A stretch of DNA of 64,000 bases. It comes from Mesostigma viride. Lineage: Eukaryota > Streptophyta > Mesostigmatophyceae > Mesostigmatales > Mesostigmataceae. Where the stretch lies: assembly GCA_009746045.1 (NCBI GenBank), contig RPFO01000016.1:761895-825894 (forward strand), in the 5' to 3' direction. The notes under the pieces are model-generated. The model saw only the letters and a list, made by a program, of their open reading frames with translations. It was not told the DNA's origin and searched no databases. Position numbers and translations under genes: made by a program. Positions 1 through 64,000 of the stretch are shown here, piece by piece (position 1 is the stretch's first letter; each line of letters starts with the position of its first letter).

Positions 1-757
1 ATAGCCGCTCTATCCATGCATCTGTCATCATTACCATGTTGAAGATATGTGCAAAGATGACGTCTAACGCGTCCACGTCCCCAGCAAATGGCGCAGCGGA
101 CTTTCGTAAAGACGCGGGAGGCCCAGGCAGACGGAAACTCCCAAGAACCAAAGGAAACCGGCGATACCAAACGGGACGTCTCGTCTGACAGTGACTACCA
201 AGACAGAGGTAATAGCCACTGCGTATTTCCTCAACAGCATCAATCTGATCATTCTCGACGTACCAAAATAATGCATCATCGTTCAGGGGTCATCATCTGA
301 CCCATTTCAAGCCGCGGAACCCAAAATTGCCACAAAATGGCGCGCTGACAGCCATATCTTGCTATGCGCGCGCGCAACGGTCAAAAATGTTAGCAAAAGT
401 CACGTGACTGCCTGCACTAAAGTGGTGGTATTTACTGGGCTATGGCGCAATTACCTACCCAACCTTGGCATTTTCATTCACGTTGGGTCTGCCCCGACCC
501 GTCGGACATATTTACGTTACGTCACTTACGTCGCAGCTCACGGAATTACGCGGTATAGTTACGTTACGTGGGTGTTGTCGATTTCGACAACACCGGCGGA
601 CCATGGGTTAAAGCCTGCCGTCTCAGAAAAAAATGTTCTATGCTCGGAGTCCACGGAATCAGGAAGTCGGCCCGCAGGTGCCGTACAGATCCGGTAGTGA
701 CTCGTGAAGTGAAAGATTTGGGCAGATTTGGGCAGATCGGGTTTGGTCGATCCGGTC
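1..757. other. intergenic, no gene recognised
   Basis: I see no convincing gene here. Open frames are short, overlap on both strands and resemble nothing I know. The only structure is a perfect 24-base hairpin at 571-594 with 11-base arms (GGTGTTGTCGA and its complement) around a TT loop. Confidence 0.5.
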
Positions 758-819
758 CTAGATCAGTCCGTACGCTGAAATTTGCGCGCCGTCCGTTGTA
801 CTTGAATTTTCAAGGGAAA

Positions 820-1145
820 CGAATGTTGCCTCTTTCGGTAATGCAATGTCTCCAGGCCACAAAGAGCTTCCGCTCCTGTGTGAGGAACTGGAGAACTTCG
901 ACGACTTCCTGCGGCGACAGCTTCTGCCACTCGAGGAGGGTGAACAGTTGGTCGCCGGGCAAGAATTTGCTCCATTTGTGGCGATCGTGGCATGGTTTCT
1001 TGGGCTCAGGCGAGGCGCTTGGCGATGGGTCTGCTGGCGGTGAGTTGGCGAGCCCAGGCGGCTGGGCAAGAACGATGGCGAGAGGGTTGGGCTGGGAGCC
1101 GGTAAGCTCCTTTTCCAAACCCCGTTTTGCTTTAGGGGTCGTCAT
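820..1145 (-). pseudogene. retrotransposon ORF1 fragment, N-terminal part
   Basis: The minus strand encodes about 108 residues rich in Pro and Ser, then the block KPCHDRHKWSKFLPGD, then LSPQEVVEVLQFLTQERKL. The same block, with few changes, occurs on the plus strand at about 52,480-52,650 (KPCHDRHKWSQYLPGD, LSPQECVEVLEFLVQERKL), where it sits upstream of an ORF1-type C-terminal domain. It is therefore a piece of the same retrotransposon protein family. The reading frame breaks off after 820 and there is no partner reverse transcriptase nearby, so it is a dead fragment. The function of this N-terminal block is unknown to me; the family's C-terminal part looks like a non-LTR ORF1 nucleic-acid-binding protein. 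Confidence 0.65.
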
Positions 1146-1389
1146 AGCTGCTTGTCACGTGATAACTTTGGCAATACTGCGTTTCAGCCGTAACCGATTA
1201 TACCGGCGGGTGCGTCTCAAGAAAGCGCATCGAATGCAAGTGGTCTGACCGAATTTGGGGCTCAGATGCAAAAGATCTGAACTTCGCCGTCAGCCATACC
1301 GCCGTCAGCCATTTTCGTGTTCTTCGTGTGTGTAATGCCCACCCGTGTGTGTAATTCCCATCTATCTATGGGTTTGTAATACAATCAGG

Positions 1390-2163
1390 GCGACAACCTG
1401 CAGGTGTAGGATGTACAACTATCACCTGCTCTGGGTGCACAAGGTGCACCTGCACCGCCATGATGGTTCATGCCTCCTAAACAAGCACAAGCACACAAGG
1501 CGGCCGCTTGAGGAGAGGGCCTAGAAGGCCTGCATGACATATGGGGTGGAAGGTATGTGGCTAGGCTATAGCTGGTAAACACATGGCATCTCAGCAGAGA
1601 GTAGCTCCCTGCTTAGGCATAGCATGGCTCAATGCATGGCTAAATGCTGACTGCAACATCCATGGGAGGTCCCATTGTAGGCATGGCGTAGCTAAATACT
1701 GAAGGCATCATCCGATGGGGGCCATTATGGGCGCACATGCGCGTGGGCCACATGCTAGGCTAGGCCTGACTAATCTACACTACTGGTATAGGTTCCCTAG
1801 TCTGAGGTGGCAGGAGGGGCCTGCCAGGGCTTGCATGTGGTCAACGTGGATGACCGACCCCCTCCAGTACACCGGCTTCCCCCCTGCGCGCTGCCGGAGC
1901 TAAAGGTAGGTCGGCCATAGCTCGCGTCGCCGCTGTTGCTGGGCCAGGGTCAAGTCGTCGTCCAGCGTGAAGCGAGTCTCCGAGAGCTTCTTGCGGCATT
2001 TAAGGAACGCCAGCTTGTCCGCCATGTACTTAAAGGTGAGAAGCACAGGTGCCGGGCCAGCCTTCCCCCGCGCGCCGCGGGGGAGGCGGACAGCCGACAT
2101 GTCCAGCTCACCAGTGAGTTGCATGGGGGCAAGAATGTCGCGCTTAAGTACATGCCGTGAGAA
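1390..2163 (-). pseudogene. inverted ORF1 C-terminus and 3' UTR of a retrotransposon
   Basis: Read on the minus strand, 2160 to about 1835 encodes the C-terminal domain of the ORF1-type protein (TLDDDLTLAQQQRRRELWPT, then a Pro-Val-Tyr-Trp-Arg-Gly stretch after an in-frame stop). It closely matches the end of the intact element at 48,000-48,340. Below 1835 the match continues into that element's 3' UTR, including a shared stretch around 1580-1615 (compare 48,505-48,540) and one near 1430-1470 (compare 48,630-48,668). The sense-strand 3' tail of the same family starts abruptly at about 2164. The two halves of one insertion thus lie head to head, as expected for a 5' inversion made during target-primed reverse transcription. 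Confidence 0.7.
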
Positions 2164-2473
2164 GGCTCGTCGGGGTCTTAAAGTAGCCCATAGTGTATTA
2201 AAAGCCATATTCCCCAAGGTTCTCAGGAATATGTGCCATATTTACTCCCAACGGAGTTATGTTACAATTCAATTGAACAATTCAATTCAATTCAATTCAA
2301 TTCAATTCAATTCAATTCAATTCAATTCAATTCAATTCAATTCAATTCAATTCAATTCAATTCAATTCAATTCAATTCAAATCAATTCAATTCAATTCAA
2401 TTCAATTCAATTCAATTCAATTCAATTCAATTCAATTCAATTCAATTCAATTCAATTCAATTCAATTCAATTC
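2164..2473 (+). mobile_element. retrotransposon 3' end with (TTCAA)n tail
   Basis: The sequence from 2180 matches the last ~90 bases of the ORF1-only element at 48,685-48,775: a TATTAAAAGCCATAT block, then the hairpin CTCCCAACGGAG, then ATGTT. It ends in a long tail of TTCAA pentamers (2264-2473, about 42 units, one interruption at about 2379). Such hairpin-plus-microsatellite ends recur at least eight times in the window. It forms the sense half of the insertion whose other half is inverted at 1390-2163. Confidence 0.75.
2264..2473. repeat. (TTCAA)n microsatellite
   Basis: About 42 tandem TTCAA units form the 3' tail of the retroelement just upstream. A period of 5 keeps every frame open on this strand, so the apparent protein-coding frames running through it are artefacts. 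Confidence 0.95.
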
Positions 2474-2535
2474 ACCATGTATTGCAGCAGCTGTTCAAAT
2501 TAAGTTGCGGACATGCCGACATGGGGTGGAAGATC

Positions 2536-2660
2536 AAAGAGACAACCAGCGCAGGCCAGAAATCGGGAGAATCCGGACCATGGTAGCTCGAGCCTGCCGT
2601 TATCTTTTCCGCGTTTTCGAGTCGTTCAGGATGATGAAGATGAATGGTGATGGAAATGTG
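2536..2660 (+). repeat. dispersed repeat, copy 1 (copy 2 at 63,164-63,262 minus)
   Basis: The block beginning ACAACCAGCGCAGGCCAGAA and, 60 bases later, TCGTTCAGGATGATGAA is shared with the minus strand of 63,164-63,262. There the two halves are adjacent, so one copy carries a ~55-base insertion or the other a deletion. Shorter matches to the first half occur twice at 17,243-17,320. No termini or target duplications are visible and I cannot assign a class. Confidence 0.6.
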
Positions 2661-3090
2661 TATCCTTGTGCATTGAAATTATGGCTGGCTTACGTGTGGA
2701 GCGACTAGATGACCTAGACGGTGGGGCCGGAAACAGCATGCTTGATCAGGGCGTGTGTTTCTAGCCTAACTGGCCGGGAGTGTCTAGTGGTGAGCACCAT
2801 TGCTGCGATCGCTCTCCCACCATTTACGAGGAAATACCCGCAAATGGAAAACCACTGAAAAGGTCTAGCTAGTCAGTCATCACGTTAGCCATGCCATGAT
2901 TCCAAACGTCCAAGAACTGCACACGGTGCAAAGGCAAAAAGCCGGAGGACAGCACTTTCAAATGTGCGGCGGGAACCAAAAGCCCGCGGATGCCAGAAAA
3001 CATCGTGTTGCGGCAGCGACGCGACGATGTGGACAACGAATCCAGTGCCAAGCTCGGAACGGCCGCAAAGGAGATCTGGCATCACAGGGT

Positions 3091-3722
3091 TCAGATGTGC
3101 GGAGATACTATGCGATCCAGCCGGTCCACGACCTGTTTGTAGAGCTTGTGCCAAGGGGCAGCACCGAACAGATGTGGGTGACGTTGCAAAAAACATCGGA
3201 CTTGACGGAGCATAATGGCTCGGTCATAGTCTTTGACCAGTAAACGCTGCAAGAGTTCAACAAGAGTCGTGATGAAATCAACACGATAAGAACAAAGACG
3301 GGAAAAACGATGTAACTGAGAAAGAACAACACCATATTTTGCTGTGTGGGAAAGGAGACTGTGAATATCGGGGTAACGAATAAAAGGAATTTGCTGGTAT
3401 TTAGGATCCTTGCGCTTATCATAGACAGCCGTACGCCAGCCCTTCTTGTTATGGGTAATGTTAAGATCGAGGTAATTGCAATGAGTATCCTCCGACGTGA
3501 GCTTTAATGTGAGGGACGCTTGCGGGTAGATGCCAGGCAGACCAGCGGTGATATACAAATGGGTTGCGAAATCAGGGTTGTCGAAAGCGATGACATCATC
3601 AATGTATCGACATGTATGGATAAAACGCCTGATGAGAACATCATCGTTTGAGGCAATGAGATTCTCCATGAATGCAAGCTCATAAGTGTATAGATAGAGG
3701 TTTGCAAGGAGCCCGGCACAGT
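3091..3722 (-). pseudogene. reverse transcriptase fragment (Penelope-like or related)
   Basis: An open frame of about 210 residues contains the reverse-transcriptase signatures AGLLANLYLYTYE at its start and, 30 residues on, RYIDDVIAFDNPDF, whose YIDD is the catalytic palm motif C. After it come a SLTLKLTSE and NYLDLNI pair and a conserved VYDKRKDP block. This combination is typical of reverse transcriptases of DNA-end-primed or Penelope-like elements in algae and protists, and differs from the LINE-type enzyme at 56-58 kb. The upstream fingers domain is missing: the frame breaks just above 3722 at a stop (TAG/TGA region). No endonuclease domain follows. The family assignment rests on motif resemblance only. 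Confidence 0.6.
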
Positions 3723-3728
3723 GAGAAG

Positions 3729-3800
3729 ATGATCATGGTTTAGGCAATGGCTCGGGCATGCATGATGGGCGGTGAGCTCTCAGCAGAGAGTGGCTCTCTA
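3729..3800 (-). mobile_element. fragment of ORF1-element 3' UTR
   Basis: On the minus strand this matches 48,505-48,580 of the ORF1-only element (shared CTCTCTGCTGAGA core followed by a CCATGATCATCTTC-like stretch). It is a short isolated fragment between the reverse transcriptase remnant and the small insertion at 3842-3980. Confidence 0.5.
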
Positions 3801-3841
3801 TCTGCATAAGCAAAGCATGGCTGACTCATAGCGGATGCAGT

Positions 3842-3980
3842 AATCAATGAATTAATTAAACTCTTGCTCCCATTGGGGAGTCACGGAGCATTAACCCCGA
3901 TGGATGGGTGGATGGATGGGAACACGCAATCCTACCGTTCTAAGCAATCTAATCTACAAAATAGTCCTGTGTTATATCTG
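3842..3980 (-). mobile_element. short 5'-truncated retro-insertion with 13-bp target duplication
   Basis: The 139-bp insert is flanked by TAGCGGATGCAGT at 3829-3841 and again at 3981-3993. On the minus strand it ends with the family hairpin (GACTCCCCAATGGGAG) and an AATT-type tail at 3848-3860, the same end found on the plus strand at 55,955-56,020. Direct repeats of 13 bp and a tail at one side are the hallmark of target-primed reverse transcription. It has no coding capacity. Confidence 0.8.
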
Positions 3981-3993
3981 TAGCGGATGCAGT

Positions 3994-5609
3994 CAGGCTG
4001 CCCCATGGTCCAGAGCCCACAGATAGGCTTGGAACAAACACATTTTGAGGCGCCGGTTTGGGAGAATATTCAGGCCTCTCCCGGAGCCTGAGATTTTTTC
4101 CCCCTATCGTATACGTTATAGCAAGTGCATAGTGCTGAAGTGCATTATGCTAAAGCAGGTCAAGAGTTCTCTAAAGCAAAGCCAGCACATCTACGCCACT
4201 TTTAGTCGCAGCACACTGCATCGACAGATTGTCTTTCTTCCAGGATACACACAGCACAACTCCATACTTAATTAATTGGTTAATTAATTAAGAGGATAGG
4301 CACAACGCTACTCCCATGCTAGGAGCGTATCCTTTCTCTTACTTCTACTTTGTTGCTGGCCTCACCGGCAGTCCAGGTATATTTTCCTTTGCATTCTCCA
4401 GGCTACATGTGGCATGTGGCGTGCGGCGTGCGGCACGTACATAGGCATGCATGATAGATAAGCAAACCACTTGATTGACTAAACCCGCCAATCGAGAGAT
4501 ACGTGATGCCCGGGTGTACTTGCATCCAAACAATGTCACACCCATGATAATGAACTTTGATAAAACATGCACAGCTTTGCCTAAAGTATGTAAATACACC
4601 ATCACAGTTAGAGCAGACTATTCATGCAAGAAACTATTATAAGCTCATATGCTTGATAATGCAAGACAATCCATCGACAGTCGATAGAGATTTTGGCGAA
4701 TACATTTAGAGATACAATAGGGAACTCCTACGCACTACTAATGGCACACATGCATACAAGCGGATAAACCTAAGTCCTAATGTGTTCCGACGTGCAGCAC
4801 ATAACGCTTGGCGTGTTATGCGACGTCGTCACGAGCTTAGTTTGTACGTGTTCCACGCACTTTCCCTGTTCCTATGCTGCTGAGCCACGCATATACAGAG
4901 AAGTTACGTATACTTAACACCAAATGCAGGCTCTTCATACGGTTTCCGTATGATGCTCGGGATGAGTCAAGAAGACAGGAACGCGCTGCACATACCGCAC
5001 CCACGAGCCGAGGCGATGATATTTACCTGATCAGCGTGCCACGTGCAAGCCGAAAATGGCGACATTGTGCTTGCCATTAGTGGCATACGCTGCTAGTGCT
5101 GCCTAGAAAAAAAAAAAAAGCGACGCATGATATGATTTCGGGCTGCTACCCCAGCTGGTTTCTTTGCTGACAGAGATAAATATCCTGAATATTCCAGTAA
5201 GAAGACAACACTAAACTGTACTTTGAGATTCAGGTCACTTCGTGCCACATTTTTACTCCACGGTAATGTATTTCCTTGGCAGTTGGCGGAAGCCTGTGAC
5301 TGGCTGCCATTGCATTCGTGACGAAGGTGTGCGTGCTTTTTTTTCCCAGGTAAGCTGCTAGCCGTGCGGCGTGGGATTCAACTAACTAACTAACTAAATT
5401 AGCTGCTAGCCGCTTTTGTGAAGCTGCAGCGGCTAAAGCTGGGTTGAAACTTGGAACCTTTCCACGGTTAACTGCTGCCCTGTTTGCAGGTCATAAGCCT
5501 AAAACGCCAACGGCTTACCTACAGTACTGTAGCCGTGGCTTAGTACCTACTCCAGTTTAGCCAGGCTAGTCTCCCCTCTAATGTGGCATGGCGTACAGTG
5601 CTGTAGTCA
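3994..5609. other. intergenic, no gene recognised
   Basis: AT-richer sequence with short, unsupported open frames. Visible items are a TTAATTAATT-type inverted run at 4265-4292, a run of A at 5108-5119 and a small CTAA tandem at 5381-5397. I see no gene or RNA. Confidence 0.4.
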
Positions 5610-5676
5610 CGTCAGGCTTACGCCAGAGTTTACGTTTTTGCAGAGCTAAAAAATCTTTTGCTGACAATAATTGAAA

Positions 5677-8600
5677 GAGCTTTTGACAGATCTGTAAAGT
5701 TAGGGCCCGAAAAATACAGATGGCTAGGCGTATATGCAGATCTGTTTTTTTAATACAGATCTGTACGTAAACTCCGACGTAATGTCCTTACGTCTTCGAG
5801 ACTCGTCCCGGGCCATGCATGCGGGGATTGCGGGCGGTGCGGCCAGTGGTACAAATACCTGTAAATTAGCTAAAATTAGTCAGCCATGGTTAAGTAAGCT
5901 AATGGAATTTGAAGGCACGGTAAAACCAGTACTGAAAAGCTATCAGCCCAGTTCTCTCGCGTGTAGATTGTTTGCTTTCTCGACATTTTGTTCGGACGCG
6001 TAGTGCATTATCACGGGAAGCATAGCGATTGGTAGCCAACGATGTCGACGTACGTGAAGCCTCTGCTCTATGACGGGAAGGCATCTGGCGTTGCTGCAAC
6101 TGGAATCAGGCCAGTGCCATGTTCGGCACCGTGCACGCGGAAATAAGGCGCCGTCACGTTAGATAGCACTGCTGAGGACGAGCTGCGCCTGCCTGCCCAT
6201 ATTTACCGAGTTTGTCTCGCATCGCACTGCATTATTGCTGGCCAGACTTTGCTGCCTTTATGCCCGACAGACTGGTTCACGAGCCGTTTTAACTTGCTGC
6301 GTGCGTGGCTCCTGCCCTTCCATGGCAATGTTTGCAATTTCGCACGTTTTCGTTGTGATTGTTGGCACATACTACATAGCCATGCACATGACATACTGCA
6401 TGAAGGTCGCAAAGTTAGGTATAGTTTGTGTTTGTAAATCCTGACGTTTTTGCTTCACACACGGTTCCTTGCAATGAAGGCCCTGGCCGAAGCTCGTTGC
6501 TTGCCAAAGCCTTCTTGTGTCGAAGAACAGCGGTTCTCAGTGGGCACATGAAAGAGACGTTGCCACGCATTGTAAGATTTCCAACCACACGCTTGTCCTG
6601 TAACCATGCAATTCATTCCATTTGCGTTATGAATCTGGCAGCTTGTGAGCCTGCAACCATTAATTGCAGTTTGGCACATGTTACAAGAAGTAGGCTCCTT
6701 GAATTTAGGCTGCTTTCTCGCTTATTTTTGTTGATGCTATAGGCAACATTGGACTTAACACTAACTTGAGTCCCACCCGCATCCAACCCCCCCAATCATC
6801 CATCCACTCCGTCCCTACCCACCCAATTATACCACCGTCTTCCCGCCCACTCTTGAACTAATCAGCCCAACGCCCCAGCCCAAGACACAGGCAAATGCCC
6901 ATGTAGCCACCCATGTGCGCGTGCCTAGAGACACTCAACTAGCTAGGCTGCATGTATGTGCCATGGGGGCATAATAAGTGCATGGGCGCAGGTGCACATG
7001 CAGGCCCACAGGCATGCACACAAGCAGGCAGGCAGGCAGGTTGACAGATGGGTGGGCAGATAGGCGGGTGGCAGACTTGCAGGCGGGCAGGCGGGAGGAT
7101 GGGCAGAACATTGGGTGGACAGGCGAGTAAGAAGGTCGTTGGGTCCAAGCAACCCGTTTATTGGTGATGGATTGATGTGTGTGGCGCATGTGTGCAAGTC
7201 TGCCTGTGTTTGTGTGCGTTTGTATGCATGTGCACGTGTGCTCGTGGGTGTGTGCACATGTTTGTGTGCATGTGTTAGCGTGCATGTGCGCACGTGGGTG
7301 TGTGCATGCGTGTGATATTGTGTGCATACATGTGTATGTCACAGTGTGCATGTGTGTGCGTGTGTGCGTGTGTGCGTGTGTGCGTGTGTGCGTGTGTGCG
7401 TGTGTGCGTGTGTGCGTGTGTGCGTGTGTGCGTGTGTGCGTGTGTGCGTGTGTGCGTGTGTGCGTGTGTGCGTGTGTGCGTGTGTGCGTGTGTGCGTGTG
7501 TGCGTGTGTGCGTGTGTGCGTGTGTGCGTGTGTGCGTGTGTGCGTGTGTGCGTGTGTGCGTGTGTGCGTGTTTGCGTGTGTGCGTGTGTGCATGTGTGCA
7601 TGTGTGCGTGTGTGCATGTGTGTATGTGTGCATGTGTGTATGCGTGCGTGTGTGCATGTGTGTGTGAACATTTATGTGCATGTGTATGTATGTTGGCGTG
7701 TGCGTGTGCTGGGGGGTAGGATGGATAGGGAAAAGAAAGAGTGAAAAATGCAAGGTGTGGGGGAGTTAAATGTTTCACCTCGCGGCAAAAGTCGTTGTGC
7801 CTGCCGCGTGTATTGACAAGCAGCTGTGGGCACGGTTGCAGCAAGTGAGTACACGCCAAGGGCCTACACGGTTCATGCAATAGCACACAGCCAGTGGGAC
7901 GAAACATCTGCACATATTATTTGGGTTCATCTATTTTGCACATTACCGGCTTGGGTTCATCAACTGAATTCTGCACCTTACACTTGCATGGCTCATGGTT
8001 TCAATCGCTGCTCAATTGACGGAAAATGAACAGGCAATCAACATTCAGATTTGTTAATCCTGAAAAGTGACCTTCCACACCATGAGAATGAAGGTCGATG
8101 CTGCTTTGACGCATGAGCCTAATCCACGTGCTCTCGGAGGTCTCCACCTCGGCAGGAGCACCTGCAGGCGTCGTGGCTCGCTTACCTCAAGCAATATGCG
8201 CGTGCTGAAAGCTACCGGGGTCTAGGCAGAGTTACATTATCTGCCCGGACAAAGCACCTCTTAAGCCTTTCTCGGCAACGAAGCTCTGAGCAGCGCTATA
8301 TTGTCGTGGCCGGACTTCATTGTCGCCATTAAAATGTCAAAAGCTGTTTGATTCATCCAAGGAAAATGCGTGCATGGTAGACAGATCATGAGATGCCCGG
8401 GCGTATAGACATGACAAGCAACTGCTTAGATGGCGCTCCTCGCGTTTTGCCTCGACTCAGTTCGTTAAGGCGCCTAATCCAATGTAGCCAATGCATCTGG
8501 GTGTGACCAGAATACAGAGCCTAGTGCACGCGGCGATATTGTTTGGTCTGTCGCACAATTGCTGTTGTGTATGCAATTATTCTGCTCGCTCAGATGCAGG

Positions 8601-8844
8601 ATTAACTTCGGCTTGATTTCTTAATTACCCTCGTGTGCAGGTCATACGGCTGACATTCCTCTATTCGTAGCCATGGCTGAATTTTGCTTCCAGGTACTGA
8701 GCACGGCCTGCACTTCGACCCCCGAAGACGTAAAGGCATTACGTCGGAGTTTACGTACAGATCTGTATTAAAAAAACAGATCTGCATATACGCCTAGCCA
8801 TCTGTATTTTTCGGGCCCTAACTTTACAGATCTGTCAAAAGCCC
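5677..8844. mobile_element. Mutator-like element with long terminal inverted repeats, non-autonomous
   Basis: Positions 5677 to about 5797 and 8844 back to about 8722 are inverted copies that differ at only a few bases. Each starts G(A/G)GCTTTTGACAGATCTG and includes GGGCCCGAAAAATACAG and an internal CAGATCTG palindrome. The element is flanked on both sides by the 9-bp direct repeat TAATTGAAA (5668-5676 and 8845-8853). Long inverted repeats with a 9-bp duplication are the signature of Mutator-like transposons. The 3-kb interior has no recognisable transposase and includes a TGTGTGCG array, so it is probably non-autonomous. It landed in one unit of a local tandem repeat whose other units lie at 8876-9031. 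Confidence 0.8.
7345..7668. repeat. (TGTGTGCG)n microsatellite
   Basis: An 8-bp TGTGTGCG unit repeated about 28 times, decaying into TGTGTGCA variants at both edges. It lies inside the Mutator-like element. It is Z-DNA-prone alternating purine-pyrimidine sequence and creates spurious Cys/Val and His/Thr open frames. Confidence 0.95.
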
Positions 8845-8875
8845 TAATTGAAAAATTAGCTCTAGGTATTAGGTA

Positions 8876-9031
8876 GGCTTACGCCAGAGTTTACGTTTGC
8901 CGAGCCCTGGCAGAGCTAAAATATCTTTTGCTGACAACAATTGAAAAATTAGCTCTACTAGGCTTACGCCAGAGTTTACGTTTGCAGAGCTAAAAAATCT
9001 TTTGCTGACAATAATTGAAAAATTAGCTCTA
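8876..9031 (+). repeat. tandem repeat that hosts the Mutator-like insertion
   Basis: Two adjacent units start GGCTTACGCCAGAGTTTACG, continue CAGAGCTAAAA(A/T)ATCTTTTGCTG and end AATTGAAAAATTAGCTCT. A third unit is at 5617-5676, cut by the transposon. Together they give the pre-insertion sequence of the site. Confidence 0.75.
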
Positions 9032-9303
9032 CAAATTTGCTGCCGAGTGTGCCGAGTGCCGGGCTCCGGCTGGGTTTTATTTATTTTAAATAAATTATTA
9101 CCCGTTGTTGACTTGTTATTGTTTATTAACCGTATAATTTATCGTACAGTTAATAGTTCAACGGTTGTAGAAACCAGATATAACTAGGTCTGGACCTGTG
9201 ATACTTCCAACCATTAAAACGTAAATATACAACCCCGATTCCCCAAAGGGTCTTTAAAACTCTTTACTCTTTCGGCTGAACTGAGTTTAAACCTGTTTTT
9301 GCT

Positions 9304-9428
9304 CCTCCACACGTGTGTGTGCCCACCTTTAATTAGGATTCGCTGATACTCATTTCCCCTCTCACCTCTTTGGTCCATACTTGGCCAATAAAAATATACC
9401 CATTTCCCCGAAAAAAAAAAAAAAAAAA
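9304..9428 (+). mobile_element. retroposed mRNA 3' end with polyA tail
   Basis: A ~105-base unique sequence ends in 20 A (9411-9430), with AATAAA at 9387-9392, about 18 bases before the tail. The insert is bounded by direct repeats AACCTGTTTTTGCT at 9290-9303 and 9429-9442. A polyadenylation signal at the right distance, a polyA tail and a 14-bp target duplication identify a 5'-truncated processed transcript. The source gene cannot be told from so short a piece. The tail differs from the AATT tails of the other retroelements here, so LINE machinery that accepts polyA must also exist in this genome. Confidence 0.75.
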
Positions 9429-9442
9429 AACCTGTTTTTGCT

Positions 9443-9979
9443 GTTGTTGTTGCTGTTGTTGTTCTTGTTGACTGCCACGCCGCCTATGGGCAGACGTGGC
9501 GGACGGTCTAGTCTGCTACCTATGGCAGATCTGATATGGTCTCATACCCTTTGCCACATCTTTCGGAGTCGATTACGGATATCGACATCGGAGGACGGAA
9601 TGAAGTTAAGGACTTCGCATCAGGTGTAACTCGATTTGGTGGACTTTTAGCCGGTCCAACTGGCATGCGCCGATCCCCTTTCGTGTTCTAGCGTGCGCGC
9701 ATAGCTCGCTAGCGGAGTCAGGCTGTGAGCTCTGACTGGTGTGAGGATTTTTTCACGATCTGGAAACCGCTGGCAACGGCGCTCGAGCCCATTGAGCCCT
9801 GGAGGAGCATTCCGTGGAAATCAACTATGACCAGCAGCCTCATTTTATGAAAAGAACTATACAAGAAATTATGGATCTGCCGAGATACTGACAGGATACT
9901 CGCTAACGCGCATTCCCGTGCATAACTATTCGGCGGAAGCTATGCCGAATGAAGGGGCCACCGTGGGGGCTGGACGCGA
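9443..9979. other. region upstream of the phytochrome gene
   Basis: Begins with a TTG/CTG-rich tract (9443-9470). The remainder is unremarkable and would contain the promoter and 5' UTR of the phytochrome gene if the start at 9980 is right. I see no TATA box that I would defend. Confidence 0.3.
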
Positions 9980-10156
9980 ATGTCTGCCGTTAATGTAGTT
10001 CTAATCAAGCCTTCGCGTTCCCAACCGGACCTGACCAAGTTAGAAGCGGACGAGGCCTGCTACATGGAGGCCGTCGATCCCGGTTGGCGAAATAAGCAGA
10101 ATGACCTTGAATTGAGCGCTGCTCATGAAAGGGGAGAAGAAGAATATCGCCTCGCG
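9980..10156 (+). CDS. PHY: phytochrome exon 1 (tentative start)
   Basis: An ATG-initiated frame of 59 codons ends exactly at a strong GTAAGT donor (10157) in phase 0, which is the phase exon 2 needs. The peptide is charged (…[17 protein letters not shown]…) and resembles no domain, as is usual for phytochrome N-terminal extensions. No other upstream frame ends at a good donor in the right phase. Alternatives are a more distal first exon, or a start inside 11.4-11.7 kb. Confidence 0.4.
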
Positions 10157-13100
10157 GTAAGTTGCGTGCTGTCAGCATACCGCTTCTGCCGTTCCCACGG
10201 CTTGCGCTGGTAAACGGGGAATTAAATGCCACTCGCCTTTACTTATAACCAACTAGAATTGCCCAAGGGGTATTTGAAACAGAATGTGACAAATATAACG
10301 GAAGCGTTGGCTTGTGAACGGGCGAATTTTCTGCGTAAGATTCCTGACAGCCCTTGCCCCACGGTGCGTACGCCCTGTAAGGAATGCATCGCGCCTTTGC
10401 CGCCGTGTTGCGGCTATTATTCTCGGTTTGCCGGTTGCGTAGACCGCGGTATATCGGGCGGCTTGTCGTCCTCCTTTTTGCTTGGCTCCTACCGTCCGCG
10501 GTCATTCCAACTGAAGCTGCCTATATTAGCCTCCTTATTGCGCGCCGTTAAAACCGTATCTGCACTTTTTAAAATTATTGCGTTTTCAGCTGCAAATGAC
10601 CAGCTGTGTCCACCACCCCCTAGCTGTTTTGACACTGGAGAGTGGGAGTTTGGTGGTCAGATGGGGCTTAGCTAGCTGCTATGCTGCCAGCATAAAAATA
10701 TGTTCATTAATTTTTTTAACTTCATTACTAACTAATTGTGTTTCCCATTTTTTTTTTCCTGTCTGGAATAGTAGGAATATTCTGCTTTTTCCAATTTGTA
10801 GCCGTGGTGATATCTTCTTTGTATAGCCTGGTGGCCAAGGTAGAGACCGAGGAAGATTTCTGGGGTGTACCAAAGCGGTGTTGGTGCAATAGATTGCATG
10901 GGGCCAAATGGGAGAGGGTGGGGCCGAGACCGTGGGACACATCATCTTTGCCTCTGCGAAAGGATTTATACCTTCGTGGCTTACATAAGCAACCATGCAT
11001 TTTTGCTGTGCTTTTGCACTTTACGCATCCTCATATCTTTTTCCCGTTTTGGTAATCCTCGATGTGAGCTCACTACCGTCACATCATAGCCGCCCCCGTC
11101 CATTACGGTATCCCACTTGTTTTCGCTCACAATTTTATGAGGAAAATGCAGGCATCCTCTAGTCGCGTAAGAGCTATGGGCACCTTTTTTGTGCAAGCTG
11201 CTGTCATTATTCACGTGATTTAGATGTCAGAGAAACCCCTTGTGTAGATCTTGAGCTGCTACCTTGTCACTGGCCTCTGTGAGTACACCTTTCTGCCAAT
11301 ACCACACACAACCCCAGGAGAAGGACGCGAGAGCATTTTCCACTAGCTTGTAGGCCTATGGTCGACAATTATAGACCTCTTATCCCTGAAGAGAATGGAT
11401 CCAGGTCTGAAACCTGAGCATTTTCGGCTGAGCTGTATACCCCCTCTACATCCCCTCTACACCCCCTCTTCCCCCTCTAGACCTCATTCTTATGCACCTT
11501 CCCTGCTTTCTTTACGCACCTTACTGTTGATTTCTGGAGGAGAACTGGAGCACCTCACACTGGCTGAACAACCCTTTCCCGTGCACCTTGCGATCATTTC
11601 CTTCTCACCTACCTACTACAGGAGGAGAACTGGAGCATCTTCCACTCGCTTACATTCCCCTCAAGCACACCCTGCTATAATATACTATAATACTGTCATG
11701 CGTTATCACCACAGGAGGAGAACTTGAGCATCTTCCACTCGCTCTGCTACCCGCCGAACGCGGATGGAGACGCGGCGGCGCCGCCCGTGCCCGTGGGCAA
11801 CATTTTCAAATTCCACCAGATGGGCGTTCAGCCCCAGACCGTGCTGCTCGTGCTGGACAGCTCCCTGCGGGTAGGTCATCATACCGTCCGTGCCATATAG
11901 CGTGTGCAACACTATTTGCGATAGATCCGTGTCTGCCAAGCGAAGTTCGTGCTGGACAGCCCCCTGCGGGTGGGTCCCAATCATGTTTCTTACCAAGCCT
12001 GGGCCTTGCTACCAGGGCTGAGCCTATGTCAAGGCTGGGTTCATGTCACATCAAGGCTGGGCTTAGAGCGCTGCAAGGTGGCACTTTTATACTGGCTGGA
12101 TCATTCTTTTCTAGGCGTTTCTCTTTCTACCGAGCCTGGAATGCATGTGTTTCTGGCGTGCACCATTTGGTTGGCTTTTCTGGCATGCAACGAATGGCTG
12201 GCCTTTGTTATATCGTAGAATGCTGCACTTGCCGACGCTTTGTTATCGTGCCTTGACACACCAGTGTGTGTTGTGTGTCATGGGCCGCCTGATGCCAAGT
12301 GCTGGCTGCGTGCAGACACACACTGTTAAAGATTTTTTGAAGCGTGAGATGGGAGCAATCAGCCTTGTTGGCCTGTAAAGTCCCTCATTGTAACTTAGGT
12401 TCAGTGCTTCTACTAAGGGTATTTGTCATTCGTCAAACGGTTGACTATTTGCCTCGGAACTTGGTCAAACGGTTGACTATTTGCCTCGGCACTTCGTCAA
12501 CTGGTTGACTATTTGCCTCGGCAATTCGTCAAACTGGTTGACTATTTGCCTTGGCGCTTCGTCAAACCTGGGGGGGGGGAAGCTTTATTTCTTTATAATG
12601 AACTTAAGGTCGCTCACACACGCATGTAATGCATGCGTGTGGATAAAACACAACAGCACTTGGTGGTTGTTGACAGCTGCATAAACTACAGAATAGTACC
12701 TAGTATCGTTCACAGCTAGGCCAGAGTCAAGTGTGCACAGCATGATGCCATTAAACAACCATCACGTCCTCCTCGCTGCTATCAACAGGCACGACTGTCA
12801 CAGTTTTGTCCGAGCTTGCCCTGCACCCTGCGCGCTGCGCGCCGCTGTCCACTTGTTGCCCGTGCCACCACCCATCCGGCGGGGGCCAGCTGCGTTAAGC
12901 CATTGTTGTACTCCTGTCTGTGCCTTTTCGTCCTGGGAGCTGGCTTTCTCTTGCCCTTCTTCTTACTTGGCTCAGAGCTGCCGCCATCATCGGCCTTGCT
13001 CCTTTCTGTCTCGGCCCCCTCCTCGCCAGATTCCTCGCTAGATTCCTCCTCGACAGAATTTGAGTGAGGCAATGTCAGATGATGTTGACTGGCTGCCACG

Positions 13101-16100
13101 TTCCTCTTCCTGCGCATGATACCCATCCTCACGGTCTACTCTTGCGTTTCTCGCGTTCCTGCCTGCCCTCCTTTTCATCTAAATTGCGGCCTAGGTCGAC
13201 GATATTTCCCGTTGCTACCGGAACAGTTTCTCCAGTTTGCTTCTCAAAGAGAGCATCTAAGGTGCTAGTCTTAAAACCTGCCAAACCGTTTTTCTTTGAC
13301 ATTCTCTAGCTCATGCAACACTCCCTAAACATCGCCCGCCGCCATTATCGAAACAATTTCACATGCAATATTTTATCGCACATGTAGTCGCCAGACGGCC
13401 TGAGGTCGGAGGGTTTAGTTAAATAATATTTTTTTCATGCCCTGGTCGGCCGGTCCTGCCTTCCCCGTCTTCAGTTACCCGGACATTGTCCTGAATCGTA
13501 CGGTCTTTCCAAACCAACTCTTAACCTGCAGCGTACCTAGGATTCAGCGGGTACGGGCTGACGGCCTGACGCTGGGCCACTGGACCTCAGGTCTGGCCTC
13601 TCTATGGGAAAACCTGACTTCCGTGGTTGACGAATACCCTACACATTTCGTCAAACCGGTTGACGAATTGCGGAACATATTCGTCAATTTGTTGACGAAT
13701 GTGGTTGACGAATGGCCCAAAATGGTATACTTTGTACTACTAATATTTTAATTCCTCAACCAGTTGACGAATTCGTCCCGTTAGTAGAAGCACTGCTTGG
13801 GTGTCTCTTGCTGGCATTCCATGGCATCTTTAGCGTGTGGCTTGAGGTAGCCCACCATCCGATTGCGATTGGCTTCACTTTGCCTAAAGATAATTATCTT
13901 GTGAATTACCCATTGGCTATGTTGGTGCGGTGGGGTGTGTGTGGGAGGTGTGGGGGTCATGTGCAGGTCACGGCTGTCAGCAGCAACTGCACCGACTGGA
14001 TGGGCTGTGGACCCCAGCAGCTGCTGGGGAGGGCGGCGGCGGATCTATTCGACGAGGTGCGGACGGTGATGTTTTTAGTTTTTTGCTTGGTTTAGGATGC
14101 AGGGCGGAAGCGTCCTGTCTGGGGCATCTTTTCTGTACTAGGGGGAGAAACTGACTGTAGTAGGTAAAGAGGTAAACAGAACTAGCCCCATTTTTTTTAT
14201 GCACTTGTGTGTTATCTGGCAAGCTCGGCACAGCCTCGGTGGAGCCTCGATGGAGCCTCGATGGAGCCTCGATGCAGCCTCGATGCAGCCTCGATGCAGC
14301 CTCGATGCAGCCTCGATGCAGCCTCGATGGAGCCTCGATGGAGCCTCGATGCAGCCTCGATGGAGCCTCGATGGAGCCTCGATGGAGCCTCGATGGAGCC
14401 TCGATGGAGCCTCGATGCAGCCTCGATGGAGCCTCGATGGAGCCTCGATGGAGCCTCGATGGAGCCTCGATGGAGCGTCGATGGAGCCTCGATGCAGCCT
14501 CGATGCAGCCTCGATGGAGCCTCGATGGAGCCTCGATGCAGCCTCGATGGAGCCTGGATGGAGCCTCGATGCAGCCTCGATGCAGCCTCGATGGAGCCTC
14601 GATGGAGCCTCGATGGAGCCTCGATGGAGCCTCGATGGAGCCTCGATGGAGCCTCGATGGAGCCTCGATGGAGCCTCGATGGAGCCTCGATGGAGCCTCG
14701 ATGGAGCCTCGATGGAGCCTCGATGGAGCCTCGATGGAGCCTCGATGGAGCCTCGATGGAGCCTCGATGGAGCCTCGATGGAGCCTCGATGCAGCCTCGA
14801 TGGAGCCTCGATGCAGCCTCGATGCAGCCTTGATGGAGCCTCGATGGAGCCTCGATGCAGCCTCGATGGAGCCTCGATGGAGCCTCGATGGAGCCTCGAT
14901 GGAGCCTCGATGGAGCCTCGATGGAGCCTCGATGGAGCCTCGATGGAGCCTCGATGCAGCCTCGATGGAGCCTCGATGCAGCCTCGATGGAGCCTCGATG
15001 GAGCCTCGGAGCCTCGATGGAGCCTCGATGGAGCCTCGATGGAGCCTCGATGCAGCCTCGATGGAGCCTCGATGGAGCCTCGATGGAGCCTCGATGGAGC
15101 CTCGATGCAGCCTCGATGGAGCCTCGATGCAGCTTCGATGCAGCCTCGATGGAGCCTCGATGGAGCCTCGATGCAGCCTCGATGGAGCCTCGATAGAGCT
15201 AGCCGTGGGTGGTAGTGCGATGCAGGTTTTGCAAGGACCTGTGGGATGGTAGCCAACACTGGTCGACGAGTCAAGAATGTCCACCTAGTTATCCTTAGCG
15301 CGGCCGTCGAGCCCTGCACAGTGACCATCTAGTTCCTCATTGTGACCACCTAGAGTTTCTTGTTGGGGCCACCTAGCTTCTTGTGGTGACCACCTGGTTA
15401 TACACCCTAGTGTGGTGACGGTATGCAACGGGGCACCGTGGTTGCCCAGAATAGCTGTGAGCAAGGCGGGTGACACTGTCACGTCTTTTGCGGTACTCAC
15501 GTGCCCGCTCTCGCTGCCAAGGGTAGAGGAAACACGCGGAGCCCCATGATGCTGTTGGCGATTAGCGTGGTGACCACATCCTGTGGGAAGCTTATGTTGG
15601 ACAGGTGTGGTAGAGGCACTTCAGCCTCACCACCTGCCTCACCATGCTTTTCCAAATATAATTCTCTCTGGTAGGAATGCACTCCGATGACTCCCTTGTT
15701 TTTTTCCAGACGTACAATGATCTAGTGGAATAATAGTATGGCGTTGTATGAACAAATCTTATTTTATCAATGTTGTTATTTTAGGGGGGGACAACCACAT
15801 TTTGTATCCAACAAGGACCATTGACCACTGTGCAACATACCACGATTTGTATCCATAGTACCTTTTTTCACGTGTTACAGAACGGCCGTTGCTGTCTTCA
15901 CATTCAACCCCTTGTCCATGACCATGCAGGGCCAGAGCAAGATGCTGGACGTCATCCACGCGCTTCGCACGTCTGAGGATTCGGCCAAGGAGCACCGCTT
16001 GCAGCTCACGCTCGTCACCCCGCTCATGCTGCGATCCACAGCTGGTGGGTGCTCGCGCGATAGCTTGTCCCTAGCACCTGTCTCACTCGTGCGACGATGG

Positions 16101-16266
16101 CTCGTGCACTTGGCGTTGCGGAGCCCACCGCGCGGGGTGTGTGTGGTGGGTTGGATGCCATTGCTTTCGCCAGCAGGCATGCCACATCCTGGCGACGGGG
16201 CAGCACCATCAAAATATCAATACGGTCACCTCATCTCTCTCTCTCTCTCTCTCTCTCTGCCTCCCT

Positions 16267-16346
<80 letters not shown>

Positions 16347-16460
16347 CTCCCTCCCTCCTCCTCCCTCCCTCCCTCCCTCCCTCCCTCCCTCCCTCCCTCC
16401 CTCCCTCCCTCCCTCCCTCCCTCCCTCCCTCCCTCCCTCTCTCCTTCTCTCTCTCTCTCC

Positions 16461-16517
<57 letters not shown>

Positions 16518-16893
16518 CCTCCCTCCCTCCCTCCCTCCTCCCTCCCTCCCTCCCTCCCTCCCTCCCTCCTCCCTCCCTCCCTCCCTCCCTCCCTCCCTCC
16601 CTCCCTCCCTCCCTCCCTCCCTCCCTCCTCCTCCCTCCTCCCTCCCTCCCTCCCTCCCTCCCTCCCTCCCTCCCTCCCTCCCTCCTCCCTCCTCCTCCCT
16701 CCCTCCCTCCCTCCCTCCCTCCCTCCTCCCTCCCTCCCCCTCCCTCCCTCCTCCCTCCCTCCCTCCCTCCCTCCTCCCTCCCTCCCTCCCTCCCTCCCCC
16801 TCCCCCTCCCTCCCTCCCTCCCTCCCCCTCCCTCCCCCCTCCCTCCTCCCCCCCCTCCCCTCCCTCCCTCCCCCCCCCCCCCCTCCCCCCCCT

Positions 16894-16925
<32 letters not shown>

Positions 16926-17027
16926 CCCCCCCCCCCTCTCCCCCCCCTCCCCCCCCCCCCCCCCCTCCCTCTCGCCCTCTCGCCCTCCCTCCCTCCCTCT
17001 CTCTCCCCGCTCGCCCCCCCCCGCCGC

Positions 17028-17081
<54 letters not shown>

Positions 17082-20000
17082 GTCTCTCTCTCTCTCTCTC
17101 CTCGACTCTCCCACTCTTGCACTTGAATATAGTACTTTTTCTTATCAATGATGACACTGCTTTATGCCTGTGTGCGTGCCTGTGTTTTGGGCGTGCACAT
17201 GTGGGCTTCTGCACGTGTATGTGTGTATGCATGTATCAACGGGACAACCAGCGGAAGCATGACATTACTGCACTAAGTGACCAGGGTGTCCATGAGGCAA
17301 CCAGCGCGGGCCAGAAGATGAACATGTGCATGTGCCTACATGTAGGCCTACATGTGTGTGAACATCTGTGTGTATTAGAGCATGTGCATGAGTCCAATGG
17401 CGCAGGTGTGCAATTCAAGGGACTCATGCATGTCTCCATGCATGCGTTTCTGCATGTGCGTGTGTCCCATGGTGCAGGCGTGCAACTAAAGGGCCTCCTC
17501 AACAAATCCGGGAAGCACTTCACCCTGGAGCTGGAGCGCTGTACCGACAGTATGTTGATGCTGTCGCGCCCTCTGCCTGCGGAAATGCATTCTATCCATG
17601 TGTCATCTTCCACTTCATCAACACTACAAAATCCAACCCATACTTGCTTTCTTGTCCATGCATTCTGGCATATCCAGAGCCTTGGGCTACGTCTGTGTGC
17701 TGGGTCATGTGTCCTTTTACGGGCATTCCTTGGCTTTTCCCCTCCACATGTACATTCCTTTTCCATGTTCTCGGCATTCCTTGGCCTCTTGCCTTCGTTA
17801 TTCATTGGCCTTCTGAATCGCTTGTTTTTTTAAATGCATCTTTCCTCTCGGTTGTTCTTGGCCTTCACCATTGGCATTTCTTTACGTTATCCCTCGTTTT
17901 CTTTCTCTTGCTTCCCTCGGTTTTCCCGGACGCCAGAGCAAGAGGAGTTTGAGGTGTACAACACGCTCAAGGACTTGGCAGCCCAGCTTCAGGCGCAGGC
18001 CAAGGGGGATGTTAAGGCCATCTGCAACGTGGTGGTTGGGGTGCGTTCTATTGCCGCTGATTACCTAGGGGTTTATTAGGTGTAAGCATATGGTTGACTT
18101 CACAGAGCCTGTGCATTTACTGGGCGCAGGGCAAGAGAGGCGTTGTCCAGGCGATCTGCAACGTGGTGGTTGGGGTGCATTTTCTTGGCCGCATGGGGGC
18201 TAGAGCATGATGGGTTGGCAGTTGTTTGCTCATTTGGCCATGGCATGCGCTAGTTTGCAGGCCGATAAGGGGTGTCAAGGCGATGTGCAGTGTGGTCCTT
18301 GGGGTGCGTTGTGCGGCCTCGGCTTCAAGTGTAAGCATCAGCCTTTCGATCACGTGAGAGGTAAGGTAGCGGATGGTAGGTTGGTAGTTGACACCAGCGG
18401 CAAGTGTATGGGCCAATACAGGCAAGAAGGAACGGAATAAGGGCGGGCTTGCTGATCAATCCAGGCAAGAAGGAACGGAATAAGGGCGGGCTTGCTGATC
18501 AATCCAGGCAAGAAGGAACGGAATAAGGGCGGGCTTGCTGATCAATCCAGGCAAGAAGGAACGGAGTAAGGGCGGGCTTGCTGATCCTGGGAAGCATGCC
18601 AGCCTGGGTGTCCTTGAGCGTCCGTCTCGAAACGTTTCTTTCTCTAAATGTTTTTTTTTCCCTAAAGGGTTTATTTCTTTCCCGCGTAGCCTAACCAAAA
18701 CTGCGGTCATGGTAAGAGTGGACATGCATGCAGGTTAGTCTAGTGTCCGCCACTCCCCGTGTGTACACTCTGGGCCATGCTTATTGTTCGATTTTCTTCC
18801 CATGCCTGCCATCTCAAAGACTGGATTCGGTACATTAAGACGCGTAGAAATCTCTGGGAACCATGCCACATTTGAATCGTTCGATGGCCATGGTGAAGCT
18901 GTATGGACCCAATCCCTTTCTGCCCCTCCCTCGTCCTCTTCCCTTCCACCACCCCTGCTGCCATCATCGATGCCTCTTGTGCCCTCGATATCTCATCATG
19001 TGTGCCCTGGATGCGCACGGCGTGTGTACCCACCTACGCTAAGTTTGCTATACTTGGAGACTTCGACTTCGGTGTTGTGTTTCAGTGGCGTACCTGACGA
19101 AGGAACCTCATTAAGAAAATCATCCTGAGATTTGCGATATGATATGCACTTGTGATATGCGCAGGTGGTGCGCAAGGTGCTGCAATACGACCGCGTCATC
19201 GCGTACAAGTTCAGCGAGGACGAGCACGGGGAGGTGAGCACCCTCACGGCACAGTAGAAATAAACAAGGCAGCCTGTTGGTAGGTGCCTCAATACGACCG
19301 CGTCATCGCGTACAAGTTCAGCGAGGATGAGCACGGGGAGGTGAGCACCCTCACGGCACAGTAGAAATAAACAAGGCAGCCTGTTGGTAGGTGCCTCAAT
19401 ACGACCGCGTCATCGCGTACAAGTTCAGCAAGGACGAGCACGGGGAGGTGAGCACCCTGACTGCCCAGTAAAAATAGACAAGGCAGCCTGTTGGTAGGTG
19501 ATGGCACCTCACCAGTCTAGCCCTTGCCTCCCTTTGACCACGTCATCGCGAAGGAGATCAAGATCCTACGAAGGAGAGAGATTAATTAATCAATCGGCAC
19601 GTGACTGCGTCACGTGGATACCGAGCAAAGGAACCTCAGAGAGAGATAGAGCATGGAAATGTGAACTTCGCTTGCTAGATTGAGTTTAGTTGGTAGTTGA
19701 GTCTCTGCCTGTCGTCCTTCCTACGAAGTGGCGCTCACATGCAGCCAGCTGACGTGCGCACATGCAGCCAGCTGACGTGCGCTGCATGCGCACAGTCTTG
19801 TGACGATGCATGCTCTCATAGGTACCGTGTTCTTACTAAGGCATGGCCAGAGTGTTTAATGCAGGCATGGTTAAACCGTTCATACCAATCTTGTTGCATG
19901 AAACTACTGTGATTCCTTAGCGTTTTTGTCCTTAGTTAGCCCCTGCGTGGCCCCTGTTGGTGGTGCCAAGCATGCGAGACTAACATGAGAGTTACTGGCT

Positions 20001-23000
20001 TGCTCAAAATATTCCTTCTTTGGTGGGAAGAGCTTATCTCTTTCCTAGCCACGCATCCCCCTAACGAGGCCTTCGCTCCCATTGCCCCCCCCCCCCCCCC
20101 CCTTTCAGGTGCTGGCTGAGTCCCTGAGCAACCCTGACTTCATGTCCCTCAAGGGTCTGCACTTCCCAGGGACGGATGTTCCATGGGTAGGCATTGATTT
20201 ATGGAGTGCATGCACGTGTGCTGTTTGTCGGGTGTGGGGTGCACGTGCACTGTTTGTCGGGTGCCTGCCGGCAGTTTTAGCAACAGGCTTGGATCACATT
20301 ATGGTTATCCCTGCAGTGCTGAAGATTGTGTTTGTGGAGGAGCACGCGTTTTCACTTGCCCACTGCGGTTTTGGTTGCAACTCTGTGCATGGCTTTTGCC
20401 ACTGAGTACGTCATCTCGAGCAGCCTATCTAGTTGTCTGTGTCCGCCCTCTCAAGGTAATTATGTAAGCCGTCATGTGGATCAACTTTGAAAAAAGGTTC
20501 TTTTTGTAAAGGTAGTAAAGCTTCTTATATACAAGTACCAGCTGTGCCTGTCCACTGCGCAAAGCACAAACTGCTCACACATGGAGGCCTGGCTGCCGCA
20601 AGCCTGATCACTACGCTATACTAGTATAATAATGTATACTGAAGTAGTATAGAAATGTAATGTGTACTAAACTAGTATAGTTTTATGTATACTTTTCTGT
20701 CTTATCGGGCACATGTGTGCGCTATACACTCTGACCGCTACTGCCACCGCTGTTTACTGTCTGAGAGTTCCTGCCAAGTCTCTATACACTCCGGGCATTT
20801 GTGCCAAAGCTCTTTCCAATCTGTAACTTACTATTGATTTGGAGAGTTGTGTCCATGCTTGACCTCTTGTGGCACCTGCGTTTGCCCCCCGCAGATGGTG
20901 CGCGAGTTGCTACTGGCGCGCCGCATGCGCTGGATCTATGATGTGGACTCCAAGCCGGTCCACATTGTTCACAACGGCTCGTTTGACGGCTCGCCCATCA
21001 AGCACGCGCATTTTGTGGGTAAGTGCCATGGTGGGTTATATATTCATTAGTGGTATACAAGTTTTGCGGGCCTCGCCCGCGACATTGGAGCTCGTTCTTT
21101 TTGTGGCCGGTCCCCGGCCAGGGAGCCCCGGCTAGGGATTGCGTGACACCACGTACCGCTGCCGAGGGCCAGGTGGCGCTAGCCTCGCCAAGGAGAGCGC
21201 GCTAGCTTTAGGGTTTCGACCACAAGATTCATGGAGGTTGGCAAAAGGGTGAAGAAAAAACCCCCGAAAAAAATGCAAATCCCAGGAAGACCCGAACCCG
21301 GAAACTTACGATTAGACTTGTGATGAAGACGTGTGCCTTGGCGCCTGAAGAGTACGCAACCAGTTTTACACGAAGTTGCACAATATGTATCTTGCTACAA
21401 AGGGACAACTTGCGCAACCGCGCAGTGGACGGAGCTCGCGAACTACGTCTTGCGGAGTTCAACTAGCTCCAGATTGACTGCTACCCCTGCACGGGAGCGC
21501 GATGCGCGCAGGGATGAGTGACCTCGCCAACCCCGCAGACAGCAGGGGAAAATCGCTTACAGGCGGTGGAGCAGAGGAAAATATACGAGTGAGCTTCCTG
21601 CGCGTTTGTAACTGGTTCGTCAGGATAAAGTTTGAGCAACAGCCCAAAAGTTTGCGATGGTTATATCTGGAGCTCGCGAACACAGGAAATCGCAGAGTTT
21701 GGCTCCTGCTGCAATCTGGGCATACGGACCTCTGCCAAATGGCTCATCTGGATGTAACGCACAAAAACCCTCATAATATGGATGCCGTGGTTTGACCTTT
21801 TCGTTATTGGTCGCAATGAAATTTCGCGCAGCTCATTCGTCAAGCGGACTGTAAGTCGCGCCGCTGAGTGGCTGGAGCCGAAAGCCGTTCGAAAGAGTGT
21901 TAGCTAAAATTGTGCCAAGGCTGTGTTTTACAAGCTTTAGTATATATGTTGATTTATTATAAAAGTGTTCGTGGGTTAGGATGCAACCCCTCTGACAGGG
22001 GCCACCTTTGTGAAGCCTGGGCCTAGAACCAGACACGGGGCCACGTTTGTGAAGCCTGGGCCTAGAACCATGCATTGGGCCACCTGTGGATCCCAGGCAC
22101 AGATGCTGTCTTTCACATCCTTACCTGGCGTGGGGGCTGATGCCAATGGTATGCTGTGAGAATCGTCATGCCAGCTCGCAATGGGTAAATAGCTTGGTCA
22201 TGCCCAGTGCCATTGAATGGGCATGCGCCTTTCCTGGCTGATGACGACAGCGTGTCTTTCAATTGCAGGACAAGGACTAGCCCAACCCTCGCTATGCGTT
22301 GACGCACTCTCTGTGATAGGGATGTCTTGTTTTTCAAAGCCCTCATGTTCAAGACTAAACGAACACCCCGCTCACACCGCGTTCCCACCCCACCCCGGCC
22401 GGCATCCCTACCTCGCCTCCATCCGCCTCCATCCGCCTCCATCCGCCTCCATCCGCCTCCATCCACCTCCATCCACCTCCATCCACCTCCATCCACCTCC
22501 ATCCACCTCCATCCACCTCCATCCACCTCCATCCACCTCCATCCACCTCCATCCACCTCCATCCACCTCCATGCATCGCGGTGCAGAGGTCCACCCCTGC
22601 CACCTGCAGTATCTAAAGAATATGGGCCTGAAGAGCTCCGGCACGCTGGGCATCGTGCTCCCGCACGCGCCCCGGAAACTGTGGGGAATCATCGCGTGCC
22701 ATGGGCTGCTGACCGCCAAGCCCGTCTCCTTTGCCAAGCTCGTGACCGCGTCGCTCATCTGCGAGGTGGGTTTTGCCCCCGCGTTTCCATGCACACGATG
22801 TTGGGCTGTTGCTTTAGCTGTGAGCCAGCATTTTGTACGGTTGTTGAGCACCACATGTCTGTTGAGTCACATCTCATACTTCTCGCGTTCTATTTTTATA
22901 CTGCACCACCCTGGTGTTAGACCCCATCGGGGCCATGTGCTCATGCCATCTTCCTAGGTGAACCCTCCTCAACCATGGCGTGTGTCGTATGACCCAACCT

Positions 23001-26000
23001 CAGTCAATGGGCCGCTTTCTCCCTAGATCCATTTGGCCCCTGCAAGCAGCCCCTGTCATCGCCGCTGTAAGTTTTTCTGCTCCTTCCCTGTAGTTTCTCT
23101 GCTCTTAGCGGACAGACCCTACCTTTGGAAGTCTAGAATGACTTCCTCCATCACCGCCAAGTTTTCATACTTTTGAAGAGTTTGCAACTCCGCTCCTGCG
23201 CGGTTCCTCCTGCGACTACCAGCGCTTCTGCCCCTAGCAATCGTACCTCCCCACTCTGTTTGCGGATGCCTACCGAGCTGCTTGTGGCCATGCACTCAAC
23301 ATGCAGATGCCTCGCGATCGACTTGTGGCCATGCCCCTTTCCCTGCGACCCGCAGCTCTTCTGCTCCTACCTGGCGCAGGCGCTGCACACGGAGGCGCAC
23401 CTGCGGGACCTACGCGTGGTTCGCATCCAGGCGATGCTGTTGGAGCAGCTGCAGCTCACAACCGGGCGGGAGTTCAGCCACTGGGGCATTGACATGATGG
23501 ACATGGTGTGTGACATGGTATTGTATAGTAACACAAGTAGACCTGATAGGGGCGAAGCTCCTTTAATTTTGTGGACTCAATTATTCGAGACTCCTATTCA
23601 AGCCCGGCTGCTATCGAAATTCCCTTGCCCGCCCGTGGCCCGTCACGTTGCCCATGGCCCGCTGCCCGTGGCCCGTCGCCTGTGGCTAGGGGCCCATTGA
23701 AATTCCTTCCATCCCTCCGTTGCTGAATTTTTTTTCCCCGTGGCTAGTCAGTAGTGGCCCATGGCTATTGGCCCGTCGCCCGTTGCCATTGAAGTTCCTT
23801 CCGTCCCTCGTTCATAGTAACATGCTCCTTTGCTGCGCTTCGGAGGGGAGGCGCTTCGCTTGAGTATTATCCCCCAATCGTGGCATTCGGCATCGCGAAT
23901 CTTGCAACCAACAGCCACCGAGTCTACTTAATATAATAGAAAGGATCTTTTAAAGAGTTGTGGTCTTTGCAATGTATCATCAGCGTAGCATTGCTAATAT
24001 CCTGCAAGACTTGATTTTGCTCTAAATAGGATGAGGAAGCTTATAAATGGTAACAAACGATAATTTCAGAAGAAAGAACTCGAATATGTTGTGCGGGTAA
24101 ACGAACTGAACGTGTACCTACAAGTTTTTCAACTGCTAATGAGTACGCGTGTTCTGGCGCCATCTTGGATACATAATCTAATCGATAAAAATATGGTAAA
24201 GCTTGTAAATATTTTTTGTATTCTATTAATTTTTCAGTTCCTCTATGTAACAAACCAATGTGAGGATCTGCTCTTTCCACAACCCTTCTCCATTCATTTC
24301 CAATACTCAACCTAATTATGGTCTTATCAGCTTTCTATTAGCATCGTGCTGCTGTTATGCTGATCTTGTCCCATGGCTGCATGATTGGATGGACCGGGCA
24401 GCCTCAGGTTTCGGTTCACTTTGGATGTGACTTCCAGCAAATACAATTTTCATGTGCGCTGGGTTTGTCGTTCCCCATGCACCCCACATGCAATGTCTTG
24501 TGTTTATTCTTGCCTTGCCAGTCATTTGTGCTTTCTGTGTTCTCGACCCCCATGGTTTTTCTTTGCTACTCTTTGTTTGGTCGCTCTGTTTTCCTTGCCC
24601 CATGCACCCCCCTGGCCAGGTGGGCGCGGACGGGGTGGCGCTCATGCTCAGCGGCAACTTGTTGATGATGGGTGTGCACCCGTCGCATGAACAGGTACGG
24701 GGGGCAGGGTGCCACCGCCCGTGTTTTTTCAAGCGGTTCTTAGAAGGCCAGGTACAGAGGGCAGGTGCCGCCGCGCGTGTCCCTGGAAGCGGTTCTTAGA
24801 AGGCCAGGTACGGAGGGCAGGTGCCGCCGCGTGCGTCCCTGGAAGCGGTTCTTAGTTAGGAGGCCAGGTACGGAGGGCAGGTGCTGCTGCGTGCGTTCCT
24901 CGAAGCGGTCCTTAGAAGGCCAGGTACCGAGGGCAGGTGCCCCCGCTTGCGTTCTTGGAAGTGGTTCTTTTTAGGCCGTTCTTATCAGCAGCAACCCGCG
25001 TTCTTGAGCGAGGGTGCCATCCATCACCTGTTAACCGAGGCCGCGTCTTCTTAGCAACATCTGTCCAACCTGGGTATTAAAGCAGCATCGGTCTTATATG
25101 GCGTCGTGCAAGACTTGAGCTCAGTACTATGTCTAATTGGATACACAGGGCACCTGTGTACAGGCAGTCCTACCGTTCGCATGGTGGATGTCCAGTTGGG
25201 AGAAGGACGCTGGATCACTGCGGTGACCTGCCTCGCAACCTGTGCCCGGGGCTTGAGCAACTGAATAGCAAAGTTCCTCTTTTCCTGCACACAGGGGTAA
25301 GAACTAGTGCGCTCCGACCCCCCGCCCGTGTCACTCACAATCCCTTTTTTTTTTTTTTTTAAATTAGGTACTTCCCGCACAAGGGCAATGTTCATGCTAT
25401 GCAAGCGCTTGCTGATTCACTGATCAGGTCACCAACTCCTTAACACCCCTCCCCCCCAAATTCACTCTGTTTCCCAGATCTTGGACATGGTCAAGTGGCT
25501 AACGGAACGGCGAGTGCCACGTGGGGAGAACTATGACAAGTACGAGGCCCCCCCCGTGGTGGAGGTCTCGCTGCGCAAGGTTGGGTTCACCGACCTGGAC
25601 AAGGTCGACGTCTGCGGCGTGCTGCTGCTGCTCCTTGACGATGGAGACTTCGTCGTCTGGTTCCGCAAAGGTGGGTGCCGACTCTGTCATCTGGTTCCGC
25701 AAGGGCGGGTGGCATAGGCTAGGGAGGGGAAGAGGGGGGCAGTGAGGGTTGCGGCGGGATGTATCCAGGATGCTGATCTCACCTTGTTCCAATAAGGTGG
25801 AGGAAAACGGGGGTTCCGGGGTTGCGATGCATTATGAGTGCAGCAAAGAAAAAGGACGGGGAAAGGGGGGGGGGGGGGAGCTATTGTTGTTGTTGGGGTT
25901 GTTGTTGGGGTTCCTGCCATGGTGGGATTGCGAGGCTGGTATTTGGGTTGTAGGCAAGGGTAACGGAGTCGTGTTTCTTTCGTCTCTGTGATCCTCGGGT

Positions 26001-29000
26001 CGTAGGGCTGCATGCATCTCCTTGTTCCTTTGGTTCAGCCCGATTTTGATATCGAGTTATGTATTCAAGATGGCAACCCCTTCATCGACACTTGACACGC
26101 TCGCTCTCATCCCTAGGATACCGTCCTCCCTGCCCAGCATCATCAACTATCCTCTTTTTATGTATTCAAGATGGCAACCCTTCATCGACACTTGACACGC
26201 TCGCTCTCATCCCTAGGATACCGTCCTCCCTGCCCAGCATCATCAACTATCCTCTTTTTTGTATTCAGATGGCAACCCCTTCATCGACACTTGACACGCT
26301 CGCTCTCATCCCTAGGATACCGTCCTCCCTGCCCAGCATCATCAACTATCCTCTTTTTTTGTATTCAAGATGGCAACCCCTTCATCGACACTTGACACGC
26401 TCGCTCTCATCCCTAGGATACCGTCCTCCCTGCCCAGCATCATCAACTATCCTCTTTTTATGTATTCAAGATGGCAACCCTTCATCGACACTTGACACGC
26501 TCGCTCTCATCCCTAGGATACCGTCCTCCCTGCCCAGCATCATCAACTATCCTCTTTTTTGTATTCAAGATGACAACCCATCATCGACACTTGACACGCT
26601 CGCTCTCATCCCTAGGATACCGTCCTCCCTGCCCAGCATCATCAACTATCCTCTTTTGTGTATTCAAGATGGCAACCCCTTCATCGACACTTGACACGCT
26701 CGCTCTCATCCCTAGGATACCGTCCTCCCTGCCCAGCATCATCAACTATCCTCTTTTATGTATTCAAGATGGCAACCCCTTCATCGACACTTGACACGCT
26801 CGCTCTCATCCCTAGGATACCGTCCTCCCTGCCCAGCATCATCAACTATCCTCTTTTTGTGTATTCAAGATGGCAACCCCTTCATCGACACTTGACACGC
26901 TCGCTCTCATCCCTAGGATACCGTCCTCCCTGCCCAGCATCATCAACTATCCTCTTTTTATGTATTCAAGATGGCAACCTTCATCGACACTTGACACGCT
27001 CGCTCTCATCCCTAGAGACCGTCCCCCTGCCCAGCATCATTAACTATCCTCTTTTTATGTATTCAAGATGGCAACCCCTTCATCGACACTTGACACGCTC
27101 GCTCTCATCCCTAGGATACCGTCCTCCCTGCCCAGCATCATCAACTATCCTCTTTTTTTGTATTCAAGATGGCAACCCATTCATCGACACTTGACACGCT
27201 CGCTCTCATCCCTAGGATACCGTCCTCCCTGCCCAGCATCATCAACTATCCTCTTTTTTTTTTTTTGTGTGTGTGTGTCCTGGCGACCGCGCTACCCTCT
27301 TGACCGTTCAGGTGACACATCCCCAGCATCTCCCGTACCTTTCCCAAGTCGCATATCATCGCTACTTCTCCAACTGTTTCACCTTTCTCGGTTTTCCTCC
27401 GCCCCGGCCCTTCCGTTCCTTGCTTTTGCACCATGTGGCGCCTTTTTTATAGTTAATGTAATCTATAAATCTCGTTAACGCGTAGATAAGTCTCTGTTGG
27501 ATCTGTGCCCTTCCGCTGCCCTCCTTTCCTCCCCTTTGCTTTGTTTCGAGCCAGAGAGCGCGTGCATTGTCCAGTGGCCAGCGGCGGCGGACCAGGCGGC
27601 ACGTGAAGAGTTCCAGAAGATCCTCAACCCCCACCACTCGTTCGCGCTTCTCTCGAGCATCCAGAAGCACTGTAGCAAGCCGTGGAGCGCGAGCGACGTG
27701 CTGATCGCACAGAACTTCCGTGAGGTGCTCCAGGACTCGGTCACCAACCGGAAAGCGCGGTCGCTGCTGCGGTGGGAGGCCAAGGTGCGTGCAGCATGTC
27801 GCAATTGAAAAGGGAGTGGAAGAGGCTTGGAACTGCGTATTGTGCAAGCCCCCCCCATTCGGGTCCGCGAATACGCCCAAACCATTCCCTTCACAAGTGT
27901 TCGCTTCTACCCACCGAAATCGGCCATCCGTTGTGGCTCTACCGGCCAACCGAACAAACAAGCATGCCATCAAATGAACAACCACTTGCCTGCACTCCCA
28001 TGGAGCCCTCCTTAGTTCCTTGATCAAATAAATGGGAGACCACATGAACGTTCACGTATGAAAACCACTAGCTATAATTTTTTAGCTATCTGCTCATTTA
28101 GTAGTTATGGTGCGGCGGGCTCAAAAAGAGCCGACCTGCCGCCTGTAGCGTAGTTCTACCGTCCGTCACCTACATCATGTGAGTTGCTTGTTGTCACATA
28201 GGACTAGAGAGAAGGGGACCGGTGTTGTGCTGGTACCAGTGCCTACTGGCAACCGTGCCCGTTCTTAATTGAGGGGGGTGCGGCTCCTGGAGACATGTGC
28301 TTTGTTTTCCATTACAATAAGTGTGTGCAGGCTTTAACAAAAAGAAAAAGGTGGGCTGGCTGCTGTGGGGTCGCTTTGCGGGCAGTATGGCGGTTACGCC
28401 TAGTGTAAGTCGACGCTGCCAGCCTCCCCATTTTACGGAGAGGTGACCCGCTGTTTTTCGATATATTGGTGAAGGGCGGTAGTTCTGGTCCTAGGGTGTT
28501 CCCCCATGGCGCTGGGGTGTGCCAGCCGGGCTCCAGTTGGGAGCCCGTAGTGACTTGAATTTGGAAAGTCAAGGAAGAGGGAAGGCGGTTTTGAGGGAAG
28601 GGGCGTTTTTGCGGAGAGATATGCGACAGGACAGTGCGATGTGACGATCCCTGAAGGAAGGGCTAGATTTGCCCTCGAGTAAAGTGTCCCCCGGCGATTT
28701 TATCCTTGTGGCGGCATGCACGAGGGAAGCAGGGCGTTTTTCAGATAGATCGGGGTCAAAAGAAACCAGAGGCAGAGGAAGGTGCACCAATGGCAGTGGC
28801 TGCCGTCGGTCGGGGCGTTCTGTCGGCATGGGGAGGGTGCAGGCGCCTGTACCCTCAAGGCGTTCCGGCGAGCACCCCCCTTCTGCCCTTGGTGATAAGG
28901 GAGAGAGGTGGGAAGCCGCTGTAAACCGTGGGTCTTCATGCGCATTTATTAAATCCTTTGAAAAATGCTACAGAGCCTGGCAAGCCTGGAAAAAAATTTT

Positions 29001-32000
29001 CCCCTTGCGGCGGGCTCGGCTTTGCCTTTGCCGTTTTCCCGTGCCCCCCTCGAGGGGTGGTATGCATGGAACCCGGCAGTGAGGTCGGGGTTTGTTTTAA
29101 TAAAAGGCATCATATACCATGATAAAGCTCGACTCGGCTGCGGCAGTGTCAAGGCTCGTGACACCATGGTGATGGTGAGCCTTGGCGCTAGGAGGTCCGC
29201 AGCCATCATCATCATCTCGATGGGGGGGATATAGAGCCAGTGGCAGTGGCTCTACCCGCGGGGAATCCCAGCGGCTTTGCCGGTGGGCTGATGCTGGTGG
29301 TGGGGTGAGCTTGAGACGTTCCCAGGTGGCATAAGTCCTAAAGTGGCAGCACTGGGATGCGCCCCTCTAAATAGGGGGCATGGGCTGGGCCCCAGTATGG
29401 TGAACTGGCCTAACCCAGCATGGTGAACTTGACAATGACTTGTACAATGATTTTGAGGGTGTGGCTAGGCTCAACTGTTAAAGCCTGCACACACTTATTG
29501 TAGTAAACTTGTTTCTCTGGTAGGAAGGCACTCCGAGGGACCTTAGCTTCAGCACCTATTGCCCACATATTATCTCACATTTACAATGAATCAAAGGGCC
29601 TTCTATCCATCCATTTCATTCTCTTCTCTCCCCGTTCCCTCCCCCTCCTCCCCCCCTCCTGTGCCACTGGACTAACTTAACCATGAGAGAAAAATGGCCC
29701 CGCGGTAACATCTACCCAACGCGTGCCCCCTGACCCCCTCCTATCACCCCCGCCAGGTGAAGCATAACCTGGGCCGCGTGAAAATGATCAACCAGCTGGA
29801 GAAGATGGTGGTCAACCTGCGCAAGGTTGTCACCTCCTCGCACGCGTCCATCGTGTGCGTCAACACCTCCTTTATCATCACCGAGTGGAACGAGAACATG
29901 GAGGCCGCCACCGGGTACACGCAGGTGGGGCGATTAATGAATTATTGTACACGCAGGGCCATACCTGGGTCGTAATCAACAATCAGTTGGATCAGATTAG
30001 GAGCCCAATGGGGTCTTGCGGCGAGAACTCCTCTATGCAGTAAAGTGCAAGGGGAGCAGGATTTAGGATTTAGGATTTATAATTTAAGACCAGGGGCAGG
30101 AGTAGCGGGAGTACAGACAGCATTTCTTGCATGAAACTTCCCGAATGAATTCCAAACAAAAACTCCTTGTGAGCCCCACTTCTCTTCTGGCAAAAGCAAG
30201 TCCGGGGGGGGGGGGGGGTTCTCTTTTGCAGTGCGGTAGCATTCTCTATCATGCCGCACAAGGTCACTCGCTAATATGGGGATACTCTGTACCTTCTGCC
30301 AGCTCTAGGCCACCATGGGTCACTACGGTGTCTGTTGTTAACCATGAGTTGGCCACTTCTGGGCTGCGGTGGTGTCCCCATAGATCGATGAATAGTCCCC
30401 CAGTCTTCAAAGGTTCATCTATGCCATGCCACTTCTCCATCCACTCTGTTGGCTGACAAAACCAACTCACTCTTTGTGCCTGCACCACCTTTTGCACAGG
30501 ACGAGGCGCTGGGCAGCAACCTGGTGACGACATTTGTCGCGCCGGCGTTCCAGCAGATTGTCACGCAGAGCATCCTGCAGGCGGCATGCGGCCAGTTTTG
30601 CGAGAACGGGATTGAGGTACTGTCTTAAGACCTAGTTAGTTACCGCCTAGTCCGTTAGGGCCTAATCAGATACGCCTACTTGAACCTCTAGTCCATCCTG
30701 CAGATGGTTTGCGGACACTGACTCAGTGGTATCAAGGTCACTTGCGAGTGTCGGGCGATAGGCTAGGACGGTGCCATTTATATGAATGAGACAACCTGCA
30801 CATTTATGTTTGTGGTTTACTTCTGTATATTTTCCTTTCTTTCTTCCGCGCTGTGGCTGGTTGGCAGTAGCCTGGTTTGGTCCATGAGAGTATGTACGCT
30901 ACTCCTGCTTGGGGTGCCCGCTCCCAGCCCATCGCTTTTCTTTTGGCGGTATCAATCCCCGCCACTCGCGTCTGCTACGTGACTACGCACACCTGTTGCC
31001 GCCTGTGAGGGTGGCATGAAACCCCACCCACCCACCCACCCACCCACCCACCCACCCACCCGATGTTCTCAAGCGCGGGATCAACAATCGCAGGGTAATT
31101 ATGCAAGGCTTTTTTACGCATGGCTTTCTGATAAGCCCTTCAATCTATCACATGCGGGGTATACGTTTTGCCCTGTGCCGCCCCTGGCAGATTGTGCTCA
31201 AGGGCAAGAACAGCATGTCGATCGACATGGTCGCCATGTTCTCCCAGCGCATATCGTCCGACGGCATGGCCAGCGCGATCTACGTCGTCTGCAACAACAT
31301 CACGGCACGCAAGGAGGTGGAGCGGGAGATGCAGCTCACGCGCGCGCAGCTGCAGGACAGCATCAACCTGCTCGACGCGGGTGTGGCCATCTTTGACGAG
31401 AACATGGTCCTGGTAAGTGCCTAGTGCCTCCCATGGAACCCTTGGATGCACTTGCCAGTTTGTGTGGCGGCCATCATTTTACGGGGCATGGAGTTGGTAA
31501 TGGTACGATACCTTGTGGCGCACACTTGGTATAGATAATTAGCAGTGCTGATTTGTAGGCTTGCCCATGTTAGATAATAGACTGGATGATAGGGTGTGTG
31601 CGCTTACCAGGACAACATTTGGGGCCCTGCTTGCACTGGTAATGGTTCCTATCAGAAATCAAGTTTTGGTGACCTGTGCCTGTGGAATGTGGCTACCCCA
31701 GGTATTTTGATGGAATCTTCTTTCAAAGATCATTAAGTATGTACATACATTCTTTATATCGTATTCCTCAAGACCTTGGGAAGTGAAAACTAGAAAATGC
31801 ACTTATGATGCGTGTGTGCCGTGCATGCGTGACTGCTTCATGAGTTTGCTAGAACCTCACGCTTTTTATGTGCCATGCATGCGTGACTGCTTCATGAGTT
31901 TGCTAGAACCTCACGCTTTGTATGTGCCGTGCATGTGTGACCGCTTTATGAATTTGCTCAAACCTCGCATGGCCCGCAGGTCATCTGCAACCCCAAGTTC

Positions 32001-35000
32001 CGGCAGCTGTTCCATGTGCCCCAGAGCAGTCATGCCCTCGCCAACTACCGGTCGATCTTAGACAATGCGTGCAACGAGGGCGCGCACGAGTCCTCGGGCC
32101 TGCCGCGCGACCAGTGGATCGAGCGCGTTATGGAGGCCGGCAAGGACCCGAACGCGTCGCAGAAGATTCTCGTCAACAACCAATGGATCGCCGTCAGCTA
32201 CGCGCAGGCCAACAACGGTGGCGCGGTGTGCATGTACTCAGACCTCACGCGCGCAATGGAGGAGGAGCGGCTGAGGCTCGCCAAGGAGGCGGCCGAGGCC
32301 TCCAGCAATGCCAAGTCGGTGCGTGGCCGACTGTTGTGTTTTCCTCAATCGCTTGTTTTCCCTGCTCCGTTGGCATGCCAAGTCGGTGTGTGCCCACTGT
32401 TCCGCCGCTTGCCTGGTTTCCCTGCTCTGTTGGCATGCCAATGCGGTGCGTGGGCAAATTTTCCTCGCTTTTTGTTTTGACTCAGCTGGCAGCCCCTACA
32501 GTCTGTTTGGGGATATTATCAAACACCGGGTACATGTGCAACCGACACAGGAGTACAAATGTGTGGGTTCATCATGCACACAGGTCTATACTTGGATAAT
32601 TGTGCAAATTACACTACTGGCTATCACTGATGTAGTGGTTTTTACTTGGTCATTAGCAGTATAGATTGAAGCAAATGGGCTGAAGTCTGTGCTGGCCTCC
32701 CACGTCAGTCTTCCCTTCGTGCCGTGGGGGTATCGCCATCGCGCTTTCTTTTGTTTTGGTTACATGTTGGGAATCTTGACATTGCTGCCTGTGGTTCGTT
32801 CCCCCCTTTTGTTTCCCTTTCCCTTGTGACGCTGCGCAGGATTTCCTCGCCACCATGAGCCACGAGATCCGGACGCCGGTGGGTACTTAATGCTGCCGCA
32901 TGTCACAGACCCTGCCTCCTGGTCTATTGATTCGCTGCTCGTCATGCACCGTCATCCCCATCATTCTCAATACTTACTTTTTTGTTTCCTTCCTTGTAGT
33001 CCAACATGGCATATTACCATTCTCTAGCTACCTCTTCATGTGCCTTGCCTGCTTTCTGACTTCATAAGCTTCTTTGCTTTATCTCTCTCTTGTTTCCGTA
33101 ATGTATGCCAGATGAACTCGGTCCTCGGCTACGGCGTGCTCCTCCAAGACACAAGCCTGACTACGGAGCAAGAGGAGTATGTGGACTGCATCCTGTCCTC
33201 GGGCAAGCTGCTTCTCACACTCATCAGCGATATCCTGGATCTATCCAAGATTGAGTCAGGTGAGCCCCACGAAGCTGTACTACTTGAAGGCGGCATTGGG
33301 TATCTTATTATAACGCTTCATTTCCAAAGTAAATTTTCTTTTAAAGCTATCTTAGCAGGGATTTCTATCATGGGAGCGTTAGTAACTAAGTTTCCAGTAT
33401 GTGGGTTGGCCCGTAGCCATGCGCCCCTGGATGCAACGTGCCTTCATAGGAGTAGCTATTCTTCATACCCTCCCAAATGTTTTGTTAGTCAGCCTGCGGC
33501 CAAATGAACGTTGGGCTTTTTCCTCATTACCTTAGGGACTTGTTTACTGGCTCTGCATGTTGCTTACACCCGTTCACTCCCAAGAATCACAAGTCTTTAT
33601 TAGAACAATGAGTGGACTGGGCCATCATGAATGAATGGCAAGGTGGAACTGAGTAAGAAAACAATTCAGCACGTAGTGCATGCCCCCAATCAACAGTGAA
33701 AAAAGGGGTGGGTGGGCGGGTGAAAGTAACTACCCAGACGACAAACTGCGTTTGGCTATATTCCCCTTCGGCCAAGCAGGACAGCTGTTGACAACCGTCA
33801 TTCACTTTCCGTGTAACGTCAGACTTGCGTCACAACTCCCTACGAAATACATTAGGTTTGAGCTAATCATGATCCTAGTTTCAAAGCCCACTAGGGCTTG
33901 CCACGCAAAGTGCTCTCGTCACAAAATATGGCCACTGACAAGTGGCGACCGTCACGTCACTAGCCTGTGACGTCGGATTTTCAGCAATGTCGTACATTCG
34001 GTACTAGAGCCTAAGGACTAGTGGCGCGCGACCTGACGAAGGGCATCCGGCCCACAATTTCCCATATTTAATGTATGCCTTAATTGTCTAACGCCTGCCA
34101 TCCGCGCGGTTGGCGGTACTTAATGCCGGCGGCTGTCCCAGCCGCCTGCGGCGGGCTCGCTCCTCCCACTACACTAAACTATTTTCAAAGAAATTCAATT
34201 CTTGCTTTGGCTTTCTTCCCCTCCAAAGTGATATTCTATAGACTGTTCTGCCTGTTCATCATTATCAAAAAGTGATGCTCTTTGCATGCAACCCTGAGAC
34301 AAAGATTTCTGGTTCACACAGAATAAGTGGCCCTGTGCTGGCACCAGGAGTCAATGTGCCCCATGAAAGTAATGGCATCGATTCCCGCTCGCTTTCTTTT
34401 CTATGTGCTTGCGCGTGCAGGCATGATGCGTGTTGAACAGACCGAGTTCAACCTGGGGACAGAATTAGAGAACATGGTGGAACTCCTTATCCCCAAGGCC
34501 AAGGAGAAGAGCCTGTACCTGCACTGCAACATCCACCCAGATGTCCCGCTGTTGCTGTGCGGGGACATGGTCAAGCTGCGGCAGGTGCTGCTCAACCTGA
34601 TGGGAAATGCCGTGAAGGTGAGTGGCTTGAGAAGTTCACATTAGCAGGTGCCATGCAGGCCTTTTATCCTGTAGGGGCCGTTGGATCCAGGGTCAAACGG
34701 ACATGCTCAGGGCAAAAAATATAAACCCGGGTACGTCCGTCAAAAAACGGTTACAATGGCAAACTCGGGTACGTACGTCCAAATTCGGTCCACAGCTGAC
34801 AAATACCCGATTTTAAACAAGGATGCGTGGGGCAGTACACTGGTAAGTTGTCAGCATCCGTTTGATGAAGCAATTCACACCGTTGGATGGTTCAGTGTTC
34901 TCCCCATCCCAGGCGGTGCCTGTCCCCCATGCGGCAATTCATGGTCAGCGGGGAAAGTGCCGCATCCGTTGGGTTTCACGCGTGGGGCTGGATGCCCGCA

Positions 35001-38000
35001 CCTCAGGTGGCCAACACCCGGGTTTGTGTAGCGTAGTATTATTTACTAACAAAAAAATTTACAACTTTTATACTAGTATGTAACTCGTAGAGCTCCGAGA
35101 ATGCATAGCAAAAGAAGTAAAGAACGCACGTCTTGACTCCCCTGACTTAGGTAGTTCTTTATGGCCTATACTGCAGATATGTGAGGTTGTGATAGGTCAC
35201 GCCACAGGGCAACTCATGGACATGCTTGCCCCCCAAGGACAGCCTGTGAATCATGGTAGGTTAGTTGTGGTGTGGTTTGCAAGTTGTAACAGTTTTTTTT
35301 CCTGAAATGGGACCGATGAGGGGTTATACATATTCTTCGCGATTCTCTATAAATCTGTAGTTGTATGAATCTTGATGTCTCTCCTCTGTGTTTGCTTTTT
35401 CCCTATCTTCCCTGATTTTCATTCATGCCGGTTTGGTTTTACTGTTCGACTTCTGCACTCCTGTTCTATTTTCTCTACAGTACTATGTTCTCTACGATGT
35501 TCTTTCTCTGTCTTCCGCCCCCCCCCCCCTCTCCCCCGCCCCCCCCCCTCCCCCCGTCCAACTCGCATCCTTACTTTTCCCCTGCCACCATGGGTCACAC
35601 ACCCTCTGCTCCCAACGCCCTGCCCGTGCTTCTCCCGGTGCGTCGTCGTGGCACGTGCCAGTTCACCTCCTCTGGCAGCGTCTCCGTATCCGTATCTCTC
35701 GTGAACCACCCATCCTCGCCGCCGCCACGGGCTGAAGACCCCAAGTCAGGCCCAGCCCAAAAGGGGGGCCAGACAGCCCAACGCCAAGGCGCCCTGCCAA
35801 CATCACCTCGGAAGGGGCCACCTCAACCGCTGCAGGGTGCAAAGCATGGAGAGAGAGCGCAGCCAAACCCTCCCCCTCCAGCCCCCCAGGGGCAGGACCT
35901 CTCGTCTCCCATGTCGCCCGTGGCAGGCGACGGCCCGCAGGGCAACAGCACACAGGGCAACAGCGCAAAAGGCAAGAGCATACAAGGCAACGGCGCACAA
36001 GGCAATAGCATGCAGGGTGGAGAGGGTTCAGGCTCGGTGTCGTGTGCGAACGCTGCGAATTCCGTGACCCTCCACTTTGAGGTGCAGGACACGGGCATCG
36101 GGATATCGGAGGAGGACGCGTCCAAGCTGTTCCAGCGCTTCACGCAGGTGTGTTTCAACCGGTGGAATTGCGGTAGGGGTGGGCATGCTGAGGTTTACAT
36201 TATTAGTATCTCAAATAGTACAAGCCGTTCCCGCGCTTCACGCAGTTGTTCCAGGTGTTGGGGGTTCAATCGGTAGGGGTGAATCGGTGTGTGGGTGATA
36301 GACTCGCGCTACCTCACCCAGTAGAAGCTCTCATAGCGCTTCATACAGGTTTGTACCAGGTGGTGGCGCGCGCACACACACACACACAGAGCCAGCTCCT
36401 CCGGTCGTGAACGAAGCTTCATTTAGCTCGTGAAGAATGTGTTTAGCTCTCTGGCCACCCCAGATTGCTGGATGGCTGGCTTTTTTGCCTCAATTTAATA
36501 CAACTTTGGATTCTCCCGATTGCATTCTCTGTACGTTGCCCCTGCAGGCGGACGCGTCAACGACCCGCAAGTACGGTGGCACAGGTGAGCATCGAATGTA
36601 TGGCCCAATCAGATATCTTTGTCTCTGTATGTGAAACAGTTGGCGAGAGACCGGTCTACTATCGTAGATTGGGGCACAAAAACCAAGTTTGAGTTTTAGT
36701 TTGAGTAGCGCAATGGACAGATCCCGCGAGAGGATCCTGGATCATACCTTAGATTCTGGAAAGTCCGTTTCAGTTGAGCTATAGTAGGCCTACAAGACAG
36801 GTAAAAATGGCTGTAAGCTGATACTTAAGCATAAAATGGGCCAAAGCTAAGACAGACCAAGTAGCTCGTTGGGGGCGTCAAACCAAAAGTTTTAGTAGTG
36901 CAATCGATAGATCTTGATGAGGGCACTCAGAATCTGCATGTCACGTCCCAGGAATAGTCCATACTCGAGCGGCACAGACCAAAATATGTTACTCACAACC
37001 CAAAAAATTAATTAATTCGCCACATTGTGCTTTTTTTCTGCCGCAGTCCGGTCTCTCGCCCAACTGTTTCATGTGTAGGACATCTTTGTCTCTGTTGTGA
37101 TGTATGACGGCAGGTGACGGAATGTACTGGCAGGCAGTTGTTACAGACTCCAACGGGATAACCCCAAAGGGGTAGCCACTATTCCTGGTAGGTGACCGTG
37201 CTATCACAGGTGGGCAGCATGTTTCCAGCATGAACAGATGGTGACGTTGAGCCTAATAATATATTACTAGGCTTTGTGGACATGATGAAGGCGAGCGTGT
37301 TTACAACTTGGAATATACTGCGGGAGGGAGGGAGGGAGGGAGGGAGGGAGGGAGGGAGGGAGGGAGGGAGGGAGGGAGGGAGGGAGGGAGGGAGGGAGGG
37401 AGGAGGGAGGGAGGGAGGGAGGGAGGGAGGGAGGGAGGGAGGGAGGGAGGGAGGGAGGGAGGGAGGGAGGGAGGGAGGGAGGGAGGGAGGGAGGGGGGGG
37501 GGGCGGGTGGGCGGGTGGGCGGGTGGGCGGGTGGGCGGGTGGGCGGGTGGGCGGGTGGGCGGGTGGGCGGGTGGGCGGGTGGGCGGGTGGGCGGGGCGGG
37601 TGGGTAGATGGACCGATAGATACCGCTGTCACCTGTTTTCTTAATAGATCCGCCCTGCTGTCCATTTCCCTTCCATAAATCCTTTTCCCGCCACCAAAGG
37701 CTTTTTCATCCCTGCTTTAGTAACTTTCCTAGTTTACGCACCCAACCACCGAACCGCCACCACCATCACCACCACCACCACCACCACCACCACCACCACC
37801 ACCACCACCACCACCGCCGCCGCCGCCGCCGCCGCCGCCGCTACCGCCGCCCAAAACCCCCACAGGCCTGGGTCTGGTCATCTGCCGCAAGCTGCTGGAG
37901 CTCATGTCGCCCAACAACAAGGTTGACGTGCGCTCCAAGCCGGGCGAGGGGTCCTGCTTCTGGTTTGACATCTACATCCAGACCCAGAACGTGGCCTACC

Positions 38001-41000
38001 CCCCCCGCGACCTCTCGCCTCCGATGCCGCGCGCACTCATCCTCAACCACGCGAGCGGGCAATTGACCGGCCTCGCCTACAACCTCGAGCGTCTCGGCTT
38101 TGCCACCGAGTTCATCGACGAGCTCAAATGGGACACGTTTGACAAGACCCCCGGGGTCAACCTCGTCGTCGTCACGTCCGAGGTTTACGCGAGCATGGAC
38201 GTGGCCGCGCGCATCAAGAAACGCAAAGTCCCGGAGTCGCGCCTCAACCCCGCCACCTCGCGCTTCAAGCGGCCTTCCCTGGCCGGCAGTTCGGGGTCCT
38301 CTGGTGACCCTGGCACGCTCCTCCCGATCACCGTCACGGGGTCCCGCGCGCCGAGAGAGTCGTTGGACAACAGCATGATTCTCCGCATGGACGACCCCGT
38401 GGACGGCGAGGACCCCAGCTGTATCTTAACGGACGACATCCCACCATCCACGATGACACTCCTGGTGGTCCGAAACGTGATCGACCACGGCGCGCGCCCC
38501 CTCATGCAGTCGCCCTCCCTCAAGCTGCTCCGGCGCAACTCGGCGATGGAAGTCATCGAGCCCGCCGAGTGCCCGGGACTCCGCCTGCCCGTGTTCTTTG
38601 TTATGCTCCCTGCGCGCTTGTCGGCGCTGTGGGCGCTCATAAAGGACAACCTCACGACGGAGGTGATCGGCAAGCTGATCAACCCGGGGCTGATCAAGCG
38701 GGTGATCTCGCCAGCAGCCAGCATCCAGGCGCAACCAGCCAGCAGCAGCGAGGCGGAAGGGAATGCGCGCGGGTCCCGGAGGAGCTCGGCCGAGTACGAC
38801 TCGCAGCAGTCACAGGGGGCCAAGCGGCGGCGGGTGCTTCTGGCGGAGGACAACCCGGTCAACCAGCGGCTGTTTGTCAAGTTCCTGTCCACCATGGGAT
38901 GCGACGTGAGTGCGCCCTTCTAATGTTGAAATAGCAATGAAGCCCCATTTACTCCTTACGGTCTGTTCCTTACGGTCTGTTCCTTGCGGTCTGTTCCTTA
39001 CGGTCTGTTCCTTACGGTCTGTTCCTTACGGTCTGTTCCTTACGGTCTGTTCCTTACGGTCTGTTCCTTACGGTCTGTTCCTTACGGTCTGTTCCTTACG
39101 GTCTGTTCCTTACGGTCTGTTCCTTACGGTCTGTTCCTTACGGTCTGTTCCTTACGGTCTGTTCCTTACGGTCTGTTCCTTACGGTCTGTTCCTTACGGT
39201 CTGTTCCTTACGGTCTGTTCCTTACGGTCTGTTCCTTACGGTCTGTTCCTTACGGTCTGTTCCTTACGGTCTGTTCCTTACGGTCTGTTCCTTACGGTCT
39301 GTTCCTTACGGTCTGTTCCTTACGGTCTGTTAAGTGCTTGTCCACCATGGGATGCGACGTGAGTGCGCCCTTCTAATGTTGAAATAGCAATGAAGCCCCA
39401 TTTACTCCTTGCGGTCTGTTCCTTACGGTCTGTTCCTTACGGTCTGTTCCTTACGGTCTGTTCCTTACGGTCTGTTCCTTACGGTCTGTTCCTTACGGTC
39501 TGTTCCTTACGGTCTGTTCCTTACGGTATGTTCCTTACGGTCTGTTCCTTGCGGTCTGTTCCTTACGGTCTGTTCCTTACGGTCTGTTCCTTACGGTCTG
39601 TTCCTTACGGTCTGTTCCTTACGGTCTGTTCCTTACGGTCTGTTCCTTACGGTCTGTTCCTTACGGTCTGTTCCTTGCGGTCTGTTCCTTACGGTCTGTT
39701 CCTTACGGTCTGTTCCTTACGGTCTGTTCCTTACGGTCTGTTCCTTACGGTCTGTTCCTTACGGTCTGTTCCTTACGGTCTGTTCCTTACGGTCTGTTCC
39801 TTACGGTCTGTTCCTTACGGTCTGTTCCTTGCGGTCTGTTCCTTACGGTCTGTTAAGTGCTTGTCCACCATGGGATGCGACGTGAGTGCGCCCTTCTAAT
39901 GTTGAAATAGCAATGAAGCCCCATTTACTCCTTGCGGTCTGTTCCTTACGGTCTGTTCCTTACGGTCTGTTCCTTACGGTCTGTTCCTTGCGGTCTGTTC
40001 CTTACGGTCTGTTCCTTACGGTCTGTTCCTTACGGTATGTTCCTTACGGTCTGTTCCTTACGGTCTGTTCCTTACGGTCTGTTCCTTACGGTCTGTTCCT
40101 TACGGTCTGTTCCTTACGGTCTGTTCCTTACGGTCTGTTCCTTACGGTCTGTTCCTTACGGTCTGTTCCTTACGGTCTGTTCCTTACGGTCTGTTCCTTA
40201 CGGTCTGTTCCTTACGGTCTGTTCCTTACGGCCAGTGCTTGTCCACCATGGGATGGAATGTGAGTGTGGCCTCCCAAGTCCCAACGTTGAAATAGCACTG
40301 GGGCTAAGGCCCCGTTCAGTCTTGTGGTCTCTCAAGGTCCTGTCCACCATGAGATGCGACGCGGATGTGGCCCCACGGCTCTTTGGGAGAAGACGTCCTG
40401 TACTTTTTCTGTGTTCAAAATTGTGGGTGTGGGTCACATTGGTGACACGTTCTTTCCCACCATGGGATGAGACGTGAGTGTGGCCCTGCTATATGGCCCT
40501 GCTCTGTGGCCCTGTGTTCGCCACGGATACCTAGTGGAAATGCTACTCCATGGGCATTTCTTCCTTGCGAGTGTCATTGAATTTCTTTGTGTCCCGATTT
40601 TGTCAAGTTGGTGTCCACCATCGGGATGCGATTTGAGATGAACCTTCTGGCATTCTAATAGCCACGAACGTGTGTAATTGCCTCTTTCTGCCTTGTCAAT
40701 AGCGACAAATGACCTGTTACATTCTGGCATGTTTTTTGCCGTTTTTTGTCAGGTTCATTTTCATGTTCTTGTCCACCCTGGCCTGTCTCATGACAAACCC
40801 CTTCCCTGGTAATGGCCCAAATGCCCATGTTACTTTGTGGCATGGTTGTGTCATGCTGTTGTACATGAGTTGGGAGTGACTCTGCCACTGGCTGTGCCGA
40901 CAACTCTGTTTCGATGCAAATTACCACCATTGATGATGTGGCAGGTGGCGGTGATGTCTGGCACGGAGTCCCTGAACGGGGGCATGACATATGTGCTGCA

Positions 41001-43101
41001 TGGCTGTGCTGAATGGTCGGTAACATGGTGTGTTTGGAAGTGGACTCTCCTTGAGCTTCGAAATCATGTCGTGTGTGGCGTGCGGCATGTTGTGCTTGTG
41101 TGTGTCTGCGAAAAATGGGTGTGCAGGTGGAGGTGGTGGAGAATGGGCAGCAGGCGGTGGAGAAAGTGCGCAACTTCCACACACAGTTCGACATCTGCTT
41201 CATGGACTGCCAGGTGAGCTGCGGATGGGGAAAGCTCTAGCCGCAAAATGATGATAATCTCAAAGCGGAATGATAAAAATAGCCTCGCTGTGGCGCTACT
41301 TTTTCCATGTCTCCGTAAAGTAACAACTTTGTTCAGAGAACCACGATGACACAGGCCGTGTATGAGGGCCATATAAGGGAAACCGCCGTATGATGAGCGC
41401 CCCCCCAGTATTGCCACAGGACCCATCCAACGGTAGTGGTTATTGATATTATCACTACTATTATTATTGTGGTGCGTTCTTATCCTTTGTGATAAGCACT
41501 CCTGCACGCGGCTCATGGTATGCTCAGGGCAACCAACGCTGTCACATAGAAACCCCGTGGGTACCCGTGAGGACTTCCGGGAGGGATACTATGCCCCCGC
41601 GCCCTAGAGCAGTCACACTTGCGGGGGAGCAAAGGGGTGCTCTTTTTCTTTGATTTGAAGCAGCTGCCTCTTGGGGCGCTCGCTTCAGAACAGAGTTATA
41701 AGCACGTGCACCTACGGCAGCACCACTTACACCTACTACAGCCATCGCTCTTACTACATTCTGCTGCGTTTTGCGCTCATGCTGGCCTGCCCTGGCCCTC
41801 AAGCATGCTCTCTCCTTCGATAGGATATGCTGTCTTTGGACGGCATGCCTGTTGTTTTTGGAAATGAGACCAGCCTCCTTGCACGATTACGTCTGTGTGC
41901 AATCTGCCTATCTCTGGTTCATTGTGTGCCATGCCTGCACCCATGATCACATTCTGCCCTACCACCACCACCGTGCCTCGTTACCTCATTGACTGATGTT
42001 CCCATTTTCCCTCCCCCCTTCTTCCCAACCCCATGCCATGTCCCATCTGGTACTATGCTTGCTGATTCTTCCACGTGCCGTCCTCCCCTCCCCCCTTTCT
42101 TCCCTTTCTCCGCTTTCTTCCCTTTCTCCCCTTTCTCCCCTTTCTCCCCTTTCTCCCCTTTCTCCCCTTTCTCCCCTTTCTCCCCTTTCTCCCCTTTCTC
42201 CCCTTTCTCCCCTTTCTCCCCTTTCTCCCCTTTCTCCCCTTTCTCCCCTTTCTCCCCTTTCTCCCCTTTCTCCCCTTTCTCCCCTTTCTCCCCTTTCTCC
42301 CCTTTCTCCCCTTTCTCCCCTTTCTCCCCTTTCTCCCCTTTCTCCCCTTTCTCCCCTTTCTCCCCTTTCTCCCCTTTCTCCCCTTTCTCCCCTTTCTCCC
42401 CTTTCTCCCCTTTCTCCCCTTTCTCCCCTTTCTCCCCTTTCTCCCCTTTCTCCCCTTTCTCCCCTTTCTCCCCTTTCTTCCCTTTCTCCGCTTTCTCCCC
42501 TTTCTCCCCTTCTCCCCCTTCTCCCCTTTCTCCCCTTTCTTCCCTTTCTCCCCTTTCTCCCCTTTCTCCCCTTTCTCCCCTTTCTCCCCTTTCTCCCCTT
42601 TCTCCCCTTTCTCCCCTTTCTCCCCTTTCTCCCCTTTCTCCCCCTTCTCCCCTTTCTCCCCTTTCTCCCCTTTCTCCCCTTTCTCCCCTTTCTTCCCTTT
42701 CTCCGCTTTCTCCCCTTTCTCCCCCTTCTCCCCCTTCTCCCCTTTCTCCCCTTTCTCCACTTTCTCCACTTTCTCCACTTTCTCCCCTTTCCCCCTCCTC
42801 TCCCCTTTCCACCTTCACCTCTCTTCCCCGTCCCACCCCCCTCGTGCCCCCTGGACCGCAGATGCCCACCCTGGACGGCCTGGAGGCGACCAAGATCATC
42901 CGGCGCGAGGAGGCGGAGGCGGAGCGGGCCGGCCGCAAGCCGCGCCACCTGCCCATCGTGGCGGTGACGGCCAATGCGTTTGTGGAGGACCGCGAGCGCT
43001 GCATGGCGTGCGGGATGGACGACTACATCACCAAGCCCGTCATGAAGGCCAGCATCCTAGAGACGCTCAACCGATGGACGGGGCTGACTCGGCCCGAATG
43101 A
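9980..43101 (+). CDS. PHY: phytochrome hybrid histidine kinase (26 exons joined)
   Basis: Exons: 9980-10156 (tentative), 11715-11870, 13967-14056, 15930-16044, 17478-17549, 17937-18040, 19165-19233, 20109-20186, 20895-21018, 22587-22765, 23356-23505, 24620-24694, 25478-25670, 27555-27784, 29757-29924, 30500-30616, 31191-31412, 31980-32318, 32840-32878, 33112-33259, 34421-34617, 35662-36147, 36548-36584, 37866-38905, 41127-41213, 42862-43101. All junctions are GT-AG, all phases agree, and the product is about 1,643 residues. Domain order is PAS, GAF with bilin Cys333, PHY, PAS, PAS, HisKA (His894), HATPase with N, G1 and G2 boxes, a receiver lacking its Asp, and a canonical receiver (Asp1562). 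It is a red/far-red-type photoreceptor that would signal by His-to-Asp phosphotransfer. Plant phytochromes lack the receiver and the phospho-acceptor His, so this is the algal type. Exon 1 is the only weak part. Confidence 0.93.
11534..11652 (+). repeat. tandem copies of the exon-2 acceptor and exon start
   Basis: Two upstream copies (11534-11565 and 11618-11652) repeat the start of exon 2: GGAGGAGAACTGGAGCA, followed in the nearer copy by TCTTCCACTCGCT. The nearer copy also retains the ACAG acceptor. The real exon starts at 11715, so the spacing is about 80-95 bases. Confidence 0.8.
11715..16044 (+). CDS. PHY: phytochrome exons 2-4: N-terminal PAS domain
   Basis: Exons 11715-11870, 13967-14056 and 15930-16044 give residues 60-180. 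The join produces [19 protein letters not shown] followed by [13 protein letters not shown], the phytochrome PAS core (compare the usual IQPxGxLLxxD…VxxxSxN pattern), then [12 protein letters not shown] and a helix ending [12 protein letters not shown]. Introns are phase 0, 0 and 1. There is no Cys upstream of the PAS core where bacterial-type phytochromes attach biliverdin, which fits bilin attachment in the GAF domain. Confidence 0.9.
11947..11985 (+). repeat. copy of the exon-2 end and donor
   Basis: CGTGCTGGACAGCCCCCTGC followed by GGGTGGGTC repeats the last ~20 bases of exon 2 and its donor (11851-11877) with two changes, about 95 bases into the intron. Confidence 0.85.
12402..13795. mobile_element. 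hAT-like DNA transposon in phytochrome intron 2
   Basis: The ends are inverted repeats CAGTGCTTCTACTAA(G/C)GG and both continue into subterminal repeats of CGTCAA(A)C(C)GGTTGAC. There are four copies in about 150 bases at the left (12,428-12,566) and several inverted ones at the right (13,620-13,775). The flanks read CTTAGGTT (12394-12401) and CTTGGGTG (13796-13803), an 8-bp duplication with two mismatches. A CAGTG start, short inverted repeats, clustered subterminal motifs and an 8-bp duplication fit the hAT superfamily. At 1.4 kb it is too small for a full transposase. It carries a possible coding remnant on the minus strand. Confidence 0.75.
13129..13302 (-). CDS. small frame inside the hAT-like element, possible transposase remnant
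   Basis: A 57-codon frame starts [20 protein letters not shown], becomes Arg/Lys/Glu-rich and stops at TGA. A second frame just below it (to about 12,900) encodes an acidic-then-basic segment ([12 protein letters not shown], then [17 protein letters not shown]). Together they look like the disordered N-terminus of a nuclear protein, with the two parts joined by a frameshift or short intron. No BED finger or catalytic motif is visible, so whether it was the element's transposase is a guess. Confidence 0.3.
   Translation of the reverse strand: MSKKNGLAGFKTSTLDALFEKQTGETVPVATGNIVDLGRNLDEKEGRQEREKRKSRP
14231..15199. repeat. 11-bp tandem array (GGAGCCTCGAT)n in intron 3
   Basis: About 88 units of GGAGCCTCGAT, with a two-state variant (GCAGCCTCGAT) scattered through the array and one 4-base deletion near 15,010. 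Because 11 is not a multiple of 3 and no unit contains a stop in any frame, the array is open in almost all six frames and produces large false proteins on both strands. Confidence 0.97.
16232..17110. repeat. polypyrimidine tract of (CT)n, (CCCT)n and C runs in intron 4
   Basis: Almost 880 bases of nearly uninterrupted pyrimidine on the coding strand: CT dinucleotides, CCCT and CCT units, then C runs near 16,850-16,970, then CT again. It is well suited to triplex (H-DNA) formation. The open frames through it (Ser/Leu/Pro or Arg/Glu/Gly) are artefacts. Confidence 0.97.
17391..17430 (+). repeat. copy of the exon-5 acceptor and exon start
   Basis: AATGGCGCAGGTGTGCAATT and the AAGGGACTC that follows repeat the acceptor and first codons of exon 5 (ATGGTGCAGGCGTGCAACTA, AAGGGCCTC at 17,469-17,498), about 72 bases upstream, with roughly 80% identity. 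Confidence 0.8.
17478..23505 (+). CDS. PHY: phytochrome exons 5-11: GAF (chromophore) domain
   Basis: Exons 17478-17549, 17937-18040, 19165-19233, 20109-20186, 20895-21018, 22587-22765 and 23356-23505 give residues 180-438. Signature stretches are [27 protein letters not shown] (the PASDIP-type motif with the conserved Asp284 and Pro286), and [13 protein letters not shown]. In the last, Cys333 aligns with the bilin-attachment Cys of plant and algal phytochromes and the His after it with the usual neighbour; the second conserved His is not certain. [11 protein letters not shown] and the connecting helix to PHY follow. The splice at 21018/22587 falls four residues before the Cys. Confidence 0.93.
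18125..18325 (+). repeat. two copies of the exon-6 end and donor
   Basis: The segment GCGATCTGCAACGTGGTGGT followed by TGGGGTGC at 18,150-18,177 is nearly identical to the end of exon 6. A more diverged copy with GCGATGTGCAGTGTGGTCCT is at 18,279-18,306. The period is about 130-138 bases, and each copy still carries its GTGCG or GTGCA donor. Confidence 0.85.
18419..18590 (+). repeat. 43-bp tandem repeat, 4 copies, in intron 6
   Basis: Four nearly identical units beginning CAGGCAAGAAGGAACGGA and containing GGGCGGGCTTGCTGATC, spaced 43 bases apart. The copies are almost perfect, so the expansion is recent. Confidence 0.9.
19234..19540 (+). repeat. 107-bp tandem repeats of the exon-7 end and donor
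   Basis: The unit includes the last 50 bases of exon 7 (…[16 protein letters not shown]), the GTGAGC donor and about 55 intron bases. Copies start at 19184 (the real exon), 19291 and 19398, exactly 107 bases apart, with very few differences. A degenerate fourth copy lies at about 19,530-19,560. Each keeps an intact donor, but none of the extra copies has an acceptor of its own before it. Confidence 0.93.
22425..22572. repeat. 10-bp tandem array (CATCCACCTC)n next to the exon-10 acceptor
   Basis: About 15 units of CATCCACCTC, the first three or four reading CATCCGCCTC. It ends 14 bases before the acceptor of the exon that carries the chromophore Cys and doubles as its pyrimidine-rich tract. 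Confidence 0.93.
24041..24335 (-). pseudogene. nad7: nuclear copy of mitochondrial nad7 fragment (numt)
   Basis: On the minus strand a 270-base AT-rich frame encodes [20 protein letters not shown], then [20 protein letters not shown] and [11 protein letters not shown]. This is the highly conserved core of complex I subunit Nad7 (49-kDa, NDUFS2). The family normally reads [25 protein letters not shown] here, so several conserved residues are changed. The segment just before it, GEVVERA in the family, is frameshifted to [10 protein letters not shown]. The frame stops shortly after [10 protein letters not shown]-richness unlike the flanking exons, and a gene normally encoded in algal mitochondrial DNA, point to transfer of mitochondrial DNA into phytochrome intron 11. 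It should be non-functional. Confidence 0.88.
24620..27784 (+). CDS. PHY: phytochrome exons 12-14: PHY domain
   Basis: Exons 24620-24694, 25478-25670 and 27555-27784 give residues 439-604. [13 protein letters not shown] matches the MDLxxCDGAALYY start of the PHY domain, [10 protein letters not shown] matches the DFLFWFR strand that opens the tongue, and the NPHHSF stretch aligns with the PRxSF motif that closes it. Two tongue positions are unusual: the Arg of PRxSF is His554, and the W-G-G turn reads WPA at 535-537. The domain ends in the expected long helix (…[18 protein letters not shown]). Confidence 0.9.
24692..24975 (+). repeat. 57-bp repeats of the exon-12 end and donor, 5 copies
   Basis: Five units start CAGGTAC(G/A/C)G, the last codon of exon 12 plus its donor, and run through GGGCAGGTGCCGCCGC and AAGCGGTTCTTAG. 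They are about 57 bases apart. The first is the true exon end. The copies differ at 5-10 positions. Confidence 0.9.
25671..25712 (+). repeat. copy of the exon-13 end and donor
   Basis: GTCATCTGGTTCCGCAAGGG followed by CGGGTGG repeats the exon-13 end (GTCGTCTGGTTCCGCAAAGG, then TGGGTGC) about 36 bases downstream. Confidence 0.85.
26059..27252 (+). repeat. ~100-bp tandem array, 12 copies, in intron 13
   Basis: Twelve units of 97-101 bases, each with TGTATTCAAGATGGCAACCC, TCGACACTTGACACGCTCG, a CCCTAGGATACCG block and ATCATCAACTATCCTCTTTT. Differences are mostly single-base indels in the T run and C run. No match to the flanking exons is visible. Confidence 0.97.
27785..29756. other. intron 14, no recognised element
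   Basis: Two kilobases of GC-rich sequence with open frames on both strands at 28,300-29,230, none of which resembles a known protein. I find no terminal repeats, tail or target duplication. It may be an old transposon, but the sequence does not show it. Confidence 0.35.
29757..32318 (+). CDS. PHY: phytochrome exons 15-18: tandem PAS pair and linker
   Basis: Exons 29757-29924, 30500-30616, 31191-31412 and 31980-32318 give residues 605-886. The first PAS has [16 protein letters not shown], then [17 protein letters not shown], and closes with [17 protein letters not shown]. The second opens with [20 protein letters not shown] and closes with [16 protein letters not shown] coiled-coil-like helix ([17 protein letters not shown]) leads straight into the H-box. 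Two PAS domains between PHY and the kinase are shared with plant phytochromes and with algal hybrid phytochromes. Confidence 0.9.
30690..30740 (+). repeat. diverged copy of the exon-16 end
   Basis: TCCATCCTGCAGATGGTTTG and the sequence to TATCAAGGTCAC resemble the exon-16 end (AGCATCCTGCAGGCGGCATG … ATTGAGGTACTG, 30,576-30,620) at a spacing of about 110 bases, including the donor. Confidence 0.55.
31790..31979 (+). repeat. ~59-bp repeats running into the exon-18 acceptor
   Basis: Three units containing GTG(C)C(A/G)TGCATGCGTGACTG, TGAGTTTGCTAGAACCTC and a CGC run end at the exon-18 acceptor. The last unit is altered to CTCGCATGGCCCGCAG. Confidence 0.8.
32319..32462 (+). repeat. two copies of the exon-18 end and donor
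   Basis: TGCCAAGTCGGTGTGTGCCC (32,376 onward) and TGCCAATGCGGTGCGTGGGC (32,436 onward) repeat TGCCAAGTCGGTGCGTGGCC, the end of exon 18 and its donor. Units also share a CTTG(T/C)(T/C)TTCCCTGCTC block and are 60-70 bases long. Confidence 0.88.
32840..33259 (+). CDS. PHY: phytochrome exons 19-20: HisKA dimerisation and phospho-acceptor domain
   Basis: The 39-bp exon 32840-32878 encodes [13 protein letters not shown] and exon 33112-33259 continues [20 protein letters not shown] and the second helix ending [12 protein letters not shown]. This is a complete H-box with phospho-acceptor His894. Plant phytochromes have lost this His, so a working His kinase is likely here. Confidence 0.95.
33260..34420. 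other. intron 20, nothing recognised
   Basis: About 1.1 kb with no tandem array, transposon end or coding signal that I can recognise. It contrasts with the other introns, most of which carry arrays. Confidence 0.4.
34421..36584 (+). CDS. PHY: phytochrome exons 21-23: HATPase catalytic domain with a ~115-residue insert
   Basis: Exons 34421-34617, 35662-36147 and 36548-36584, completed by the start of 37866-38905. The N box is [13 protein letters not shown], the G1 box [13 protein letters not shown], the F box LFQRFTQ, and the G2 box YGGTGLGL, split across exons 23 and 24. Between [14 protein letters not shown] and [12 protein letters not shown], exon 22 carries an insert of about 115 residues. 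It is rich in Pro, Gln, Gly and Ser, with degenerate QGNS repeats, where most kinases have a short strand connection. The insert stays in frame with no internal splice pair. Confidence 0.92.
36230..36360 (+). repeat. two copies of the exon-22 end and donor
   Basis: GCGCTTCACGCAGTTGTTCC (36,234) and AGCGCTTCATACAGGTTTGT (36,334) repeat AGCGCTTCACGCAGGTGTGT, the exon-22 end and donor, about 100 bases apart. Both also share a CGGTAGGGGTG-like or GGTGGTGG stretch downstream. In the nearer copy the donor GT has become TT. Confidence 0.8.
36628..37076. mobile_element. inverted-repeat element in intron 23, possible MITE
   Basis: GTGAAACAGTTGGCGAGAGA at 36,631 onward and its complement ending at about 37,076 are inverted over about 27 bases with one indel. 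ATCTTTGTCTCTGT lies directly outside both ends (36,612 and 37,083), which could be a target duplication, though it is not adjacent on the right. There is no coding content. The class cannot be assigned. Confidence 0.45.
37322..37600. repeat. (GGGA)n and (GGGTGGGC)n array in intron 23
   Basis: About 170 bases of GGGA tetramers followed by about 100 bases of GGGT/GGGC tetramers. The second part meets the pattern for many overlapping G-quadruplexes on the coding (RNA) strand. Confidence 0.96.
37757..37850. repeat. (ACC)n and (CCG)n trinucleotide array at the exon-24 acceptor
   Basis: About 18 ACC units then about 9 CCG units, ending roughly 15 bases before the exon-24 acceptor. Confidence 0.93.
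37866..43101 (+). CDS. PHY: phytochrome exons 24-26: pseudo-receiver and receiver domains
   Basis: Exon 24 (37866-38905, 346 codons) finishes the ATPase domain ([10 protein letters not shown]) and then holds a receiver-like fold starting [12 protein letters not shown]. At the phospho-acceptor strand it reads [10 protein letters not shown], with no Asp, and it ends PGLIKRVIS. The true receiver begins [14 protein letters not shown] in exon 24, passes through exon 25 (41127-41213, FDICFMDCQ with Asp1562) and exon 26 (42862-43101: [15 protein letters not shown], and YITKPV with Lys1622). It ends at a TGA at 43099-43101, 12 residues after the last helix starts. The acidic pair, acceptor Asp, Thr and Lys are all present, so this receiver should be active. 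Confidence 0.93.
38906..40235 (+). repeat. three-tier array: exon-24 end plus (TTCCTTACGGTCTG)n
   Basis: The higher-order unit is the exon-24 end (CCACCATGGGATGCGAC), its GTGAGTGCG donor, about 45 further bases and a run of TTCCTTACGGTCTG 14-mers. It occurs three times, with 27, 32 and 21 14-mers (approximate). The exon-end copies at 39,332 and 39,864 differ from the real one at one position in 30. Further decayed copies follow at 40,237, 40,349, 40,458 and 40,606. Confidence 0.95.
42096..42795. repeat. 9-bp pyrimidine array (CCCCTTTCT)n in intron 25
   Basis: About 77 units of CCCCTTTCT, with CTTCCCTTT and CCGCTTTCT variants spaced irregularly, ending about 65 bases before the last acceptor. 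Period 9 keeps all frames open (Pro-Phe-Ser and the Gly-Glu-Lys complement), so frames through it are not proteins. Confidence 0.97.
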
Positions 43102-43180
43102 TGGTGCTGATTCGACCGAAGTCCGGGGGCTGACTCGGCCACAGTGTCGGGGCTTGCTCGGCACGAGTGATTGGGCTGAG
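43102..43180 (+). repeat. repeats of the terminal-exon end past the stop codon
   Basis: GGGGCTGACTCGGCC, part of the last codons (43,080-43,094), recurs at 43,125 and, altered, at 43,151. Each copy is followed by a GAATGA or GAGTGA and TGGGCTGA or TGGTGCTGA. The real stop (TGA at 43,099-43,101) lies in the first unit. Confidence 0.7.
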
Positions 43181-45159
43181 GAACCGCTGTGGGCGCATGT
43201 CTGTCTATGGTCGAGGGAGTGACCCCCGTACCCCGCGTAAGGGCCCTTGCGGCGGACGAAACTACCCCTTGCATCTCCATTGTGGCATGTCCTTGCTTAG
43301 CCCCAGGGCCAACTTGTGTCCTTGCACAAGTTGTGGGTGGCATATCCCTTCCTCGCCAATCGCCGTGCATGCTGTTCGCCAATCTTGCGAAGTCATTCGC
43401 GCATTTCTTGGATGCATGCGTATCGATGGGACGCTACTGTCCCAGCGGAGTCATATCATCGACGGGGATGCAGGGCGGTCCTCAGTGATGGAGGGGTTGG
43501 GGGGCGTTGAGAAGGACTATTGGTGAGGTTGGTGAGGATGCGACGGCCAGTGTCTGTTGGAGTGGAACCGTCAATCTCGCCACGTGCTGGATGAGCAGAT
43601 GGTGGTGACGCCGGGCTCGGGAGGTGGATGCGGAGCGTGAGAATCGCCAGGAGGGGAGGCCCCGCCTGGGGATCGCCTGACGGTCATGTGGGCCATATTC
43701 GGCGGTTCATCCAGCGAATAGCCCCCTTGTATCGTTTGGATAATTAGGCGGTCCATGGTGCTGTTTGAGGGCCAGTGTCTCCGTTGCCTACGTCTGCATC
43801 GGTGACGTGCATCAGTGACAATAATCGACTTGGCTCTATTCAATTGGCGACTTGGATCGATACTTGGGTACATCTTGGATCAAGTGGGCGTCATCCAGTC
43901 GGCCAATGCTCCGCAAGGGTGCGGATGACTCCCAGGGCCGCGTATTTAAAGAATAAGTCTCGTTTTTATTTTTAGCAAAGCCCCATGGGGGAGTCACATG
44001 CATGTACCTTACAGCGAACCGCGAGGCATATCACGGGGACTTGGGTTACGTGCGGGGCACGTTGTGGGCATGGGAGGCCGGGTGGGAAGTGGTGGGAAGG
44101 GGCTCCCACCTGGCGAGGAAGGAATGTTCACTCTCCGTGAAGACGAGGGAGTGACCACTCCCCTTCAGGAGGAGTGTATGGCCACCTCTCGGAACGAGGA
44201 TGATTGGTCATCAAGGAAGAATCAAGGTTACTGCACCCTGCCAGGAGGAATGAACATACACTCCCCGCTCGTCACGAGCGCGGTTCGGCGTGATCACGGT
44301 GAGAATGCGTTCGGCATTGGGGTTCATGATTTATGGGCCTCATGGCCAGACCCTTGTGGGGAAGGTGGGTGCCGGGTGGGTGATGTGGCCCGTCCGACTG
44401 GGAGCCGTCGTTTTCCCTGGGGTCGCGGCTTATGTGTGGCTCTCGGGTCTCCGGGTCACGTTCAAGTCCTGGTTGCCGATCCAACGGGCCTAGGCGGAGG
44501 GAGATGAGCAGGGAGAGGCTCGTCGCCCTATCATCGGCCCAGAATCGGAGAGCATGGGAACAGGAACACCCGTGTGACACATAGGGATGGCAAAATCATC
44601 TTGGCGGAGCACATTTCGAAGAATTTGCGTAGACCGTTCTTGGGACGGCGTGTGAAGAGGGGGCGCAATGTGAGCACTTCCATTGGCGTCTACTGGTTGA
44701 TGGTGGATCTTGTCGCAACACATTTGACGATGCGGCTAGGATGGTATGACGAAAACATGGTCTAACGATCCCGGGCAAGCTGCACGTCAAACTGTAACCC
44801 ATCCATCCATCCATCCATCCACCCACCCACCCACCCACCCACCGAATCTGCGCATGTTTGCAAGGGTGGCCTGCAAAATGTGCTCCGCCAGTGTGGTTTA
44901 ACGGGCAAGTTAGAACACATGTTACTTGATACGTATAAACTGCAGTGTATAAAATACACTGTATATTTCCAGGGCCAAATACAGTGAAATACTGTATATG
45001 ATATGTGTTGCCCCACGGCAACTGATCATTGCCCCTGAGGATAGCCGCAACAGTACTGCCTCGTCTGCCATTACAGCAGAGGACAGCTCAGGTGAGGTTT
45101 ATACCCCTCCTAGTGACTATATGATTGTGTAATTTTTTTTTCTAATGAGATTAGCAGAG
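43181..45159. other. downstream region, no gene recognised
   Basis: A 169-codon plus-strand frame at 43,998-44,507 is Gly/Arg-rich and resembles nothing. It contains a weak ~60-base repeat (AGGAGGAATG…CACTC at 44,115, 44,166 and 44,238) and I do not call it a gene. There is a microsatellite of ATCC and ACCC at 44,798-44,843. The phytochrome 3' UTR and polyadenylation site must lie here, but no signal stands out. Confidence 0.4.
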
Positions 45160-45172
45160 TACTTCGTGGCAT

Positions 45173-45257
45173 TGAATTGAATTGAATTGAATTGGAACAT
45201 AACTCCGTTGGGAGTATATGTAGCACATATCCCTGAGAATGGGCATATGGCTTTTAA
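45173..45257 (-). mobile_element. 85-bp retro-insertion with 13-bp target duplication
   Basis: The insert is bounded by TACTTCGTGGCAT at 45160-45172 and 45258-45270. On the minus strand it holds only the last ~65 bases of the retroelement family (GGATATGTGCTACATATACT, then CCCAACGGAG) and four CAATT units of tail. The same host repeat occurs without the insert at about 58,800-58,860 (GTACACTCCGTGGCATGCCC), which is the empty site. Confidence 0.9.
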
Positions 45258-45811
45258 TACTTCGTGGCATGCCTATGCGCATGACACGCAAGTACTAACT
45301 TGCATATGGTTGGGGCATGATGCAGACGATTTTGTGTAACTTTCATGTAATTATCTTCCTAATGAAGGCAAAGTGCAGTCATTCACGCCTTACTTAGTTG
45401 GGTTCGAGGGTTACTTAGGGTCAACCCAACTTAACCCGTGTTTTTTTTTTAATTAGAACGCGATATATCGCGTTGTAAGCTTTTTTTAGAACGCGTATAG
45501 CACCTAAGGAAATTTTTTTTTCACGGTCATATATATACTTCCCTGAAAGCCCATAAATCAAAGGATTTTTGGAGCTACTCAGACCTACAAAATGTTAATT
45601 CATTAGAGAGATACACTGGTTTGAATACAGGGGGGTCTGACCATGACCGCGATTTCTTGACCCTAGGTCACAAGTCATGTGCTTATTCACAAATGGTTCA
45701 TGAAAAAAATCTGGCTTCGTGCACGAGCTATGGGCAACATATACAGGCTCTGTGAAACAAAACTCATGCCCATTGGGCCACTGGAGCTATTTTTCATTAG
45801 CATCACAATTA

Positions 45812-46655
45812 CGTCCGCGACCGCTTCAAGCTGTTGGGGAGTTGGCTTCCTGACACTGCCGACGATGTGGACACCCGCATCGGCCTTGCCTGGGCCAAGC
45901 TCCGTTCGCTCAAAACCTACTGGCGCTCGAAGGGCCTGGGCGAGCACCGCAAGCGCATGCTCTTCAAGGTCCTCGTCCTCACGGTGCTCACGTATGGCGC
46001 CGAGGCGTGGACAATCCCACCCAAACTGGCAGCTAGGCTAGCTAGACGGCACGGTTTACAGGATATGCTCCGACAGGTCCTTAACGTAGGGTTTTCCGAG
46101 CGTCCGTCATCAGAGTCTTTGTATCATGGCATGCCTCGTATTTCGGACGAGATTAGGCAGCGTAGGATAGCATTTGTAGGACACCTTGCTCGCACCAGCC
46201 AGGTCGACACCGCCCTTGGTCTGGCCGGCCCCCAGCGGCTTGGCCAGCCAGGGCGACACATTCTGCCCTGGCCTGGCCCCGAGGGCATTCCCAAAAGGGC
46301 AGGGAATCCTGTCACGAACTACATCCAGATGTTGCTGGACGACCTAGTGGTCCCAGCCCAGTTTGAGCACCGCATCCACTCTCTCTCCCGTCTTTGAACT
46401 GCCATGCAGGACAAGACGCGGTGGAAGAAGATTGTTGATCAAGGCGCACACGCCCGACCCTGTGGGCAAGCCCCCTCCCCCCAAGCGGAGCCGGAGGCGT
46501 TTTGATGAGTAAGTGTAGTTAGGATTTTCTAGACTAGATAGCTTAGAGTTAGGATAGTTCGATCACGCGGCTTCCTCCACCCCATCCATCATGGAATATG
46601 TGCTACATGATCTCCCCACGGAGGCATATGTTATATAATTTAATTTAATTTTTTA
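45812..46655 (+). pseudogene. 5'-truncated LINE copy, reverse transcriptase C-terminus
   Basis: An open frame (45,834-46,397) encodes the region after the reverse-transcriptase palm: RSKGLGEHRKRMLFKVLVLT, YGAEAWT, then ESLYHGMPRISDEIRQRRIA and FVGHLAR. These are the usual C-terminal blocks of LINE ORF2 proteins. It is about 85% like 57,420-57,860. The 5' end stops abruptly at about 45,812. The 3' end has the family hairpin (CTCCCCACGGAG) and a TTTAA-type tail (46,635-46,655). Possible target duplication: ATCACAATT on the left, ATCACAACT on the right. The catalytic part is missing. Confidence 0.8.
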
Positions 46656-46799
46656 TATCACAACTACAACGCAGTACAACGCAGTGGGAAAAATGAGAGC
46701 CCTTCACAACATGACGCAACGCCACGAGCCCCATAAACGGGGCCATAGTGAGCTTGGAGGGTCAAAACGTTGAAAATAGGTGTTGTATAAGTTATACAG

Positions 46800-48783
46800 A
46801 GAAGCCACGAGCCACGAGCCACGAGATAGCCATGGCTGACGGCGGAGCTCATAACTTTCACGTTTGAGCACCGAATTTAGCCGTGAATATCACAATCGAT
46901 GCGTCTTTCTACGACGCACATGCTGATATAATTTTCCGACGCTATTACGCAATATACGATGAGCAAACGTCTCTCGACGCAACGCAGCCTGGCGGCTGCG
47001 CTCGGCAATGCAAATACGCCTGCAGCTTCGGCTGCAGCTTCGCCCACCGGCCCAGATGGCAACGGTGACACTAGTCGTGCACTGGTGCTCGCCCAGCCTC
47101 CCGGGCTTGCCTCGCCATCTGCATCGCCTGATCCTAAGCGCAGTCGCTCTGCTGAGCCGCCCTGGGAAGAGACCTCCTTCGACGTCAACAGCTCCGGCTT
47201 CTGGCAACGCAGCCCCAGTTGGTTCATGGAAGACGTGTTTCACGGCAATCACGCCTCGCTTCTAGCCCTGTGCGTGTACCTCACGTCCCACAACCGCGGC
47301 CGCGGGCCTGGTAATGGCCAGCTTGTCGACCCCGCCGAGACTCTCCCCGTCCTTCCCCGCATGAGTCGCCCCAAGCTCCAACGCTTCGCCCTCTGCTCCC
47401 TTGTTGGACGCTCCGAAGCCGAGATCTGGGCTCCCAAACCGCCCCCCTCCACCTTCCCCACCGAAGCCACCATCCGCACCCTCCTCAAGGAAGCTTTCGA
47501 GCAGCACGTGACCCCTCTTGCCGCAGATGTGGCGGCAATTGGTGGCACGCTGGCTGCTGAGCTTCCCACCATCCCCACCGCCACCGCCACCCTCCTCGCC
47601 TCCACCCCCCCCCCCCTCCGCCTCCACCGACTCCATCACCGCCCAGCTCCGCGACATCGACCAGCGCCTCAAGGATAATGCAATCGCTATCGAGGTCTTG
47701 CAGAACACGGCAGGCCTCACCGCCCAGGCAGTGAAGGACATTGCCGCCAAGCCAGCCTCGGCTGGCCCGGCCGGCGATGCTCCTCCCATCACGACCTGGG
47801 CGGACATGCTTAAGCAACATACCACCTCCACCACCTCCGCCGTCGCAGCCCAGCTCCAGCGGCAGACGCTTGACCTCCGCGAGGAGGCCGAGCTCGCCAA
47901 GCGCAGCCTCAACGCCATACTCAAGAACTTGGACATGGAAGAAGGTGAGAATTCCGAGAAGCTTGCACGTGCGTTTGAGAGCAAAATCCTTGCACGCATG
48001 GGCCTTCTTGGTGAGATCAAGCTGACCGCCCACCGCCTCCCCCGCGCGCGGGGTAAGGCAGGGGCGCCTCCGCTTCTTCTCATCTTTGATAGCCCAGCGG
48101 ACAAGATTTCGTTTCTCAGACGCCGCAAGCGGCTCGCGAATACTCCCTTCACCGTGGACGACGACTTGACCCTGGCACAGCAACAACGGCGACGGGAGCT
48201 ATGGCCGACCTACACCCAGCTCCGGCAGACCAAGGCGGGCCAGCCGGTGTACTGGAAGGGGGCGGCCATCTACGTCGGCCACAAGCCCTGGCAAGCGACC
48301 CCCTCGACCACCGCGGCCCCAGCAACTCCAGCCCCAGCCTAGGGGAATACAGCAGTAGTGTAGAATAGTTAGACAGTGGCCTTGTACATGCCCGCCTACT
48401 ACAGGCACTATACCAGCTTAGGCCTAGCCTTTTTAGTCATGTCCATGTGTGCCTATGATGAGCCACACTCCAGACGATGCCTAGTTTTATTTAGTAATGC
48501 TGTGCCCATGCAGAGAGCTGCTCTCTGCTGAGATGCCACGCTCTAGTTTTTGTATAGCCATGATGATCTTCCCCCTCACAGGCATGCTCCCCCCCTTACC
48601 CGGGCATAGCGTGATAGACCATGAGGGTGCGGGTGCCCTGGTGCACCTAGAGCAGGGGTAGCTTACATTCCCACCCTTGCATGAAGTAGCCTAGAATGTA
48701 TTAAAAGCCATATGCCCCTTCTCAGGGCTATGTGCTACATCTACTCCCAACGGAGTGATGTTGATAATTAATTAATTAATTAA
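46800..48783 (+). mobile_element. complete ORF1-only retrotransposon, non-autonomous
   Basis: The element is flanked by a perfect 12-bp direct repeat, TAAGTTATACAG, at 46788-46799 and 48784-48795. It begins with CCACGAG repeats, has a ~160-base leader, one ORF1-type reading frame (46959-48342) and a 440-base 3' UTR with hairpin CTCCCAACGGAG. It ends in an ATTA tail. There is no reverse transcriptase or endonuclease. It resembles in design the half-L1 elements of mammals, which keep only ORF1. Its 3' end is shared with the reverse-transcriptase elements here, so these probably mobilise it. Confidence 0.85.
46959..48342 (+). CDS. ORF1-type protein of the non-autonomous element, one frameshift
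   Basis: About 461 residues in two overlapping frames: 46,959 to about 47,610 and about 47,610 to 48,342. They are joined by a one-base shift in a run of 12 C (47,605-47,616), probably slippage in the run or a sequencing error. The N-terminal part is Ala/Pro-rich with LAQPPGLASPSASPDPKR, also seen in the 820-1145 fragment. The middle is helical and Gln/Ala-rich (SITAQLRDIDQRLKDNAIA), plausibly a coiled coil. The C-terminal part has LLIFDSPADKISFLRRRKRL, then VDDDLTLAQQQRRRELWPTY and QPVYWKGAAIYVG. This last module is common in algal and plant non-LTR elements and is taken to bind nucleic acid. No zinc knuckle is visible. Confidence 0.75.
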
Positions 48784-48795
48784 TAAGTTATACAG

Positions 48796-51700
48796 CACCA
48801 AACATGCATCAAACATCATGGCTGGATGACCTAATATGACTGAATCAGGCAGCCATAGCCAAAGCATCATCCACTCTCACAACGTGTTGAGCACATTGGC
48901 TCACACCCAACAGTTTTGTCCTCAATTGAGGACAGTGCAATGCTGTTAATAACTCTCACACACAAAAAAAATTAAATATGGGGCTTTGAACCATGATCAT
49001 TTATGATGTGTTTGAGAGTTCCAATGCTTAACATCATCCATATGCGCGCATTTCCTATTTAATTATGAATTGTTACGTGCAGGGGGGCCTGCATCGGCAA
49101 CCAAGGAAACCCTCCACTATAATGCACGAGAGAATGAGACACAAAGACCATGCTTCCAAGGACCACAAGCGGTCACCAAACCCATAGGACACCTCCCTAA
49201 CATGTGGCAGCCACCCCGGGGCTGCCCATGCTTGGCCACCCCACGGACAGCTATGGCATATGGCCAGGAACCCGATACGGGCAACTGCACTTGGCAGAGC
49301 ACTAGGAAAGCTAGCTATGCCAAACTAGGGTAAGGACAGGTTTTCAGTGGCCGAGTAAGGTCCTAGGTCTTCGTAGGACGCTTAGGTGACACCATGGTGC
49401 TTTAGCACCCTAAGTAGAGCCATGCATGCAATATAAAGGGCTCATTATAGGTATCGCAAAGACGAAGAGCCTATCACAGCAGCAGAATGCCAACATGACA
49501 AGGTCAACTCCTCTACCTAGCTCCCTCTAGAAAAAGGGTTATATGTCAGAAACCAAATAGGCAAGATCCCAGAAAGCCTGGGAAAAAATTTCAGCAACAA
49601 GGCAGCAACAAGAAACTATCCACACGTACGCTTACCATAGCAAGCAAGGCATTGCTTCTAACGCCAGCGTTGGCCATGCAGATAACGATTACCTTTGCAT
49701 TGACGGAACGGAAGGAAAAAACGGTGGCCAGCTAACACTCGCCTCTCCCCATTCAACAGCGGCATGAAAATGAAGGGGCTGGGCATAATACACCATCGAA
49801 ATCATACAATGTAATCGAATAACAACCTACGACATGTGTTGTCGTAATTTATATGAAGAAACGGATGCGGATGATGTCCGGAGACGGCTTCTCGACGTGC
49901 TCCCAGCCGGCCAGATGCGCGGAAAGGCTCGAAAATTATAAAAGAAAGCATGGGGACGCGCGGGCAGCACCTAGCCTTGCGGCAAATGAAATCTATGGCT
50001 CGCGCCCACCGCCGTCGTCGCCAGGCGCAACGACGATCTGACGACATAAAAACTGGGTATATTTAACGCTTCCAGCCGCCCAAAATACTTGTACCCAGAA
50101 CTCGCCCTTGAACCCGAAAGCGTAACAATACCCACCCTCACGGTATCCGCTGCTAATGTCAAGAAAAAAGCGCGCATCACAGAGCAGTATACCGGCTTGT
50201 CATGCAATCTACGTCGCCTCCCGTTTTTCTGCAAACTAGACAAATTCCGTTCATCAAAGAATTTTTTAGAGAATCAAAAGCGATTGCCCCCCAAAAACAG
50301 CTTGGGCGGAAGCTCTAGATGTCGATCTATAATTCTGTCTTGGTCCGGGGCAAAACGATCGCCTGTATAGTTCAGGCAAGCCTCGGACCTGGCTCGACCC
50401 CATAGCCGCAATTTGCGGGAACACACGCACGCATTGCAACGTTCCCACCAAAATAGGTACTTTTCTCCACCACATAATTTACAGGTACGGACGGGTCCTG
50501 TCGACCCCAGTACCGCGCCGCGCCGGGTACCGAGTCCATTTTCGCGGGAAAAGGGTCAGATGACCGTTGGGACCAAGGTTTCGCGCCAATACCTGCTGCT
50601 GAAGGTGCTGTCCTTATTGGGAGGATTTTGTCCTCAATTGAGGACATGTGAGTTTGGGGCAACATGCCTCGTGGGAACGGAGGTGCTGGGTTGTCATTCC
50701 ATAACGCGTGCAATACTGAAAGAAAAAGGCACGTGTCAGTAATGCAAGGCTTGGATATAGGTTGAGTGATCCATGAGCTTACATGCAGGCAAAGATGACG
50801 CTGGAATGCATGCTAGCAAATGGTGGCAAGATGCTAACAACACATGATTATACACCATGATTATGGGCACCTAGCTGATCTTCTTGCACAATCAACGCAG
50901 TATAAACCATGCATCAACATCCAATCCTCACGATATATGCACGGCTTGACGATGTATACAGCACCTAAATACTGCACCGGCACAACTGCAACCTGCTATG
51001 GCTGACATGCAAGCAACGTCGAGTAGGATGGCGGTCTTAGAGAGGCTGGGCGCAGAGGTCGGTAGAAATAAGCGGAAAACTGGCAGAAACTAGGTAGAAA
51101 CACGATATACTTACGCCTGCAAGCACTATTGAGCCAGTGGCAGAGGCCATTTCCAGGAAAATACAGCATACCGGGTAGCAATAGCCACGGTCATGCCTTA
51201 CGCTATTTGCAGGCACCATCATGCGCCCGGAGCTACCCAATAAAAGTCTGCAAAAATCTCGGTTTAGCCGAGAGTCCGGGCGTTCGGAATGAATAAACAT
51301 GTGTTAAGAAGTCGAAACACCATGGAAATTATACCAATTAAGCATGGTGCCGCAGCAGACCCGCCGAGTCTTGACGTAATAATATGCATGCCGGTGTTCA
51401 GGGTTTCCGCATGAAAGTTGGGTGAGAAACTGGAAAAAACTACGTTTCCTTTGCCCCTGCATGCTAGTACCTCAACAAACTCGTAGAAACCTAATTATCA
51501 ACCTTTGAACGCATCATCATGGTCGTGCCACCCAACAGCCACTGAAATTCGCGCGAAAACTGGCGAGATCTACCTGCCGCCATCGCCCCGTCGTCTTCAC
51601 CTTCGTCCCGCGAAAATGCCTGATTTCAGTGGTACATATTTGTTTGCAGCTAGCTAAATTAATTAATAATATTTGTTTGCAGCTAGCTGTCACAAAAAAA

Positions 51701-51800
51701 ATACCAAAAATACCAGGATTTTTTCTTGAATTCTATGAGATGTTTCTGACCTATGTTGAAAGTTTCAGACCAAAAATCGCATGTTTAATAGGTTTGCCAC
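48796..51800. other. intergenic, no gene recognised
   Basis: Three kilobases of moderately AT-rich sequence with only short, unsupported frames. The 18-base perfect palindrome TGTCCTCAATTGAGGACA occurs twice, at about 48,914 and 50,630, each time preceded by TTT. An inverted-repeat pair around AACGCGATATATCGCGTT links this region to 45,457 (see findings). Confidence 0.4.
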
Positions 51801-53080
51801 GTGTCAGATTACAACGCGATACATCGCGTTCTAACCCTACAACGCGATGTATCGCGTTGTAAAAAAACACGGGTTAATTAACTGAGGTGTGAACCCAAAT
51901 TAAGGTGTTAAGTTACCATAATAACTAGCGACCCCCATGCAGCCCTGCTGATGGACCGCTGTGTCTGCTCTACGCCCGGCCGCGCTGAGGACTGGACGGA
52001 CGCCGAGCGCGAGCGGAACCGGTGCCGACATGAGTACCTGGCGGCCCTGGACGCCCGTGCGGACCTCGACGCGCTGGAGCCGGAATTAAGGGTGCTCGAT
52101 CCCAACGCCGCCATTTTTGCGGGCTTAATTGCGGCCCGCGCTCCGTTGCTGGCGGCCAGGCACCTGCCGGTCATGCCCCGCCGCCGCCCCGGCCCGCTCG
52201 ATCTACCGGCCGCCAGGACCCCAAGGTCTTGGCCGCCCGACACCGCCTCAAGCGTAACCGGGACCCGCTGCAGAAACGGGTGCTCAAGGCCGCCCTTGTG
52301 GAGGCCTGAGAGCACGCTCAGGATATGCAGAGGCGGCCTCAGTGCATCGCAGAATCATGCCAAGGCCTGCCGAAACGAGGAAAGAGCTGGAAAAGGAGCT
52401 GGCACAGCTTCCCAGCGCCCAGCCCAACCCTCTCGCCCTCGCCATTGTTCAGCCCGGACAGGCTTACCCGCCAAACCCTCGCCAAGCGCCTCGCCTGAAC
52501 CCAAGAAACCATGCCACGATCGCCACAAATGGAGCCAATACTTGCCCGGCGACGGAATGTTCTCCCTCGTCGAGTGGCAGAGACTGTCGCCGCAGGAATG
52601 CGTCGAGGTTCTCGAGTTCCTCGTACAGGAACGGAAGCTCTTCGTGGCCATGAAGGGGGGCGCGGCTATCGACTACCGCGACACGTCCTGGCTCTACCAG
52701 TTTGACGAACCAAGCCAACGCCTGTTTATCTTGACCAGCCACTACCAGCGCAGCGTCGGCGACATCACCAGAGCGATCAACGCCAGCCTCGCACAGCCGG
52801 CGCTGCCCCATCGGCTCCCTCCCTCTGCAAGGATGACATCCGCGCAGTGCTGGAGGAGCACGTGACCTGGCCGCTGGCCGAGAAGCTGACATCGCTGAAC
52901 ACCACGCTCAACACGGTGGAAGCCCGGGTCTCCAACGTGGAAACCAAGGTCGTCCACAAGCTACAACCCCAGTTCACGGCGCTACACACCGCGGCGCAGG
53001 CTTCGGAAACGCATGCTGCACTTGTCTCTCGCCTTAATAACCAGGTGCATGGAGGGCAAGTGTGGCGTGCTCCTGAAGAA

Positions 53081-53572
53081 GGCCGGGCCCACTTCAAATG
53101 TTCCGAAAAGTGTGACACTTTTTGTCGTTTTTTTGACTTTTTCGACGATCGTCACTGTGCAGAGTGATTCGTCGTGCGAAATCGTGCGAAATTGTGCGAA
53201 ATTTGCTGAAATCGTGTGAAATTAGCTGAAATCGTGCGAATTTGTGCGAAATTTGCTGAAATTGTGCGAAATTTCATGTGAAAAATGTCGACGGTAAAAA
53301 ATTTTGATGTGCACAACGTGTGTGAATTCATGCGAAATTTTGTCAAACGTCACTCCCCAAAACGACCCTTGGTTGAAATCCATGCGAAATTGTGCGAAAT
53401 CATGCAAAATTGTGCGAAATCGTGCGAAATCGTGCGAAAATGTGTGAAAATTTTGCGAAAATCACGCGAAAATCACGCGAACTCGTGCGAAATTTTATTT
53501 TTTTTTGCGAAAATAGCGAAAAAGTGTCACACACTTGGCTTGGACGGCGGAACATTTGAAGTGGGCCCGGCC
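53081..53572. mobile_element. 492-bp inverted-repeat element in the ORF1 pseudogene
   Basis: The ends are inverted repeats of 25 bases starting GGCCGGGCCCACTTCAAATG. The flanks show a 4-base direct repeat AGAA. The interior is built of degenerate TGCGAAAT and TGCTGAAAT units with no coding capacity. It splits the ORF1 reading frame and so is younger than that copy. The superfamily is unclear. Confidence 0.75.
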
Positions 53573-54422
53573 AGAAGCTTGAGGCCATCACCGCCCACAT
53601 GCACCGAGGCCCTGGCCACACAGGTCCCCAAGATAGCGGAGCAGACGGCCACCATTGCATCCCAGCCACCCCGGCAGGATGCTGGCGACCTCCCGCCGCT
53701 CTCCTACGCGGACCTGCTGCGGTCAGCGACCGCCTCCACCACCAACGCCATCGCCACAAAGCTCCAGGAGCTGGAGGACCACCGCCAGGCCCAGCAACGG
53801 GAGGTCACCGACCGCGCTCGCCGCGAGTGCCGAGTGGTGCTACGTTGCTTCCCCCAGAAGCCAGGTGAGACGTCAACCTCCCTAAGTTGCTGACGAGCTC
53901 AAGAACCAGCTTCTTACCCTCATGGGCCTGGTAGGTGAGGTAGAACTGCGTGGGTGCCACCGCCTTCCCCACTCACGGGACAAGGCGGCTCCCCCACCAT
54001 GCAGTCCTACTCACCTTCCCCTCCCCTGAGGATAAGCAGCGGTTCCTCTCTCGTCGCAAGCGGTTGCACGACCTCACCTGGACGCTGGATGACGACCTCA
54101 CCCCCGCTCAGCAACAGCAGCGACGCGACCTGTGGCCGGAATACCTCCGCCATATAAGCAGGACCCCCAGAAGCCCAAGGTGTACTGGAGGGGCGGGGAC
54201 CTGATGATCAACCACGTACAAGATGTGGATCGACGCCCCCAGCGGGCTAGAATAGCAATAGCCCTAGCTCAGTTGTAACCATTGGCGTCACTGCCGCTAA
54301 GGCAGCCATGCCTAGAATGTTGCCTAGCTGTGCCAACACACCTATAGTCACGTGCCGCCAACGCACGGTACACAACCAGCCATAGCCTTAGCCTAGTCCT
54401 AGTACAGCCATGCTACGCCCTG

Positions 54423-55740
54423 CAGTGAACAGCCATACGGCGTATAATACGCCGTATGGCGCGTATTATACGCCATACGCAAGATTTCCGTATGGGTATG
54501 GGAAAAAAAATACGCACTGCGTATGGTTTGCGTATTTTTTGCGTATTGCGTATTTTTTGCGTATTTTTTGCGTATTTTTTGCGTATGAACCGCGTTCGAA
54601 GTAGCTTCTGGCATCATTTTGGACGGCAGTGGAGCCGGAACTAGACTGTATCTAGGCGACCTGGAACTCCGCGACAAATAAACGACATGCAGGTGCCAAG
54701 CTGGCCGTGCATGTACGACTGTACGTGCATTGCTGCAGATTGCTGCGTGTCGGACTAGGGTCTAGGAGACGAAGGACGAGGAAATTAGGTGACGAAGTTA
54801 TGTTGTCTGCCAACAAGGGCGCGCATCTGGCACCTAACATTTAATCGTAGCACAATTGACATCCAGGCACCATGGCTAGCGACGGTGATGGTGTGGGTCT
54901 ATGGAACACGATGATGACTGGGCCGACGAGATGCAGGCCGTATTCGAGACTGTCTGGACACACATCGTGAAAGAACAGACTCTCAACAAGAAAGGGCAGC
55001 CGACAGGTAACTACAAGCTAAGTGACGTGCACACTTTTGGATGCAGAATTCTCGGGTTCTACCACCCGAGCAAGGCTAGCACCCGCCATATCATGGGCGC
55101 TACGTACGCGAAGGAGGCAAGAGTGAGCGAGTGCAAGAGGCCGCCGGAGGCATTACGTCGCAGGCTGCGGGGTATTTGGTGTGACTCGCGATGCACATAA
55201 ATGCCTTATTTAGCCATGCAGGCTGCTGCTAGCCAGCCACCGTACCATATGTGTTAATGGTTTAGGGAAGCTGGGTCGGGTTGCTGGCATGCATGGTATC
55301 CTGCACGCTAGCCACATTGTTGGCAGCCCGTATGGATTCTTGCTTCATGTAGATCAATATTGCATGGTGGCCTACCACGAGTAGGCAAGATGTCTGTTTC
55401 TGGCACAATGTCTTATTACTTTTGGCAAGTTGGCCGACTGACCGTGTGCTATTTACAGACATTATTAATAACAACAGATGTACAATGCTTGTATTTGTAG
55501 GCATGCAGCGACGGCAACGGCAATATTATGTGATGATGTGTTAAATAAAGGCAAGTGGTGTTGCAAGAACACACAAAAAACATGCCTGATTGCTCAGAAT
55601 GTTGAAGAACCCCCTGAACCATGCAAAAAACAGCATTTTCAAGAGTCCCCGTATGGTTTGCGTATTATACCCCGTATGGCGTATTATACACCATACACAA
55701 GGGCCCCGTATGGCTGCGTATTGCGTATGGCTGTTCACTG
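54423..55740. mobile_element. hAT-like transposon with perfect 8-bp target duplication
   Basis: Inverted ends CAGTGAACAGCCATACG are flanked by ACGCCCTG at 54415-54422 and 55741-55748. The subterminal regions are packed with GCGTATT and CCGTATGG motifs on both sides, as binding sites for a hAT transposase usually are. The interior (54,650-55,620) has one 99-codon plus-strand frame (54,901-55,200; DDWADEMQAVFETVW…) that I do not recognise and no transposase motif. Non-autonomous. It lies within the 3' UTR of the ORF1 element. Confidence 0.88.
54901..55200 (+). CDS. hypothetical 99-residue frame inside the hAT-like element
   Basis: Begins MEHDDDWADEMQAVFETVW, continues through KEQTLNKKGQPTGNYKLSD to a basic C-terminus. 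It has a mixed amino-acid composition typical of real protein, unlike the repeat-derived frames around it. It may be a remnant of the transposase or of a captured gene. No motif is recognised. Confidence 0.25.
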   Translation: MEHDDDWADEMQAVFETVWTHIVKEQTLNKKGQPTGNYKLSDVHTFGCRILGFYHPSKASTRHIMGATYAKEARVSECKRPPEALRRRLRGIWCDSRCT

Positions 55741-56039
55741 ACGCCCTGGCTATGTTCAGATTACTTGCCCACGCTATACTTGTTATGCTACGCTTACATG
55801 GGTCTTATTGCACCCACATGACTGCCGGATCGTTAGCGTGTCCGTTTAGCTAGCGCGCCCGAATGCAGCTGGGGCATGCCTTTGGCATGAAGGAGACTGG
55901 GGGTCTCTGCCCTTTCTCCTGTAGTGCACACACAGGGATTAAAAGCACTTCGGTGCTCCGTGACTCCCCAACGGGAGCACGAGTTTAATTAATTAATTAA
56001 TTAATTAATTAATTAATTAAGGCCTGCCAAGCTCGCAAC

Positions 56040-58745
56040 CGGGGCACGGACATGCATGTGGTACCACCTCGACCGGCTCGGCGGCCGGCGGCAGCGCACC
56101 CCGGTGGAGCACACCGGCGGGACGGCACGGCGCCGGTCAGCCTTGACCGCTGGTTGGCCCACAATGTTTCCTTGGCAGGTGGGGCTCGCGCCCCCCCCCC
56201 CCGCCGCTTAATTCACCCCGAGACGGCCGCCCGTCTCGGTGTTGCAGGACCCCCCCCGCCGCCGGCGCCCCCCTCCTCGGCCGCGGACTACCAAGTCCCC
56301 GCCTTGCAGGAGGGCTGCCTTGCCACCAACTACGTCCGGTCCACCCCTTGTCTTCACTTTGATGGAATTGGACGGCGCCCTTGCTCGCTTGCGGTACGAC
56401 GCGGCCGGGTCGATCGGTGCCGACCATCTTTCTGCTGAGCTGCTGAAGACCCCTGACCGGCCAGGCGGTCAGAGAGAGATCTTCTGCTGGCGTTCTGCAA
56501 CCGTGTCCTGCTCTCTGATGAGCCTCCGCCTGCTGAGTGGCAGAGTCACCGGGCCATCCGCGTCCACAATGCTGTACAAGAGGGGCGCTCTGCTGCTAGC
56601 TGACCCCGGTAACTATGCAGGGTGACAGTACGTCTGCCTCCAGAGCACCGCGCCCTGAAGGTCTTCATGCGCATGATGCTGCACCGGCTCCGCGCCGCGC
56701 TGGATCCACACCTGGGTGAGTCTCAGATATGGGTTTTCGCCGTGGTCGTAACACTGTCATTGCTGTATTTGTCGCGCGCCGGTTGATGGAGTTGTGTCGC
56801 CTTTGCCAATGATGGTCTGCCGCTGGTCTTCATTTTTGTCGACTATATCAAGGCCTTTGACACGGTCGATCCTCTGGGACTGGCTCTTTGGGCCGGCAAT
56901 CCGGCTAGAGTGCCGGGATCGGGTACCACCAGCGTTTATTGCTGCCATTCGTCGACTGTATGAGGGCTCACAGCTAGGCAGTAGTGTGGACTGCGGAAGG
57001 CACCACCCCACCATTCCCCCTTCACCACGGGGTGTGGCAAGGTTGTCTCCTGCATCCCCATATTATAGGCCTGTTCATTATTGTCATGGATCACGTCGAT
57101 CATCATGCGCCGGGCACGTGCGCGCTTTACTGCTCTTAAGGGGTTCGAGCCCGGCTTGGACATGATCCCTTAACGAGCGCGAGCACGGCGGGTTTGGCAC
57201 TGGCTACCGCCTGGCTGACCTGATTCAGTATGCGGACGACATGCACCACCCTCATCGCGCGCCTCGAGCACATTCAGACCTGGCTGGACTGTCTGGGCTT
57301 GGAGGTGAGGGCGGTGGGGTACGTTGGAGATTAGTGTCAAAACTGAGGCGATGGTGATTGGGGCCTCTGGACAGTCGCCGGCTCCTCTGCCGCGCCTGCT
57401 CGACGGGATGGAGGTCCCGTTCCGTGACCGCTTTAAACTGTTGGGGAGTATGCTCCCTGATACGTACCGCCGACGATGTGGACATCCGCATCGGCCTGGC
57501 CTGGGCCCGAGGCTCCGTTCGCTCAACACCTACTGGCGCTCGAAGGGCCTGGGCGAGCACCACAAGTGCATGCTCTTCAAGGTCCTCGTCCTCACGGTGC
57601 TCAGGTATGGCGCCGAGGCGTGGACACTCACGGACACACTGGCAGCTAAGCTCGACGGCACGGTTTACAGGATGCTCCTACAGGTCCTGAATGTAGGGTT
57701 TTCCCAGCGAAGGTCATCAGAGTCTTTGTATCAGGGTATGCCTAGTATTTCGGACGAGATTAGGCAGCGTAGAATAGCATTTGTAGGACACCTTGCTCGC
57801 ACCAGCCAGGTCGACACCGCCCTTGGTCTGGCCGGCCCCCAGCGGCTTGGCTAACCAGGGCGGCATATTTTGACCTGGCCTGGCCCCAAGGACATTCCCA
57901 GGAAGCTAGCTAGGTGAACCTGCATGCCAGGAACTACACCCAGATGTTGCTGGCCGATCTAGTGGTCCCAGCTCAGTTTGAACACCGCATCCACTCCCTC
58001 TCCCTTCTTTGGACTGCCATGCAGAACAAGAAGCGGTGGCAGAAGATTGTCCAGGCTCACACGCCAGCCCCTGTGGGCATGCAAGCCACCCCCACCCCAA
58101 GAGGAAGGGGCGTTTTGCTGAGTAGTGTAGTTAGGATTTCATAGACTAGATAGCTTAGAGTTAGGTTAGTTCGATTACACCCTCCGCATTGGTAGTTTTA
58201 ATTCAGTTTAGCCAAAAGGCCCTTCGGAATTAGACATTAGCGTTTTATTGGTTGATAGTGCTACTGTGTCCGCCCAATTAATTAATTATTAGTTTGTTTG
58301 TTTGGTTACCGAACAACCGTTGAACTGGCTGCGAAATTTAATAATTCTTTGTTTGTTGACTTTGTTCTGTATAACCCAGCCGGGTGCACTGCTCTTACGG
58401 CTAGGAAAAGCACATTTTTCAGCCAGAGATTTAATATTTCTTTGTTTGTTAGCGAGAAAGCTGCACACGTGACAGGAAAATAATATTTATTTACACTTTC
58501 TTTGTTTGTTTGGTAGCTTCAAAAACTACAGTTCACTACACTCGGGAATTAGTTAATTAAAATTCTTTTGTTTTATTTATCGTTTGCAGCTGGTCGGCGC
58601 CCAGCCTCATAATTATTTAGTAAAACTACCAATGCGGAGGGTGTACGCGGCTTCCTCCACCTCCACCCCCCACCAAGGAATATGTGCTACATGATCTGAT
58701 TGATCTCCCCACGGAGGCATGTTATAATTTAATTTAATTTAATGA
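56040..58745 (+). pseudogene. decayed LINE reverse transcriptase with 3' tail
   Basis: Reverse-transcriptase blocks appear in order but in shifting frames: GSIGADHLSAELLK (56,400-56,450), FIFVDYIKAFDTVDPLGL (56,830-56,885; motif A), LADLIQYADDMH (57,205-57,250; YADD motif C), then a 176-codon frame (57,324-57,854) with RSKGLGEHHKCMLFKVLVLT, YGAEAWTL and SISDEIRQRRIAFVGHLAR. Many frameshifts and stops make it inactive. The upstream endonuclease is absent. The 3' end holds the hairpin CTCCCCACGGAG and a TTTAA tail (58,725-58,742), and is split by a TA-flanked MITE at 58,178-58,643. It is the longest reverse-transcriptase copy in the window. Confidence 0.82.
58178..58643. mobile_element. 466-bp Tc1/mariner-type MITE
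   Basis: Perfect 23-base terminal inverted repeats starting CACCCTCCGCATTGGTAG, flanked by TA on both sides (58176-58177, 58644-58645). The sister copy at 46,555-46,580 reads GTTCGATCACGCGGCTTCC without the insert, which is the empty site (with C for T in the TA). The interior is AT-rich, has four TTCTTTGTTTGTT-like repeats and no transposase. TA duplication with short inverted repeats indicates the Tc1/mariner group. Confidence 0.88.
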
Positions 58746-59274
58746 TGCAGACGATATTTGTAACTTTCGTGTAATTATTTTTCTAATGAGATAAACATAG
58801 TACACTCCGTGGCATGCCCATGCCCATGACGCGCAAGTTCTCACTGACTTAACCCGTTGTGACCCTCCCTGGAAGCCGGAACAGGATTTGGCAGCGCCAT
58901 ACAACAGTGGTACCCGCACTGGTCATCGGGCACCCTGGATGGCCCACGTGGTTGCAATGATGTCTTCTGTGCATCTAGTGGAGAACTGATAGCTGCCAGG
59001 CATGCATGATACAGCACCTCCCTGGTTGCAGGGGCGCCAGTATCTACCGATCATGAAGCATAACAAGTACAAGACTGCAATGCCTGGACGCACCGGTCCA
59101 CGGAGCATATGCATAGGTGATGCATAGGTGACAAAATCGACTGGTCACAACTTGTGAACACCTTCAATATTGATTGTGACCACCAACAGTATCGAGGTAT
59201 CTATCCGCCTTTATCGAGGGTTACCGATGGACTTGGCAGCATTCCTTCAGGCTGGCACGCTACAACCAGATACT
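58746..59274. other. intergenic with a dispersed repeat
   Basis: The part 58,743-58,860 is a repeat also seen at 45,130-45,440 (GATGCAGACGAT, TAATTATTTTTCTAATGAGA, CCGTGGCATGCCCATG, GACTTAACCCGT). The rest shows no gene. Confidence 0.5.
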
Positions 59275-62200
59275 TCATGAGAACTGCGCGGCAACCCTCC
59301 TGGAGGCATCCCCAGCCCCCGCAGCACCCCCCGGTTGTCGCGTAGTTGTCATGATCACCTCATGGCACGCGGTCAGAAGCTCCATGATCTCTGGCTGGGA
59401 CAGGCTCGCCTCCCCCATGGCCAGATTGGCCGGGTGCAGCAGGTAGTTAACGTCCGCGTACAGCCGGTCCAGATCCTCCTGGCTCCCATTGCTGACCGCT
59501 GCGCGCATGAAGCGCACCCACGAGAGGAAGACGGGAAACTTGGCGCGGGTGAACGACCCCAGGAGCATCGCCTGCGCGGTCTTGACCGATGCCTCGTACA
59601 CCCACGCGGGGTAGATGCTCGCGATCTGGGCGGACAGCATCTGCTGGAGGCGGCCCTGGGTCCCCAGGGTGTAGGACTCGACTGTGCCATCGGCAGACGG
59701 CACGCACTGCGCTGCACCCAGGCCGACGAAGCTCTGCGTGGGACCAAGTTGGGGGGTTGGAAGTGTTTGGGGGCGGGCGTAAGAGGGGGAGTGGGCATGT
59801 TGGGAAGTGGTTGGGGGCGGGCATAGGAGGACAGATGGTGAGGAGAGGAGAGGGTACTAACGAGGAGGGTATTGGAGGGGGGATAGTGAGCAGATGAGAC
59901 GAGGAGAGGGTATAGGAAGGCAAGAGGGAGATCCTTCACATATGCTTGATTAATAACGCAGACCACAGGAAGCGCTTGAAGCGGCCTTTTATGATGCAAC
60001 ACACACCTGCATTCAACATCTCCATGGGGCACCTCCACTCAGGATTGAACAGCTATTTCCAACCTAAACACTCACGTTGACCCAGGTTGATACATCGGTA
60101 CTAAAAAATATCCATTTACAATCCCACCCTCACGCTGACCTAGGTAGTTGCCTCCATACTTAACATAGCTATTTATAGCAAGAGAAAACTCACGTTGACC
60201 AACTCCAGCGCGTCGACATAGTTCCCCTCCTGCAGGTGGATATACGCGAGCTCCTCGGGCCCCAACCCCATGCCGCTCAACTGAGCCGCAAACCAGCCCG
60301 TGGCCGAGGGCCAATCCCCCGCGGGTGTCACGGGAGAGAACGAGGCCAGTAGCGTGACGCCTGACGCGTTGACCATGGTTAATAGCGTCTTTGCGAGTGA
60401 TGCGGTGTCTAATGGGAACAGGGCTGCTCCCAGGGTGGCAGCCTCGCTGTCCTCAAGGGTGTGCTCTTTCGTGGCATCCTTTTTTCTGTCCGAGCCACCC
60501 GGGGTGCGATCTCTCCCCCCCCCTTCCCTCGGACTGCGAGCCCCCCCCCTTGTTGTGCTTGAGCTCGTAATGGCGCTGCGAGTGCGGGTGCGCAAGGAAT
60601 GTCGAGCGAGCGTTCGTGTAGTGGTCGGTGGAGGGGTCCAGGTGGAGCGCCGCCAGGGACGCCAGGCGGGTTACCACGATCGTCGCAGGGAGGGAGGGCA
60701 GCGGCAGTTTCTTTGACACCCGGGCTCCTACTGCTCCTCCTAGTCCTGTGCTTCTGGCTCCGGCTCCGGCTCCCCCTCCTGCCCCCCCGCCTGACCCGGA
60801 TGCCCCCCCTCCCCCTGCTCCTCCCCCTCCCCGCCCTCCTGCTGCTGCTGCTGCCGCTCCAGCGGCCCTGGCTGATGAGGGTGAGGATGAGGATGGCCCC
60901 GATCTCACGACCTCCTTTCCCCCCAAGGAAGCAGCCCCCGCCCCTGCAGGGACTCTCTCGTTACTTCCACCATCTGCCCACCCGTCCCTGCCCCTGCCGG
61001 CATTCTTGCTACCGGCGTCGCTGCTGGCGGCATCAGTGGAGTTATCCGTGGCGGGGGTCTCCAGGCAGGCGAGAAAGGAGGCCAAGTTGACCGCGAGCCA
61101 GGAACAGACGTCAGCGCGTGCTTTGTAGCCCTTGGGGGTGGTGCCCCGGCTGGCCTCGTCACATTCCGAGAATACCTGTGTTTGTGTTTATGTTTGTGTG
61201 TGTGTGTGTTTGTTTGGTGGTGTGTGTGTGTGTGTGTGTAGGAGGGGGGGTAGGAGTGGGGGAGGAGGGGCCACAAGTTATGGTGAGACAGTGCGTACAA
61301 CCTGCTGATGTCGATACCTTACTGGTACTGTTGCGACATCACACTCCAAGACCTGTGGACCTGCGGATGTGTGAGGATGGGTCGATGGGAGGTGACAAGG
61401 ACAGATTCCAGCTTGGGTGAAAGGTATTATTGTTTACAATAGAAATACTTCCACAACATATTAATAAAAAAAAGTATTACTGTCATCACCGTATTCGTTC
61501 AAACTACCATCATGACCGGTATTAAATTAAATTCAATTAAAATATAACGTGACTCCAATGGGAGATCACGTAGCACTATATATACTTCTAGTATATGATA
61601 TGTACTAGTAGTATATATATTAGTATATGATATGTACTAGTAGTATATGATGACTAAAACTGATTCCAAGCATTTAGGACCGGGAGTACCATGCTCTCTA
61701 CTCTTGTATTTAATACCTTGTGATCGCAGCGCGAGCGGCAGCATGGGTGCAAAAGAATAGTAGCAAAAGATAACAACAACTGTAATATTAACGCACTGTA
61801 ATATTAATACACAGTAATATCAACACACTATTAATTAATACACTGTAATATCAACACACTATAATTAACACACTGTAATTAATACATAGTGCGGTACCCT
61901 GCATCCACGCCTCCCACATTCCCATGGCATTGAGATGTTTCCCATGCGTTGCACCATCCCCAAAACACAAGGCAAAAAAGGTTTAAGTCTATACTCCCCA
62001 CCAGCCGCGAGGTATCGGCCAGCTTGTGCTGCCTATCTCACCGCAACGATTCCAGCGTGACCCAATGCTACAGGACCACAGATGACTCATGACCACAGAT
62101 TCCTTTGGCCCCACCTGCAGGGCAATACCCCCCAGCAGTGTCGCCATCCCCATCCCATGGCAATGTTATATATATTCATTGAGAATGATAAATTACGGAG

Positions 62201-63150
62201 GTGAGCTTGGCATATATATATTTCCAAAAAATTGAGAAAAAGCTTATTCACCATCCCCACCGGCCACGTGATATCTGCCATCCCTGCATCTGCCGTGATC
62301 ACGTTACAATGCTTCCTATTTACTATAGCACATGTACAGAACATTTACAGTTTAACTATTGCAGCACAAAAAAGTTCATCATCCCCACCTGCAGCGCGAT
62401 GCCCGCCCGCGGTGCCTCCTTCTTGATCCCATCGCACCATGTCATATGATAAGATTCACAAAAAATATACTACTATAATATGTTGCGTTACACTTATTCA
62501 TCGACCCCGTCCTATGGTACATAATATACTTATATTCGCTACCCCCTATATTCACTACTTCTCTACTTATATTCGCTACCCCCCATATTCACTACTTCTC
62601 TACTCATATTCGCTACCCCCTATGTTCACCACTTGTCTACTTATATTCGCTACCCCCTATGTTCACTACTTCTCTACTTATATTCGCTACCCCCTATGTT
62701 CACTACTCTACTTATATTCGCTACCCCCCATATTCACTACTTCTCTACTCATATTCGCTACCCCCTATGTTCACTACTTCTCTACTTATATTCGCTACCC
62801 CCCATATTCACTACTTCTCTACTTCGTCCCCACCTGCAGCGCAATATCTGCCAGCTGTGCGGACAGCCCCAGCACCGGTAGCCCCCCCGTCGCAAACACC
62901 GTCTGCGCCAGCACCGCCATGTGCGTCGCAAACGCGACATCTGGCACCCTCGCGATTGACGCCATCGCGTGGACGTGGGCGCGCGCGGTGGCGGCGGCAG
63001 CCTGGTCAGCCGTGACGTCGGCCAGGGAAGAGGACCGGGCGGCGAGCCGGTTGGTGACCTCGGGGGGGAAGAGGGTGTCCACGTAGACTTGGAGCGCCTT
63101 GGTGTGGCCGGGGCGCACGCCGGACTGGCCACGGAAGTGGTAGCAGTAGT
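59275..63150 (-). CDS. unrecognised protein, three 3' exons (5' end not found)
   Basis: Exons on the minus strand: 63150-62834, 61175-60194 and 59733-59275. All junctions are GT-AG and the frames agree except for a one-base shift in the middle exon at runs of nine C (60,515-60,523 and 60,541-60,549), where the frame must change. Exon a reads YCYHFRGQSGVRPGHTKALQ … ARAHVHAMASIARVPDVAFA … LADIALQ. Exon b starts VFSECDEASRGTTPKGYKAR, has a long Gly/Ser/Ala-rich insert, and ends EELAYIHLQEGNYVDALELV. Exon c is helical (YPAWVYEASVKTAQAMLL … LDRLYADVNYLLHPANL) and ends in a TGA. The protein looks all-helical and soluble. I do not recognise the family. The splicing pattern and codon composition support a real gene. 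Confidence 0.65.
60071..60206 (-). repeat. 58-60-bp repeats of an exon end and donor (minus gene)
   Basis: On the minus strand GGTCAACGTGAGT (60,206-60,189, the true exon-b end and donor) recurs as AGGTCAGCGTGAGG at 60,146-60,129 and GGGTCAACGTGAGT at 60,086-60,071. Spacing is 58-60 bases. Confidence 0.85.
61204..61242. repeat. (TG)n microsatellite
   Basis: Short TG dinucleotide run with TTTG interruptions just beyond the exon-b acceptor of the minus-strand gene, where it serves as part of the CA-rich acceptor tract on that strand. Confidence 0.85.
61520..61600 (-). mobile_element. retroelement 3' tail fragment
   Basis: On the minus strand: GTGCTACGTGATCTCCCATTGG, with hairpin CTCCCATTGGAG, followed by GTTATATTTTAATTGAATTT, the family end with an AATT-type tail. 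Only this tail is recognisable. The upstream side runs into ATATAC/TAGTA repeats. Confidence 0.65.
61994..62833 (-). repeat. decaying copies of the exon-a end and donor (minus gene)
   Basis: The exon-a end on the minus strand is GATATTGCGCTGCAG followed by GTGGGG. Related ends are at about 62,400 (GGCATCGCGCTGCAGGTGGG), 62,263 (GCAGATATCACGTGGCCGGT then GGGG), 62,116 (GGTATTGCCCTGCAGGTGGG) and 62,003 (CCGATACCTCGCGGCTGGTG). Every copy keeps a GTGGGG donor. Confidence 0.75.
62524..62824. repeat. ~37-bp tandem array next to the exon-a donor
   Basis: Eight units with TTATATTCGCTACCCCC, (T/C)AT(G/A)TTCACTACTTCTC and small deletions. The array ends 10 bases from the exon-a donor on the minus strand, so it is the first thing in that intron. 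Confidence 0.93.
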
Positions 63151-63163
63151 CTGGATGCGTTCA

Positions 63164-63262
63164 TGCGGAAGGGTTATCAAGGAGAGAACCAGTGCACATC
63201 TCCAATCATATTCATCATCCTGAACGACGATTTCTGGCCTGCGCTGGTTGTCTCCTTGGTAC
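63164..63262 (-). repeat. dispersed repeat, copy 2 (copy 1 at 2,536-2,660)
   Basis: Minus strand: ACAACCAGCGCAGGCCAGAA and TCGTTCAGGATGATGAATAT, directly joined. See copy 1. Confidence 0.6.
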
Positions 63263-63365
63263 ATGCACGTGTACGGAGTGATACAACAGGTGGTATGAGG
63301 GCTGCCTTTCCCGGCAGGCCGCGCTTGTGGTCGCTAAAATCTGGATGGTGTGCTTGTTTCGTGGT

Positions 63366-63366
63366 G

Positions 63367-63405
<39 letters not shown>

Positions 63406-63538
63406 GTGTTGTGTGTGTGTTGTGTTGTGTTGTGTTGTGTGCTGTGTGTGTGTATGTGTATGTGTGTGTGTGTGTTGTGTTGTGTTGTGTTGTGTGCTGT
63501 GTGTGTGTGTGGTCACTATAGTACAGTATTGTGTGTGT
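63366..63538. repeat. (TG)n and (TTGTG)n microsatellite
   Basis: About 170 bases of TG dinucleotides mixed with TGTGT/TGTTGTG units. The Cys/Val frames through it are artefacts. Confidence 0.95.
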
Positions 63539-63606
63539 GTGTTGACACCGGGGCTGATCCTGGCCCGTTCTGCAACCGCCATCCTCATCACTCGAAATGT
63601 GGCTGT

Positions 63607-63805
63607 GGTGGAATAGCCTACCACGCACTGTGGAATAGCCTACCACGCACTGTGGAATAGCCTACCACGCACTGTGGAATAGCCTACCACGCACTGTGGA
63701 ATAGCCTACCACGCACTGTGGAATAGCCTACCACGCACTGGGGAATAGCCTACCACGCACTGGGGAATAGCCTACCACGCACTGTGGAATAGCCTACCAC
63801 GCACT
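63607..63805. repeat. 22-bp tandem array, 9 copies
   Basis: Nine units of TGGAATAGCCTACCACGCAC plus TG, with only a T-to-G change in two units. It is near-perfect and so recent. Confidence 0.95.
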
Positions 63806-64000
63806 AAGAAAAGACAACCATTAATCGGGAACTAAGTTTCAATTTGGGATCATCGGTCATGCCACCCTAGGATTACCAATATCTACACCAATATATTACC
63901 ATACATGAACAACTCTTGCCTTAGAGCAAAGTCAGTAGTGCTAACGACAAGTTAGATATGACGTTGCTGCGGCGGGATGACTTTCTTCCAGCTCGAGGCT

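Follow-up and report, generated by a model that had tools for sequence, protein, structure and literature searches.

Exon-edge copies and local tandem duplication in the introns of a Mesostigma viride phytochrome gene

Exon edges of a phytochrome gene of Mesostigma viride, together with their splice sites, are copied into the adjacent introns more often than expected, and the sample is too small to tell whether the splice sites are the actual target. Our preferred reading, to which we give a probability of about 0.55, is that slippage-type local duplication is pervasive in these introns and that the excess at exon edges is due in part to exon conservation, by which old copies stay identifiable.

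Results

A phytochrome gene and its paralogues

The window, that is, the whole stretch of 64,000 nucleotides analysed here (C1768:761895-825894), contains a gene whose rough exon translation recovered the M. viride phytochrome model P0001, with 89.8% identity over 1,123 aligned residues. Spliced alignment to this model gave 26 exons and a product of 1,603 amino acids with a single terminal stop. The model was edited manually: the exon 20/21 boundary was shifted, two pieces were fused into exon 22 and a 6-nt exon was removed. The exon 1 donor is GC and, like the start codon, is uncertain. Two further copies of the gene lie in opposite orientations on contig C3, and a second, unnamed gene was modelled in part on the minus strand of the window.

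11270-43101, plus strand: phytochrome-response regulator gene, 26 exons, from the spliced alignment to P0001
59275-63152, minus strand: unnamed gene, partial model 63152-62834, 61175-60194 (frame unsettled) and 59733-59275

Exon edges are copied into adjacent introns

Each exon edge, represented by a query of 30 nt of exon and 10 nt of intron, was run against its adjacent intron and compared with 100 equal-length draws from other introns and 100 shuffles. Strong copies were detected for 7 of 25 phytochrome donors (exons 2, 6, 7, 13, 18, 22 and 24, with scores of 17-38) and for 2 of 25 acceptors (exon 2, score 32, and exon 5, score 19); at none of these edges did any of the 100 draws or 100 shuffles score as high. 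The copies are the following.

11536-11650, plus strand: acceptor and exon 2 start, two copies (11536 and 11615; shifts 178 and 93)
11947-11984, plus strand: exon 2 end and donor, one copy (shift 99), with a collinear match in both C3 paralogues
17345-17425, plus strand: acceptor and exon 5 start, one copy (shift about 72-75)
18123-18325, plus strand: exon 6 end and donor, two copies (shifts 131 and 262); the C3 paralogue L033 also has two
19175-19500, plus strand: array of three 107-bp units over the exon 7 donor (each unit includes 59 nt of the exon, which ends at 19233), giving two further full units
25681-25711, plus strand: exon 13 end and donor region, one copy (26/31)
32375-32395, plus strand: exon 18 end and donor, one copy (19/21) within an array of two 60-bp units
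36218-36366, plus strand: exon 22 end and donor, two copies (shifts 98 and 201)
39325-39941, plus strand: exon 24 end and donor, two young copies (39325 and 39848; 89/94 each) within a 14-bp satellite
40234-40841, plus strand: exon 24 end and donor, five older copies (40234, 40332, 40443, 40599 and 40758)

Exon 24 therefore has seven copies above threshold, the last one weak. The first-pass annotation had named nine donors and two acceptors in this gene. Both acceptors, before exons 2 and 5, and seven of the donors were recovered, and its numbers of copies per edge were right (one to seven were counted). The exon 12 donor proved borderline, having just 3 exon nt plus the donor in common with a 56-bp array. 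Exon 16 was not supported: its donor scored 7 with the 30 + 10 nt query against the adjacent intron, and a longer query reached 14 against a threshold of 13.5 with a match that does not include the donor. Borderline scores were further obtained for donors 15 and 17 and for the acceptors of exons 11 and 17.

Copies had likewise been reported from both introns of the minus-strand gene. Intron 1 does contain four, and in intron 2 no copy exceeded the threshold, two matches of ∼12-15 nt being visible by eye. Pfam scans of the last exon of this gene gave no match.

61984-62415, minus strand: exon end and donor, four copies in intron 1 (shifts 445, 573, 719 and 831)

The claim that the pattern occurs in unrelated genes is supported by contig C1, from which 27 10-kb stretches were read (four of them partly or wholly N). 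Edges were tested in nine of the 27, forming three 30-kb blocks chosen for coding segments in their middle; 37 of 67 listed coding segments were picked by eye before the test, and retroelement-like and poor ones were left out. Exons were predicted from codon bias and a splice-site matrix, so that all C1 splice sites are predictions. Pfam names among the segments include RtcB, trehalase, glycosyltransferase 29, AAA_11 and UvrD helicase, and a TIG protein. At a score of at least 17, copies accompanied 6 of 35 predicted donors and 5 of 37 predicted acceptors, as compared with 139 of 3,179 positions in non-coding DNA and a single hit in 610 exon-internal comparisons. At a score of at least 25 the donors numbered 3/35 (P 0.03, with all non-coding DNA as the control).

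Copies are unspliced, tandem and accompanied by intron-only arrays

The copies are unspliced exon-intron joins in direct, head-to-tail orientation. In the best copies of the seven strong donors and two acceptors the match runs across the splice junction by 4-10 intron nt, although the search did not require it. Donor copies of exons 2, 6, 22 and 24, the two full exon 7 copies and the four of the minus-strand gene comprise 23-49 nt of exon and 7-60 nt of intron, as measured with a query limited to 60 nt on each side. Most shifts (19 of 30) are 72-218 bp, the longer ones belonging to further copies in a row or to satellite-spaced copies. Reverse splicing, which had been suggested as a cause, or reverse-transcribed RNA could deliver exon-edge copies into introns and would fit their clustering at exon edges. 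However, the copies preserve the exon-intron continuity of unspliced DNA and extend beyond the splice site in both directions, they are local and tandem, and those measured do not end exactly at splice sites, all of which makes an RNA-mediated origin extremely unlikely.

The proposal that the closest copies are the most alike and that similarity decays with distance holds for exons 6, 7 and 22 and for the exon 2 acceptor. It fails for exon 24 (identities, in sequence, 0.92, 0.92, 0.71, 0.75, 0.83 and 0.75), the minus-strand gene, an RtcB donor whose better copy is the more distant one, acceptor A3802 and the C3 copy of exon 6. Similarity among the copies centres for the most part on the exon, a pattern that conserved exons and drifting copies would produce; the C3 copies are exceptions.

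The GT at the donor position is present in 17 of 20 donor copies, a sample confined to copies with an alignment over the junction, a selection that favours kept donors. Such retention might suggest that intronic donors are preserved for a function, as decoy or recursive splice sites or through U1 binding that protects long introns. In older copies, however, GT is kept at a rate of 0.87, identical to that of nearby exon letters (0.87), so that no function is indicated, and we consider functional retention quite unlikely.

Tandem or local duplicates make up 31.9% of phytochrome intron bases versus 7% of exon bases. The corresponding values are 4.6% in the repeat-rich intergenic region at 43.9-58.9 kb, 10-19% in three other 30-kb stretches and 0% in one Markov shuffle. 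Arrays wholly within introns lie beside the edge copies in these introns; two of them are expanded in the window and present as about a single unit on C3.

18414-18586, plus strand: intron-only array of four 43-bp units; one unit in L033
26057-27258, plus strand: intron-only array of twelve 101-bp units; approximately a single, diverged unit in L030 and L032

Several traits of minisatellite-type local tandem duplication are present: head-to-tail copies, a roughly regular shift, arrays away from splice sites and unit numbers that vary between homologues. Two unit boundaries were read for homology; AGGTG is clear at exon 7 (one breakpoint pair) and homology is weak at the intron 6 array. The readable exon 7 breakpoints lie 59 and 48 nt off the junction.

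Paralogues place the duplications at different ages

Around exons 13-16 the C3 copies are about 75-89% identical to the window and 93.6% identical to each other (longest match). L033 and L034 were chosen for the window donor copies there, so window events are skewed to donors.

At exon 7, 350 bp of the window correspond to 58 bp between the matches in both C3 copies. The unit is present three times in the window, twice in L035 (a fragment of the same contig lying about 547 kb upstream, with units 93% like the window) and once in L033, where AGGTG accompanies the single unit twice, once in exon and once in intron, at the start and end points of the window units. The window units are 93-99% alike among themselves; against L033, identity is 80% over the whole match and 84-89% for single units. 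Because the window units are closer to one another than to L033, a gain in the window is favoured over a loss on C3, and the exon 7 copies probably postdate the split from the two C3 paralogues. With two units in L035, the duplication predates that fragment.

The AGGTG that flanks the exon 7 unit also recalls a model, published in passages of PMC4974935, by which these introns could have been born recently from tandem duplication of AGGT-bearing exon segments. The units, however, already hold a donor and part of the intron, and intron 7 is present in the C3 paralogue, which lacks the added units, so that at exon 7 the intron preceded the duplication; recent birth is very unlikely. In an introner comparison (40 of 47 candidates scored), the exon 6-8 stretch matched the C3 paralogues, one C1768 fragment and short repeat pieces elsewhere.

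The exon 24 donor has passed through at least two epochs of duplication. Window positions 38968-40239 have no match in either C3 copy, and the older exon 24 copies sit in DNA common to the C3 paralogues. A second fragment, L036, contains the older copies and is devoid of the 14-bp satellite. By these alignments, the satellite and its two best copies are unique to the window gene. The donor copies of exons 2 and 6 also sit in DNA common to the C3 copies; judging from this shared sequence, they are older than the exon 7 copies.

Further differences between the gene copies were also detected. The exon 2 acceptor array seemingly has one unit fewer in one C3 copy, according to match coordinates only. 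A donor copy at exon 14 occurs in L030 only and is absent from L032 and the window. At exon 25, a donor copy is present in L034 and L036 and absent from the window; either a loss from the window or a separate gain could explain this. We had considered it private to C3, a reading that was dropped since L036 carries the same copy.

Donors exceed their intron-internal expectation

In the main test, each edge was compared with positions within its own intron or flank, with short-period arrays masked. At score 17, copies were found for 14 of 61 donors versus 4.4 expected (3.2-fold), a number reached in 0 of 20,000 draws; with the control rate raised 1.8-fold, P is 0.005. The excess continues at score 20 (11/61 versus 3.7) and at score 25 (7/61 versus 3.0, 2.4-fold; P 0.01, or P 0.19 with the 1.8-fold rate). 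Among the youngest copies it is not significant (4/61 versus 2.5 at a score of at least 30, 3 versus 2.1 at 34). Acceptors, over all stretches together, show no significant excess (n=62): 7 versus 4.1 at score 17, 3 versus 3.4 at 20, 2 versus 2.7 at 25, 1 versus 2.3 at 30 and 0 versus 1.9 at 34. Donors and acceptors differ at score 20 (11/61 versus 3/62, Fisher P 0.025), with P 0.10 at 17 and 25.

The window alone, which had been put forward for this pattern, gives 8 of 27 donors versus 2.4 and 2 of 26 acceptors versus 2.3. In three stretches unselected for the pattern the values are 6/34 versus 2.0 for donors (P 0.008; 0.036 and 0.11 with 1.4- and 1.8-fold control rates, respectively) and 5/36 versus 1.75 for acceptors (P 0.02; 0.07 and 0.17 with the same rates). 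Exon-internal 40-mers are almost free of copies (0/255, 1/610 and 1/340 in three comparisons). Edge copies are therefore commoner than copies of random genic segments, edges exceeding exon-internal sequence and donors also intron-internal sequence. The proposed anchoring on splice sites is unproven: the donor excess speaks for it, but acceptors over all stretches and the youngest donor copies show no significant excess, intron-only arrays are common and the known breakpoints lie tens of bases away.

Earlier versions of the test agree in direction with the main one. The weakest was an intron-only control (donors 10/52 and acceptors 5/51 versus 3.8 each; at a score of at least 25, 4 and 2 versus 2.6, not significant). 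It was set aside: it omitted edges without a neighbouring picked exon (three donors and two acceptors with copies) and its mask hid the exon 24 copies.

We also simulated uniform duplication with drift, small indels, deletion and conserved exons. The ratio of edge to interior copies was near 1.3 in two settings, ranged from 0.8 to 1.8 at score 17 in eight settings, climbed as far as 2.2 at higher scores and was no lower for young copies. Since the observed 3.2-fold excess lies above 0.8-1.8, visibility accounts for just part of it in the model; the modelled filter falls short of the whole donor excess, and neither the magnitude of the excess nor its fading follows from this neutral model. The lack of significance in the youngest copies, in turn, argues against strong targeting.

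These counts make donor bias a serious rival to uniform duplication, although we hold it to be the less probable of the two. Duplication could be biased to donors, through transcription-linked breaks or RNA-DNA hybrids at intron starts, or donor-spanning duplications could be better retained; introns would then grow mainly at their 5' ends. The donor excess over the same-intron expectation, in the window and outside it, the difference from acceptors at score 20, the two or more epochs at the exon 24 donor and the exon 14 donor event in one C3 copy only all speak for it. Against it stand the loss of significance at a score of at least 30, the common and recent intron-only arrays, the exon 7 breakpoints well off the junction and the similar excess of acceptors in the other stretches. 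Only tentatively, then, could Mesostigma donors be called hot spots of tandem duplication, with introns growing mainly at their 5' ends in separate bursts in different gene copies.

Discussion

Pervasive local duplication, our preferred reading, starts from what is observed directly: the copies, their unspliced continuity, the neighbouring intron-only arrays, the differing ages among paralogues and the repeated events at one donor. Short-range head-to-tail duplication of DNA, in units ranging from a few tens of bp to about 220 bp, would act in introns generally. Where a unit overlapped an exon edge, the outer copy would remain functional and the inner copy would turn into intron. Selection would hold the exon half of the outer copy while the inner copy drifted, so that edge-spanning duplications would be identifiable for longer than those confined to introns. 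Recurrent events, the growth of subunits into satellites, and deletion would then lengthen and reshape the intron. We infer slippage or microhomology-primed repair as the source of mutation, for which a single breakpoint pair is clear, and a filter of drift and selection. A further asymmetry may contribute to the difference between donors and acceptors: with a duplicated donor the correct site is transcribed first, with a duplicated acceptor the wrong one, and acceptor duplications may be purged more often. The lengthening of introns by repeated duplication, as originally proposed, is supported by the recognisable local duplicates and by the differences in unit number between paralogues.

In one Mesostigma gene, then, ∼32% of intron DNA derives from local duplication, part of which the paralogues date. 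Conserved exon edges provide reference copies for old duplications, with which rates of intron growth and decay become measurable genome-wide. If the donor excess holds for young events across the genome, it would point to a link between duplication and splicing or transcription.

Comparison with known systems

Repeat units with splice sites have reportedly been described before, by Zhuo in 2007 in human introns originating from tandem arrays and by Gao and Lynch in 2009 in internal gene duplication. Those cases reportedly concern alternative splicing and intron creation, whereas the Mesostigma pattern is one of repeated, decaying intron lengthening. In the human interferon-induced gene 6-16 (IFI6), a minisatellite over an exon-intron boundary creates several donors at one exon end; that is a single locus, whereas many exon edges are affected in Mesostigma.

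A Mesostigma genome paper, in the passages concerned, gives repetitive elements as 30.1% of intron space and credits them for the long introns (PMC6947507). Among the matches listed, the intron and repeat passages of two Mesostigma genome papers do not mention edge duplication, from which we claim no absence from print.

Tandem duplications carrying splice signals are a known source of new introns, according to passages of PMC4974935 (potato RdRp) and PMC2891723 (Drosophila). The potato case likewise involves a tandem duplication with splice signals over an intron-exon boundary. In contrast to these two cases, as those passages describe them, duplication in Mesostigma lengthens existing introns: the copies are turned into intron, without a new intron position at exon 7. 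What stands out in Mesostigma is how dense the copies are, how they recur at the same edges and that pre-existing introns are lengthened.

Further phytochrome copies

Two paralogues of the window's phytochrome lie in opposite orientations on another contig, C3, and the window's own contig (C1768) holds pieces of yet another copy, in two stretches, L035 and L036, 520-550 kb upstream of the window.

C3:573185-604734 (+), phytochrome paralogue
C3:620668-652291 (-), phytochrome paralogue
L035 368-564 and L036 138-377 and 874-1058 (C1768, ~234 and ~254 kb), phytochrome fragments

Exons 7, 24 and 25 have exon-edge copies of their own in the L035 and L036 fragments. Within exon 7, two residues common to the M. 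viride phytochrome protein model P0001 and to L033, a stretch of a C3 paralogue, are different in the window's phytochrome. The donor of exon 1 of the latter (window 11326), as placed by the alignment, reads GC instead of GT; the 5' end of this gene model is tentative.

Repeats in the window

12461-12695, short interspersed repeat
45814-46566 and 57421-58178, repeat in two copies, 86% alike
62527-62824, 37-bp array of eight units
38953-40231, 14-bp satellite near phytochrome exon 24

Dozens of copies of the short interspersed repeat, mostly of 86-93% identity, were recovered by a genome search in which 40 of the 167 candidates were scored. By eye, the two-copy repeat resembles a retroelement. 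Scanning a portion of it against Pfam gave no match, and its relatives are present in several stretches of contig C1. The 37-bp array separates the donor of the minus-strand gene from its exon-edge copies.

One TTAYGGTCTGTTA-like unit occurs, a single time, in the C3 paralogue. The window's 14-bp satellite appears to have expanded from one unit of this kind and, after that growth, to have been duplicated jointly with an exon-edge copy.
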